A stretch of 64,000 nucleotides of DNA from Gossypium raimondii (lineage: Eukaryota > Streptophyta > Magnoliopsida > Malvales > Malvaceae): the NCBI RefSeq assembly GCF_025698545.1, contig NC_068569.1, positions 12,648,001-12,712,000 on the forward strand, read 5' to 3'. Numbering within the stretch: position 1 is the stretch's first letter; every line of letters begins with the position of its first letter. Positions 1-64,000 of the stretch are shown here, piece after piece. The translations under genes were made by a program, and so were the position numbers. Below the pieces are notes generated by a model. That model did not search any database and was not told where the DNA came from. It saw nothing but the letters and a program-made list of their open reading frames with translations.

Positions 1-696
1 GTCCTCCAGTTTCTTATTGCCATTCTTGAGTCGGCCACCAGCATTGAAACAAAGGAGACCTGTTTAGGTGTTGCTTGTAACCTGTCTGCTGTGCTAGAAA
101 ATGCTAGACCTTTGGTATCTAACGGAACCGTGCACACTCTTTTGAAGCTATCTTCATTTAAAGAACTTTCAGAGAAAGCCCTTGCAGCACTAGGTCACTT
201 GGTGCTGACCTTGATGGGAAAAAAGGCTATGGAAGATAGTTCAATGGTACCAGAGAGCTTGATTGAGATTCTAACATGGGAGAACAAACCCAAATGTCAA
301 GAACTATCAGCCTACATTCTAATGATTTTAGCTCATCAAAGCTCCACTCAAAGGGATAAAATGTCAAAGGCAGGGATCGTCCCTGTGCTTCTTGAAGTGT
401 CATTATTAGGAAGCCCTTTGGCTCAAAAGAGAGCCATGAAATTGTTACAATGGTTCAAAGATGAAAGGCAAGCAAAGATGGGGCCTCATTCAGGACCACA
501 AACAGCAAGGATTGCAATTGGCTCACCTCTGCATCCAAGGGAGGCTCAAGAAGGAAAGAAAATGATGAAGAATTTGGTGAAGCAAAGTCTTCATAAGAAT
601 ATGGAAATGATCACCCGACGAGCCAATGCTGCCGGCGATTCTTCGAATCTCAAGTCTTTGGTCCTCAGCACAAGTTCTAAAAGCTTGCCTTACTAA
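1..696 (+). CDS. U-box/ARM-repeat E3 ubiquitin ligase, C-terminal part (5' end outside window)
   Basis: The frame is open from base 1 to a TAA at 694-696, giving 231 C-terminal residues with no start in the window. The sequence reads as armadillo-type helical repeats: Leu/Ala-rich stretches such as [18 protein letters not shown] and [13 protein letters not shown], then an [10 protein letters not shown] block and a repeat ending [13 protein letters not shown]-like. A basic tail ending SSSKSLPY-like follows, as in plant U-box proteins of the PUB6/7/45 type. In that family an N-terminal U-box recruits E2 enzymes and the ARM repeats bind substrates. The U-box itself lies upstream of this window, so the class rests on the ARM repeats and the tail. 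The gene is convergent with the plastid bL34 gene. An AATAAA-like stretch near 992-1002 could serve polyadenylation. Confidence 0.75.
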
Positions 697-1487
697 AAAA
701 CCGTTTTATGTAATTCTTTTGCAAGGGCCTGTAATTATTGCAAATGATGGGAAAGAAGGATTTCCCAAAGTTAGATGGAAGAAATCAGCAACTTTGCGAG
801 AGAATGCAATGCTTCTGCAGTAATTAGCGTATACAACAACTGTATATGATCATCAATTCATGACCAACAAAAGTAACGAAAAAAATTCAAGAAATTGGGG
901 AAATACTGAAACTTTACCCTTGATGGCATGTAATTGAACACCTCAAGTTTTTTATTTTATCCTTTCCTGACATTGAGTTGTATAGTTGGAAATGAAATAA
1001 ATCACGGTAAATAACCCAAACAGAGTAATATCTTTATTGCTTGAATGAAATTAAATACAATATAGTACCCTAAACCATGTGCTACGAAGTTGCAAGGAAT
1101 GCATAAATTGTGCATTTTGCACAAATTTATTAGTAATTGGCATCTTTTTCCCCCCTTTCACTAATAGTTTTGCCTTAGGTATGTCCCTCGTTTCTGGCTT
1201 TCTGCTAATAAACTTGCCATTCAAAAGGCAGTCAGCAAAATGAGCTAATAAACCATTCAAAAATTAGATTTTAGGTCTACGACTAGGAAAAGAACATGCA
1301 AGAAAAACAGCCCAAAGCATATAACTTTGCAAAGAGGTTCATCAAATACAAGAACACTTAAACAAATAATGCCGAATTGAACCAACAAAAGCTGGATTGA
1401 TTAAGTTTTGCCTAAATTATCCTTTAGACATCATAGAAGAAAGGATCAGATTAACAGAATTCTGCAAACTGAAACAAAAGAAATAGT
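697..1487. other. Convergent 3' flanks
   Basis: This is 3' untranslated and spacer sequence between two convergent genes. Short open frames here have no recognisable composition or family signal. No repeat was noticed. Confidence 0.6.
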
Positions 1488-2046
1488 TTAGCGCTTCCCA
1501 CTGTTTGGATTAGATTTGGTGCAAAGGACCTTCCGACCCTTAGCACGGCGACGTTTCAATACAGCTCTTCCACTAGTGGTTCTCATTCTTCGACGGAACC
1601 CATGAGTTCGAGCCAAAGATTTCCGGGACCTATTCCTCTTTGTTTGACAAAGTGCAGCCTTCCCAGCCCTAACCACCAGGCCTCGCCTTTTCTCATTCCT
1701 AACCCCATTATTTGAACTAAAATCCATCCCCAATGATAACCCTACGTCCAAAATTGAAATTAAACGAAAAACATTAACACCCATTGAAGAAACACAGTGA
1801 ACATATAAAACGGGAAATTCTTTTACCTGAAAATGAAGAATGTAAAGAGAGAGAAGATGAGGAAGAAGAGAGAAAGGAGCAGTGAAGCAGGGAAGAGCAA
1901 GCTTTGGGATTGATCGCTGCATTGGAAGAGATGGAAATTCTTCTTCTTGAACCTGTCAAAAGATTGAGAGAAGCTGAAGGGATTTGGGTTCTTATGGATT
2001 GAGTAGTAAGCCATTGAGATGATGTTAGTACTGGCATCGAAGCCAT
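1488..2046 (-). CDS. RPL34: Plastid 50S ribosomal protein bL34 (two exons)
   Basis: Exons are 2046-1827 and 1741-1488; the 85-bp intron has GT at 1826-1825 and AG at 1743-1742. The 474-bp coding sequence gives 157 residues. Residues 1 to about 98 are a Ser/Thr/Arg-rich plastid transit peptide (MASMPVLTSSQW start). The mature part begins around AGKAALC (residues 99-105) and carries the bL34 signature, with TKRNRSRKSLARTHGFRRRM followed by a RRRAKGRK stretch. bL34 is a small basic protein of the large ribosomal subunit that binds 23S rRNA; this nuclear copy would act in chloroplast translation. The start at 2046 was chosen because it begins a typical transit peptide and keeps the phase-1 splice in frame. 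Splicing through the intron removes an apparent continuous frame that lacks a transit peptide. Confidence 0.93.
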
Positions 2047-4189
2047 TGTGTGTGCCACACCTATCTGTTGTCTCTCACTTACGTTCTTATCTACTACTCT
2101 CTCAGTGGTCAAGCTACACCTACAGGGGTAGAGAACTAGAGATGGAATGTGCTGATGGGATGGGTTTGAATTCAACTTCTTGGGAGCCCAATCTGGGGTT
2201 AACTTAACTAGACTGCAGGATATTGATCTTAGAAACCGTGAAAGTTTTCTTCAGTGAGCCCAAACCTCGTCGTCGTAGAAAAGTTTTCAGTTTCCCTAGA
2301 GCCTATGGGTTATGTCATTAGCCCATTTCATAATTACTTAGGTTTCCTATCTGCCACTGGAATTTGGAATCGGAACTTTTTAAAGTAAACCCGTCACAGC
2401 CCGGAATTTGATAACAGTTTTTATTTCTACTGATCTTAAGTAGTGGTGTTGAAATGGTAATTCAACCCAATATTATTAATAGAACAAATCAAAAATTTTA
2501 AATTGCTTAATCATTAATTAACTGAACTGAATTTTCTGCGATAATAGTTAATAAAGTCCAACTCATTTCGATTACTTCGGTGTTAAGATTTTGAGTTTTA
2601 GTTTTGTTATTTATTACATACCTTACGTTTTATTTGAACTTTTAGGGTAAATTATTGTTGTAGTCACTTAACTATTAGTAAATTTTTTCGTCATCTAATT
2701 ATTAACTTTTTTGTCACTTGTCGTTAAATGGTTAATGAAAAGATGATCTGTCGCTTTTATGGCATAATAACAACCTTAACCCTCAAACATTTATATACAT
2801 TGTGTCAATATAATTTTAAATTTTCTTTAAAAAATAGCTCTTAATGTTTACACATGACCTAATTTATCCTATTCTTACGTGAAAATATAATTTAATACAG
2901 GATGAGTAAATTAGAAATAAAAACAAATTTTTTATTAAATTAGATAATCCCAAATACATTGATTTTCTTATACTTTGAAGGTTGAGAACTTGATCTCTCT
3001 CAATGACAATAAACTAATTTTTGTAAAATTAGGAGCTAATTTTTAAAAAAATTTAAGACCAAATTGACATAGTATATGAATGTTTAAGTGTTAAAGTTGT
3101 TATTCGCTATTTTTAAAAAAAGTTGTTATTATGCTATTTTTAAAAGTGACACGTCATCTTCCTATTAGCCATTTAACAAAGTAACCGAAAAAGAAAATGT
3201 CGAATATTTGAGCAATCATTTTATAACTTTTCCTAGTTGGGTGACAAAAAAAAAACTTAATAATAATTGAGTAACTATTAATGTAGTTTATCCAAATTTT
3301 AATATATTTTTCTTTCACCCACTGACATATACAATTTGGATTTAAGCTTTTGGGTGAGTGAACTTTTATATACATAAGATTCTTATTATTTGTTATTAAT
3401 AATTTTGATTAAACAGTTAATTTCACGTTGGAATTAAATTAATTAATAATTGAAATTTTAAAATATTTAATTAAATTAACTCCAATTACCGGCTTATTAG
3501 TCAAATTATTTTAATTTAATTATTCAATGAACTATTCGGTTTTAACCTAACTTTGAATTGTTTTAAGGTTATAATTAAGTGTTTTTATTAAATGAATTTA
3601 GTCTTTCTCAATTAAAAAGAAAAAAAGGGAGAGCCAGCGAGGGGAGAGACCCTTTATCCAGAATAATTAAGTTGGGGTGCAAATCTTGTTGAACTTTGGC
3701 TCCAAATAGAGAGTTAGCCCGAATTGGGAGACTTGGTTAAAGTATCTAATCAGAAGTTATATATCTTCTTCATGGTGCAACCATCCTATTGTTGTCTTAC
3801 TCTCTCCTTTCATGACTTCAAAACAAAGTCATTCTATTTTAAGGCGTACATGATAACAGAAACAAAACAAAGCTTGTAGGAAATATTTGCCTTTCGGTAC
3901 ATGTCATATGGTTTTTGCAAGATTAATAAAACTCTCTTGTCTTCTTGGAAGCTTGCTTAGCTATGCATGTTTCTCAATGTTTCTTCTTTGGATGTCTCCG
4001 CCTTTTCCATAACTGTTTTTATACTGTTGTGAGTGACAATGGGTAGTTAAGAGTGTCGTTTTTTCTAATGCTAGCCTAGCTGTCTACTTTTTAGAAAGCT
4101 TGCTTACTCGTAACAGATTTATTTCCTTGTATTTCAATCTACTTGTCTTGTTGCTAGCATCATTACTTACGAAAATATTCATTAAGCAG
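2047..4189. other. Intergenic, AT-rich, containing a MITE
   Basis: This lies between the bL34 promoter side and the first lipase promoter, and no gene is supported. A foldback element occupies 2646-3293. The rest is AT-rich spacer. Confidence 0.6.
2646..3293. mobile_element. Foldback MITE with long terminal inverted repeats
   Basis: The left end reads GGTAAATTATTGTTGTAGTC and continues with phrases such as CACTTAACTATTAGTAAA and TTTTTTGTCAC. The reverse complement of the right end reads GGATAAACTACATTAATAGT followed by CTCAATTATT and TTTTGTCACCC, so the two arms are imperfect inverted repeats over at least 150 bp each. A second pair, about TTAAATGG...AAGATGA with AATAACAAC, lies further in. 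Flanks AACTTTTAG (2637-2645) and AAATTTTAA (3294-3302) agree at 7 of 9 positions, which fits a 9-bp Mutator-type target duplication. It has no coding capacity. Confidence 0.6.
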
Positions 4190-4197
4190 TATATATA
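4190..4197 (+). promoter_or_regulatory. TATA box of first lipase gene
   Basis: TATATATA lies 43 bp before the ATG at 4240. The position suits a core promoter with a very short 5' UTR. It is inferred from sequence and spacing only. Confidence 0.4.
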
Positions 4198-4239
4198 CTC
4201 AACATTCTTAAGAAGTGGTTCGGTGAGAAAAAGAAAGTG

Positions 4240-5545
4240 ATGGCTAGTAGCAGCATAGCAAAAAGATGGAAGCAGTTGAGCGGGCAGAACAATTGGGGAG
4301 AGCTTTTGGACCCTTTGGACATTGATCTTCGGCGTTACCTTACTCACTATGGAGAAATGGCTCAGGCTACCTATGACGCCTTCAACACCGAGAAGGCTTC
4401 CAAGTACGCTGGAAGCAGTTTGTATGGCAAGAAAGATTTCTTCTATAACGTCGGTTTGGAGAAAGGCAATCCTTACAAGTACCAAGTGACCAAATTCTTT
4501 TACGCCACATCTCAAATCCGAGTTCCGGAAGCGTTTTTAGTGAAGCCAATGTCGAGGGAAGCATGGAGCAAAGAATCAAACTGGATCGGGTATGTTGCCG
4601 TGGCCACAGATGAAGGCAAAGATGTTTTAGGAAGGAGGGATATTGCAATTGCTTGGAGAGGGACAGTGGAGACCCTGGAATGGATCGATGATGTTGAATT
4701 TAAATTGGTTTCGCCAGAGAAGATTTTTTGGTGATCCAAGTGATGCCAAGGTGCATGAGGGCTGGTACTCCATCTACATCTCGGAAGACCCACGTTCGCC
4801 TTATAACAAAACCAGTGCCAGAGACCAGGTGAACGCTACCGATGCCATAACAATGCTCCACTAGCATCGATATCTTGTTTCAATGGAAAATACTAAGGTT
4901 CGTCTCTGTTCTTGGCTATTGATATTTTAGGTTCTCAACGAGGTTATGAGGCTAGTGGAGCAATTCAAGAACGAGGAAACCAGCATCACAGTAACCGGCC
5001 ACAGCTTAGGTGCAGCTCTTGCAACTTTGAATGCCATTGACATAATTGCCAATGGATATAACAAGGCCAATAATCCGTCGGGAGAGGCCTCTCCTGTTAC
5101 AGCCTTTTTATTCGCTAGTCCTCGAGTTGGTGACTCAAACTTCAAGAAGAAATTCACAGGATACAGTGACCTTCGAGCGTTACGCGTCCGAAATGTTATA
5201 GATGCTGTTCCCAAATATCCTATGGTAGGGTACACGGATGTGGGGGAAGAATTGGATATCGACACCCGTAAATCAAAGTACTTGAGGAGCTCTGGGAACT
5301 GGTTAAATTGGCATGATTTGGAAGCCTATTTACATGGGGTGGCAGGAACGCAAGGGTGTAATGGAGGATTTAAGTTGGTGATTAGTCGTGATATAGCCCT
5401 CGTAAACAAATCCGTCAATGGATTAAAGGATGAATATTTGGTGCCAGTGTCATGGAGGATTGAGAAAAACAAAGGTATGGTCCAGCAGGAGGATGGCTCT
5501 TGGAAATTAATGGATCATCAGAGTCAAGACGAGGATAATACTTGA
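4240..5545 (+). pseudogene. Class II phospholipase A1 (DAD1-like lipase), frameshifted in exon 1
   Basis: The family cleaves sn-1 acyl chains of glycerolipids; class II members lack a plastid transit peptide and are thought cytosolic. Exons are 4240-4828 and 4931-5545, with GT at 4829 and AG at 4929-4930. The protein would be about 400 aa, normal for the family: N-terminus MASSSIAKRWKQLSG, the lid-region motif [13 protein letters not shown] with IAWRGT, the nucleophile elbow TGHSLG (Ser codon near 5002), a probable Asp in [10 protein letters not shown] and His in [12 protein letters not shown], and a tail [12 protein letters not shown]. Exon 1 breaks at a run of six T (4724-4729): the natural frame meets TGA at 4732-4734, while the downstream frame resumes [12 protein letters not shown]. 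One surplus T explains this. All else is intact, so the break is recent, or an assembly error. ATG 4240 is preferred over the GTG just before it. Confidence 0.85.
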
Positions 5546-6800
5546 ACATCTCTCCATGGTTTGATAAACAATCTTTATGTTTTGTTCAAGATTTTAAAAT
5601 AAAAACACTAATCCGAATTTTATTTACTTTAAAAATAATTTAAATTCAAATCATTACTATATTAAAAAATGACATTTTTAAAAAATAATCTTAAATTCAA
5701 GCCTTTTATCGATTTTAATATAATAGTATAATTTACTTTTAAAAATAATTTTCCAACAGAGCTAACATCCATTTGACTTCTACCACTAATTCAATTAATG
5801 ATTTTAAATATTGTATAGATAAATAAATTGCTATATGGTTCCATTTACGGTATTGGGTAAAAATCTATATGGTAGTGGACTAAGAAAATTAATTCATATA
5901 GTTTATTTAAATAACTGAATAAGTTTTTATGTTAATACTAGTTCCTAACCTCATATGCATTACATATTATTTCAATTGTATTAGTAATGATGATTAAAAA
6001 TAATTATTAAAATTTAACTTTCTCTTCAAAATAAATCTACAAAATGTTTTCCACATGTACCAAACAAATAATGGAGACATAAAAGAACAGTTTTAAGAGT
6101 GTTTACTTCACATTGTATAAACAACATAAAATACAAGTAGAAAAAGATATTATATTATCTTCGTCAATAATAAAAATAATCTTTAATTTTTTTGTGCTAT
6201 TGTAATTTGAATACAATTCAATATTGTCTCTTCAAAGAACCATTGTTATATATATATATATATAATTTATTAATGCTAACAACTTCTCATTTTTTATCGA
6301 TAATTTTTCTTAGATGTTAATTGATCAAATATGTCTAATTACATAATGTTGTTTATAGTGCTAAACTTAAAATTTTAATTGGTATATAACTCTAAATTAA
6401 TTAAATAATAATTAAGATGCTTAGAATTTTGTTCAAGTAATTACTCTATTTTACATTAATAAAATTGCACTCCTTTTTACGTCAAATATTTTAGTTATAA
6501 TTATAATTATCTTAATTTTTTCCTATTTTCTATAGGCTTTTATTTAAGTAATAACTTTATTTTAAAATTAACATAATTATTTTAATTAATAATTGTAAAT
6601 TCAATTATAATTATCACAAATTATATTTATTTATAATTATTTTTTAATTGTATAATCATCACAATTTCTATTTTACTTTAAATTTTTAACTAATAATTCT
6701 AAATTAAATATTATAATTATTTTTAAATATTAGTTTAGTAATACGACAAAAAAAATAAAAGATATTCTCCCAAGTTCAAAAGTTTCAAAAGTCATGTTTT
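5546..6800. other. AT-rich intergenic spacer
   Basis: Very AT-rich, with no coding signal. It has long A/T tracts, a (TA) run near 6250-6264 and no clear repeat ends. Confidence 0.6.
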
Positions 6801-6873
6801 TATATATATTATAGATCATAGATAGATAAGAATCAACACCAGTAAGTCAAACTACTTGAAGCAGAATTTTATT

Positions 6874-7164
6874 ATGATCAGTAGTGTTGGCGACACAGAT
6901 TCCACGTCCATCCCTCCTAAGCATTTGCCTGCAGAATATTTAGATGAAAACATCCAGGTTGAAGAAGAACTGGAAATTTTTGCCGCCACGAAAGGATATA
7001 AGCGTAGAAACTACACGGAAGAAGAAGAAGAGCTGGAAATTGGCGCCACCATCCTAGGATTTATGGATGAGCTTATGGAGAACTTGGGTGAACTTTTCGT
7101 TGCTCATAGTTTGGATAATTACGGTCGAAACTATTTTTCTTTTGAGTTCGACGTTTTATTTTAA
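6874..7164 (+). CDS. Small acidic ORF of unknown function
   Basis: An ATG-initiated frame of 96 residues, MISSVGDTDSTSIPP through FDVLF. I do not recognise it. It contains two related acidic segments, VEEELEIFAATKGY and EEEELEIGATILGF, an internal duplication about 30 residues apart. A TATATATA-like box at about 6801 lies 73 bp upstream, a plausible promoter spacing. It stands immediately before a retroelement-like block, so it could also be captured or spurious. Codon use is less AT-extreme than the flanks, which weakly supports coding. Confidence 0.3.
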   Translation: MISSVGDTDSTSIPPKHLPAEYLDENIQVEEELEIFAATKGYKRRNYTEEEEELEIGATILGFMDELMENLGELFVAHSLDNYGRNYFSFEFDVLF

Positions 7165-7189
7165 AAAATGAAAATGAAGTCATCATCAA

Positions 7190-9156
7190 TCACTTTCGGG
7201 AGGTGTGATCGAGTTATTTCAAAATTTGATCGTTTTAATAAGAGATGTAATTTGCTAAAATAATATTTTTTGGTCTACAAAATCTAGAAAATAAATTCGG
7301 GAGTCGGTTACGCACGAGAAAAGATTAGCACCCTTGTTATGCCCAAAATTGGTACCTAATAATTACTTCATGTATTTAGTGTTGAAAAATTGAAATTTTG
7401 AAAAGAGTTTAAAACACAATCCCACTTAGCATAATATTATTTTTAATCAAAATGTACGGAAAAGGGGCCTTTTATCTCAAGGTAACAAAAGGTCACATCC
7501 CGTAAGTTAGGACACGACAACTCGAACCCTCGAAAATAAGCTTGTTTTTTTTTATTTTACTATTTAATTAAATCTCATGTATTTTAATTTTAAAAGGATA
7601 TTCGGTCATTTAGGTTCAACGAGAAAGTCGAACCCTATAAGTTAAGGCATGACTTCTCGAATATCTAAATATGGAACATTGCCTTATTTTTAAAAATTTC
7701 CCCCTCTTTTGAATAATAACAAATGTAATATTTAAAACGATTTGTATTTATCTTATTTGGATACAATACATCAATGAATAAATATATCTAAACCTAATAT
7801 GTAGTATAGTGACAAATGGAATAATATATAATAACTATGTGGGTAGAATGTTAGAATAAATAAATAGAGGAATACTATAATAATACTAACGTAATCATAA
7901 TAATATTAATAATCAGATCATACTGATACTAAAACAAATAAGATAAAATGAAAATGCATAATTTAAAAGAGATAAATAAACGTGACATGAAAACATCAAA
8001 AATAATAAAGTAATAAGTACAAAAATAAAAATAAAAATAAAAAACAACCACAATAACAATGCACAAATAAAAGAGTATGGATAATCTTTTCTTTTAAGTG
8101 TAAAAAAGATAAAGATAACTAAATAATAAATAAATTTTTTTATAGAAAGGTTGAAATATAAAGGATGAAATAGAAGTTTAAATGAAATCAAAAGGAGAAG
8201 TCAGAATAAATTGAATAATACAGATTAAATTGGAAACATAACAAAATTATCTATAGAAATCATAAATTAGAAAAAGGCACAAACGGATTGGATTAAAATA
8301 GGATGAAATATATAGGGACTTAAAAGGAAATTATCCCAACTCAGGACACGCATCCTTTCTGCAGGAGATCAGCAAACTGAGGACTTAAATGAAAGTGGGA
8401 CAAAATTGAATGGAAAATTTTAAAAAGAGAAAATATAGAGAAATTAGGACTAATTTAAGATAACTAAAAAAGCAAAAGGATTAAAGACATAAATAGACCC
8501 CCTAAAAAGTACACGGATCCTAGAACGGATCAGGTTGGGTCATCGGGTTGGCTGAAACGACGTCGTTTCAAGTGTCCCTCTTTTAAAATGGTCTAAGGAC
8601 CAAAATAAAAATAAAATAAAATTAGGTGGCGAAATCAAAAAATAAATAAAATAAAATAGGACTAGATTGAAACAGACCGCAAAAGTGGAAGAACCAAAGG
8701 CACAATTAGGTCATTTTTCAAAAACACGTGGATCCTGTCAAAGGATCGGGTCAGATTTAAGTTTTGGCCCCTAAACGACATCGTTTTGGGACCTTCTGGA
8801 CTCCTCTGAAACGACGTCGTTTAACAAAAAAATCATTTTACACATACTTTAAAAAAAAACATTTTCTCTGTTTTTTCTCGCTGGGTCGTTGCTGCTGGTC
8901 GCCGACGACGGTGACCACTGTCTATGGTGGCCGAAAAATCACCTAAAAACCTATTTTAACCCCTTTTTCGCATAGAACCCGATTCATAATCGAAAAATCT
9001 CAAACCGAAGCCCAAAACTCCCAAAAAGGGAGAAAACCTTTCGGTTCTTAGCATCCTCCGCCGTGACCTCGGCCGAATCCCCAGGCATCCGACAGCCTTC
9101 GGACCGGAAAAGTTAACGTTGGTGGTGGGAAGACCAAGCGGCAAGTAAAAAAGTCC

Positions 9157-9198
<42 letters not shown>

Positions 9199-9721
9199 AT
9201 TTTTGCTTTCGAATTAAAAATAAATAAAAGAAAAAAATTGACCTTAAGGATTAGAATCTGATTTCTATCTTTTGGATTGCTTTTTCGTATTTTTTTCGTG
9301 TGTAAAAAAAACTACAATATGGTTATGGCTTTTATAACCATAGATTACATTGTTTATTATTTTTTTGCTATTGTTTCTATTGTTTCTGCTTTCGTTTTTG
9401 TTGTCCTTGTTTTTGTCTTTTTTCATCATTTTGTAGGTATCCTTGGAGAGTCAACGACGGGGCAAAAAGCCTGCCCTTGCCATTTTGGTGAAACGGCGGC
9501 AAAGGCACGTCAGGCCTCGAGTGGCGTGCCTATTCATGTGGAGAGCAACAGCGCTGAGGATTTTAGGGTTTTTTTATTGAAAACTTTGTTTAGGTTATTA
9601 GGCTTGGGTCATTAGGATTTTTTTTTTTGGGGCTTCTAATTTTGCAATTGGATAGTAACAGATTTTATTATTTTATTTTTGGTTTGTTTTTGTTGGGTCC
9701 GGGCTAAATTGACCTATTACA
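7190..9721. repeat. LTR-retrotransposon-derived block (ends partly unresolved)
   Basis: The block differs in composition from its flanks. It has LTR/UTR-like phrases (GGGAGTCGGTTACGCACGAG, GATTAGCACCCTTGTTATGC) and internally repeated phrases around 7480-7520 and 7615-7660 (CTCGAACCCT, GTTAGGACACGACA-like). Palindromic AAACGACGTCGTTT-type motifs lie near 8558, 8775 and 8810. There are GC-rich stretches at 8885-9140 and 9440-9540. It ends at 9717-9721 in TTACA, after GGGTCCGGGCTAAATTGACC, a typical LTR terminus, and directly abuts lipase coding sequence. The left end could not be fixed. No open reverse transcriptase or integrase frame is present, so it is a solo LTR or a non-autonomous remnant. 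Confidence 0.5.
9161..9190. repeat. (AT)15 microsatellite
   Basis: An uninterrupted AT dinucleotide run inside the retroelement-like block. Confidence 0.9.
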
Positions 9722-9917
9722 TTTACTTGCATGGAGTTACAGGCGTCCAGGAAGATGGGTTTTATCTGGATTAAGATCATGATATTGCACTAGTAAACAA
9801 GCATTTAGATTGCTGAAAGAAGATTACAAAATTCCTGGTCAATGGTAAAGAAATGAGAATCGAAAATATATGGTTCAAATGGACAATGGACACTGGAAGT
9901 TTGTTGATCATTCGTAA
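9722..9917 (+). pseudogene. C-terminal relic of a third class II phospholipase A1 gene
   Basis: Translation in pieces gives YLHGVTG, then DHDIALVNKHLD, then KEDYKIPGQW, then RNENRKYMVQMDNGHWKFVDH and a stop at 9915-9917. Each block aligns in order with the C-termini of the lipase genes at 4.2-5.5 kb and 11.6-12.9 kb ([36 protein letters not shown]). Two in-frame stops and a one-base frame change near the LVNKHLD block show it is dead. It begins exactly at the right border of the retroelement-like block. No matching N-terminal part was found left of that block, so the rest was deleted or never copied. Confidence 0.85.
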
Positions 9918-11501
9918 ATCGTAATCATGGATCAACATACAATGTGCTCTCAAATTGCTTGACCGCAATCAGAGATCGCCCTTCATCATTATGGATTACT
10001 AATAATTCAATTCATAAACAATTGTACGTATAAATGTGTGTTACATATATACCAATTTTAATAAATCTTGTATCGCATTCTGAATGTTGCTCGGGTTTCC
10101 TTGTTTCTTTCTATTCCATAGCCTCATTCATCTTTTATTTTCTGTTCTCTTTATTATTATTATTATTATTATTAAAATAAAACTAATTTTACGCGCTTAA
10201 TATTGTTAACTATTGGATTTGGTTTTAAATTCTAAAAAAATAAAATTACATTCTTAAAAATAGAAGTATAAGAATTGAATTCAAAATTTGCGAGAAAAGA
10301 AGGATGTATCTCATATTTTAAGTTATTTTATATTACTAAAAGAATTTCATTAATGGAAATGAAATAATTGTTCAAATATGGAAAATGAAGATACACGATT
10401 TTATTTTGCTTTTCGTTATCCTTTACACGTTTATTTTAGATAAAAAAATGTGACATTTGAGAAATAAGATAAGGATATAATTGCCATATACAATTGATTC
10501 TATATATAATACAAATTTGAGAATCTTAAAAAAGAGTAAGGAGACGAAGGGAAGGGGCCCACTTTGTCTCTATCGCCACTTAGCCAGAATATATAATAAA
10601 CGTGTAGAAGCACCGGCCTGATATATACCAGAAATAAAGGAAGCAATGCCCACCTTATTATTAATTACGTATGATTAAAGCAGAAAGCAAAATATGAAGA
10701 AAGGTTTGTTCATCAAACCCACAATATCCATTCATTTCATTTTCAGGGTGAGGAGATTGAGTAAAGACATGCTTCACTCTAACATCCACACTCAACAAAA
10801 AGGAAGCAACATAACGTGTATGAGATAAAATCATAATTAGATGTTTTCATTCTAAATTCAATTGATCTGTTTAATATGTGTGAGGCCGATCATTTCACCT
10901 TGGAGGAGATCTTTGTTAAACGTCTTTTTCTTTTTTCAATTCAGAATTAATTACTTAAAAACATCTCAAAGAAATTACAGATTTTGTATTTAAAAGAAAC
11001 TAATAAATTTATAATCGATCAAACTTAAGAAACAAGTTAACCTGTCTGCCTGATGCCTATACATTTCTTTTTCAAGAGGAATTCACGACTTCTCTGTTTT
11101 TAATCAGTCGTGTGCATAGTATTTTACGAAGTAATATTGCAATGAGATATACTCAGCTATTCGTGATTAATATTTTTTTTCTAAAAATAGAGGAATAGGA
11201 GGATTATATCCGATTGTTTTACTTGAAACTATGAGTTTTGTTTATGCAAGATGATCAATGCTAACCAATTATATTATGCAAAATTTTGCTTTCACGAAAT
11301 AGGAACAAGTATAATAATGGGAAGTGTGTGGCATGGGGCAAAAGAGTTTTATTATTATTTGACCATGTCTAACATGTAGTGCTCAACCATCGTTTCCATG
11401 TTGACAAAAGATAATAGAAACTACTAGTCTTGAAAGTTGAAAACTTAAGCACCAAAAATTCGAAAGTGACACGAAGCGCATGATATTGAGAACCAGGTCA
11501 C
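9918..11501. other. Intergenic spacer before the intact lipase gene
   Basis: AT-rich, with a short (ATT) run near 10154-10173. No coding signal or clear repeat ends. Confidence 0.55.
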
Positions 11502-11510
11502 TATATAAAT
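11502..11510 (+). promoter_or_regulatory. TATA box of intact lipase gene
   Basis: TATATAAAT lies 117 bp before the ATG at 11628. It would place transcription start near 11535, upstream of the duplicated 39-bp leader repeat. Confidence 0.45.
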
Positions 11511-11550
11511 AGGCTGTAATAAGAAATAATTAAGAGCTCAACCTTTTAGA

Positions 11551-11628
11551 TTGTTTTGGCAGACAAAAGGGGAAAAAAATTGTTTTTGATTGTTTTGGCA
11601 GACAAAAGGGGAAAAAAATTGTTTTTGA
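11551..11628 (+). repeat. Perfect 39-bp tandem duplication in the lipase leader
   Basis: Two identical 39-bp units (11551-11589 and 11590-11628), each starting TTGTTTTGGCAGACAAAAGG. The last base of unit 2 is the A of the lipase ATG. Thirty-nine is 13 codons and neither unit has a stop in the lipase frame, so the frame is open upstream without an ATG. The same site in unit 1 reads TTG instead of ATG. Confidence 0.9.
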
Positions 11629-12901
11629 TGGGTAGCATAGCAGAAAGATGGAGAGAACTAAGTGGGGAGAAGAAGTGGGAGGGTTTATTGGAACCCCTTG
11701 ATAATGATCTCCGCAAGTTAATTATTCATTATGGTGAACGAACTCAAGCTGTTATAGATGGCTTTATTGGCGAAAAGGTATCGAGATGGGTTGGATTGAG
11801 CCGATACTCAATGGAGAACTTGTTCCGCAAAGTGGGGTTGGAGATAGGCAATCCATACGAGTACAAAATAACCAAATTCCTTTATGCAAGGTCAGAAATC
11901 CAAATCCTTGATTGGTTTTGCCCTGGGGAATCCAATTGGATCGGCTATGTGGCAGTGACCACCGACCAAGGAAAGGCAGTCTTGGGAAGGAGGGACATTT
12001 TGATCACTTGGAGAGGAACCAAGCGAACCTATGAAATGATTAACGATCTTCAAGCAGATTTAGTCTCAGCCGCTGATATTCTTGGAGACGATGAAAATCC
12101 AAGGGTGCACCATGGTTGGCATTCTATATACACTGCTCAAGACCCCAAATCCATTTACAATCAAACCAGCGCCAGAGATCAGGCAAGTTTAATTTATTTT
12201 ACGTACTTAATGTATTGTCCATATCGAATGCTAATAATTACCAAGTTATTTTATTTCAGGTTCTAAGTGAGGTTAGGAGACTGATGGATTTTTACAAAGA
12301 CGAAGAAATCAGCATAACTTTGACAGGCCATAGCTTAGGTAGCGCAGTGGCCACTCTGAATGCAGTTGACATTGTTACCAATGGATATAACAAGCCGACA
12401 AGCAGACCAGACAAGGCTTGCTTGGTCACTGCCATTGTATTTGCCAGCCCTCGCATTGGGGACTCAGGCTTCAAGAAAGTCTTCTCAGGACTGAAAAACC
12501 TTCGTGTCTTGCGCATCGAAAATGAGTTAGACATCGTCCCTTCACTGCCGTTACCATTACCTTTACTAAATTATACCCATGTTGGGATGGAATTAGTGAT
12601 CGATGCCCGAAAATCTCCATACTTGAAAAGCCACGTAGATTTGAATAAGAATCTGATGATTGCTCATCAGTTGGAGATTTACCTGCATGGAGTTGCAGGT
12701 ACACATGGGGACAAAGGAGAGTTCAAATTAGAGGTTAATCGAGATATCTCACTTGTAAACAAATACCTGGATGCACTGAAAGACGAACATAAAGTTCCAA
12801 CTAAATGGTGGATGGAGAAGAACAAAGGAATGGTTCAGCAAGACGATGGTTCCTGGATATTGGATGATCATGAACCAGATCATCCTCCAACTCTAACATA
12901 A
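11628..12901 (+). CDS. Class II phospholipase A1 (DAD1-like lipase), intact, GC-AG intron
   Basis: Hydrolyses the sn-1 acyl ester of phospholipids or galactolipids; class II members have no transit peptide and are probably cytosolic. Exons are 11628-12182 and 12260-12901, 398 residues in all. The N-terminus [13 protein letters not shown] matches the family start. [13 protein letters not shown] and LITWRGT precede the nucleophile elbow TGHSLG with Ser210; a probable Asp lies in [10 protein letters not shown] and His in [13 protein letters not shown]; the C-terminus has [10 protein letters not shown]. The 77-bp intron begins GC (12183-12184, context CAG|GCAAGT) and ends TTTCAG at 12259; the paralogue at 4.2 kb has GT at the same site. 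Without splicing the frame stops at 12264-12266. Upstream non-ATG codons in the duplicated leader are rejected as starts because ATG 11628 matches the paralogue's start. Confidence 0.92.
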
Positions 12902-15900
12902 TCTATTTTTAGATAAGCTTCATATGATGAAGGCTTTATGTTCCAACTTACGGGTTACTTTTAATTACTTGTACAAGTATAGTTATTAAGGATAAGAATT
13001 TATTGCAGTTTATGTGTATATTTCTTGTGAAATTATACTCATTGGAGTGTATCAACCAAATACAAAAAATGGTATTATGTAGAGTCGGGTAGGGTTTTTC
13101 TCATTCTTTTTCTTTTTAATCTCCTTTTTTCCAATTGATTAAGACAAATAATTGCCTAGATTTCCCAGATGGGTAATTGATATTTTTTCCTTTTGACCAT
13201 GGATGGTATATGCTCAGTCTTGCCTTGTGGGATTGGACATAATCCAGTGTTGCCATTTTATTTATCCATTTCTTTGGACAAACATAGATCACTTTTTTTT
13301 TCAATGTTTAATAATAGGACAACTAAGCTTCTTGTTCTTATAAGAACCCGAAAAAGGAAACGGATCTTAATTAGTGTTTTCATCATTTTATTAAGAAACC
13401 TTTCTTTGTTTTTATTAAGGAATTGCTTTTTATTTATCCTAAATCAGCAGTGAAATTGATATACAACTAAAGTTGAAACTTTTTTGCAACATAATATGAA
13501 AGCTGAGGTTACAGCACAATCATATAAACATAGAAGAATTGGTAAAGCTCAATTTAACAAGATGTGAAGAGATGTTTCTTAACACAGCAGTCCGCATCTT
13601 ATTGGCCCTCCTCGATTGCTTCAATGATATTTATCCTATTCGAAAACTACTTCCCTGTGAAGGTGGCACAATCCTAATACTTTCTTCCATATATGTACAT
13701 TCAAAGAAATATGGTTTCTGGTTTCTTGATTTCTTCATACACAGGGTTTCCTTCTAAACTTTCATTTTATTTTTTTTCAACTATGATCCATATCGATTTT
13801 ACGATCTATAAAGATTAATTCTTTCGACATATGTGATTGTTTCTCTCAACAATATCATTTTTTCATAAAAATAAAACATGTCTTAACTTTATACTCGACT
13901 TTTGTTGGTAAGCTAAAATATATGTTTTTCTAAACATTATTTATTAGTTTAATGGTATGTTATCTTATGAGGTATGATTTGATATGGGATGTAAATATGA
14001 TAGGAACAACATTGTTGGGAGCGATAATCACGAATCTCAAACATAAACTATAAAATAGATATGAAGAATATAAAAAAAGAAAGAAAGTTATATCACAAGT
14101 CACAACCACGAAAAGATGATTATTACTATTATTATAATGAAACATTAGTTTATTATAATTATTATTAATTATTTTCATATTTAAAGTAATTACCAAACTT
14201 ACTTTTTGATTATCGAAATAATTTTTGATATAATCAATCAGTTTTATTTTCTTTTTAGAGTGGAGTGAAGGGTCGATGCAAGGCAAAGAAAGCCTAATTT
14301 GGTCCATTGGCATAGTAGTTGGCCTAACTTAAATGAAATATAGTGGGCCAGCATTAAATTGGATCAAAGAAATGAAATAACGTTAGTGATAGTTTCTTTT
14401 TTCAAAGCACCGTATGGTAGGTTTTTTCTTCTTATTTCTTTTTAGCAAGAAGGAAGCATAAATATTTTGGAGGGTAAAATTTGAATTATCACTCTTTGAA
14501 AGATATAAAAATTGTAATTTCATTATTAAATTTTAAATTTTAAAAGAGTTAAAATACAAATTTCGATCCCAACTTAAGTGAAATTATGAAATTGAATTTT
14601 TTTGTTGTTATTATATTTATAAATGATGATGTATACCTGTTTAATTTTAGTGCAATCTTTTTTTTAAGAATATTCGTGCCAATCTTAAACTATTATCTTA
14701 ACTTTAAATTTTATAATTAGCAAAATATATATTAATAATATTAATTTATACGTAATTAATTAAATTAAAAGTTAAAATCTCCTAGCGTAAGGGAGAGTTC
14801 ACTCTAGTGTATATTAGTTTTATATTTTTATTTGATATTTAGGAGTGTTCTTTTCGCTTATAAAATTTTAAAATATAAATAAGTTGGCATACTTTATGTT
14901 ATTTACACTAAAAGAATTATATAATTTATAAATAAATTTCTTTCGATTACACTTAATCAGAGATGAGATGAGGATGATTAAGAATTTATAAGATAAAGAG
15001 TAAACTATGGAAGGGTCGTAATTTATGCAATACTTAAATTAAATAGTGGATGATAGCAAGCTTTGGAGAATTTTTTAATAGAGTATAGTTAATATGTGAG
15101 CTCATACCTCTTACTTTGCATCTTAGGTTGTTAGTTACTTTTGAAGTTGTTGCTCTCAAAGATTTGTGGGACTAGTTGTAGTCAATTGAAGTGTATGTCA
15201 CAGGTTGTTGGTTACTATGCCTTATCGTCTAACTTCTATCAAGAGTTGTTGTCTAGACACGATAGTTATGTGTTATTCAATTATTTCATGCTATCTATCG
15301 GTTTATAAAAGCTTAAGTTGTAGAGATTGTTAATTATCTTAAGCTTAAAACCTAAACTTTGTGTATAAGAATATGTTCTCTCTTAAAAATGACTTGGTGA
15401 AATCCTATATAATGCAACTAGAGAAAAACACACTAGGTTGGAATTGTTTTGTCATGAATTAATGTATTTAGTGGGTGTAAGAGTGTGTGATGATGTGTCC
15501 CTTGAAGGAGTAAGAATATATCTCTAAATAAATGATCAGTAGTACTAATTAAGTGAAAGTAAAGTTTAAAGAAGTCAATTTATTTGACTTTGTTGTTAAG
15601 AAATAAAGTTGTATGGTTTAAGTGAAAAATTAATTTACTCTAAAATCAAAATTCAAAATTATACCAAAACATAAAATTATTAAAATTACATTAGAAAGTT
15701 ACCAACTTACCATGGGGATACAAAATTTTGTATATAATTTTAGCGGGTTATTAAGATTTATTGCTTTCTTAAAATTACGTTAGGAACTTACCAAAATTAA
15801 AGTTTTCATTAAAAGTAATTAACAAAACAATTAATTACATGAAGTAGTTGTTGACATCCACATAAGAAATCTTTTAGTTGCTTTAGCTCCACCACCACAT

Positions 15901-16654
15901 ACATATATTAATTTTATTTAATAATTAAAATATATTAAATTAATTTACACTATTTTTAAATTTAATAAATTAAAAATAGATAATTAAAATTAAAATAAAG
16001 TAATTAAACCATAATATATTAAAACACATGTGATATTAACTTAATTTTTAAACAGTATTAGAATGATTTTAAATATATTTACATATTTAATTTTGTTAAT
16101 AGTGTATAAAAAATAAAACATAAATGTATGTTTTAGTTTTATTTAAAAATTGATAAATTTTTGTATAATTTCTTAAAACCGTTAATTTTATTTTTAAATT
16201 TAATGTAATTATTTATAAATAAAATGTAGAATATTGTATATTATAATGGATTAGATATTAATGAATGAAGATGTCAACTTGTTGCAATTTTAGTTTGCGA
16301 TATATGAATGTTTCCATGATTTTAATTTAAAAGGTGCCTCACTAGTGAAGATGACAAGTGAAAAAGAGAGTGCATCCAAAATATTATTTCATCTAAAACA
16401 TTACAAATGACGAATATAAATAGGTGGATCCTTCCACTAAATTACAATTGAAAGCAATTCTATTATATATTACATTGAAAAATAATTTCTAAATTAATGT
16501 AATATAAAAATAAATAAATTGCACACAATGGTCAAAGTTTATATTAAAAGCCAGATTAATTCTTTATTCAAAAATAAATAATTTAATTTTTTACGTTAGA
16601 TCAAAAAGTAAATTAGCATTTTTTTTGTTAAAAAACTAACATGGCTAATAGAAT
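12902..16654. other. Long AT-rich intergenic region
   Basis: No gene is supported. Several small open frames exist, but their translations are rich in Phe, Ile, Lys and Asn as expected from AT-rich noise. No complete element ends were identified. Confidence 0.55.
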
Positions 16655-17283
16655 TAGAGGTGAACAACACTTGATTCGATTATAAAAAATCCAAAAAAAT
16701 TTGAATTTCGAGTTAGTCGAATTGAGTTATTCAATTTATTTGAGTTATTCGAGTTTCGAGTTCGAGTCTAGTTGCACTTTACAATTCGAATAACAGATTG
16801 ATGTAAATACCCTTTTAGTCCCTATCAGTTTTGAAAATGAACAAATTAGTTCCTCTAAACAAAAATTACAAAAAAAATTCAAAATATTTATAAAAATTCC
16901 AAATTTTTATTTTAAGAAATTATATATATTTAAAAAATCTAAAAAATATATATAAAGAAATTTAAAATTTCAAAAATTTTCTAAAATAATAATTTTGGGA
17001 TCTAAATAAGTTTATTAATGATTAAATTATCATACTAAAGCAATTTTTATGATTTTGTTTTGAAAAAGTTTTCAAATATATATGGCTTCAAATTTATATA
17101 CTTTAACATGTTTAATATTTTAAATGAACTCGAACAATTTCACTCAATTCGACTCGATTTGAATTTCATTTTACTCAACTCTATTCGAAAAAAATTCAAA
17201 TCGAGTTAGGATAATAAAATAAGATTCGCCAATTCGATTAACTCAAAATTTTTTTACTCGATTTGATCAAATGCTCACCCCTA
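16655..17283. mobile_element. MITE with terminal inverted repeats, possibly hAT-like
   Basis: The left end reads TAGAGGTGAACAACACTTGA. The reverse complement of the right end reads TAGGGGTGAGCATTTGATCA. Both continue into CGATTATAAAAAA-like and CGAGTTAnTCGAATTG-like blocks, and further CGAGTTCGAGT/ACTCGAA motifs are scattered inside. The 8-bp flanks AATAGAAT and AAAAGAAG-like agree only partly. No coding capacity. Confidence 0.55.
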
Positions 17284-17585
17284 AAAAGAAGAACTAGACA
17301 GTTATATAACATGCTATGCATATCTCATAATGATGTACAAGAAAAAATTAATTTACTTTTTTTTTTATCTAACATACACATCCTTTTAGTAAAAAAGACA
17401 AACTACTCCTAGTATCGAAATCCATATACCTACAACCAACTCATTTGGTAGCTTTTCTAATTTGGTAGCTTTTAAAAAATTAACTAGGCGGCCGTTTTTA
17501 TCACATCTTACCAAAAATTATGTTATTTGTAATAGGTAGATTTTATTTTATTACGTCTCCTCTCCTGGTATTTTGCATATCCAAA

Positions 17586-19264
17586 ATGGCTTCATTGTAT
17601 TCTCTCTGTTTATCAAAACAACAATTGTTTGGCATCCTTTTGATCCTAACTTTCTTTTCAAGTTCGAGTGCAAAGAGATGCTACAGATCAATTATCAGCT
17701 TTGGAGATTCCTTGGCTGATACAGGGAACTGGGTCATACTTTTACAACAAAATAAACCTACACCTGCCTTTCCACCATTTGGGGGGACTTACTTCAATCG
17801 ACCAACAGGCCGATGTTGTGATGGTCGTTTAATCGTTGATTTTTTTGGTACTGCATCTTTGAAACTCCAATCTAGTAACTTTAGATTTTGGAAACATGAT
17901 TTTAGATATGCTTGATGGATAATGATCTTTTTGAGTGTTTGTTTGTTTGTCGTGGATTTGTAGCTCAGAAACTTGGACTTCCATTGGTGCCACCATATTT
18001 TCGAGATGCTAATTGCAGTAATTGCCGAAAGTTTCAAAAGGGTGTAAATTTTGCTGTGGTGGGAGCAACAGCGCTTGATAATGCATATTTGGCACGAAAA
18101 GGAATCATTAATGAACTCACAAACGTTTCTTTGGGAGTGCAATTGGGTTTATTGAAAACATTATTGCCATCTCTTTGCTCCTCATCTTCAGGCAAGTATC
18201 TGCAGATGCTGTTGTTCTTACCTAATAACCAAAAATGTACCATCGCTTTCAATTATATGGGGCAGACAGGCCAAGAATTTATAAACTGTCATAATTGCTT
18301 AGTCATTCGGCGACGGATTTTCTATTGAAAAATAGTTGATACCAATTATTTTACGTTCATGGTGATGATTCACAGCTTGCAATGAATTCCTTAATAACTC
18401 GTTGATTCTTATGGGAGAGATTGGAGGAAATGAGTTCAACCTTGCATTCATTCAAGGAATTTCGAGTGAAGTGATAGGAGGATTAGTCCCTGAGGTTATC
18501 AAAGCCATTTCTGCAGCAATTGAGGTAACATTCCTGTCCTCTTTTGCTAAAGTTTTTAGTTAGCACAATCAACATGGATAGTGACACCAAGCTTTTCACA
18601 CAAAATTTTCAAAGAGTAAATCAACTGTATTGCATATATCTTTAATATTAATGGACGGTTGCTTCAATACAACGTGTAGGAGTTAATCGAGTTGGGGGCG
18701 ATGACATTTGTGGTTCCTGGAACTATACCACTTGGATGTCTGCCGGTTCTTCTAACGCGTTTTCGGACTTCTAATAAGCAGGCTTATGATCGCTATGGTT
18801 GTTTGATATGGCTAAACGACTTCGCCCACTACTATAATGAATATCTTAAAAAGGAACTAGAAAGTATGCGAAGGCTTCATCCTCGTATCAATATTATCTA
18901 CGCAGATTATTACCAGGCTTCAATGCCACTTTATCTTTCTCCAAGATCGTTTGGTACGTTTTCTGTTCTGACCACGAAAACCTGATAAAGTTAAAGCATA
19001 TATGTTGTTATTTTTCACTAATAGGTTTGTATGCCAGGATTTAAAAGCACTCTGACTGCATGTTGTGGAGGCGAAGGTCCATACAATGTTAACGTGACGT
19101 TAAGTTGTGGTGATCCAGGCACGAAATCCTGTGATGACCCTTCCTCCTATGTTAACTGGGACGGTGCTCATTTCACAGATGAAGCCCATAGGGTGATCTC
19201 CAATGGTCTTCTGGATGGTTCATGTACCATTCCTCGGTTTGAGTTCCCCTCGTGTGCCTCATAA
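17586..19264 (+). CDS. GDSL esterase/lipase, five exons
   Basis: A secreted serine ester hydrolase of the plant GDSL/SGNH family; the natural substrate cannot be told from sequence. Exons are 17586-17847, 17964-18191, 18376-18524, 18680-18953 and 19038-19264, totalling 1140 bp and 379 residues, the usual length. Phases join as 1, 1, 0, 1. Residues 1-29 look like a signal peptide. Block I is [11 protein letters not shown] (nucleophile Ser42), block II has VVGATALDN, block III reads GGNEFN (Asn182 kept; the usual following Asp is Glu) and block V is [11 protein letters not shown] (Asp345, His348), so the catalytic residues are present. Intron 2 starts GC (CAG|GCAAGT, 18192-18193) instead of GT. 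ATG 17586 is chosen over 17520 because it opens the signal peptide directly. Confidence 0.9.
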
Positions 19265-20004
19265 TTATATTATAATCTACTCCGAGTGAATAACGGAATT
19301 AAGATCAAAGCAAAATGATGCTTTTCTTCTTGTATTTAAAGTTCTTTAAGTGTGCATTCCTGCTAAAAATGTCATTGGCTGTGAAAATTGAAAAGCATCG
19401 AGGCTGGAAAATAAAGTAAATTCCTTCTTCTCTGGGATAAGTAATTGAATAAATTAATTTCTCCTGTTAGTAATATGTACCGAGTAGGTCTTGTACTTTT
19501 CCATACATCGCCTACTTTTTTGAATGAAAAAAATAGTGCATCGTGATAAATTTAGTCCTCAACATTTATATTTTTGTTAAAATATTAATTATTAATGTTG
19601 TTGGCATGACAACTCAGTATAGCGATCTATGTACACACCATTTATTTTATATGTCATGTTAATAAATAATTCAAAATTATAAAATCAAAATCAAAATTTA
19701 ATAAAATAAAGTTCATAAAAATTTAAAATATTTAACATGGAGTACACGTGAATTCTCATGTAGACTACCGTGTTTAAAAATTAACTTTAATTAGCATTTT
19801 CTTAAAAATATTATTTTGGGTCTTTTAAAAAAGACTCTTTTAAAAATGTTGAATGTCAAATTTAATTGGAAAAGAATAAGGGTCAAATTGATAATCGATG
19901 TATATGTTAAGAACTAAATTTGATATAATGAAAACCCGGTATATAAACATTGAAGCATTGAAGTAATCTTAGCTAACTTTTAACAGGTAGATATCAGAAT
20001 CCGA
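19265..20004. other. 3' flank of the GDSL gene
   Basis: 3' UTR and AT-rich spacer up to the Mutator-like element. Nothing coding seen. Confidence 0.55.
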
Positions 20005-20773
20005 GGGTTTTTTACACAAATAATACAAAAAAATATCAAAATAATACAGGCATTTTATTATGTACCAAAATGGTACAAACAGTAGTGGAGGGACTGCCAC
20101 AGGCGGCACCAATGGTGCCAGTGGCAGAGGCGGCACCCCACATTTGTTCGTATTTTTCTTATTTTCGAATTTTATTACTTTCAAAAAATATACTATTTTT
20201 ATATTTTATTATTTTATATTATTTTATTACATAAAGTTTGAAATGTATTAATTTAGTGTGTTTTTTTATATAAATTTTGTAAAAAACCCTCATTTTGGCC
20301 ATTTGTTCGTATTTTTCTTATTTTCGGATTTTATTACTTTCAAAAAATATACTATTTTTGTATTTTATTATTTTATATTATTTTAGTACATAATGTTTGA
20401 AATGTATTATTTTAGTGTGTTTTTTTATATAAATTTAGTGAAAAACCCTTATTTTGGCCATTTGTTCGTATTTTTCTTTTTTCGGATTTTATTACTTTCA
20501 GTAAATATACTATTTTTGTTTTTTTATTTCTTTTCGTATTTTATTTTTTCATAAACATATTTTTTCGGTATTTTATTTTTAAAACTATTTTTATAAAAAA
20601 TCCGAAAACAAGAAAAATATGAACAAAGGGGGGTGCCGCCTGCGACAGTGGCACCTTTGGTGCCACCTGTGGTAATCCCTCCACTACTGTTTGTACCATT
20701 TTGGTCATAATAAAATGCTTGTATTATTTTAATATTTTTTTAATTTTTTATATTATTTGTGTAAAAAAACCCC
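20005..20773. mobile_element. Non-autonomous Mutator-like foldback element with internal tandem repeats
   Basis: The left arm begins GGGTTTTTTACACAAATAAT. The reverse complement of the right arm begins GGGGTTTTTTTACACAAATA. The arms stay similar for about 140 bp, through CATTTTATTATG, ACCAAAATGGTACAAACAGT, AGTGGAGGGA and a GC-rich CAGGCGGCACC block. Flanks AGAATCCGA (19996-20004) and AAAATCCGA (20774-20782) match at 8 of 9 bases, the 9-bp duplication expected of Mutator elements. The centre holds about three tandem copies of a unit near 158 bp, starting CATTTGTTCGTATTTTTCTT at about 20141, 20300 and 20459. No transposase frame. Confidence 0.8.
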
Positions 20774-20869
20774 AAAATCCGAATTTCATCTTGACGTAGA
20801 AGGCAAGCACAGCCGCAAACACATTCTGACAATGTCAAATCCATTTTTTTTTAAAATCCGTAAATGCCT

Positions 20870-20954
20870 CCTTAATACCATCCAGGAATTAACAAATCTA
20901 CTGAATGGATGTCGGCCAGTTTATCTAGTCCTTTTTCAGACTTCTAATAAGCAA
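20870..20954 (+). pseudogene. Relic of a second GDSL esterase/lipase (exon 4 fragment)
   Basis: The frame reads AIQELTNL-like, then NGCRPVYLVLFQTSNKQ. This corresponds to the exon-4 region of plant GDSL lipases and to [16 protein letters not shown] in the intact gene at 18.7 kb. At the DNA level CTTCTAATAAGCA is shared with the intact gene near 18768-18780. The usual stretch before GC (about a dozen residues including VPG) is deleted, and sequence homology stops at the poly-T tail of a LINE fragment. Confidence 0.7.
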
Positions 20955-20956
20955 GG

Positions 20957-21160
20957 TTTTTTTTTTTTTCATCAATAAGCAGGTTTTATTAGTAATAGCA
21001 GCAGTCCATAGAAGCAACAGCACAAAGAGACAACAAGATCACCTTAGCAATCAGCCAATCACCGAGAACAATTAAAAGCCAAGCATAAAAGACAGTTCCT
21101 ACTAGACATCTAATTTAGCTAATGAATCAGCGAAACCATTAACTTCCCTGTAAATATTCA

Positions 21161-21203
<43 letters not shown>

Positions 21204-21700
21204 TACCAATCAAGGCAATAAGCGCCTGTTCATGCAGCCATTGAGATGTTACAAAGACCAAGGCAATTTTAATGGCATGGACCTCTGCATCATTCGACGA
21301 CATAACACCAAGAGGGCCTGAGAACATACACCGATGGCACAGCACCCCGCAGCAACCAGCAGGGCCGAGTCAGCAATTGGAGGCATCCATTCAACTCTAC
21401 GCGTCAGGATCCTCACCCTCAAATCGTCATTCATCAGTCTAGGAGAAATCCAACAAACAACTTCTTTAATTAAGTCAGAACCACCCAAAGCATTAACCCA
21501 ATGCAAAGATCGTAATTTACGAAGGAAACCATCCCATACTTTGTTGTTAAAGATCGAGTCGTTTCCCATAAGCCACAATATCCAAATGGTTGTCCCACAA
21601 ACATCTAGCAACCTTTTCCTAGTAAGGCCCCAGAACTCAAAATCAAAACATTGAATCAAAAGATCCTTAACCGACTTGGGGATTCGATTCCTCACTGCGT
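20957..21700 (-). mobile_element. 5'-truncated LINE relic (reverse-transcriptase tail and RNase H)
   Basis: On the minus strand 21695-21249 encodes a stretch with WILWLMGNDSIFNNKVWD, the segment after the reverse-transcriptase domain of plant non-LTR elements. An overlapping frame at 21345-21220 encodes SGPLGVMSSNDAEVHAIKIA, an RNase H core block. The frames do not join, so it is decayed. A T13 run at 20957-20969 is the poly-A tail read on the minus strand and gives the 3' end. It landed in or beside the GDSL relic. Confidence 0.75.
21165..21202. repeat. (CA)19 microsatellite
   Basis: An uninterrupted CA dinucleotide run inside the LINE relic. Confidence 0.95.
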
Positions 21701-22158
21701 TCTTCTGTTCATAGGAAAAAATTGTAGAAAAGATGGTTTTCTCAGGAGTTTATTTATCCCATTGAAACAATAGTAGTAGTTGGTTAATTTCAAGTGACCT
21801 CCAAAACAATTGACATAATTAATGCATTCAAGCTTTACCAATTTTACCCTTTCGGTAACAACTCTATTCTTAATCATTGCAAGGACTCGTTTGGTCTGAT
21901 TCTAACAGACAACACTACTATTCACCATTTGGTCATATCATTTAGCAATCATTGCTCAAAATAGTTTAGTAAGTGGACCTTATACATCAAAGAGAAAAGC
22001 CTCAACATTTAATCAAGTTGCTATGATTACAAAGTTTAATGCAGTAACAAGATTAACAGAAATCTCATCCAAGCCAAGTTACTCTGCCCCATCTATCTTA
22101 TTTCCAGCTTATGGTGCTTCCAGTTTGTCTTTCCCTAAACATTTCAGAATCAACAGCT
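21701..22158. other. Spacer downstream of pyruvate decarboxylase
   Basis: 3' flank (on the minus strand) of the pyruvate decarboxylase gene. No distinct feature seen. Confidence 0.5.
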
Positions 22159-25100
22159 CTACTGAGGATTTGGAGGCCGGCTGTTTGCAGAGGAAACTCT
22201 GGATCCCCATTCCAGCAACTCTTTGCTGGTGTCATCTTTGTGTGCAAAAACTTCAATGAAACACAGTGAATCTTTCTTTTCTCCTGTTGCTGCCGCAATT
22301 GCATCTATCAGTTCATCCTCGGTCCTCACCTAGATTTAACAATGAAAGTATTAATCTATGCATACCAAAGAGGTACTCCTCAGAGTTAACAGTGGATGCA
22401 TCTAATTATTTGAAAAATGACACTGTCATATGTAGATGGGAATTTCTGATCAACACTAGTTTATGCTACACGGGCTTTTAATATTTACTAACCTTGGCTG
22501 TCCAGCATTTGCCTTCACCATTGTGGATGGCATCAACAAAGGCAGTGTAATTCCAGTTCTTGATAACATTGTAAGGGCCATCATGAATCTCAACTTCAAT
22601 TGTATAGCCTCCATTATTGATAAGAAATATGATGCTTTTTTGTCCACATCGGATCATTGTGGAAATATCTTGAGCTGTCACCTGAATAATATATCAAAAC
22701 AAAAATATTATTTCCTTACCACATTTTTTATTTTATCATATACTTGAAAAGAACTAAATCAATTACTTCATATTGCTTGTGGTTACCTCTAAATGGGTTA
22801 TTAAAAGTTCTAAATGAAAATTATGTGGCTCACCTGGAAACTACCATCGCCAATGCAAGCAATCACACGTTTGTCTTTAGCTGCCTGAGCATATCCAAGC
22901 GTGGCACCAACTGACCAACCAATGGATCCATACTGCATCTGGAATTCATAACTGCAAGCAATAAAAATAAACATTTACACACTGCAAAACACACATACAC
23001 GAGTCTAATTCAAAACACAAAGAAATGTACCATTTGAAATAATCTTGCTTACCCGCAGTTCTCCGGAAGATGGAGCTTCTGACAATTGAACCATGAGTCT
23101 CCAGTTTCAGCAATAACCGCAGAGTCTTTGCTTAGCATATCCTGTTAAGCAAGGTCAACCAATGAATGAAACAAAATCTAATGAAGTGCCCACATCTGGT
23201 TACGCATTGATAAGTCTAAACGATTCACATTTTGCTCTTACAGATATCATAAGAGCAAAGAACAAAGGGTAAGAATGTTGCAGCATATACAAAACCAATT
23301 CTTCCCAGTTTCCAAGACACAGAAATTAAAGTAGTAAGAGCCAACACTGCATGTCTTACACACTTCAGTGTGTTTGTTAACCATACTAATTATTCCCTAT
23401 GAAGGCATTGAAGGCTACCTAAATGGCCAATAGTTGTCATAAGCTCATTCCATCAAGAAATCTATATTATAAGCTAAAATATTATAGAGGAGTATTTCAA
23501 GTCATGTCCCGAGTGCCTACCTGAATGTGCTTAAAAAGAACATTGACTCTCAGAGGCTGTCATTAGAGGAGTATCTATATTATAAGCTAAAATATTATAG
23601 AGGAGTATTTCAAGTCATGACCCGAGTGCCTACCTGAATGTGCTTAAAAAGAACATTGACTCTCAGAGGCTCGTCATTCCCATGCTTCAAAGGCATGCCT
23701 GGAGGGACAAAGATTCGCTGATAGTTCTCCACGGCAGTGGTATTTTTCTTAAGTTTCCTTGCCAATGCACTTAAGAAGTCGGCCATGAAAACCCAGCCAA
23801 AAGAAGGACCATTGCCTATCGTCACACGATTTGGTTGTACTATGATTGCTTTATCCTTCTTGATCAACAAAGAGTAGCCTACAGAGCTATAATCATTGAA
23901 GATTGGGCCAGCAAAAACATAGGCATCAGCAGATTCCACTATTTCCCCACAAAAGCTAGTACTAACGGCACCCCAGTACGTTCCAATAAAGTGAGGATGG
24001 TGTTCAGGTACCAATCCTTTGCCCGAAGGCATTACAGCAATGGGATACCCACAGGCATCTGCAAGCTCCACAAAGGCATCTTTTGCATTTGCAACCCTTA
24101 ATTTAGGTCCACCCACAAGGACAGGCTTCACAGCTTTGTTCAGAAAATTGGCAGTAGCTTCCACAGCTGCTTCTAATCCTAATTGATTGCTTACCCTGCA
24201 TATAATTGTAGAGAATCAGCAACACAAGCATGTAACTTGGTTCCATTCATGTCTAAAAAAAATATCCTTTTAACACGCCATTCTAATGAATGAAAATATC
24301 ACTCAACAATCAAGGGTATTACCTTGCTCTCCCCATAGTTTGATACATGCATGTAGCATCATATTCTACCTATAAGTCATACAAACTTCAGCTAAAGCTA
24401 GAATAGTTCCTACGCTATGCCAGGGATAGTTTTAACACAAATTATGCCTCTGCCTCGGGTTATGGCTAGCACTAGCTCCTTTCTAATACTACAGCAAAAA
24501 ACATAACACTTCTGTTACAAATTTAAAAAAATTCCAAAAACTTCTTTTATATAAACTAATTCTCTTTTCTTTAGGCCAGGTTCCTTCGTTAGCTTCAAAT
24601 AGCCTCCATTTACCAAGCTAACCATATATCATTATCAGCAATAAATGAAAGAACAGGTCATGATAATCACAACTCTCACCAACCTTCTATATATGAAATG
24701 TACAAGTAGCAATGCAAGGAAAGATTAATCTTCACTAATAAGAAGTCAGATAAAAACTTTACTTTGGAGCGAGAAAGAAGGGCACTGGGTCTCTAGCAAA
24801 TGTTGGATGAGGAATCCCAGGCAAATTACAGCCGATACTAATGTAAACGGGCTTGCTTTCCTTCAAAGCTGTGGATATGGCAGTATCAAGAAGCTCATGC
24901 GCATCATCCAGGTTGTTCACCACTGCCTGTCATATCAGATCACCACCAAATTACATCATCAATCTATCATTTACTCTACAAGTTACTTACAGCAAAAAAA
25001 ATTGCAAAAAAAAAAAAGACGTCATATTTCTTATGAATGCATAAAAAGGGTTTCCTTTTAACTTACTTGGGCACAGGTGATCGTCTGGAAACACCTTAAT

Positions 25101-25543
25101 TCTTGACTAAAATCTGGCAAGCCAATAGTATGATGCAAGATCCGGTTGGTCCCGTAATCATTGGAATTAGGCCCTCCAACTATGCAAATCACAGGCAAAT
25201 TCTCACTGTAAGCACCGGCAATAGCGTTAAGCACACTCAGGCCTCCAACAGTGAAAGTCACGACGCAGGCTCCCACGCCCTTAGCGCGTGCATAGCCATC
25301 AGCCGCATATCCGGCGTTAAGCTCGTTGCAGCAACCGACTAAGTTCAGCTCAGGTTCTGCTATTAGATGATCCAAGAGGGTCAAGTTGAAGTCACCAGGA
25401 ACTGAGAAGACGTCCTTGACACCGATCTCCACGAGCCGCCTTGCCAGGTGGCGTCCCAGGGTGCCACTCGAGGCATCTCCGCGGACCGGAGGATGTAAGG
25501 AAGTGGGATGAGCTGATGAACCGATTTTATGACCGGCTTCCAT
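22159..25543 (-). CDS. PDC: Pyruvate decarboxylase, seven exons
   Basis: A thiamine-diphosphate enzyme converting pyruvate to acetaldehyde and CO2, the first step of ethanol fermentation in hypoxic tissue; cytosolic tetramer in the known family. Exons (minus strand): 25543-25067, 24926-24764, 24195-23634, 23141-23053, 22951-22834, 22681-22493, 22329-22159; all introns GT-AG. Expected length is 589 residues. [15 protein letters not shown] starts the protein; [14 protein letters not shown] holds the catalytic Glu (E74); LHHTIG holds the His pair (137-138). Exon 3 carries the central domain; exons 5-6 carry the ThDP/Mg motif GDGSF...INNGGY; the C-terminus is SRPPNPQ. By my count exon 2 is 163 bp where the phase needs 164: after ARDPVP the frame slips near 24771-24782 and VPFFLAPK is read only with one extra base. 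This is either a miscount at an A/G run or a real one-base deletion. The gene is otherwise intact. Confidence 0.88.
23460..23680. repeat. 113-bp tandem duplication across the PDC exon 3 donor
   Basis: The segment from about 23573 (TCTATATTATAAGCTAAAAT onward) repeats that from about 23460, offset 113 bp, with near identity over about 105 bp (one substitution, CATGTCCC versus CATGACCC, and one missing C at the end of the left copy). The right copy contains the last ~45 bp of exon 3 and its donor. The left copy, now inside intron 3, carries a second copy of that exon end and a second GTAGGC donor at 23520-23519. Confidence 0.85.
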
Positions 25544-27770
25544 GCAGTAAAAGTTTTTGCAATAAAACAACACTTGAAAAGGGAAATAGAAAGGAGAATT
25601 GGGAAGTTTATGAAATGGGAGAATGGTTTAGAAACTATTGAAACTGGAATACAAGTGGTGGGTTTTTAAAGGTTTTGAAGTGGGTTTGATTAACAATGGG
25701 CTGGTTAGGGTGGGTTTTGATTAATCAAGTGAAAACCAGGTTTTGGTTTTGGAATATTTAGGATTTGTGCATGTGTGGAATAAGTACGGGCATGGCTGTT
25801 TGTGGAGAATGAAAAACAGGAGCAAGTTAGTCTGGTTTTCTATTCCATTCGGCTCTTATTGGGTTTAATTTTTCTTTTTTACAAAGTAACGTGAATACTT
25901 ATTTTTTAAATCTTTCTCTCAACTTTTTGTTAAAATGAATGCGTCATATTTTAAGAAAAGTCCGGTGAAAAATCTACTTTCTGAACCAACTAATGTCTGC
26001 TCCTGCCTAAACATGCACCAGTTACTTTGCTTTTTATAGCCCACTGTTTCTTTCATCTCTTAGGTCTTAAAATAGGAAACTTTTGTGTAACTCCTCATAA
26101 TCATTTATTTATTGTATGTTTGGAAAATTAATGCTATTAACTCATATTCCTTAATCTCGTGAAAATTTGAGTAATTACATTTAAATCCATTTATTTTTAA
26201 TTTCTCAAATATGCTCATACTTGATTTAAGTTCTATATAATAACAATAATACTATTTTGATTTTAAAATATATTTATTTTTTAAACATGATTATCTGTTA
26301 TTTTATTGACGAGATATAATAAACTATTTATAATAAATATAATGAAAATTACATATTACTTATTATTAATTATTTATACTTGGGCAATAATTAATCGATG
26401 ATAATAAGTACTATATGTTTAATGTTGAACAGAGAATGGAATGCTAGAGTAATTAGGTAAAATTACATAGGATACATATTTTTTTGTTAATTTTATTAGT
26501 AATCATATTACTGAACATTTTTTTGTACTAATGTATTATATAATGATTTGATTTGATGTTTTTTACTTGTTAAGATAATTTTTCTCGAGTATCATTGATA
26601 ATTTTATAATAAGTAATATTATAATTTATACTACCAAGCATTACAAATAAAATTACAATCTAATTACATTATCTAAATTCAAATTAAATAATAAAATTAT
26701 CTAAATTTAAGTATAAAAATATATAAATATTAATATAAAATATTTTTAAAATATTATAATACATAGACGGTAAAATTGAGTTATCAAGTTAGGTTAGACC
26801 AGCCAAATTCGAGATTTAATATAAAAAAATATTTTACTTATAAGTACATCATTAAAAACATTATATGTAGATTGATGAAAACTTTTAAAAGTAAACACGA
26901 AAGGAAAAGAAGATGGAAAACACTTTTCTTTCTTTTGTTTTTTTCTCTGTTTTTCCTGTTCATCAATTTGAGTTTAAAGGGCACTTATTGGATACATAGG
27001 TAGGATTAGGAACATCAGTGCTATCTTGATTTTGAACCAAGTGACCATTGTGAAGGGGTATTAGATTTTAGCACTTCCTTTGCCTGGTTTAGCCCACCGT
27101 TTGCGTATTTCTTTCTCGTCTCCCATGTTAAAGTACCAAAAAGCATGAAGCATGTGCATATGGGGAAAGATAGGTGTTTCATTTTTAGGGTATTTTATTT
27201 CTTAAAAAGATGGTTGTGGATTAATTGGTCAAGTAATAATATATTATATTGCAAAAACCAAAAACTGTATACTATATTGTGCAACTGAGACTTTGCTTGA
27301 TTAAGTTAGACGCTTTGAATATTCATCTCACTGTACATGTTTTGACATATAGTGACATCAAACTACTATTTTCGTTTTTTTTCTCTTCAAAACTGTCAAT
27401 ACTAATTCATTAATCTTCAAATTATCTCATATGCGACACCTAGTTTCGTTGCTTGAGCTAAGGTCAAAGATTACCAAAATGTCTTTCCCTCTTTACCCTT
27501 ATTTGACCACCTTTTTTTTTCCTCAAAATTAAAAAACCAACTGCTTGCATTGACAATTTTGCTATACTACATTGCTAGGCTTTTGAATGAAGAGCCCATC
27601 ATCTTCATGGACTGGCTTTTCAAGTATGAGTTAAAGAGAAAATATTACTAAATGAATGAAATAAGATTTCATAATTAATCAAAGATTGAGCCGAAAAGGA
27701 AGAACAATCAACAATGGTTACTACTTTATAACAAAAACCATAAATGAAATCAATATAGAATTCAATAGTT
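25544..27770. other. Intergenic, includes the PDC promoter side
   Basis: Presumed PDC leader and promoter lie in the first few hundred bases upstream (higher coordinates) of 25543; no clear TATA was assigned. The rest is AT-rich with no supported gene or complete repeat. Confidence 0.5.
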
Positions 27771-28122
27771 CTAACAAGGGATCTTAGAGGTGAACCACTT
27801 CATGACCAGAACGGGAGCCTTGATCAAACAGAGTGCAAACTCTACTATGATTGTTACGCACAAGCAACACGGGCAGATGCAAGTCAACACCAACCTGCCA
27901 TCATCACCAAAAGCCAACCCATCAAATCGATTTTACTTTAAACAACTCATCAAACCAATCTGAAAAGAAAAGAAGAAGAAAGAAAGAAAGTGAGACTAAC
28001 CCTACAATCCAGACGATTATGCCGACCATGGAGATAAGGAGGGATAAAAACGCAAAGGGCAGACCCAAGAGGAAGCCTAAAGGCCTGCATTCACAATCGT
28101 CATCACAGCAGCAGCAACACAT
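27771..28122 (-). CDS. Small Cys-rich membrane protein (81 aa, two exons)
   Basis: Exons are 28122-28001 and 27894-27771; the 106-bp intron has GT at 28000 and AG at 27896-27895, phase 2. The protein begins [20 protein letters not shown], has a first hydrophobic span (about residues 15-41, ending IIVWIVG) and continues after the splice as [20 protein letters not shown] with an amphipathic tail [16 protein letters not shown]. The clustered N-terminal and central Cys residues beside hydrophobic spans suggest a palmitoylated or metal-binding membrane peptide. I recall similar short proteins with the [12 protein letters not shown] core in other plants, annotated only as putative transmembrane proteins, so function is unknown. 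Unspliced, the frame runs into low-complexity sequence ([10 protein letters not shown]). Confidence 0.82.
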
Positions 28123-29300
28123 ATTGTTTATTCCTTGTTCCTAATTATGCTCTTAACTTTGTTCTTTGGTTATCTTTCTGCACCTCTCTTGCTTTCCTTG
28201 ATTTCTTCGGATATAACAATGATTGAGGAAGTGGTACAATAAATAAGACAAGACAAGCAAGGCTATAAATAAAATAAGTAAATAAAATCTGGTGCAGACG
28301 TATGTGCCGTTTACATTATGCCATTCCACTATTTTTGAAAGCGAAGCGATGACCAACCAATACCAACTCTCCACCAGATCTGTTGTCTGGTCCGATGATT
28401 AACCTGTCTTAGTTTCTTCTGGGCTTACGCTATTATCTTATCTGTGCTGTTTATCGCCGACGTATATAAAATTCTTCTTTGAATTTATTTTATATAGATA
28501 GCTATTATCGAAGAGAGCAATGCCAAATTTGCCAGTTAAATCTTGAATTGTTAGCACAGGTGGAGCTGTTGCTATTCTTTTGTTGAGAACAAATATTGGC
28601 AAAACAATAATTGGATTTGGAGGGGATGAATTTAGTCTGACATTGTCATGTGGTTGAATAATGGAAATTACAATTAATAATCTGACATCGCTTTTCGTCT
28701 AATCTTGATCTTTATCAATAAACAAATCAGTGGGATTGAAATATTTAGCAATATTTTATCAACTCTGTTATATTATGTCTAAAAAAAATCAATAAAATTA
28801 GAAATTCGCCAGTAAAGTTCAACAAAAGTGAAGTGGAATATCAAAATTCAGAGTGTGTATCTTACTCGAATACTTGTTAGGACTGACGTTACGAGGTCAA
28901 TTAAGGCATACATGACAATTGACATGACATGACCCGGCGGCTAGGCTGGCAAGATAGATTAGTCTCTTGTAATATGGGCTTGATCGTTCCTCAAAGTTGG
29001 GCTGGCTGGCAAGGCAAGCCTACTAGGCGGCATCACTTGATTATCTTCAAGACAGCAATGACATAAGACACTTGTCAAGGATTGAATTTGATTTTCACGT
29101 AATAATTTTACAATCAAAATTACATCTCATCTAAATGCATGAACCATGCAGAGCTTGAGTCGAGTTATTAAGCAAAAGGACGAGCAATGGATTATACATG
29201 TTTCTGAAGATTACTAATTAAGTCGAGTTTTGGTGCAACTGCACTAGGAAATTTTCTAGTACAAGCACCATAATGGCAAGCAGTACAAAACTTCAAAACA
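28123..29300. other. Intergenic spacer
   Basis: 5' flank of the Cys-rich membrane protein gene and 3' flank of the PPR gene. No further gene or repeat is supported. Confidence 0.5.
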
Positions 29301-30902
29301 TTATAAACCACCATCTGTCCCTACCCAACTGCAGGCAGTATCTTTTGATATCCCTCTTACCTTCATCATCTCCCTCAAATCACTCACACCATCCCATTTT
29401 CCAGCAGCTGCCAAAGTATTTGATAGAGCAACAAATGCCCCTGGCCTACTGTCGGCATTTAACTTAAAAAGTTCGTTGGCAGCTATGCTAGCCATTTGTA
29501 CATCGCCATGTAGCCTGCAAGAACTGAGCAAAGCTGCCCAAACATCAGAATTGGGCTTCTCAGGCATCCCCATTACAAGTTCCCATGCCAGATCTAAACG
29601 CCCTGCACGTCCCAGAAGGTCAACCATGCAAGCATAGTGCTCCATCTTCGGTTTTATTGAGTAATCTCTCTCCATACTCTCAAAGATTTCACGGCCTTTG
29701 GCAAGTAAACCGGCATGTCCACAAGCAGAGAGAGCGCTAAGGAATGTTACATCATTTGGTTCGACACAACACTCTTGCATCACATAGAACAGTTCCAGCG
29801 CTTTAATTGGGTTCCCATTCTTCCCATATCCATCAATCATTGAGGTCCATGTGAAAACATTCTTTTCCGGCATGTAGTCGAAAACTCTTCTGGCATCCTC
29901 AATTCTTCCACATTTTGCATGCATATCAACAAGAGCACTTGCAATCTTGATGTCCATAAAGGACTCAGTCTTCATTAATTGACCTTGAACTTGTTGACCT
30001 ATTTCAACTACTGATAAAACAGAACAAGCTCCAATTAGACTCACAAAAGTTGAAATATTAGGCCGGAAATTCAACCGTTGCATTTCAACAAAAATCTCAA
30101 GCCCTTTCTTAGCAGTTTCAACTGATTTACTGTAACCTTCAATCATTGCATTGAAAACTACGATATCTTTTTCAACCGTTTTATTAAACACATTTTCAGC
30201 CTCCTCTACCGATCCATTGTTCATGTAGCCAGTGATCAATGCCGTTGAGCAAACCACATTCTTTTCCAACATCATATCAAAAACAGTTCTGGCATATTGA
30301 ACCTTCCCACTCTTCACATATGAGTCAACAAGCGCTGTATAAAGCACTTCATCAGGCTCTACATCCAATTTCACCATCAGGGCATGGGCCATCCTTCCTA
30401 AAAACCGCGGTAACGTCACTGTACTACTCCCACAAGCAGACGCCTTTAAAATCATCGAAAATGTGAACCCATCAGGCTTTTCACCTGAATCAACCATTCT
30501 GCGAACCAAACCAAGTGACTCCTGAACATTCCCATTTTTAAGGTACCCACCAATCAAATAATTGTATGCGGACAAAGTGTGCTGCGGCAATTCATCGAAC
30601 ATTTGGGTGGCATATCTCAAGCACCCAGTTTTTAGGTGCAATATAAGGAGTTTGATGGAAATATTCGTATTGGGAGAAAACCCAGATTTTATAATGTGGG
30701 CGTGAATCTTTTGGCCATGGAAAGGGGTATCTGAGTTAATGAAATGTTGAATGGCAATAGAGAAAGTTGTGGAGGTTGGGTTAGAGAGATAGTTTTGGTG
30801 GTTTGTCGAAGCAGTAGTATTAAGCGGGATCAGCAAGCTTCGATGGTTGGGTGATGATGAGAAAATGGACGATTTGATCAAGGGAAGTCTTCCACTTTTC
30901 AT
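29301..30902 (-). CDS. Pentatricopeptide repeat protein, E subgroup
   Basis: An intronless 533-residue protein, ATG at 30902 and TAA at 29303-29301. The N-terminal ~60 residues are Ser/Thr/Asn-rich, fitting an organelle targeting peptide. About a dozen PLS-type PPR units follow, for example SAYNYLIGGYLKNGNVQESL, VLYTALVDSYVKSGKVQYAR, KNVFTWTSMIDGYGKNGNPI and DVTFLSALSACGHAGL. The end is an E-type region (ALLSSCRLHGDVQMA, then LFKLNADSRPGAF) finishing WVGTDGGL, with no DYW domain. It closely resembles the protein I know as the At1g28690 type. The family binds organellar RNA, often for C-to-U editing; the specific target cannot be read from sequence. Confidence 0.93.
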   Translation of the reverse strand: MKSGRLPLIKSSIFSSSPNHRSLLIPLNTTASTNHQNYLSNPTSTTFSIAIQHFINSDTPFHGQKIHAHIIKSGFSPNTNISIKLLILHLKTGCLRYATQMFDELPQHTLSAYNYLIGGYLKNGNVQESLGLVRRMVDSGEKPDGFTFSMILKASACGSSTVTLPRFLGRMAHALMVKLDVEPDEVLYTALVDSYVKSGKVQYARTVFDMMLEKNVVCSTALITGYMNNGSVEEAENVFNKTVEKDIVVFNAMIEGYSKSVETAKKGLEIFVEMQRLNFRPNISTFVSLIGACSVLSVVEIGQQVQGQLMKTESFMDIKIASALVDMHAKCGRIEDARRVFDYMPEKNVFTWTSMIDGYGKNGNPIKALELFYVMQECCVEPNDVTFLSALSACGHAGLLAKGREIFESMERDYSIKPKMEHYACMVDLLGRAGRLDLAWELVMGMPEKPNSDVWAALLSSCRLHGDVQMASIAANELFKLNADSRPGAFVALSNTLAAAGKWDGVSDLREMMKVRGISKDTACSWVGTDGGL

Positions 30903-31189
30903 TTTCCCATTCGATCATTATTGGAGTATTTGCTGATTTATAAATTTATCAACCAGGAACTCTTATAGTTTTTCAGTTTCCAGGTTCAACTTAGCCCAGT
31001 TGAAGTTTCGATTTGTGATAAAAATGGACTGATTGTTGGGCCTATTTCAATCCACTGCTAATAATGCTTTCACATCTTATATGGCAAGAACCCATAAGAT
31101 ATAGGCTTCCTTTGAATTCATTTGCACCACAGTACGTTGAAATTTTTTGCCTTGATTTTTAATCTCACTATATCACACTGAATTTAAGG

Positions 31190-31727
31190 GCTGTTTGGCT
31201 TAAATGAATTCCAGCTCAGTGCACTGGATGGCCTTATACTCACTGGTGCTAAAAGCTCCAGTCAGCTCTAGCTGGGGTAATTGATATTTTTAGTAGACAA
31301 AAATACCTATATTTTAATTTATTATTTTATTATTTTAGCCTTAGATGTTAAACTAATTTCTTTCTCAAGCTTAATTATCATTTTATCTAATAAATAATTT
31401 AAATTAATTATATAATTTAATAAAATATTGGAAGATACATTTTAATATTTTATTGAATAAATTTATAAATTTACATATTTTAATAATTTTAAAAAAGTAA
31501 AATAATTTAAAAAACTTCATTATATATCAATTCTAATCGATGTCCTTAATAGTTATTTTTATTCTCACTTCATCCTACAATTGCGTTTGAATCCAAACAC
31601 ACACTCCACCATTGTTTCTAATCTCACTGCTACAATATCCAATCTCACAGCTACAGTAACTAATCTCACCACCACCGCTGTTTTTAAACTCACCGGAAGT
31701 AAACACACCGCTTATCCAAACTAAGTC
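31190..31727. mobile_element. MITE-like element
   Basis: The left end reads GGGCTGTTTGGCTTAAATGA. The reverse complement of the right end gives TTAGTTTGGATAAGCGGTGT, sharing a GTTTGGnTAA core typical of small plant DNA elements. The right half contains repeated AATCTCAC(C/T) phrases (31620-31690). A related stretch recurs near 62500-62580 (CACTACAGTAACTAACTTCA, CAATCTCAACCG). Ends are approximate. The flanks 30903-31189 and 31728-32874 show no gene. Confidence 0.45.
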
Positions 31728-32874
31728 ATAGTTTTTTTTTTTTTTAATTACCATGACATATAGTCAATCGCTCCTATATGTATTTTCTTCGTAACTTTTG
31801 TCCTCGATTCCTGAAGAAACTTTGCGGACCATAAGTCCATAATTGACATTTGGTTCGGATAATTCTACATTTACATTTGATTAGTTCTAGCTTCAAATAA
31901 TTTTATTTTTTTTGGTTTAATGATAAGAAAGTTATGTCGAAGGTAACTGTTATTATAGGATCAAGTAATTCTACGCTAGTTAAACTAAATATCAAGTTGC
32001 TTTTATCATGATTTGTGAAGCTCAAAACCTCATTTTTATCATTTGAAATGTATTAAAATATTTTAATAGTTATATAATAACATATATTTAATAATTAAAT
32101 AATAATTTGAATCAAACTATCTTGATTACAAAAATCTTGCCCTAAAACTGACCTATAAGCAAGTTTTGTATTACAAGTCTTAATGTAAACCTACAAACAA
32201 TTTGAACGATATCTCTCAATCAAACTGCCACATGTTTTTTTTTTAAATTTTAACTTTTATTATTTTAAATATTCTAATTAATTAAAATTTAAAAAGCATA
32301 TAGTAATTCATCAAAGTTTACAATATTTTTCTGCTAAATTTTATAAAAAAAAGTTAAAATAATAAGAGGTCAAATTGTTTTAATTTTGACCAACAAAAGT
32401 GAAAATTTAAAATGAAGCAAATAAAACTCTTGCGTGGTATATTAAATGTAGTTATCAATAGATATCTTACCCACAAAATATAGAAGAAGTTCATGGTAGA
32501 ATTATATCACTAACTATTTAGTTAGTAGGGTTAAGTATATTGGACTCAATATCTAATACCACAGAAGAAGCTAACATAACAAAGCTCTCTCTTGCATTGA
32601 ATTATTCAAAACTTGGTACAATATATATAACTTGCCAAGTAGGTAGTTTTCTAAGCTATATAATCTTAGCATGCAGAAGAAATGTTCTATTTATGAATAT
32701 GAACAAATCTCCATCACGGAAGTCTCCCGATTCTTAGTAGAAATTATTGAAACTGACAATTAATAGAGTTTATTACTTATTACCTCAAACACATTGTCAC
32801 TTAAAGTGCTGATGTGTAAGACAATTCAATTATAATATGCCAGTGGTTGATCCGCAAGTAATAGGTGGAGCTAA

Positions 32875-33120
32875 CTAGTCGTGTTGAGGGTCCGGTCCTC
32901 CAGGTGAAATTCTTGAGACATCCGTCAATACCCTCTTCCCATCATGCTTCATTGCAGGCAAATCATAGCCTGTCAATGCCTTTATAATGGATCGGCTGTC
33001 GATCCTTTTCTGCATTGTCTTACGCCCACCATAACTCTTTGCTTCTAAAATGCTGATTGCATTTCCTGACAAAATAAGAAAGATGACTAGGGAAGCTTGG
33101 ATGACGGTTGAGTTAGGCAT
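32875..33120 (-). CDS. CLE signalling-peptide precursor, copy A
   Basis: An 81-residue precursor. Residues 1 to about 26 are a signal peptide (MPNSTVIQASLVIFLILSGN...). A variable, Lys/Arg-rich middle follows, and the 12-residue CLE box RISPGGPDPQHD (70-81) ends the protein with no tail. CLE peptides are secreted, proline-hydroxylated dodecapeptides perceived by LRR receptor kinases such as CLV1/BAM types; the SPGGPDP core is that of the Arabidopsis CLE1-7 group. Position 12 is Asp, where His or Asn is usual. A longer in-frame ATG at 33201 is rejected: a TATAAAA box at 33221-33215 lies only 14 bp before it, whereas ATG 33120 gives a normal leader and a proper signal peptide. The gene is intronless. 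Confidence 0.9.
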   Translation of the reverse strand: MPNSTVIQASLVIFLILSGNAISILEAKSYGGRKTMQKRIDSRSIIKALTGYDLPAMKHDGKRVLTDVSRISPGGPDPQHD

Positions 33121-33214
33121 TGCTAAAATTAATACAAGCTTGAATATACTGAAGCCGGTGGGAGTGATCTGATGAGTAGTAGTAGTAGTAGGCAGTGGCA
33201 AGTGGCAAGTGGCA

Positions 33215-33221
33215 TTTTATA
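33215..33221 (-). promoter_or_regulatory. TATA box of CLE copy A
   Basis: TATAAAA read on the minus strand, 95 bp upstream of ATG 33120. It implies a leader of roughly 65-70 bases. Confidence 0.5.
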
Positions 33222-35480
33222 GTACCATCTATAATCCTATTCCATTGCACACGTCCAATATTCCACAGCACAGGAAGCTGACAAATCCTGAAGGGATATT
33301 AGTTTTTGTTTTTACATGGATTATAACTTTTCCTACCCATTACCAGATTACTTAATTATCCCACAAATTGCATAAAGGCTGAATCATTTGTCTTTGGTCC
33401 CCACATGAGCATACTCTATACTATATATATTTCATCATTCATTTCCCATTAAAAGTTGCCTACACAGTCATCACCGATATCATCGTCCAAGTAGGATTTG
33501 GGGCATTGCTTAAAAAGACAAAAAAAAACTTCAACAAAGTTTAGCAACCCATCCTTGGACTACAAGACAAGAAACAGACATATATTGCCAAATTCCATTG
33601 AAGTCATTCTTGCATTTGATTTCTGTCTTTTCCTTTAACCCAGAGTACGTGACTCTGAAAAACGGATTCATCTTTGCGCGCTTTACATGTTAGGACATAG
33701 TGTCCTTCCACATGGTGTTATATATAATATATAAGATGGCACCTATTTGATTCCCAATAAGTAATTTTTGTTGCTAATCCAACTTGCATTTGCTTTAGGT
33801 TTTTTGGATTTTGGCTCAACGCTGACTCGTAACCTTTTTCCTCTTACCTTTAAATCTTATCACCTCCCTAATCACATATCTCCATCTTTCTCTTGGACGA
33901 AGATCTTTGCAACTTTATATTTGGTTTCGTCAACGGCTGAATGATGTTCCAGTTTTTGTCTTTTTAAATTCCTAATCAAATCCATAATATATATGTCTTT
34001 TCATATAATCTATCATATTGCCAAATATGCAGTATCACTTGATAGATACACCTTATTTTCTGGCTAAAGATTGTCTTTTGCAATGGGATAATTGCATTCA
34101 CTCTTAAACTTTCAAAAATTATTGTTTTAAGGGAAAAATTATGCATAAACTTTGATCTAATATATAATTTTATTTTGTGTTATTTTATACTTGAGATATT
34201 AATTTAATTCAATTTTACAAATTATTAACACTGTTATCAATATAACATCATTTTATGTCTACATATTACATAGATAAATAATAATATTTATCCAATATAC
34301 AAACAAATTGAAATTAAAATGTTTTATCTATTTTTTAAATGTGTATAATTGAATCAAAATTAAAGTTTCTTATTATTATATATTACAAGGTAGACAACAT
34401 ATAAAAATAATCTTATGTGTCTTCATAAAATTTTGACAAGTGGCTATTCTCATTATTTGACTCATCAACAAAATATTAATGTTAATATGCTTTTAATATA
34501 CTTTTTATTAATTATTAATTTCTATTTTTATATGTTATTTTATCTTATTTTATGTTTTTAAATGCAATTATTTCATTTATTCACTTGGTTTTCTTTATAT
34601 TTTTATTTTAATAAATTTGACTCGTAAATTTAGTCATAAAATATATTTTAATATTTATTTATATTAATATAAATAAATTCTTTAAAGCCATTGAAAACAA
34701 AAGTTAATATTTTATATTAATATTGATATAAATATACAATTTATATCTAACATTGATATATAATATTACGTATAATATTACGTAAATTTCCTTAAAAACT
34801 AAAAAATGTAAGAACTAATTTTTTAACATAATAAATAAAAACAAATATTTTTCTTATCTGTACTATTATTTAAACTTTCAATTGAGTTAGTGTCACGAGT
34901 TAACTAAGCACCAACTTTATTAGGAAATTATAGGAATGCCCTTCAATAATTAAAATAAATAATATTATTTGAGGGCGTTTTAGTCTTTTCACTTAAATCC
35001 AATTAAAATATGCATATGATGGAATTTGAACCCATGCCAATCACATTAGTGAAACCTTTAATTTATCACTCAACTAAAGTTTTATTTTGATATTTTTATA
35101 CATTTTAATTTAATCGAATTGGTGCCGCAAGTTAAACGACTTAATATTGATGGCGACACCATAATAAGCAATTTAATTTATTTCTTTTCATTTTAATAAC
35201 GTGCATATTTCATGTATTATTATTAATTAGTTTCAAATAATATGTTTCATTATTTATTGTATGTTATTTTTAAACACACATTTATGTTCTAAATTTATGG
35301 TTTCCACACGCATACGTGTGTGTTAAGATTTCTAGTTTATTTTAGACTATTTAACATAAAAATAAAAGTTAAATAATGTTGGAACTTTTTATGATTTTTT
35401 TTTCTGTAATCTTATAATCATAAATCATAACCATAAATCATTCAAATTAAACATAAATCATATAATCATAACCATTTTAG
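33222..35480. other. Intergenic, very AT-rich
   Basis: Upstream sequence of CLE copy A, then AT-rich DNA without supported genes. A GAATTTGAACCCATGCC phrase near 35013 resembles a tRNA T-arm, but no cloverleaf could be built around it. Confidence 0.5.
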
Positions 35481-36529
35481 TTCATGATCACCATATTCAA
35501 CCTTTCTCGGGTCTTATACGAGCCTACATATGCTCTAGAATTGACCCGAAATCGAACAAGAACCAATTTGCAACAATTTTAAAATTTCAAAACGACATCG
35601 CGACGTGAAAGGTTTTGTAACGCCCCTAACCCGAATCGTCGTCGGAACAGGGTTACGAAGCATTACCGGAGTTTACAAATTAATTATCAGACATTTCATT
35701 TCATCTAGCATTCATATTTGAAACGAATCAAAATCGTACATATTGTCCCTTAAACGAGCCCTCGAGGCCCAAATTTACGCATTAGAAACACATAGGGACT
35801 AAGTCAAAAACTCAGAAAATTTTTCGAAAATATTTAAAGTTTCCAACACTGCAGGGGTCACACGACCGTGTTTCAGCCCGTGTTTGTACCCGTATGAGTA
35901 TATTGACTTGGGTCACACGCCCGTGTGCTAGGCCGTGTGAGCATTTTGTTTTGTGCAAATTTAAGATACAGGGGACACACGACTATGTCACCTGGCCGTG
36001 TGTGACACACGGTTGAGACACACGCCCGTGTCTTTGCTCGTGTGGATGAAAATAGACCATTTTACAAGCCATATTTCTCACCCAATTTTGTGTCTATCTA
36101 CAATCAACATTACACATATCAACAAGCCATAATTAGACATTCAAAACAAGCCAAAATAAGTGGCTAAACTCAACACACTACATATAAGCCATCATTAAAC
36201 AAAATACCTATACATGCCATTATAACCAAAATCAAAACTTTCAAAAATATCGATAGAACTGATGGATAGTGTGATATATCTTCGACAAGCTTCCAACCCA
36301 ATCAAGTTTCCGATAATTTGAAAAGTAGAAGAAAACAAATACATAAGCAATGAATGCTTAGTAAGCTCGTATAAAATTTAATCATAATACTTCCTTTTCA
36401 AATATGAAATTTATACTTATCAAGAATAATCTAATATTGCTACGACAATACTCATGAAGTTATATTTAACAACTCACTAAGTGAATAAATATACAGATCA
36501 CTTATACATAATATTCCTAGCATAGTAGG

Positions 36530-36959
36530 TGTAACAATCCAATTTTCAAGAGTGTCGAACGGTGATTTGAGATCACTAAATTTGATGAAAAGTTAGAAAA
36601 ATTTATTAATTAATAATTATAAGTTAAGCGTGATTTTAGAAATATTTTTGAATTAGTGAATTTTGTGATTTAAAAGAAATTATTAGGTAAATTGGTCGAA
36701 ACGAGGTATCGAGACCTCGATATTATAAATCGAGCCGTAAATATTTTTATAAATATTTACGGAGTGTCATTAGGGTAGTATTAAAGTTTCGTTAAGAAAT
36801 TTTAAAGTTTTGATGGTTAATTGATTAAAAGGATTAAATTGCAATAGAGATAAAAGTTTAATTAAAGATTAAAAAGTTAAAAGGACCAAATAGGAAATTA
36901 TGCCTTTTCTAAAGTTGAGGCGGCATAAGTAGATTTTTTTAAAATCTAAAGTTAAAATA

Positions 36960-37006
<47 letters not shown>

Positions 37007-37800
37007 TACTTAAAAGTTAAGTATAAATATTATATAATGTTAGATTAGATTATAATATATTATATTATATTATAAAATATAGAAAAGAGAATTGAAACAG
37101 AATTGAAAAACGAAAACAAAGAAGAAATAGGAGAAAGAAAGAAAGAAAAGAAAAAGGAAATTTTGGGGTTTCAAAGTTTAAAGTTAATTTGGTAAGTCAA
37201 TTTAATCCTTTTTTGTAATTTTGAGTTTTGGAGTTCTAGAACAAAATATTTCATGGTTTATGTTAAAATTTTGAAAGATAGTTTATTTTAGACATGAGTT
37301 ATGTTGAATTAATTGACGAATTAGGGGTTAAATTGATTGAATTTCAAGTTAGAAGTTAGTAAAGGGTTGATTTGTAAAATAAATTATAGGTTTTGAATTA
37401 ATAGGGACTAAATTGAGAGAATTTCAAAATTAAGGATTTATGGTGAAATTAGAGAGGTAAATTAGTTTAAAGTGGGAATGGAATGAAAATATGAAATTAG
37501 TTTTGAGAATAAAAGTTAGTATCGGTTTAGGGACTAAATTGAAATTTAGGCAAATATTGAGTAAAAATTAAAATATTTAATGTGAGATTGAATTGTATTG
37601 TATTGATGATTTTTAATTGTTTTAATTTCGTAGCTAGCGTTGTACCGAAATTCTCGACTAAAAAGGGAAAAAAATATAGTCGACGAGGAATAACTCGGAA
37701 TTCTTAGTTTGTATTTCTATAATCCGAATCTAATTATTAATTGTTGTATTTTAAATTAAATGTTATGGTAAGTGATTAAGGTGAGAATTATTGTTTTCTT
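36530..37800. mobile_element. Inner LTR fragment nested in the middle layer
   Basis: Begins TGTAACAATCCAATTTTCAA. From about 36700 to 37740 it parallels 42990-43970: shared phrases include GGACTAAATTG repeats, TTTTAATTGTTTTAATTTCG, GTAGCTA(G/A)CGT(T/C)GTACC and CTAAAAAGG. The right limit is where this similarity stops. An (ATT)14 run occurs at 36961-37002. Confidence 0.5.
36961..37002. repeat. (ATT)14 microsatellite
   Basis: An uninterrupted ATT trinucleotide run inside the inner LTR fragment. Confidence 0.9.
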
Positions 37801-39549
37801 TTTTACAATTGATAATTCAGTAATAGATATGAATAAATACATAATATCATTCATCAATTTAATAAATAAATATTAAAGTTTAACCATACAAACTTACGAA
37901 TTGAATTGTAATAATTGTAGGAGTTCGAGACTATTCGCTATTTTTCCTTTTTATGAGTATCTATGAAATCTTAATCTAAAATATAAAATTACTAATTCAT
38001 TAGCATATATTTCAGTTCCAATTCATTTAACTATTTATACCCTTCTATTTTTTGAATTTACATAATTACCATAAGTTTTACAAGTTTTACAATTTAGTCC
38101 ATTAACTAATTAATCTATCAAATCAACTAATTTTCCTCAATTAATAATTTATCCAAATATTCTAGGCTATCAAACAGCCCTTAATAAAACAAAAATTTAA
38201 TACCAAACTCTAATATTTTAACCATTTTCACAATTTGATCCTAACACCAATATTTAACAAAATCACTTTATAATATCATCATACAAAAAAATTAAAGCTC
38301 TAAACCCACTTGATATTAATAATTTCTTTCAATATATTAATTTAGATAATAAAAATTCATTTTATGCAATTTGGTCATTTTTATATTTTTACAAAATTAC
38401 CCTTAGAGTTTTTCTTTTATTCAATTTAGCCCCGAGCCTAAAACATGCAAATTAGCCATTTTAATGTAAATCCATGCTAGTTGAATATTCATATATTTTC
38501 CTCCTCCTCCTCTCCATTCCACATCCTTAATGTATATAACATGCTTATATGTAATATTATCTATAATTCTACTATTTACTTATGTTCATATCAAAGTTGT
38601 CCACTTGATTCATAGTTAATAAATTATTTATATCTTGAGCTACAGAATTCTAAATTAAGATTCGCTTGATGTTTTTGAAACTAGACTCAAATATATTTCT
38701 ACTATAAAATTTTCAGAATTTATAGTTTAGCCAATAAGTACAAGAAAATCTTCAAATTTATCCCTATTCTGCTGTTTAAAAGCTTTGACCTTTGCTTACT
38801 AAAAATTAATTATCTCTTAGTACAGGGTTTGGATGATGTTTCTGTTTGTTTCTCTTGAAAATAGACTCATCAAGAATTTAAATAGATAAATTTAAACCAT
38901 TGATTATTTTTTTACAGTTTTTTATGATTTTCCAATGTCAGAATAGGGGAGCCCGAAATCAATCTAACCTTGTCTCACAAAAATTCATATATCTCATAAT
39001 ATGAAATTATTTTGCTTACACCGATTCTTCTATGTAAAACTAGACTCAATAGGATTTAATTTAATATTTAATTAACCTCTAATTTAATTTATACAATTTT
39101 GGTGAATTTTCAAAGTCGACTCTCTGCATTGTCTAAAACTATTTTAGTGTAAAATGTTTATAACCAAATTTATAACACCCTCCTTTCCTTTCTCTACAAT
39201 ATTTCCCATCACTTCCTCTTATTTCCCTTCACTAACATATCAAGAACATAGAAACTTATATAATAAAACTCTACTTTAACATCATTTTCATAATTTTTCA
39301 ATAATATCAAACTCAAAAATATATTGAAATCTTGATGTTCTTACCTTGTGATCCTATTGATTTCAATCTTTAACTTGATTTTCTCTCTCCTCCAGCTTCT
39401 ATTTCTTGAATCTAACTTGATATTCTAGCTCCCCATTGTCTCCTTATTATTTTTCTCTCTTGGCAGCTATGGAAATTCTTTTGATTTCTAAGTGAAAATG
39501 GTAAATTTTTTGTAAAAGGACCAAATTGTAAAGAAAGGAAAATTTCTTT

Positions 39550-39576
39550 CTTCTCTTCTCTTCTCTTCTCTTCTCA
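39550..39576. repeat. (TTCTC)n minisatellite
   Basis: About five copies of CTTCT/TTCTC in tandem. Confidence 0.8.
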
Positions 39577-42500
39577 CGTGGGTGCATGGAAAGACGATGA
39601 AAATTCTTCATCTTTCTTTCCTTTTATACTAAATAAAATAATAATAAAATATCTTATTAAAATATTAATAAAATAATATTTATCTAATTAAATAATTATA
39701 AAATATCATCAAAATATCTCTAATATCATCATTGCCTTCTAGAGTTCTCTCTCTTTCTAATTGACCATTTTTCCCTTTATAATATTTTAAAATTCCATCA
39801 TTGAGTCATCACTTAATTTAGTAAAATTACGATTTAGTCCCTCATAATTCTTCACCTATTCAATTTGGTCTTAATTCATCCATTTTCCTCAGTTTCTAGA
39901 TCATTCCACCCTTAAAATATTTGCACTATTGGTCCTTAAACTTTTTCATATTTACACTTTAACCCTTCAAAATTTGAGTATTTACTCTTGGGCAACAAAA
40001 CTTTTCTCACTTTTGCGATTTAATCATTTATTAAATTAATATGTTTTAATATATTTCCCAATGTTGACATAACTCAAAATTTCCCTTTTTGTCACTTTAT
40101 TTCCTTATTTTACTATATCAAGGATACTATCTTACGTTCTTACTGTAGTAATTTTCAGGGTATTACATGTTTCCTCGTTACGACGTGACATACTGACTTG
40201 CCTCGTTGTGATGGCAAGGTTTCTCATCACGTCGTGGCCCAGAGTCCAGGTCTCGTCATGACAACCATCACTTGACATCGTGACGTGGACTCTGTTTTTG
40301 ACACAAATAAAGCTTTTCGGCACCTATTTCAAGGCAACCATAACACTGCCTCATTTGGTGCCTATTTGCACCTTTGTATCTACATCATACTAACCAAAAT
40401 ACATTCCATAACATTCATTTAACCATTTCCCAAAACCAATCAGGCTAATATGCCTCAATTTGGCACCATTTTATACCAATTCAACCTATTCAAATGTCAC
40501 TTATACAACCATGCTTTTAAGCTATTCAAACCAACATTTAACCATGTCATATCAAGCTTAATTATGCTATTCAAAATTTCATATACAATATCATGCAAAT
40601 TACAAAATCAAACATATACAAACTTAACATTAGTTTGCACAAAATCAAGCATTAACCAACGTTTCAAAACAAACTAACATTTTTTTAAGTTAATATAGCA
40701 ACACCTATGTACATGCCACAAATCCGAGTCTAAAACGATTAAAAGACTACTGAATAGATGGTAGGATAATGTGGTCTTCAAGCTAATTCGATCAAAAAAT
40801 TTCACAAATAACGATCTACAAGGAAAAGGAAAAGTAACGGATAAACATAATGAATGCTTAGTAAGTCTATATGAAATTTACTTAACTTACATTGACATTT
40901 ATAACAATTTAGCAATTAAAACAAATTGGTGCAAACATGACATCTTTTGGCAACATTATATTTTCATGCACAATTCAATCACACAATCACTAAGTTAGTT
41001 CATTTGCAGATCAAACCATAATACCAAAACCTTGTACATATATAACCATTTCATATTATAACATATACTATTAATTATGCTCAATTTATAAATATCACAT
41101 TTCAGTTCACAATCAATCATTTCATTTCCGTTTTTAACTACTATTTTCATTTTTGTTTCGCCCGAAAAACTATAGCAAAATGAACTCGGATATACAAGAC
41201 TAATTTGGTCATACAAGCTATCATAATCAGGTTGCTCACAAGAGCTTAGTTCGATGATGCTAACACTAACTTTAGAGATTCTGCAACATATGTTGGATTT
41301 CAAGCCATCGTATTATCTCTGATCAAACACCCATTTCCCTTTTTCGATTGAACCATTTCCTTTTTCGTTTGGAGCTTAATGACATGTCACCATATCCTAA
41401 TCGTTTATTAAGTTCACACGAGCTCTATTACGATATTCAATTCATTCCAATACCTGTAATATCATCATATACATATCATTCAAGAATATAAACATTTCAC
41501 ATCTATTCCATACATCATGTTCACTTGTAATATTATATTTCTCATACTTAGGATTTGGTCCTTTAGATGCCAAAATCGTCAAAATTGTAATTGACCTAAA
41601 CTAATAAACATTATAAGATACATTTCAAACACAACATAAATAACATAGTAAGTTTCATATGAACTTACCTGGAAAAAAATCAACAAGCAAGATGTCGAGA
41701 ACTAATCTGAAATTTTGTCTTTTCCTCGATTATCCTTCAGTTGGTTCAAATCCTGATTTGTATGATAACTCATTTGAGTTTATCAATTCCAAATACCTTA
41801 TATCACCGTACTATATGCATATGAATTTTCAATTTCACTTTTTGAATGTTCCCTAAACTTTTTCATTTTATTCAATTTAGCCCCTAAAATCAAAATTGCT
41901 ATAACTTTCAAATTTGAGGTTTGATTTCAAAACCGATCTCAATTACATCCTTATATAGCCTTAAATTATCTATAATTACAAAATATAACATCAATTTCAA
42001 ATTTTATGCACTTTAGTCCCATAAACTAGCAATTAAATTTTACAAACTAGTCCTTTTTTAATATCTAAGCTTAAAATCTAACAAATTAACACTAATTTCA
42101 TCAAGCATTCAATAGTAGTAACTTTGGAAAACTTCAACAAAATTAAAATTGATGCACAAGCTAGCTAAGTCAAGCTTCCGGGACCTCAAAAACATAAAAA
42201 TTACAAGAAAAAGACTAAAAAAATCATACCTAAATAAAGGTCGAATGCTTGAAGTATAAAAAGGGGTTTTCTTCTTTCAAATTTAGGTGAACATGAAGAA
42301 GGTGAAGAAATCTATCATTTTTTTTCTATTTTGTCTTTTATAGTTTAATTAAAATTCAGTTAAATTGAATTAATCAAAATTTAACCTAATTAATTATAAT
42401 TAATTAACTTTAATCAAATTTAACAAATTTAGTGGGTTGTAATCAACATCCACCACCTGTTTGGCTAATATAAAATGGTTAATTTGTTCATTTGGTCCTT

Positions 42501-42954
42501 CAACTAATTAAAAATTTAGAGCGATTAATTGTTGCCATTTTTACAATTTAGTCCTTGCACCTTAATTAACTATCCATTTGACAAAATTAAGGGACCAAAC
42601 TTTAATAAAACTTTATACTAATCTCATAAATATTAATTATTGGAAATGGGGTTCCGAAAGCACCATTTTTGACACCATTGAAAAACGAGCTATTACATTC
42701 ATAATTGCCTCTCCTAACAATGTTCTCCAAAATTTAAAATTATATTATTTTTAATTTCAAAGTTATATTAAATGTATAAATATATTTTATAAAAAAATGT
42801 CTTTATTAAATATATTTTTATATTAAATTTAATAAAATTGTGTGGGATGCAAATTAATACCTATAATTAAACCACAATCAAAATTTAATATCTATAATTA
42901 TACCAAATCAGAGTTTACCTGCATCAAAATTCATGTATAATTTTAATGCTTGTC

Positions 42955-45239
42955 TGTAATTACCCGATAGTCAGAGGTGTCAGAAAGTGCATTCTCGGGA
43001 CTCCATTTTCGTAAATCAGAATAAATATTTACGAAGTTAGTTGTGTAGTTAATTAGGTTTTGGTTAAGTGAAATTGCATGAATTAAGAGTAATTAGGTAT
43101 AAGGACTAAATTGCATATAGGGTGAAAGTTGAATTAGAGATTAAAGAAAAATTACAGGGACTAAAGAAACAATTATGCCATTGTTCTTTAATAGGGCGGC
43201 GTAAGGTAAGATATTTATAAATTTAATATATATTATAATAAAATAAGTTTACTTAATATTTAAGTATATATATTATAATAATAAATTAATGTATAATAAA
43301 ATAAAATAAGTAAATGAATAAAAAAATAATAGAAAGCCAAAGCAAAACGAAAAAGAAAAAGAAAGACGCAAGGCTTAGGGACTTCTAGGGTTCAAAGCTC
43401 AACTGATTAGTCAATTTAGTCATTTTTCTTGTAATTTTTATGTTTTTGGAATTCCGGTGTTAAGTGCTACCCGACCCATGTCAAAATTTTAGCAATTATT
43501 AAGTTTTTAAATGTTGTTAATGTTTAATAATTTTAGTATTAGGGATTAAATTGATAGATTTTAAGTTAGAAATGAAAAGGATTAAATTGTAAAATAAATT
43601 GTAAATTATGAGGAATAGGGACTAAATTGTAAAAAATCAAAATTTAGAGATTTAAGTGAAAATAGGGAGTTAAATTTAGTTTAAAGTGGAAATTGTATGA
43701 AAATATAGAATTAATTGTGAAGAATAAAAAGTAGTCTCGGTTTAGGGACTAAATTAGAATTTAGGAAAATATTGAATAAAAATTGAAATATTCAATATGA
43801 AATTGAATTGTGTTGTATTGATGAATTTTAATTGTTTTAATTTCGTAGCTAACGTCGTACCGGAATCCTTAACTAAAAAGGGGAAAGATAAAGTTGACGT
43901 GGAATAGCTTGAAATTCCTGATTTGTATTTTTATAATTCGAAACTAGTTATTAATTCTTGTATTTTTTTTTATTTAATGCATATGACAAGTATTGAGGTG
44001 AATATTTGGCACTTTGACATTGAGTTGAATTAAAAGTTGATTGAATGGATTGAATTTATATATATATTATGAATATACTGATTATTTGAATTGAAATGAA
44101 TATATATGTGCAAATATGATAATTGAATATTGGTTGTATTTAGAAAGTGAAATTAAACTCTATTAATTGTATTGGACTGAGTCGGATATAGATGGCATGC
44201 CATAGGATTGGAAGAGTTCAGAGATTTCTTCGACTTCGAGTCGATGAGGCACTGGGTGCCAATGTACTTCGGTTTAACCGATGAGACATTAGGTGTCAAA
44301 TTTATATAGCGCTGGGAGCAATTATTACTTCGGATTTATCCGATGAAGCACTGGGTGCCAAACTGGTGTGTTGGTTGGATCCGTGTATCCGTTCGAGTCC
44401 AAGTTGTGTTAATAGGGGTAATTAAATAAAATAGTACTATGATTGATATTGGATGATATTGTATGTGAATGGAAATGAGATAGTGAATTGAAACATGAAA
44501 ATGAGACACATGAATTACGTATTCATGAATTGGATATGGATTGAATAATATTATTGTTTAAATGATATATATATATATTAAATTGTGAAAATCTATTATA
44601 TAGCAAGTGATGAGATTTGAGAATGGTATAAAATGATGTATTTATGAATTGAATATTGAATGGCTAATGTCATTGTATGAATAAATGTGCTTATAATTAA
44701 AATATGCATATTATATTATCCTTGTTTTTAAATATTCGAATTATAGAAATACCACTAGGTTTTACTTAGTGTACAGTTTTGTTTTCCGTGCGCAGATTAG
44801 GTACTTCAATTTTGAACGCCGATTTAGCATCCAACAACGCTCCCGAACTCAAATGTGGTGATGTCTATCTTTTGTGTCGACATGTACCTAGGGTGTCTAA
44901 ATAATAGTTATTTTATGGATTGAATGTAAATGAGATTATAAGTTTAATATTGGTTGGTTTTATACATATAAATATGTGTTTGTTTTTGAATCCATATTAT
45001 GGCATGGTAAATTGAACTAAACCTAGATAGGTGAATGTGAATTTAATCCTATGTTTAAGTGCTCATGAACTAGGCAAATTGATTTGGATTTAGTATGTTT
45101 ATAATTTGGATTAAAGTGATGCTTTGATGATTTGTTTTGATGATATGAAATGTTTGAGAATTCTGCCTGTTTGATCGATAAACTTCGGTAATGCTTCGAA
45201 ACCCTATTCCGGCGACGGATATGGGTTAGGGGTGTTACA
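42955..45239. mobile_element. Probable solo LTR, 2.3 kb
   Basis: Begins TGTAATTACCCGATAGTCAG and ends GGGTTAGGGGTGTTACA. The right end, read on the minus strand (TGTAACACCCCTAACCCATA, then CCGTCGCCGGAATAGGG), matches the start of the LTR at 35616, so the two are related copies in opposite orientation. Flanks TTGTC (42950-42954) and TTATC (45240-45244) agree at 4 of 5. Around 44225-44370 there are about three imperfect repeats of a unit with ACTTCGG(T/A)TT, CCGATGA and GCACTGGGTGCCAA. No coding frame. Confidence 0.6.
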
Positions 45240-46038
45240 TTATCCTTTATTTTAATAAAAAATATTAACAAATAATAATATTTTCCTAATGGATTAGAGT
45301 TAATTTTATTTTCGATGTATTATTATAGAACTATCAAATTTGAGGTTGAAGTTAAAGGAATGCATGTGCTTTAGTACATTTGTTAATTATCAAGTTAAAG
45401 AAGTGCATAGTACTTAGAATATCTTATGATCATGGTATAAAAACTGAAAATTGGAACATTGATTTATGTCGACCGAAAACGGAAACATAAAATATAACAT
45501 TCCATGCCTTGTGTTCCTCAAGTGGACACATTTTGATGTTTTTATCTACAGATATTTATAGTAGAGGAAGAGAAAGATATAAGTTTTAAGGAGATATGAA
45601 TTTTATTTTACTCTTTAAAGAAGATATCACTGTGTACTCGTTGCATAAGTTAGTATTATTCTCTTTACATGTCCACTTACTTCGTATTATCGCTATTTTA
45701 GGACGTGGGTATCATGCCCATAAGTCGGCATTATCATCTTTGGATGCCTGTTAACTTCTCAAAACTATATTATCTAAACCCGCGTCTCTCAATATTCAAA
45801 CTCATACCCTGAAGAGTCGGGTAGATCAAGGCTTGGGTTTGAACATGGGGAGATGTTCTTTTAGATAATAATTTTGAGGAGTCAATAGGCATCCGATAAA
45901 AAGATAATACGTACCGATTTATGGCTATTGACATCGACACCCTAAAAAGGTAGCGGTACCGTGTTGGCTGGTGGGCTGTGATAATGGTATCTTCTTTAAT
46001 GAGTACAACGGAGCCACCTCCCATAAGAAAACTAGAAT
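45240..46038. other. Intergenic, 3' side of CLE copy B
   Basis: No supported gene. Short open frames lack family similarity. Confidence 0.5.
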
Positions 46039-46254
46039 CTAGTTATTTATGAAGTGGTGGTGGGGGTCAGGTCCCCCAGGACTTGTTCTCTCAGGCTGTT
46101 GATACCCGTTTTTCTCAGCTTCTTTGTTCAGGTACTGTCTCCAGGCCTCGATGGATTGTTTTACATTCGTCTTCTCTATCAAGAGGCGACTTTCAGAGGC
46201 TGCAGACAAAAGTAAAATCAAGGTAAGGCACATCAGACACCTAAAGATAGACAT
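46039..46254 (-). CDS. CLE signalling-peptide precursor, copy B
   Basis: A 71-residue intronless precursor. MSIFRCLMCLTLILLLSAAS is a compact signal peptide (about residues 1-20). A short variable region follows (about 21-55), then the CLE box RTSPGGPDPHHH (56-67) and a 4-residue tail FINN. Of the 12 box positions, copies A, B and C share R1 and S3-P9 plus H11. A TATAAATA box at 46298-46291 lies 37 bp before the ATG, so the leader would be very short. As a CLE1-7-like peptide it would act outside the cell on an LRR receptor kinase; the specific receptor is unknown. Confidence 0.9.
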   Translation of the reverse strand: MSIFRCLMCLTLILLLSAASESRLLIEKTNVKQSIEAWRQYLNKEAEKNGYQQPERTSPGGPDPHHHFINN

Positions 46255-46290
46255 TGTTGCTTTGACATGGGAAGTAGAAGAGGCTTCCCG

Positions 46291-46298
46291 TATTTATA
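46291..46298 (-). promoter_or_regulatory. TATA box of CLE copy B
   Basis: A perfect TATAAATA on the minus strand, 37 bp upstream of the ATG at 46254. Confidence 0.55.
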
Positions 46299-49200
46299 GA
46301 CTTCCGAATCAACTTAATCACAAAGTGGATGAGAGATCGTTCATCAATCAGTCGACTGTAAAATGTCATCTGACTGGTAAAGACAATCGAGATCATGATA
46401 GCACAACTAAGTTTAAAAGCTGCAGAGACCATTCTGACGACGCTTTGCCAATAAGATCTCCATGAGCCAACATTTATTTTGGCGTATTGCAAGTTTTTGG
46501 ATTATTAAACTCGTTGTTGCCTAATACTGATTCTGATTCATTTACGAGGTTCGCAACTTCACACATGGATAAAATTGAGAATACGTCACTGCATGTTAGG
46601 CATGGTCATTCATGTGTCTGCCAAGGAGGATTAGTGGATAAACCACACCGACCAGTGACAGTTTATAATAAAAAGTTCAATAAAAAAGCTTTTCATTAAA
46701 CCAATTCCATGAGGTAAAGTAGAAACCCCTTTATTTGTCACCGGTTATTCATTTATTGGTAAGGGCCTCTCGGGGATAAGACAAGCGTCAAATTAATATA
46801 CACAAACGATGCTTTCGGATAATCAAGGATTTTGCCTTTAGTTTCAAACCCTTTTTCCCTGGCTGCTTTGCAGTTCTAGATAAGATCAACAATCAACATC
46901 AGCACCTACAAGCTATTTTACTGTCATTGGTGACACAAAAAGGATTCGAAAGTTGCCGAGTACTTAGCCAGTTAGTCCAGTCAGACGAAGGAGCATCAAT
47001 TAGATCCCCCTTGTTCAGAAATCTCTCCCAGAATGATGCTGCTGATCAGTGAGTGAAAAGAGACATTAAGCGTTAAATGAGAGAGACATGCACTTTCCCC
47101 AATTTGATAGTTAAGTTAGGCCTGGACTTCCTTTTTCTTTTCTTTTTTACTTCCCTATATGTACCTGCCCATATCATGTGGTTGCTATTCGTTGTGATTA
47201 TTAACTCCAAAAAGTACCTAAAATGAAACAAAGAACCGACTAATCTGTGATTAACAATGAGTTGTCCATTAGGCTAGAATTAATACCAACAAATGCGGTC
47301 TAGTTTTGGATTCTTTCCATTATCCAATCAGATGGTTATTTCCTCTTCACAAAATGCACTCTGAGTATATTTCTCCAGTGAGGAGTTTGGATTAGACCCA
47401 GCAACTTCTCATTTCTGTCAAGGGTCAAGGGCCTTGTTTTCGGCTAATAGGGTAGAGTAAAGACAAAGCATTTTTTGGCCTTAATCTATGTCCAATACTT
47501 GGCACGAACTTGAGATTTTGTCCGTATTGTATATTCTTAAGAGCTACCAAACAAACGTAAAACCTTATTTCTTGTCCTTATTTCTTACTTTCTTAATATT
47601 TCTTGTCTTTTCAACTGTTTCTCTTTGCATTCTTAATATTTGTAGCTACACGAGCATGGATGCAGCTGTAAACATTTAAACGATCTTTTCCATTAAAATA
47701 TGCAGTCCTGTAGAAGTTTGTGCACTCAATCTAATGGTGTAGCTGAAATTTCTGGTCTTTGATTCAAGTGTACACAATTTACTTGGAGGATCCTGCAACT
47801 ATGAACCCGAACTCAGGAGCGGTCTCAAATACGGGTATGTGCCCAAGAATTAGGTATATTCAACTTTTTTTTAATGTTTTTTTCTTTTTTTGAAAGATCA
47901 TATCTCACACGCTAATCATTCCATAATCTTTTCTCAGGATATCATTCCATACTCTCCCTTATATTATCCATTCTAGTAAAGCACCAATTGCAGTGCACTT
48001 CAAAAATGGTGTTATGAGTTTATAGGATCACATTTAATAAGCTTGAACCTTGTAATGAAAGAGACAATATATCTTTTATCAAATCAATTTTTTATTATTT
48101 TTTCCATATGGAGAAGCTATAGTTATATTATCGTCTTTCCGTCCCATAATCTGCAGTGATAGATAAGCATAGAAATAGAATAAAGCTCCATGGTTCAATT
48201 GTTCTTGCTTTAACTCTATAACAACAATATCTTAAATGTACGTACATGGCCTTGATTTCGACACCAAAAGAAAAGTTGAAGGAATCGTTGGTGGAAGTGG
48301 AGTTTGGATATAAATCCTTGATTTCAATTCTTAGTGCTTCTTCTGTTATTTCAGAACGAGTCAGAAGAGGAATAAAAGTGGCAGATATGCATATATAGTA
48401 CTTGTTAATAAATTCGCATTCGATACGCGACAACCGCACTATGTTTTATTCAAATCATGCCGTCAATCTTTATATTTTGATGCTGAAACTTAATTTATGT
48501 ATTTAAAAATTAAAATATATTTTTTTTTAAAATTGTAGTATAATTGTTAACATTAACAAAAATTCCTTTACTATCAAGTACGCTCGAATTTATACTAATT
48601 TGCTTATAAAATTGATACTATTGCACGAATCTATCGATGGCAAATCTTAATAGAAATTACCAAACACTATTAACGATTGAGTTTAATTTTTAGCTAAGAT
48701 TTAATACAACATTTTACACTTTCAATTTGACATTTTTTAATAGATAATTAATTTTTTTAATTTTGTATCTGAACTTGACATATTTTCTTAATTTAGTACC
48801 TAAGCTTTTCTTTTCCAATTGGTATCTAAACTTACATTTTTTTCTAATTTGGTACTTAGATTTTTTTGGTCAATTTTGGTATTTAAACTTGTCAAATGTT
48901 ATACAAATTGCTCCAATATATTAACATTGTTATCTTTTATGATATAGCAAAAATAATCACTGTATGACCGCATGTATTTTAAATGTTCAGTTACTTTTAG
49001 TTTAATTTATTTTTTTATTTAACACAATGGAATTATTTTAGATAGGGTTTTTAACACTTTTGATTTCTTCTTCAATATCCATTTGTTAAGTATATCTCAA
49101 AGCACAGTTTTTGAACATGGATTTTCTTTGATATTGACTATATTTTTGTGGAATTGAAAAGTTTGGTGAAGACTAGACCATGCTTTAAGCTTGCTGTCCC

Positions 49201-49690
49201 TCTCAAGTCATTCCTACCATAATAGTCAAAGTAATCTCAACCCAATGAAAAATAAAATTTGAACATATTGTTTAGCTAAATAGAGAAAGCTCCAAATAAA
49301 TGTAATATTTTCTACAATTAAATTTCATGTCATTTTTCACATGTCCGTTACACAAAAAACTTAAATACAAAATTTTTTAAAAATGTCAAATTCAAGTATG
49401 AAATGTTTTAGAATTGTTTAGACATTTTTTTACCAATAAAGCAATCAATCCCATTTAATAGATCAAGAGTCTAAGTGAGATGCAAATCATCGAGTCTATT
49501 AGGCAAAACCAATTTTTAGTGGCTTTTGTCATGCACAATACCATCCGGTTCTTATGAGACTCAAGCCAAACCTCGAATGTTGTTAATGAGCTTAGAGCAG
49601 TTCGATTTGAATATAACTTTAATCTTTTTATTTCTAGTATTTTTTACCCTAATTACATTGTGTGTGCCTCGGTGTCATGGTCTGACATTG
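46299..49690. other. Intergenic region
   Basis: Includes the CLE B upstream region. At 48750-48900 there are three or four tandem-like TTTGGTA(C/T)(C/T)TAAACTT phrases, a common plant repeat motif. No gene is supported; a 103-codon minus frame at 48439-48128 is unrecognised. Confidence 0.5.
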
Positions 49691-50446
49691 TGGCTACATT
49701 GCCACTGTGACAACCCACTGGGTGGAAAGGACGAGGCCAAAGTCTAGGGACAAGAGTTCCCCAATGATGGATCCTAAGGGGCAAGTGTCTTGCAAGAAGC
49801 ATCAAGTAAGTAACATGGCAAAAAGCCATGAGTGGACAAGGTCGAGGGGGTGGTGGTCCCATGCAATGAGTTGAGGCGATGAGTAGCCCAAGTGTGGGGC
49901 AAGCATGCTTGGAGAATGCCCATAAGATGGCCATGGAGTGCCAAATAAGAAAACTCTCTGTGTTCCCTACAAGGATAGTTATAAAAGCTATTTAGCTCTT
50001 TAGGGGGTAGCAAAAGGTGTTAGCTCTCCACCTCCCCCTCACATTGGCTAGTTGATAAGGTTTCCTTGTTGTAAGTAAGTTGCTCCATGGCAAGCGAGAT
50101 GTTATGGTGTGCGTTCACTGGCAAGTGGATGCTCTATGTCTCTTCGAGAGGAAACTCGGGGATGGTTTGGGGCCAACGAGCCTCGTACCGTGTAGTGGTT
50201 GGAAAGCTAGGGGTCGACCATAGATTTTATCTAAGCCCTGCGGGATCCTCCACCCAAAGTCTATTAGGTTGTCTTTGGGATCTTAAGATGATGCTTTGTA
50301 GGAGGAGCATCAAAATGCGACGGAACATCGAGATAACTAGCAGGCGAACTAGCTACTAGTATTGTGGGAACACAGAGATAGAAATTAAGCATAGTGCTTA
50401 GAGCTAGGACAGTGCACTAGGGCAATCCTTGCGTTGAGTGCATGAT
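49691..50446. repeat. Older repeat interrupted by the copia element (left part)
   Basis: GC-richer than its surroundings, starting near TGTGACAACCCACTGG. Similar composition resumes at 55385, directly after the copia target duplication, with phrases such as GGGGCAAGTGAGCTTGACCC and GAGCTAGAAGCACCC, and runs to about 55830. It is probably a degraded LTR-type repeat into which the copia element jumped. Confidence 0.4.
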
Positions 50447-50916
50447 TGTTGAAGTTGGCCTGCATGCAGACAAAGAAGCAGACCAAACTGCCGAGCCATG
50501 CAATTGCAGCTGAAGCTCATGCTGCTAATTTTCATTTTGTTGCTTCAAGTGTTTATTTTGTAACTTAGTTAGATTAGAACTAAGTTGGTAATGTACTTGA
50601 TGTAATTAGGTGATGTTTGAGCTGATAAATCAGCTTTACTAAGTGTGCAAGTTAAGTTTATCAATTTACTAGGTTATTAATGGAGTTAGGTGATGATTAG
50701 ATGACATTGTATCATTTTGACCAACTGAAATACTTGGTATTTGTAATGGCTTTATGCCTCAATTCAATTGTGATGATATCTTTTAGAAATTATTCTTCAT
50801 TCTCTGGTTTTTTACTCAAGTTCTTAAGCTAAATTTTCTTTTTTGTTCAGCAATACATCAATGCTTCTTGCTTAATCTTCTGTCAAATTTCTCATGTTGT
50901 TTTCTTAATTCCAACA
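50447..50916 (+). repeat. 5' LTR of copia element
   Basis: 470 bp, TG...CA ends (TGTTGAAG...CCAACA). Same length as the 3' LTR. Confidence 0.95.
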
Positions 50917-50918
50917 AT

Positions 50919-50931
50919 TGGTATCTAGAGC
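50919..50931 (+). other. Primer-binding site of copia element
   Basis: TGGTATCTAGAGC, two bases after the 5' LTR. The usual copia site pairing with initiator tRNA-Met is TGGTATCAGAGC; here one extra T is inserted. Confidence 0.8.
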
Positions 50932-50974
50932 TCATTTTCTTAGTGTACCTATCATTTTTTCAATCTTAAAAACC

Positions 50975-51839
50975 ATGTCTTCATCCAGATTCTCTCCAGC
51001 TCTACCACCAGTGTTCAATGATGGAGGCTATCATATTTGGGTAGTGAAAATGAAGACCTACTTGCAGGCATTCGACTTGTGAGAAGTTGTCAACTCTAAT
51101 ATTGAACCACACCCTTGAGAGCCAATCCCACAGTGGCTCAGATCAGGCAGCACTCTAATGATAGAGCCAAGAGATACAAGGCCATGTCATACATCTAAAA
51201 CCGTATATCTGATGTAATTTTCACAAGGATAATGGCTTGTGAGTCTTCAAAATAGGCCTGAGATAAGCTCAAAGAGGATTTTCAAAGCACTGAAAGAACA
51301 AGGCAACAACAACTCTTGAATTTGAAAAGAGACTTAAAAATTTGAAGATGAAGGAAGAAGAAACTGTGAAGCAATACTCAGACAAGATTATGTCTGTTGT
51401 GAACATCATCAGATTGCTTGGGGACCAGTTGAGTGAAGCAAGAATAATGGAAAAGGTTATTTCAACCTTACCTGAAAGATATGAAGCCAAGATCTCATCC
51501 CTTGAAGACTCAAGAGATCTGTCAAGCATCACTTTGACTGAGCTGATTAATGTTCTTTATGCTCAGGAGCAAAGAAGAGCCATCAGACAAGAAGAGCATC
51601 AAGAAAGTGCCTTCCAAGCCAAGAGTAGACCAACCTCGAGCTCCTCTGGCTACAAAGGGAAAAAGATTTTGTCAGACAAGCCTAGAAGAGATGGAGCAAG
51701 AAGAAGATATCCACCTTGCCCACATTGCAAAAGGCTTAGTCATCCAGAAGTAAATTGTTGGTTCAGGCTTGATGTGCAATGTGAAATTTGCAAAAATATG
51801 GGCCATATTGAAAAGGTTTGCAGAAACAAAGGCAAATAG
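50975..51839 (+). pseudogene. copia gag (capsid) with two zinc knuckles
   Basis: ATG at 50975 in context AAACCATGTC. The start region has the UBN2/gag motif YHIWVVKMKTYLQAFDL and then a TGA where Trp is expected, and more stops and frame changes before 51342. From 51342 to 51839 the frame is open (KQYSDKIMSVVNIIRLLGDQ, then ISTLPERYEAKISSLE). Two zinc knuckles follow, CPHCKRLSHPEVNC and CEICKNMGHIEKVC, both C-x2-C-x4-H-x4-C. Confidence 0.85.
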
Positions 51840-54800
51840 AGGCAAAACCAGCCTCAATAGCCTAAAGCTGAGGCTCAAGTGGCAGAAGAAGGCTGTGACC
51901 AAGAGGAACAAGTCTTTGCAGTGTCCTGCTCAGCTGCTAGAAAAAGAACAACAAAAGGGTGACTGATTGACAGTGGTTGCACAAACCACATGACAACTGA
52001 TGCTGTTATCTTTAAAAACATAGGTAGAAACTTCAACACAAGAGTAAAAGTTGGCAATGGACACTTCACCAAAGCAGAAGGCAAAGGAGATGTGCTGATT
52101 GACACTCCTACAGGTATCAAACGTGTTTCAAATGTATTTTTTGTACCTAAAATTGATAAAAATTTACTTAGTATAGCTCAACTGCTTAAAAAGGGTTATT
52201 TAGTTGTGTTTAGATACAAGGAATGCCTAATCAGTGATCTAAGTAGATCCAAATTCATGTCAGTAACCATGGCTGACAGAAGTTTTGTTGTGGACTGGAA
52301 CAAAAGTTCAAACAGTGCCTACACAACAATCTTAGATGAGTATAAGATATGGCACAAAAGGCTAGGTCATGCTAACTACAAGTCACTGGTTCAGTTGACC
52401 AAAGGGGACATGGTTGAAAACTTCACCAAATCAGTTGAGAAAGAGGATTTTTGTGAAATATGTCAGCTAAGAAAGCAAGCTAGACAACCATTTCCTTTGA
52501 AAAAAGCCTGGAGAGCCTTAGAAAAGTTGTAGCTAGTCCACACTGATGTGTGTGGCCCTATGAAGACACAATCCTTGAATGTTAGTAGGTATTTTATCCT
52601 TTTCATTGATGATTTCTCAAGGTTTTGCTGGGTATACTTTCTAAAGCACAAGTCAGAAGTGGCCTCAATATTTTGGAAGTTCTAAGCTGTAGCAGAAGCA
52701 GAATCAGGTTGCAAGCTCAAGATACTAAGGTTTGATAATGTCATAGAATACACTTCAGCAAGATTTCATGGCTTTTGTGATGAAGCAGGCATCAAACACC
52801 AGCTCACCAATACCTACACACCTCAATAGAATGGTGTCAGTGAGAGGAGGAATAGAACCTTGATGGATATGGCTCGATGTTTAATATTTGAAAGGAATTT
52901 GCCGAAGATTTTTTGGGCTAAAGCATTTAACACTGTAGTTTACCTCCAAAACAGGCTACCAACCAAGGCTTTGGTTTAAAAACCACCATCTGAGGCCTGG
53001 TTTGGGTTCAAGCCATCAGTTGCTCATCTAAAGGTCTTTGGCTGCATTTGTTATGCACACATGCCTGTAGTAAAAAAGGACAAGCTGGCAAAAAAGGCTT
53101 AGCCTGGTATCCTAGTATGCTACATTAGTGTCAAGAAAGGCTATAGGATTTTGAACCCTACATCCAATAGAGTTTGTGTGAGCAAAGATGTAGTCTTTGA
53201 TGAGAAATCAAGTTGGAACTGGGATAAGAATGAGCCAAAATGTGCTGCTGAAGACTGGTGACAGATCAGATTGAAGGTGATCAAGATGATCTTGAAATGG
53301 ACATTGATGATGAGCTAGTCAGGGAAACCAGACCACTGGCTGAAATTTATGCAAGAGCAGATGTAGCTACTGTAGAACCAACTTGTCTTGAAGAAGCTGA
53401 AGCTCAACAAGGATGGAAACAGGCCATGCTCGATGAAATGAGCATGATTGAAAAGAATCAGACCTGAGAGTTAGTTGCAACGCCAGTTAACAGGAAGGTC
53501 ATAAGAGTAAAATGAGTGTTTCGAGCTAAGCACAATACTGATGGAACTCTGAACAAGTTAAAGACAAGGCCGATAGTGAAGGGATTCAATCAGAAGTATG
53601 GCATAAACTACTTTGAAACATTTGCACTAGTGGCTATGCGACACAATTAGGCTATTGGTTGCTTTGGCTGCACAGAAGCAATGGAAAATTTATCAACTCG
53701 ATGTTAAATCTACTTTTCTCAATGGTTTTCTTGATGAGGAAATCTATGTTAAACAGCCTGAAGGTTTCAAAGTTGCAGGCAATGAGGGCAATGTGTATAA
53801 GCTAAAAAAGGCATTGTATGGCTTAAAACAATCACCAAGAGCCTGGTATGACAGGATCAACACTTACCTAGCAAGCCTGGGATTCGAGAGAAGCATCAGT
53901 GAGCCAACCTTGTATGTGAAGAAAGAAGGTGTTGAAACACAGCTTATAGTCTCCTTATATGTGGATGACTTGCTGGTTACAGGAGGAAACAATGACATGT
54001 TGGTTGAGTTCAAAGACAAGATGGAAAGCATGTTCGAGATGTCAGGCTTGGGACAAATGTCCTACTTCCTTGGAATGGAAGTGTCACAGACTCAACAAGG
54101 AATTTTCTTAAGTCAAAAGGCATTTGCCTTGAAGATTCTGAACAAGTTCTCCATGTTGAATTGTAAAGTAACAAGTACACCAGTTGCTGTTGGAGAAAAG
54201 CTGACCAGCCAAGGTAATTTTGAGAAAGTAGATAAGTCAACTTACAGAAGTTTGGTTGGATGTTTACTTGACAGCCACAAGACCAGACATCATGTGTGCT
54301 GTAAGTCTCCTATCCAAGTTCATGCATTGTTGTAATGTGAGTCATTTTCAAGCTGGCAAGAGAGTTCTCAGGTACATTAGAGGTACATTGAGCTTTGGAA
54401 TGATGTTCCCCAAGGTTGAGAGCATGAAACTCATTGGTTTTGCTAATAGTGATTAGGCTGGTTCGATAGATGACATGAAAAGCACCTCAGGGTATCTGTT
54501 TACCCTTGGATCAGTCATTTTTTATTGGAATTCAAAGAAGCAAAGTGGTGTAGCTCAATCAACAGCTGAGGCAGAGTATATGGCAGCTGCAGGAGTTGTT
54601 AATCAAGCTATTTGGCTAAGAAAAATCATGGCCAATTTGAATCTACACTAAAGGGAAGCAACGGATATCAAATGTGACAATAACTTTACTGTTACAGTTA
54701 CAAAGAATCCAGTGTTTCATAGGAGAACCAAGCACTTCAAGATAAAGTTTCATTTTGTTAAAGAGATGGAACAATCTCAAGAAGTTAAAATAATTCATTG

Positions 54801-54909
54801 CAGTTCTGAATATCAGCTTGCTGACATCTTGACAAAGCCTCTTTGTGTGTCAAGGTTCAAGGATTTGAGAACCAAATTGGGAGTATGCAGCATGCAAGCC
54901 AAGGAGGAG
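51840..54909 (+). pseudogene. copia pol: protease, integrase, reverse transcriptase, RNase H
   Basis: Protease core LIDSGCTNHM near 51963. The integrase has the zinc-binding H..H..C..C (WHKRLGHANY, CEICQLRKQ) and DVCGP/DFSR/NGVSERRNRT blocks, with stops between. The reverse transcriptase has QLDVKSTFLNGFLDEEIYVK and the YVDD catalytic motif (53958-53969). RNase H has STAEAEYMA and the tail ADILTKPL. Most stops replace Gln, Trp or Glu (e.g. after TPQ at about 52828, after NSD at about 54453, after NLH at about 54650), a pattern expected from cytosine deamination. At least three frame changes occur. Confidence 0.9.
54901..54909 (+). other. Polypurine tract of copia element
   Basis: AAGGAGGAG directly before the 3' LTR; it primes plus-strand DNA synthesis in this family. 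Confidence 0.75.
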
Positions 54910-55379
54910 TGTTGAAGTTGGCCTGCATGCAGACAAAGAAGCAGACCAAGCTGTCGAGCCATGCAATTGCAGCTGAAGCTCATGCTGCTAATTTTCATTT
55001 TGTTACTTCAAGTGTTTTTTTTGTAACTTCGTTAGATTAGAACTAAGTTGGTAATGTACTTGATGTAATTAGGTGATGTTAGAGTTGATAAATCAACTTT
55101 ACTAAGTGTGCAAGTTAAGTTTATCAATTTACTAGGTTATTAGTGGAGTTAGGTGATGATTAGGTGACATTGTATCATTTTGACCAGCTGAAATACTTAG
55201 CATTTGTAATGGCTTTATGTCTCAATTCAATTGTAATGATATCTTTTAGAAATTCTTCTTCATTCTCTGGCTTTTTACTCAAGTTCTTAAGCTGAATTTT
55301 CTTGTTTGTTCAGCAAGACATCGATGCTTCTTGCTTAAGCTTCTGTCAAATTTCTCATGTTGTTTTCTTAGTTCCAACA
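54910..55379 (+). repeat. 3' LTR of copia element
   Basis: 470 bp, pairs with the 5' LTR. Visible differences include CCAAGCTGTCG versus CCAAACTGCCG near its start. Confidence 0.95.
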
Positions 55380-55384
55380 ATGAT

Positions 55385-56689
55385 GTTGGATGTTTATGCT
55401 TGAGATGAGCCTTCAATGGGGCAAGTGAGCTTGACCCTTGGAGTAGCCATTATGGGCAACGTGATGAGCTAGAAGCACCCTTTAGTTGGTGAGTGGCCAA
55501 CAATTGAGTAGTGCCATTGGGTTATGGCACTTGAGATGCGACAAGCGAGCGTGGATTTGGTGTTGGGTTCCACCAAGCCTTGAGCCACCATACCTTGCAT
55601 CTTGGAAAATGATGGTCAATGCTCAAGATCATCGATGGAGATAATAGTTGAGACGTCTTGCGTAAGGCCAGATTAAGCGAGAGGCCTTTAAAACAAGACA
55701 TCGGTAAGAACTAATATAGTCCACGGAAAAAAAGATATGAGAAAACTTGATTATAACTAAAAATAATAATGGTGCCACACGAGGTTGTACTGTTCAGGTC
55801 AACGGCGGTTTGTGACACTCAACTAAGAGGGCAGAAGAAGTGTTGGCGTGGACATTGCCACCATCAATAAACCATAAAAATAAATACTAATAATTTTTTA
55901 TTTTTTATTTGGTTATGAATGTAATAAATAGCATATTAATTGTACAGGTTAAAAAAGTGTCCGAAAAGAGAATATAGCTTTCCTCCTGGAGCAAGCTTTA
56001 GATGGATTTATTTTCTGTTTCTTTAACTTAGAAAGTGACATAAAGGTGCTTCAAGTATGAATTATCCTCGGTCTTTTGTTAACCGATAAGACCGGATTCA
56101 CTTTGATTCCGAAAGTGATGCTTCTTTGTATGATATCAGTGTAAGATTTCAGCACTGAAATGGGATGATCCAACTTGTAGGTTAGTAGGATATTATATAT
56201 AGGGCTGTTTATATTATCCATGGATCATGATCACTTCAAAATCCTAGTTAATGAAGCCACTGAGCACCGCCCAACAATGGTTTCAGTTAGGCTATATATA
56301 TTTGTGGTGTTTTCTAATCTTTTATGTGCCTTTCTTAGTATAATATTAACCATTCCCTTGGACACTAAGCGCGTCTTTCAATGATGTCCCAAAGAAATAA
56401 GTAAAGAAAAGGGTAACAAAAAGTTCAGAAACTGCAGTAGACTACTTTTTGTAATTTAAATTAAAAACTATACTCCTACAACACTTGAGCCACGTCATTA
56501 CTCCTTCAAATAAGAGAATCCAAGTACTAATCCCTCCCCCCATACTATCAAAATTAGGGGAAAAGAAGAACAATTACATTCCTCAAAACCCTCCGGTGAA
56601 GTCATCTAACATGTAGCAGAAGCATTCATAAAATGACAAACTGAGAATAAGGGGAACTTTTTCATATGTCGTTATTTGAATTTTAAATT
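55385..56689. other. Flank of copia element and spacer
   Basis: The first ~450 bp continue the older repeat seen at 49691-50446. After that AT-rich spacer with no supported gene. Confidence 0.45.
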
Positions 56690-57278
56690 TAATGTTAGGA
56701 TTATATCATTAATCACTAAACTATAGATAAATTTTGTTTTGATCACTTAATTAAAAAAAGTTATAATTTGATCATTGAATTAATTAAAAAAAGTTATAAT
56801 TTGATCATTGAACTATTTGAAAGTTTTACTTAAGTCATTGAACTATTCAAAAGTTTTTATTTAAGTCATTGGACTATTTTTTTTTTTAAGTTTCGACAGC
56901 GAACTCCAAGTGACAATTCGATGATTGGTACGGTGGATCAGTACCCATAAACAAGTAAAAAAAAATACCTTAGATCCAAATCAATCTGACGGTCAGTGTA
57001 GGAGAACGGAAAAAAAACTGTTTGAATTTTAGTTTGCAAATTCATGACGTCCAAAATTATTTCATGAAAAGAAACTGAAAGATAGAAAAGAAGAGAAAAG
57101 ATCTTTCTATTGGTGCAAACAGTACGAATAAAAAAAACCATATAACATCGGTTTTAATAGTCCAATGACTTAAATAAAAACTTTTGAATAGTTCAGTGAC
57201 CAAATTATAACTATTTTTAGTTAAGTGATCAAAACAAAAACTTACCCATAGTTTAGTAAGTAATTTACCCTAACATTT
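56690..57278. mobile_element. Foldback MITE next to CLE copy C
   Basis: The left arm reads AATGTTAGGATTATATCATT and AATCACTAAACTATAGATAA; the right arm reversed reads AATGTTAGGGTAAATTACTT and ACTAAACTATGGGTAAG, and both go on to TTTTGTTTTGATCACTTAA and TTTAAGTCATTGGACTATT. The inverted arms span about 190 bp (left) and 140 bp (right). The left arm also has a short internal duplication (AAAAAGTTATAATTTGATCA twice). The middle carries an unrelated ~250 bp. Ends and target duplication are approximate. Confidence 0.65.
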
Positions 57279-57312
57279 ATTACAGAAACTAACCGAACTT
57301 GACACTAGTTTG

Positions 57313-57558
57313 CTAATGATGGATGGAGTGATGTTGGGGATCAGGACCACCGGGACTAACTCGTTTAGACTGGTACAGGTTATTGTTATCGATTTCATTT
57401 TGTGTACGCCCAATCTTAAAAGCTTCCCTGGCAGCCAATGCTCGAATGGACCTAATCAAGTCCCGTCCCTCTGTGTATGGACCAAGAGGACGACCATCTG
57501 ACCTTGGAAAACAAACTAGTAGCAGTAACAGGTACAGATGGAATTTCGAAATTGCCAT
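57313..57558 (-). CDS. CLE signalling-peptide precursor, copy C
   Basis: An 81-residue intronless precursor. MAISKFHLYLLLLLVCFPRS opens a signal peptide cleaved near residue 22. The variable region (about 23-65) includes LIRSIRALAAREAFKIG. The CLE box RVSPGGPDPQHH (66-77) is followed by the tail SIHH. From memory this dodecapeptide is identical to that of Arabidopsis CLE5/CLE6, extracellular peptides of the CLE1-7 group connected with root and shoot growth responses. A TATATATA box at 57631-57624 lies 66 bp before the ATG. The 3' end is 35 bp from a foldback MITE, so the transcript probably runs into it. Confidence 0.93.
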   Translation of the reverse strand: MAISKFHLYLLLLLVCFPRSDGRPLGPYTEGRDLIRSIRALAAREAFKIGRTQNEIDNNNLYQSKRVSPGGPDPQHHSIHH

Positions 57559-57623
57559 CTTCTTAGCAAGGTTTGAGGAAATTTACTACTTGTGTTGCAG
57601 CAATTCCAGGGAGGAGGGATGGA

Positions 57624-57631
57624 TATATATA
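57624..57631 (-). promoter_or_regulatory. TATA box of CLE copy C
   Basis: TATATATA on the minus strand, 66 bp upstream of ATG 57558. Implies a leader of about 35-40 bases. Confidence 0.5.
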
Positions 57632-58963
57632 GACCATCATATTTTGTTTTTAATCGAACTTCCAAGTGGGATGAAAAGTGCCTTGACAGCATAATGTAAT
57701 TATTATTTGTCCGTTTCTCCTTTCTATATTCGGATCCCTTTCAGCAATCATATAAATAAAACAATTAGCGACCATAGAAGAACCATATAGCTGAACTACT
57801 TTTCTTTTTGGCAAAAGAAAAACCTATGATCTGATCGAATGGAAGTGCAAGAAAAGCCCTTGGATTTGTTTGTTCCCGTCAATAAATTCTGATAGGCTCC
57901 CTTGAATTGAAGGAGCTCTCAACTTGAAACAATGACATTGTCCTACCTTGTCTTCTTCTAGAGCACTCCACTCCAGCATCCTTTTGTTGTCTGTACTCTG
58001 CTTTTGATCTTCTTTATGGAAAGCTCAACAAGCAATGTGGTGGCCGGCGATCCCACATAGATAAGGAGTGTTAAATTTCATATATGCTCTTCTCTAGAAG
58101 CTTGAAGGTAACCTAGATAGCTTGACTAGTTTGTTGGATCGTGCAGAAAACGATGATCTTCTTCAAACAGTTCAGAATCTGAATGAATAATTAATGATAC
58201 CTTATTCGTATGGGGCTATTAAGAAACAATAGCAGACATAATTAGATGGGCAATTATTGACCACCATTTGGATTCAAGGAAGGTGAAATCAAGCAAGTTT
58301 TTTGTATAAAAGACAGAACTCAAACTAGACCTGACAAGTATTCTATTTTAGGGATTAGATCGATTTAGTCCATTTACTATTAAATGTATTAATTTAATCA
58401 TACAACTAGAAAGAATAAAATAAGATTAAATTGTAATAGACTTAACATTTATTAGGTAAAATATGACATGAAAATTATTAGTTTTTCATTTACAATTCAA
58501 CTTCAAATAAAAATTTTCATTTGCATAGCAATAAAAACTTTTCAAAATATTAATTATGTTATATCTTTTAAACAATAAATATTAATTTTTATTTAAATTT
58601 GGTCTTATTTAATTTTTAAATAATATAAGGACTAAATTAATCCATTTAATAATAAAGATATAAATTATCGATTGAGCCTTAACTTAGTTGACATCAATAT
58701 CATTATCAATATAGGAATTCGTGAGTTCAAGCATTGAAATGTATTTAACTTCATATTTAAGGATTTGAAAAGGTTAGGAATAATTTTAGACCTCGTATAA
58801 AAAATAATAATAAAGAGAATAATTTAATATGGTATTATAATAGAGAGACATGCTATCTCCGGTCAAACTAAGTTTTGACTTTTGCCTTTTGTTTGATTTT
58901 AAAATTTTAAATTGGTTTGCTTGAATTTTCAGCACTTTCAATAAAATAAAATAAAAATAAGCC

Positions 58964-58965
<2 letters not shown>
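57632..58965. other. Upstream region of CLE copy C
   Basis: No gene supported. AT-rich in its second half. Confidence 0.5.

Positions 58966-58994
<29 letters not shown>
58966..58994. repeat. (ATT)n microsatellite
   Basis: About ten uninterrupted ATT units, just outside the LINE RNase H relic. Confidence 0.85.
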
Positions 58995-59018
58995 TGAATG
59001 GAAACATCAAACATTTCA

Positions 59019-59500
59019 TTAGAGATTGACAGCATCAGTTAAAATAGCTTGGTGGATACAAGCAGGATAGTCCTCAATCCAATACAAATCATTATCAAGA
59101 GTACTGCTAAATTTTGTGGGCAGTCTTGTTGCCTTTTTATCGGGTACGGTTGACACGAAACTCAGCAAACTGTTGCAGCAAAGATTTGCCGGAGAAGTCA
59201 TCTTCTTTACTATTTAATCCTTTCAAAATCACTCTTACATCACCTTCAATAATAACATAGGAAAATCCCATGTCAGTAGCTGTTTCAATGGCTTTAACAG
59301 CTGCAATAGCTTCCGCAGTAGCAGTGTTTGCTGCAATTGGCAATTTCTAAGCTGTTACACCGACCACAAATCTTTCAATGTCTCTTAACACAACTCCCAC
59401 CCCTGCATTGTTGTTTGATGCCTTAAAACTAGCATCAAAGTTGACCTTAATAAAATTGGAGTTTTGTTGAACTTTTGGCCTGCACTGCAACAAAAGACCA
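59019..59500 (-). pseudogene. RNase H relic of a plant LINE
   Basis: Read on the minus strand: KVNFDASFKASNNNAGVGVV and LRD, a stop near 59348, then TAEAIAAVKAIETATDMGFS and YVIIEGDVRVILKGLN, a frame change near 59140-59150, and the tail LDNDLYWIEDYPACIH. These are the ordered blocks of the RNase H domain at the C-terminus of plant non-LTR elements (D...G.G.V.RD, AEA.A, EGD). One stop and one frame change show decay. A single-copy domesticated RNase H gene is possible but less likely. Confidence 0.75.
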
Positions 59501-62500
59501 GCAGCAGCAAATTGTACAAGTCAAGCTGCTATACTGTTTAGAAGTGAAGAAATGGAGCTGGTCCGATTGAAGCAGCCTATTTTGAATGATTTGTTCCTAT
59601 GAAACTTTGTCCAAATCTTTTTGTATTATGATAGCAAAGTTAGTAGGATAGATTGACTGATTTGTCTTGATGTAATAGTTGGTATGCCAGCTTTCTTTTG
59701 TAAGCAAGTTACAATATTTTTAGTATGTATTAAGTAGGAGCAGTTAACTAGTAGGTAACTGTCAAAACTTTTGTAACTTACATATATTCAAAATTTGAAT
59801 GAAATATACATGACTTTCAGTTACATTTTTTTGCTGAGTTTTTCACTTTCAAGTTTCTTTTTCTTTGCTTCAATCGGTTTTGTTCTTTTTCTTGCTGAAA
59901 GTTCCAACAAGTTTGGCTTCTTCATTGGCAGCAATGTGAATAACCATAAGTTCTTTTGCTTCTCACATTTGCTTCAGTGAAATCCTTGTAGCAATTCTTG
60001 ACACTTTCAGCAATGTGAATAACCATAAGAACCTCTTGCCACCATCCATTCCATCTAATTGTTAGTAGTTTGCAATGTTATTAATTTATTTAAAGTTTAC
60101 ATTGTTTAGAAAAGTTCAAAATAAATAATACAAAAAAAATTATTCTTTATGAATAAACAAATATCATTAAGTGTTATGCTCATTGGATTAAACCTATTTA
60201 GTGGGCTTTTATATATCATGTAAAAAGATGGGTACTTGGGTTTGATATTCCTAGTGCAATTATTTTATTTTGATTAATATTTTATTTATATTTTTAAAAT
60301 ATATTTGTACATTAGAATAGTTTGGTTGAAATAATAAATTAAAAGTTTAAATAGTTGTCATATAATGTAACTACACAACTTATGTCAATAATTGTGTTGT
60401 GAAAAGGCATGACATTTATGTGGTAGATAAAAAGTATGATGTTTAATGAATAACAATGTCACATAATTCATAACAATAGTTAAGCACTTATTACAAAAGC
60501 TGTAATTATTTAACTTTTTTTTTTGAATGTTTTAAGATTTTGTTGTATCCTCAAGGTATAAAACACTTTAAAGAAAGTGTGCCATGCCTCAAAATCTATT
60601 TTGATTTTTTTTTCTTGCGCCACAATTTTATAACACTAAAGAGATCACAACAAAATTATATTCCACAACAGTCTAAAATGTTACGTAGGCCAATCAAATT
60701 ATTACATGTGACGGATTCATCAATAAATATAATTGGTTCATAGCATTCAATTTAACGAAGTTAGAAAATAGACTAAAATGCTACTAATGTACAAAAACCA
60801 TATTATTTACCAAAGGAGATATCTACCTTAAAATAAATTTACGGAAAGATTGAAACAACCTCGAATTAAAAGTTAGGTAAAAAAAAACTTAATCCATAAA
60901 TACCTAAAATTTGAATCAATATAACCCAAGCCGAACTTGTATTAGCACTTAGCAGATTGACAAACTTGATATGTACCACAGAATTTTTTAATGGAAGTAC
61001 TTCCTGTAAGTTGACCAGGCAAAGAACAAATTAATAAATAATAACTACATGATTATGATGGTGGATTTGGGTCGGTTTTGGTCCGATTGGATATGATGGG
61101 TACATCTTGAACTAATTATTTAAAGGAATCATTGTTGATTAAAATTTTATAATTATATTATTGAATTTAAAAGTTACATATATACTTACCTATTTAGTGT
61201 TGATCACGTTACAAAGTTATAATTATACTTTTAGCATTATCTATAAATGAATAATGATTTGGACTTCACTTTTGTTTCAACTTTCAAGCTATTGCCAAAA
61301 TATCCATATCTCAAACTTTAGTTACATTACTGCTAATTTACCTAACTGGATTAATTATTAGTTCTCCATGTACCCACTTCTACTAAAGATGAATACTATC
61401 TTATCCAAATATTCCAATAAACCTAAATTAGTAGGTCATGCTTTCAAACTATGCATGTTCATTAGATAATATAATTGAGATGGCAGCACCTTTCTAGGTT
61501 TGAAAAGCAGCAAGAGTCTTACCATCCTAAATGGCTCCTTTTCAGCCATAAAAATCGTCAAAGAAGATAGTGTGGAAAGGCTTCTCCATTCAGTGTTTCC
61601 TAATTCAAAACCCATTTGCTCAGTGGCATTGTTAAGCTGGTTAAAGTATTCACTATTCAAATCCTTCTCAAGCATCTCCAGGTTGTATTAAGAAAAGAAA
61701 AAAAAGACTACTTTTATAAGGTTTCCTAAGTGAATGTTGTACTGTAAAGTCTACCCTAATTAAGCTAGCAGACCTAATTGTTTTCTTGTTCTATTTCTTT
61801 ATAGTTTAATACATATATCACTAAAAAACCAAATCGCGAGTATCATATATTTATTTGATTTTTAATATGTTACTAATAATTATTATTTAGATTTTCGTAC
61901 AATTATTATCAAGTTGTGCTTGACTTATGCTTTGGTTTCATATTTAATATCGTATTTTGGTTGTTTTTTTTCTACAAATTGCATTATATGGAAAACTAAC
62001 CTAGCATAAGGTTTTTGGTTTAAGCTCAATGCTGGTCTATTAGCATGTTCAGGCCACCATTGCCTAATTGTGTTGGAATCTTCTGCTTAAATTAGGAAAA
62101 AAATTAGTTTCACAGGAGATGGGCAGTTATTTGAGTCCCATTGGATGCACTTTCAGTAGGGATTTCAAACACTCGACCCTTTCAATTTCACACAAGGGGA
62201 GGAGGTCCAATTGGTGACCCTCAATGAGGGAAATTTTCCATTAATTCATTTTATTTAATATTTATTTTAGTAACTTATTTTAATATAAATATTAATTTTA
62301 ATTAATTTTTTATCGGCGTCGAGCATGGGAGAATGAAGACGATATAGTTTGAACCCTTTATATAATCTAGATGTCTAACCACTGTAACACATAAATTGCT
62401 AAAATATTCTAATCTAAGTTCTTTGAATGATATTTTTTTTATATTCTTATCTTACCTTAATCTCTATGTTTGAACTCAAACTTATATCTAAATGCTTGTT

Positions 62501-64000
62501 TTAAACTTAACACTACAGTAACTAACTTCACCATCACAACTATTTCCAATCTCAACCGAAATCAATCTCACTGCCCCCACAATCTCCTAGTAACACAGTA
62601 GACTGCCAAGAATTCTACATTTTCATTAACCATCATATATACATGTATATATAAATATATATATATATATATTCTTAATAAATTGAACTATTTGTTATTA
62701 AAGGATAATCCAAGTTCAGACTCTGCATAGCGTATCAGTAAGATCAGGCATGCACACTTTCGCAAGCTAGCCATATGTAGATGTGATGTTGTTTTATCTT
62801 TGAACAGGTCATCCAATATTGGAAGAGGTGGGGGGTGGGGGTGTACTGTATAAAGATATATACAAACCAGAGAAACGATATAGTTATAGTTGACCAATCA
62901 AACTGGTAAACATCAGCCTCCAAAAGCATTATAATCATGGAATCCAATATGCCAGATTCATACTTGCAAATGTACGTGGCGCATAAATATGCTTTCAGCA
63001 TTTGGTTTATGTTTCAATTTGTCTTTTATTAGAGCGAGACAAAATCTTCAAAGCGTTTAACAAAGCCAACTAGCCTAGCTTTTTCTCCTTATCCAATAGG
63101 AAATATCTAAAAGTCACGTCTTTCACGTTCGAGTTACTTTTCGAGACATCCACTACATCAAAAGTGGCTGCTGATGATGACCTTGTTGGGTTCTTGAGTG
63201 CTCTATGACCATGCATGCCCATCATAGTTTGATATTTAATTGTGGTAAACCTAAGTCAACCCCTAGACCAAGTTTGTGCCATTTCATGATCTTTTGTTCT
63301 GAGATCAGAGCATTGCTTCGATAAACTTACACTGTAATATTACGTATAGATTAATTCTACATGTTCCTAATGATACAAAAAGGATGTGATCCCTAATGGC
63401 CATAAAGAAAATAACCTCATCTTTCTTCTTCTTCTTTTTCGTTTCTTACTGCATTTCTGTCATTAGCACGAACAAAACACAGGTTCATTCCCCACAAATA
63501 AATCAGACTTAAATTGGAATCCGTTTTCTGATTTCTGAAAAAACAAAGTAGACATGTTTTAGGGTTTATTTGTATCTCATCCCACTCTTTGTATTCATCA
63601 AATAACTAGTTGAGCTATATCACTCAGCATATTTTTTGAAAGCATAAAGAGAAGAAAACCTAATCACTTTAACTAAAAAGGCTAATTTTGAATCGGACAT
63701 ATGATCAATGTGTCCAGGTGCACCACATTCAGCTTAATATCCTTGGTTAGTAATTGCCAAACCAAGAAATCATCACTGTGTTTTCTGTTGTCCAAGTTTC
63801 TCTCTAGCTAGAGAACGAAAAGTCTAGTAAACAGGAGACAGTCAAGGGCATTCTCTGCTCTAAATCATCATGCACAGCACACTCTTTAAATAACATAAAT
63901 ATATATATCGAAAAGAAAAGAAAAAAGAAGCAATGTAAAACCAAATGCATTACACAAACAATATCCAAACAACATAAATCAGATACTTTGCATTACTTAA
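59501..64000. other. Distal intergenic region
   Basis: No convincing gene. Contents seen: AT-rich spacer, a MITE-like stretch near 62470-62600 resembling 31570-31720, a short (AT)n at about 62656-62672, and T-rich and CTT-rich tracts near 63420. A minus-strand frame at 61675-61436 (79 codons) is unrecognised. Confidence 0.45.

Follow-up and report, generated by a model that had tools for sequence, protein, structure and literature searches.

Gene content of the C5 locus

The window, by which we mean the whole stretch of 64,000 nucleotides of Gossypium raimondii DNA analysed here, contains three intact CLE ORFs on the minus strand of C5, each of which runs from ATG to stop without interruption, as a preliminary description of this DNA had indicated (Table 1). 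Each matches 12 of the 12 positions of a CLE profile, composed from general knowledge of the family, which was scanned in six frames over the whole window. No further CLE box is found in the window with at least 9 matching positions; in 20 simulated windows (first-order Markov), the same scan gives a mean of 0.7 chance matches with at least 9 agreeing positions, and no match reaches 10.

The C5 cluster consists of at least four genes, and not three as first described: another CLE gene, copy 4, lies on the same strand 110 bases beyond the end of the window. The lower count is explained by the window edge, which cuts the cluster before copy 4. The array of copies 1 to 4 spans about 31.5 kb.

Table 1. 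Features of the C5 locus (window numbering) and one C10 counterpart
Feature	Position	Strand	Details
CLE precursor, copy 1	32875..33120	-	81 aa; box RISPGGPDPQHD at 32878-32913; terminal Asp
CLE precursor, copy 2	46039..46254	-	71 aa; box RTSPGGPDPHHH at 46054-46089
CLE precursor, copy 3	57313..57558	-	81 aa; box RVSPGGPDPQHH at 57328-57363
CLE gene, copy 4	64110-64364	-	84 aa; box RLSPGGPDPKHH; outside the window; stop codon included
TATAAA of copy 1	33216..33221	-	starts 101 bases before ATG
TATAAA of copy 2	46293..46298	-	starts 44 bases before ATG
TATATA of copy 3	57626..57631	-	starts 73 bases before ATG
Ty1/Copia element between copies 2 and 3	50447..55379	+	LTRs of ~475 bp; TSD ATGAT; ends read from flanking sequence
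Diverged direct repeat pair between copies 1 and 2	36749-37784 and 43021-44001 (interval 36749..44001)	.	71% identity
Class-3 lipase gene	4237..5545	+	two ORFs, only the second (4946-5545) matching Lipase_3; low-coordinate flank of the cluster
Second class-3 lipase gene	11556..12901	+	tandem relative of the first
Pseudogene counterpart of copy 2	C10:2416436-2416648

In all four copies, the conserved 12-residue CLE box lies at the C-terminus or close to it and has the SPGGPDP core, which is characteristic of the Arabidopsis CLE1-7 group; the assignment to this group proposed at the outset fits the sequences. The boxes of copies 1 to 3 differ at positions 2, 10 and 12, as had been noted, and the last residue of copy 1 is acidic, which is unusual. 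The lengths of the four precursors fall inside the 60-120 aa range that serves as a criterion for CLE precursors in part of PMC2254619. A hydrophobic stretch lies within the first 35 residues of copies 1 to 3 (Kyte-Doolittle maximum over 11 residues of 2.67 to 3.05; a value of 2.5 is attained by 11% of the window's 63 ATG ORFs with at least 60 aa) and copy 4 also has a hydrophobic N-terminal stretch; a signal peptide is therefore likely to be present on these precursors. The Pfam CLE model does not match copies 1 to 3, and a Spo0E-like Pfam match of copy 2 (E 0.024) fails the cut-off and is put down to chance. A PDB sequence search with copy 3 as the sole query gives no match, and scans of the window with Rfam (gathering threshold) and for tRNA are empty.

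The claim that each copy has its own TATA box is also borne out. Upstream of a randomly chosen position, a TATA[AT]A motif begins between -110 and -30 with a probability of 0.17, so that finding it in three copies out of three has a chance probability of about 0.005. The 1.2-kb upstream regions of the four C5 copies have no mutual similarity at E 1e-4; in the same comparison, copy 4 matched its relative on C10, and copy 2 matched the C10 pseudogene.

The Copia element, parts of which carry gag, pre-integrase and RVT_2 domains, accounts for 4.9 of the 11.1 kb that separate copies 2 and 3. This is the one dated insertion of the locus: its two LTRs have 24 differences over 475 aligned bases (95% identity). 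Copies 1 and 2 are 12.9 kb apart, the longest stop-to-stop frame in the stretch examined between them has 105 codons, and the diverged repeat pair is the only LTR candidate in this interval. It is possible, but not proven, that this pair delimits an old LTR element; a TG..CA search of the 36.7-44.0 kb pair found no TSD. In the 6.6-kb interval between copies 3 and 4, no LTR pair is found by a scan that detects repeat pairs only and ended at window position 64000, 110 bases before copy 4. On the other side of the cluster, TPP-enzyme and PPR ORFs sit between the lipase genes and copy 1.

Related loci in the same genome

The exact core pattern has 14 matches in the 750.8-Mb genome (0 for the reversed control), which form two four-gene arrays and a number of single genes, and the array has counterparts elsewhere in the same genome. 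A segment of C10 contains, in the same order and orientation as on C5, an IQD-like gene (82% identity over the exon), a relative of copy 4 (74-76%), a relative of copy 2 that is a pseudogene (61%), and lipases. The C10 relatives of the window lipases, which adjoin the CLE locus there, are 77%, 52% and 51% identical to those of C5, the last one having an in-frame stop. Copy 4 and its C10 relative have a dN/dS of 0.13. The TPP-enzyme and PPR ORFs of the window find no match in the 40 kb of C10 that was searched, so that the collinearity of C5 and C10 is incomplete.

The IQD-like exon has five matches in the genome at E 1e-10 or better, three of which are at the CLE loci of C5, C10 and C1. The C1 array is flanked by another IQD-like relative and by a BET-bromodomain gene 8 kb away. 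The closest paralogue of this bromodomain gene (75%) is located 20 kb from the CLE gene at C5:50.18 Mb. When 20 kb of the C1 flanks is compared to C5, the non-CLE matches are only weak or transposon-like. No single locus of the genome was observed with a BET-bromodomain gene and a class-3 lipase both near.

The preliminary description had proposed a tree of the precursors as a check. In our tree, which has no Arabidopsis rows and little resolution (1 starred and 6 open among 11 inner branches), copies 1 to 3 are placed in separate sublineages, and copy 1 groups with the genes C1:5447170 and C9:562432. These three genes have a 'GYDL/GFDL' stretch in common, which is presumably also found in CLE5/6. 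The dS of copy 1 is undefined with respect to C1:5447170, 3.1 with respect to the C9 gene and 1.6 with respect to copy 2; these values being too large to trust, dN/dS was dropped for this copy.

Origin and probable role of the array

We consider that the locus is very probably what survives, in partly spread form, of an old tandem array of genes of the CLE1-7 type (A-type). The order and orientation of the genes on C10, together with the neighbours of the C1 array, suggest that the array predates the duplications that relate C5, C10 and C1. The preliminary description had also regarded the array as ancient, and the collinear C10 segment, the weaker resemblance of C1 and the synonymous divergence between copies, which is large or saturated, all argue for this.

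Since a search of 40 kb of C10 gave no relative of copies 1 and 3 beyond the two known CLE genes there, these copies could be later gains of C5. The C5 copies would then be mostly lineage-specific, with only copies 2 and 4 being ancestral and copies 1 and 3 having been added by local or dispersed duplication. The lack of a third exact core match on C10 agrees with such additions, and so does the fact that CLE arrays multiply locally (dS is 0.089 for genes 2 and 3 of C1). We nevertheless find them rather unlikely: copies 1 and 3 differ strongly from the remaining copies (among the five C5 pairs analysed, dS is saturated for three and 1.6 for two), and a copy-1-type gene occupies the low-coordinate end of the C1 array, as copy 1 does on C5.

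If the locus is what remains of an old array, copies 2 and 4 at least would have been adjacent before the duplication that yielded the C5 and C10 segments. One copy would then have decayed on C10, similar genes would have become more numerous on C1, and the distance between copies 2 and 3 on C5 would have been widened by a transposon. The earlier proposal that LTR insertions pulled the array apart is thus supported in part, namely for copies 2 and 3, between which the Copia element lies, and it is consistent with the distance of only 1.9 kb between the relatives of copies 4 and 2 on C10. It does not extend with the same force to copies 1 and 2, where there is only the unproven repeat pair, nor to copies 3 and 4.

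It could also be that at least one copy, most notably copy 1, is decaying or non-functional, that is, open but unexpressed, with a box that drifts from the consensus. The box of copy 1 ends in Asp, whereas the other 13 exact core matches of the genome end in His or Asn, and both copy 2 on C10 and a CLE copy on C8 are pseudogenes. However, the three ORFs of the window are all intact and have TATA boxes at plausible distances, so that decay appears unlikely.

Regarding function, each gene of the old array would encode a small, probably secreted precursor, whose C-terminal box may be cut out and modified, by analogy with Arabidopsis CLE1-7. By the same analogy, the peptides would be sensed by CLV1/BAM-type receptor kinases, and their probable role would be in nitrogen-, sugar- or infection-linked root signals. 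The copies are likely to act as CLE ligands of CLV1-type receptors, with much redundancy among them. The boxes of Arabidopsis CLE1-7 also vary at positions such as 2, 10 and 12. It is quite improbable that the array is a multi-ligand locus in which residues 2, 10 and 12 confer receptor preferences that are exploited jointly, as the differences at exactly these positions and the strand and core common to all copies might suggest, since AtCLE1-7 are described as having overlapping functions (part of PMC10413670, where CLE3 acts via CLV1) and the dissimilar upstream regions of the four C5 copies do not suggest common control.

Comparison with other CLE loci

In the parts of PMC8213210 that deal with them, 55 CLE genes are reported in G. 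raimondii, and cotton CLE genes are mostly without introns, especially in groups V-VII; the parts of this catalogue considered here do not describe the present array, nor do the passages of PMC7930028 considered. None of the papers listed in a literature search for the boxes contains SPGGPDPQHD, and another search found no account joining microsynteny, bromodomain and CLE genes.

Arabidopsis locus numbers follow chromosome order. Published numbers, from which alone these positions are taken, place CLE3 (At1g06225) near GTE4 (At1g06230) and the class-3 lipase At1g06250, and CLE1 (At1g73165) near GTE3 (At1g73150), which suggests that Arabidopsis CLE loci share similar neighbours. In the present genome, a BET-bromodomain gene is near the C1 and C5:50.18 Mb loci, and class-3 lipases are near the C5 and C10 loci.

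Legumes also have dispersed CLE arrays, GmNIC1-RIC1 and LjCLE40-RS2-RS3, the latter within 24 kb; these nodulation and nitrate arrays belong to the group most similar to AtCLE1-7 (parts of PMC5570945 and PMC4526924). Their rhizobia-induced members form a branch of their own.

It is possible, if less than probable, that the CLE1-7-type genes of this genome and those of Arabidopsis all come, perhaps along with the legume nodulation arrays, from one ancestral locus (in the order GTE bromodomain gene, class-3 lipase, CLE array, IQD-like gene), and that genome duplication was the main means of its spread. The nodulation-control peptides would then have been recruited from within an array that the ancestor of rosids already had, and copy 1, whose last residue is acidic, would be a ligand that diverged locally. 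Trees of CLE precursors are unreliable because these proteins are so short and diverged, as our own tree illustrates; the conserved neighbours (bromodomain gene, class-3 lipase and IQD-like gene) could assign CLE orthology across rosids independently, and could help to trace the origin of nitrate- and rhizobia-induced CLE peptides. Taken alone, the CLE array is intact and ordinary in kind; it makes a useful synteny anchor.

The array illustrates well a kind of locus that is already known, and does not represent a new system; it is likely to have a counterpart in Arabidopsis, a relation that we infer from published locus numbers. Like the C5 array, the CLE4-CLE7-CLE5-CLE6 cluster of Arabidopsis chromosome 2 (At2g31081-At2g31085) consists of four genes of the CLE1-7 group, which is treated as one group in part of PMC2254619. 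According to part of PMC6508849, these genes lie within 16.5 kb, CLE5 and CLE6 being head to tail about 1.7 kb apart, whereas the C5 array extends over about 31.5 kb and holds the Copia element. A lipase locus, At2g31100, is near this cluster by number (part of PMC3770635), as lipases are near the C5 array; the two are likened as loci, not gene by gene.

Extent of the CLE cluster on C5

The three minus-strand CLE precursor genes of the window (copies 1, 2 and 3) lie where the preliminary description placed them; the finding is real, and its description accurate. When all six frames of the window are scanned with a profile of the 12 positions of the family's consensus, only these three CLE boxes (the C-terminal 12-residue peptide region) are recovered, each at 12/12 positions; simulated windows give a mean of 0.7 matches at 9 or more positions and 0 at 10 or more (20 trials). 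The N-terminus of each copy is hydrophobic. It is also correct that each copy has its own TATA box (TATA[AT]A starting 101, 44 and 73 bases 5' of the ATG in copies 1, 2 and 3) and that positions 2, 10 and 12 vary among the boxes.

The description as a cluster of three holds for the window; what it lacks is due solely to the window's end falling within the cluster. The window is C5:12648001-12712000. With copy 3 as the query, a search of the genome (750.8 Mb, 281 contigs) returns four matches, one of which is a further minus-strand gene (copy 4), 110 bases beyond the window end, with the CLE box RLSPGGPDPKHH. The coding regions of copies 1 to 4 are separated by 12.9, 11.1 and 6.6 kb, and no more CLE cores were found in the flanks searched, 20 kb ahead of the window and 50 kb past its end.

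A genome-wide search for the pattern CCNGGNGGNCCNGAYCCNNNNCAY (PGGPDPxH) gives 14 matches, against 0 for its reversed control; these are exact matches only, which leaves diverged copies, such as a pseudogene on C10, outside the count. The matches on C1 form a second four-gene array. The C8 match is a pseudogene akin to that array, in which in-frame stops precede an intact RRSPGGPDPRHH box.

Exact matches of the CLE core pattern in G. raimondii (C1 to C11 are contigs)
Location	Matches	Remarks
C5 cluster	4	copies 1 to 4, minus strand; window numbering 32875-33120, 46039-46254, 57313-57558, 64110-64364
C1:5447170 to 5487323	4	all minus strand
C5:50179938	1	
C6:59596260	1	
C8:2365007	1	frame with stops
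C9:562432	1	
C10:2414465	1	
C11:61555770	1	box RAVPGGPDPLHN, another type

Divergence and proposed spreading of the array

The genes had been regarded as an ancient tandem array. In a tree of the precursors (14 rows, the C8 pseudogene left out), copy 1 clusters with C1:5447170 and the C9 gene (89/97), copy 2 with the C10 pseudogene (92/96), and three C1 genes with the C5 gene at 50.18 Mb (97/99); copies 3 and 4, the C10 gene and the C6 gene have no firm grouping. These groupings suggest that the window copies represent three sublineages of a single type and not recent duplicates, but few branches are firm (one of the 11 inner branches is starred and six are open). The synonymous divergence dS is 1.6 for copies 3/4 and for copies 1/2, and undefined (saturated) for copies 2/3, 2/4 and 1/3, copies 1/4 being left out; it amounts to 0.97 between copy 4 and the C10 gene (dN/dS 0.13), 1.25 between copy 4 and the C6 gene, and 0.41 between copy 2 and the C10 pseudogene, single values being rough since the genes are short (40-56 synonymous sites for pairs among C5, C10, C6 and C9). 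Genes 2 and 3 of the C1 array are near-identical, recent duplicates (dS 0.089).

The proposal that LTR insertions pulled the array apart is supported in part, for copies 2 and 3, between which lies a Ty1/Copia element (window 50447-55379; TSD ATGAT). Beside its first LTR is a sequence resembling the usual primer site. The LTRs show 24 differences in 475 aligned bases. Assuming 2.6e-9, 7e-9 or 1.3e-8 changes per site and year, the element is 10, 3.7 or 2.0 million years old and, as far as dS can tell, much younger than the CLE array. Between copies 1 and 2 such an insertion is only possible: a 71% repeat pair there could be what is left of an old element. The interval from copy 3 to copy 4 showed no LTR pair in scans that reach window 64000, 110 bases before copy 4, and that detect repeat pairs but would overlook solo LTRs and fragments.

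The window also contains tandem duplications of 113 bases (23460-23678, 98%, overlapping the 3' end of a TPP-enzyme gene ORF) and of 39 bases (11544-11629, at the listed beginning of the second lipase ORF, where a short peptide stretch is doubled), and a 159-base tandem repeat in 2.5 copies (20141-20529).

Neighbourhoods of the related loci

When the ORFs of a 134-kb C5 stretch are compared with 40 kb around the C10 CLE gene, the C10 segment is collinear with C5 and inverted, with an IQD-like gene, a short gene, copy 4, copy 2 and a class-3 lipase. The copy-2 counterpart (C10:2416436-2416648) is the pseudogene: its frame contains a stop, and its CLE box is altered. It lies 1.9 kb from the C10 CLE gene, whereas copies 2 and 4 on C5 are some 17.9 kb apart. 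Among 19 matches of the window lipase ORF, the best other one is C10:2453096 (77%), beside which there are more at 2447112 (52%) and 2432056 (51%, one in-frame stop). Five of the lipase matches listed (to E 1e-10) are at the C5 and C10 loci, and none is near the C1, C6 or C9 CLE genes. What speaks against full collinearity is that the TPP-enzyme and PPR ORFs (window 23.6-25.6 and 29.3-30.9 kb), which sit between the lipases and copy 1, matched nothing in this 40-kb C10 segment, and that apart from its two CLE genes no relative of copy 1 or copy 3 was found in it.

IQD is a candidate name, based on inspection of the sequence and on an IQ motif match under the Pfam cut-off (E 0.002, 18.2 vs 20.3 bits); the IQD-like exon alone gives no match in the domain search. 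At E 1e-10 or better this exon matches five places, its own among them; those at CLE loci are C5:12717168, C10:2395351 (82%) and C1:5575183 (58%), the C1 match being 88 kb away from the closest CLE gene on C1. A link between C1 and C5 is suggested by the IQD-like gene and by a copy-1-type gene at the same array end; the non-CLE matches between the C1 flanks (20 kb) and the C5 ORFs are all weak or transposon-like. C6 and C5 share a copy-4-type CLE gene and, after it, exons of another gene, alike in order and strand.

A BET-bromodomain gene precedes the C1 array (Pfam BET 4e-23, bromodomain 3e-21), and its nearest paralogue (75%) is at C5:50158215, at a distance of 20 kb from the lone CLE gene at 50.18 Mb. 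More bromodomain matches (47-50%) were seen at C10:2560691 and C5:12253327, on the lipase side of the CLE loci and some 0.1 and 0.4 Mb away from the lipases; they are possibly a piece of one ancestral block.

Comparison with CLE loci of other plants

Arabidopsis locus numbers follow the chromosome. Those of CLE1 (At1g73165), CLE3 (At1g06225) and CLE4-7 (At2g31081-85) (PMC4416448), of the bromodomain genes GTE4 (At1g06230) and GTE3 (At1g73150) (PMC10451976) and of the lipases At1g06250 and At2g31100 (PMC3770635) suggest that the Arabidopsis CLE genes are flanked by the same kinds of neighbours. This shared neighbourhood is the most useful addition of our analysis: a common origin of CLE1-7-type loci becomes testable.

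By analogy, the C5 CLE peptides would be secreted, trimmed and modified, and then sensed by CLV1/BAM-type kinases. Secretion, processing, receptor and function are here extrapolated from Arabidopsis, where CLE1-7 are described as a monophyletic group with overlapping functions, CLE3 works via CLV1 (PMC10413670), and induction of CLE1, 3, 4 and 7 by nitrogen deficiency is reported (PMC4776436).

A cotton survey counts 55 CLE genes in G. raimondii, and outside its supplements we found no description of the C5 array (PMC8213210). The cluster is a type of locus already known. On Arabidopsis chromosome 2, CLE4, 7, 5 and 6 lie inside 16.5 kb, with CLE5 and CLE6 head to tail about 1.7 kb apart (PMC6508849). 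In poplar, the similarity within tandem CLE pairs is low too (PMC4776436), and legume arrays of the group most similar to Arabidopsis CLE1-7 are likewise dispersed, LjCLE40, RS2 and RS3 lying inside 24 kb (PMC5570945).
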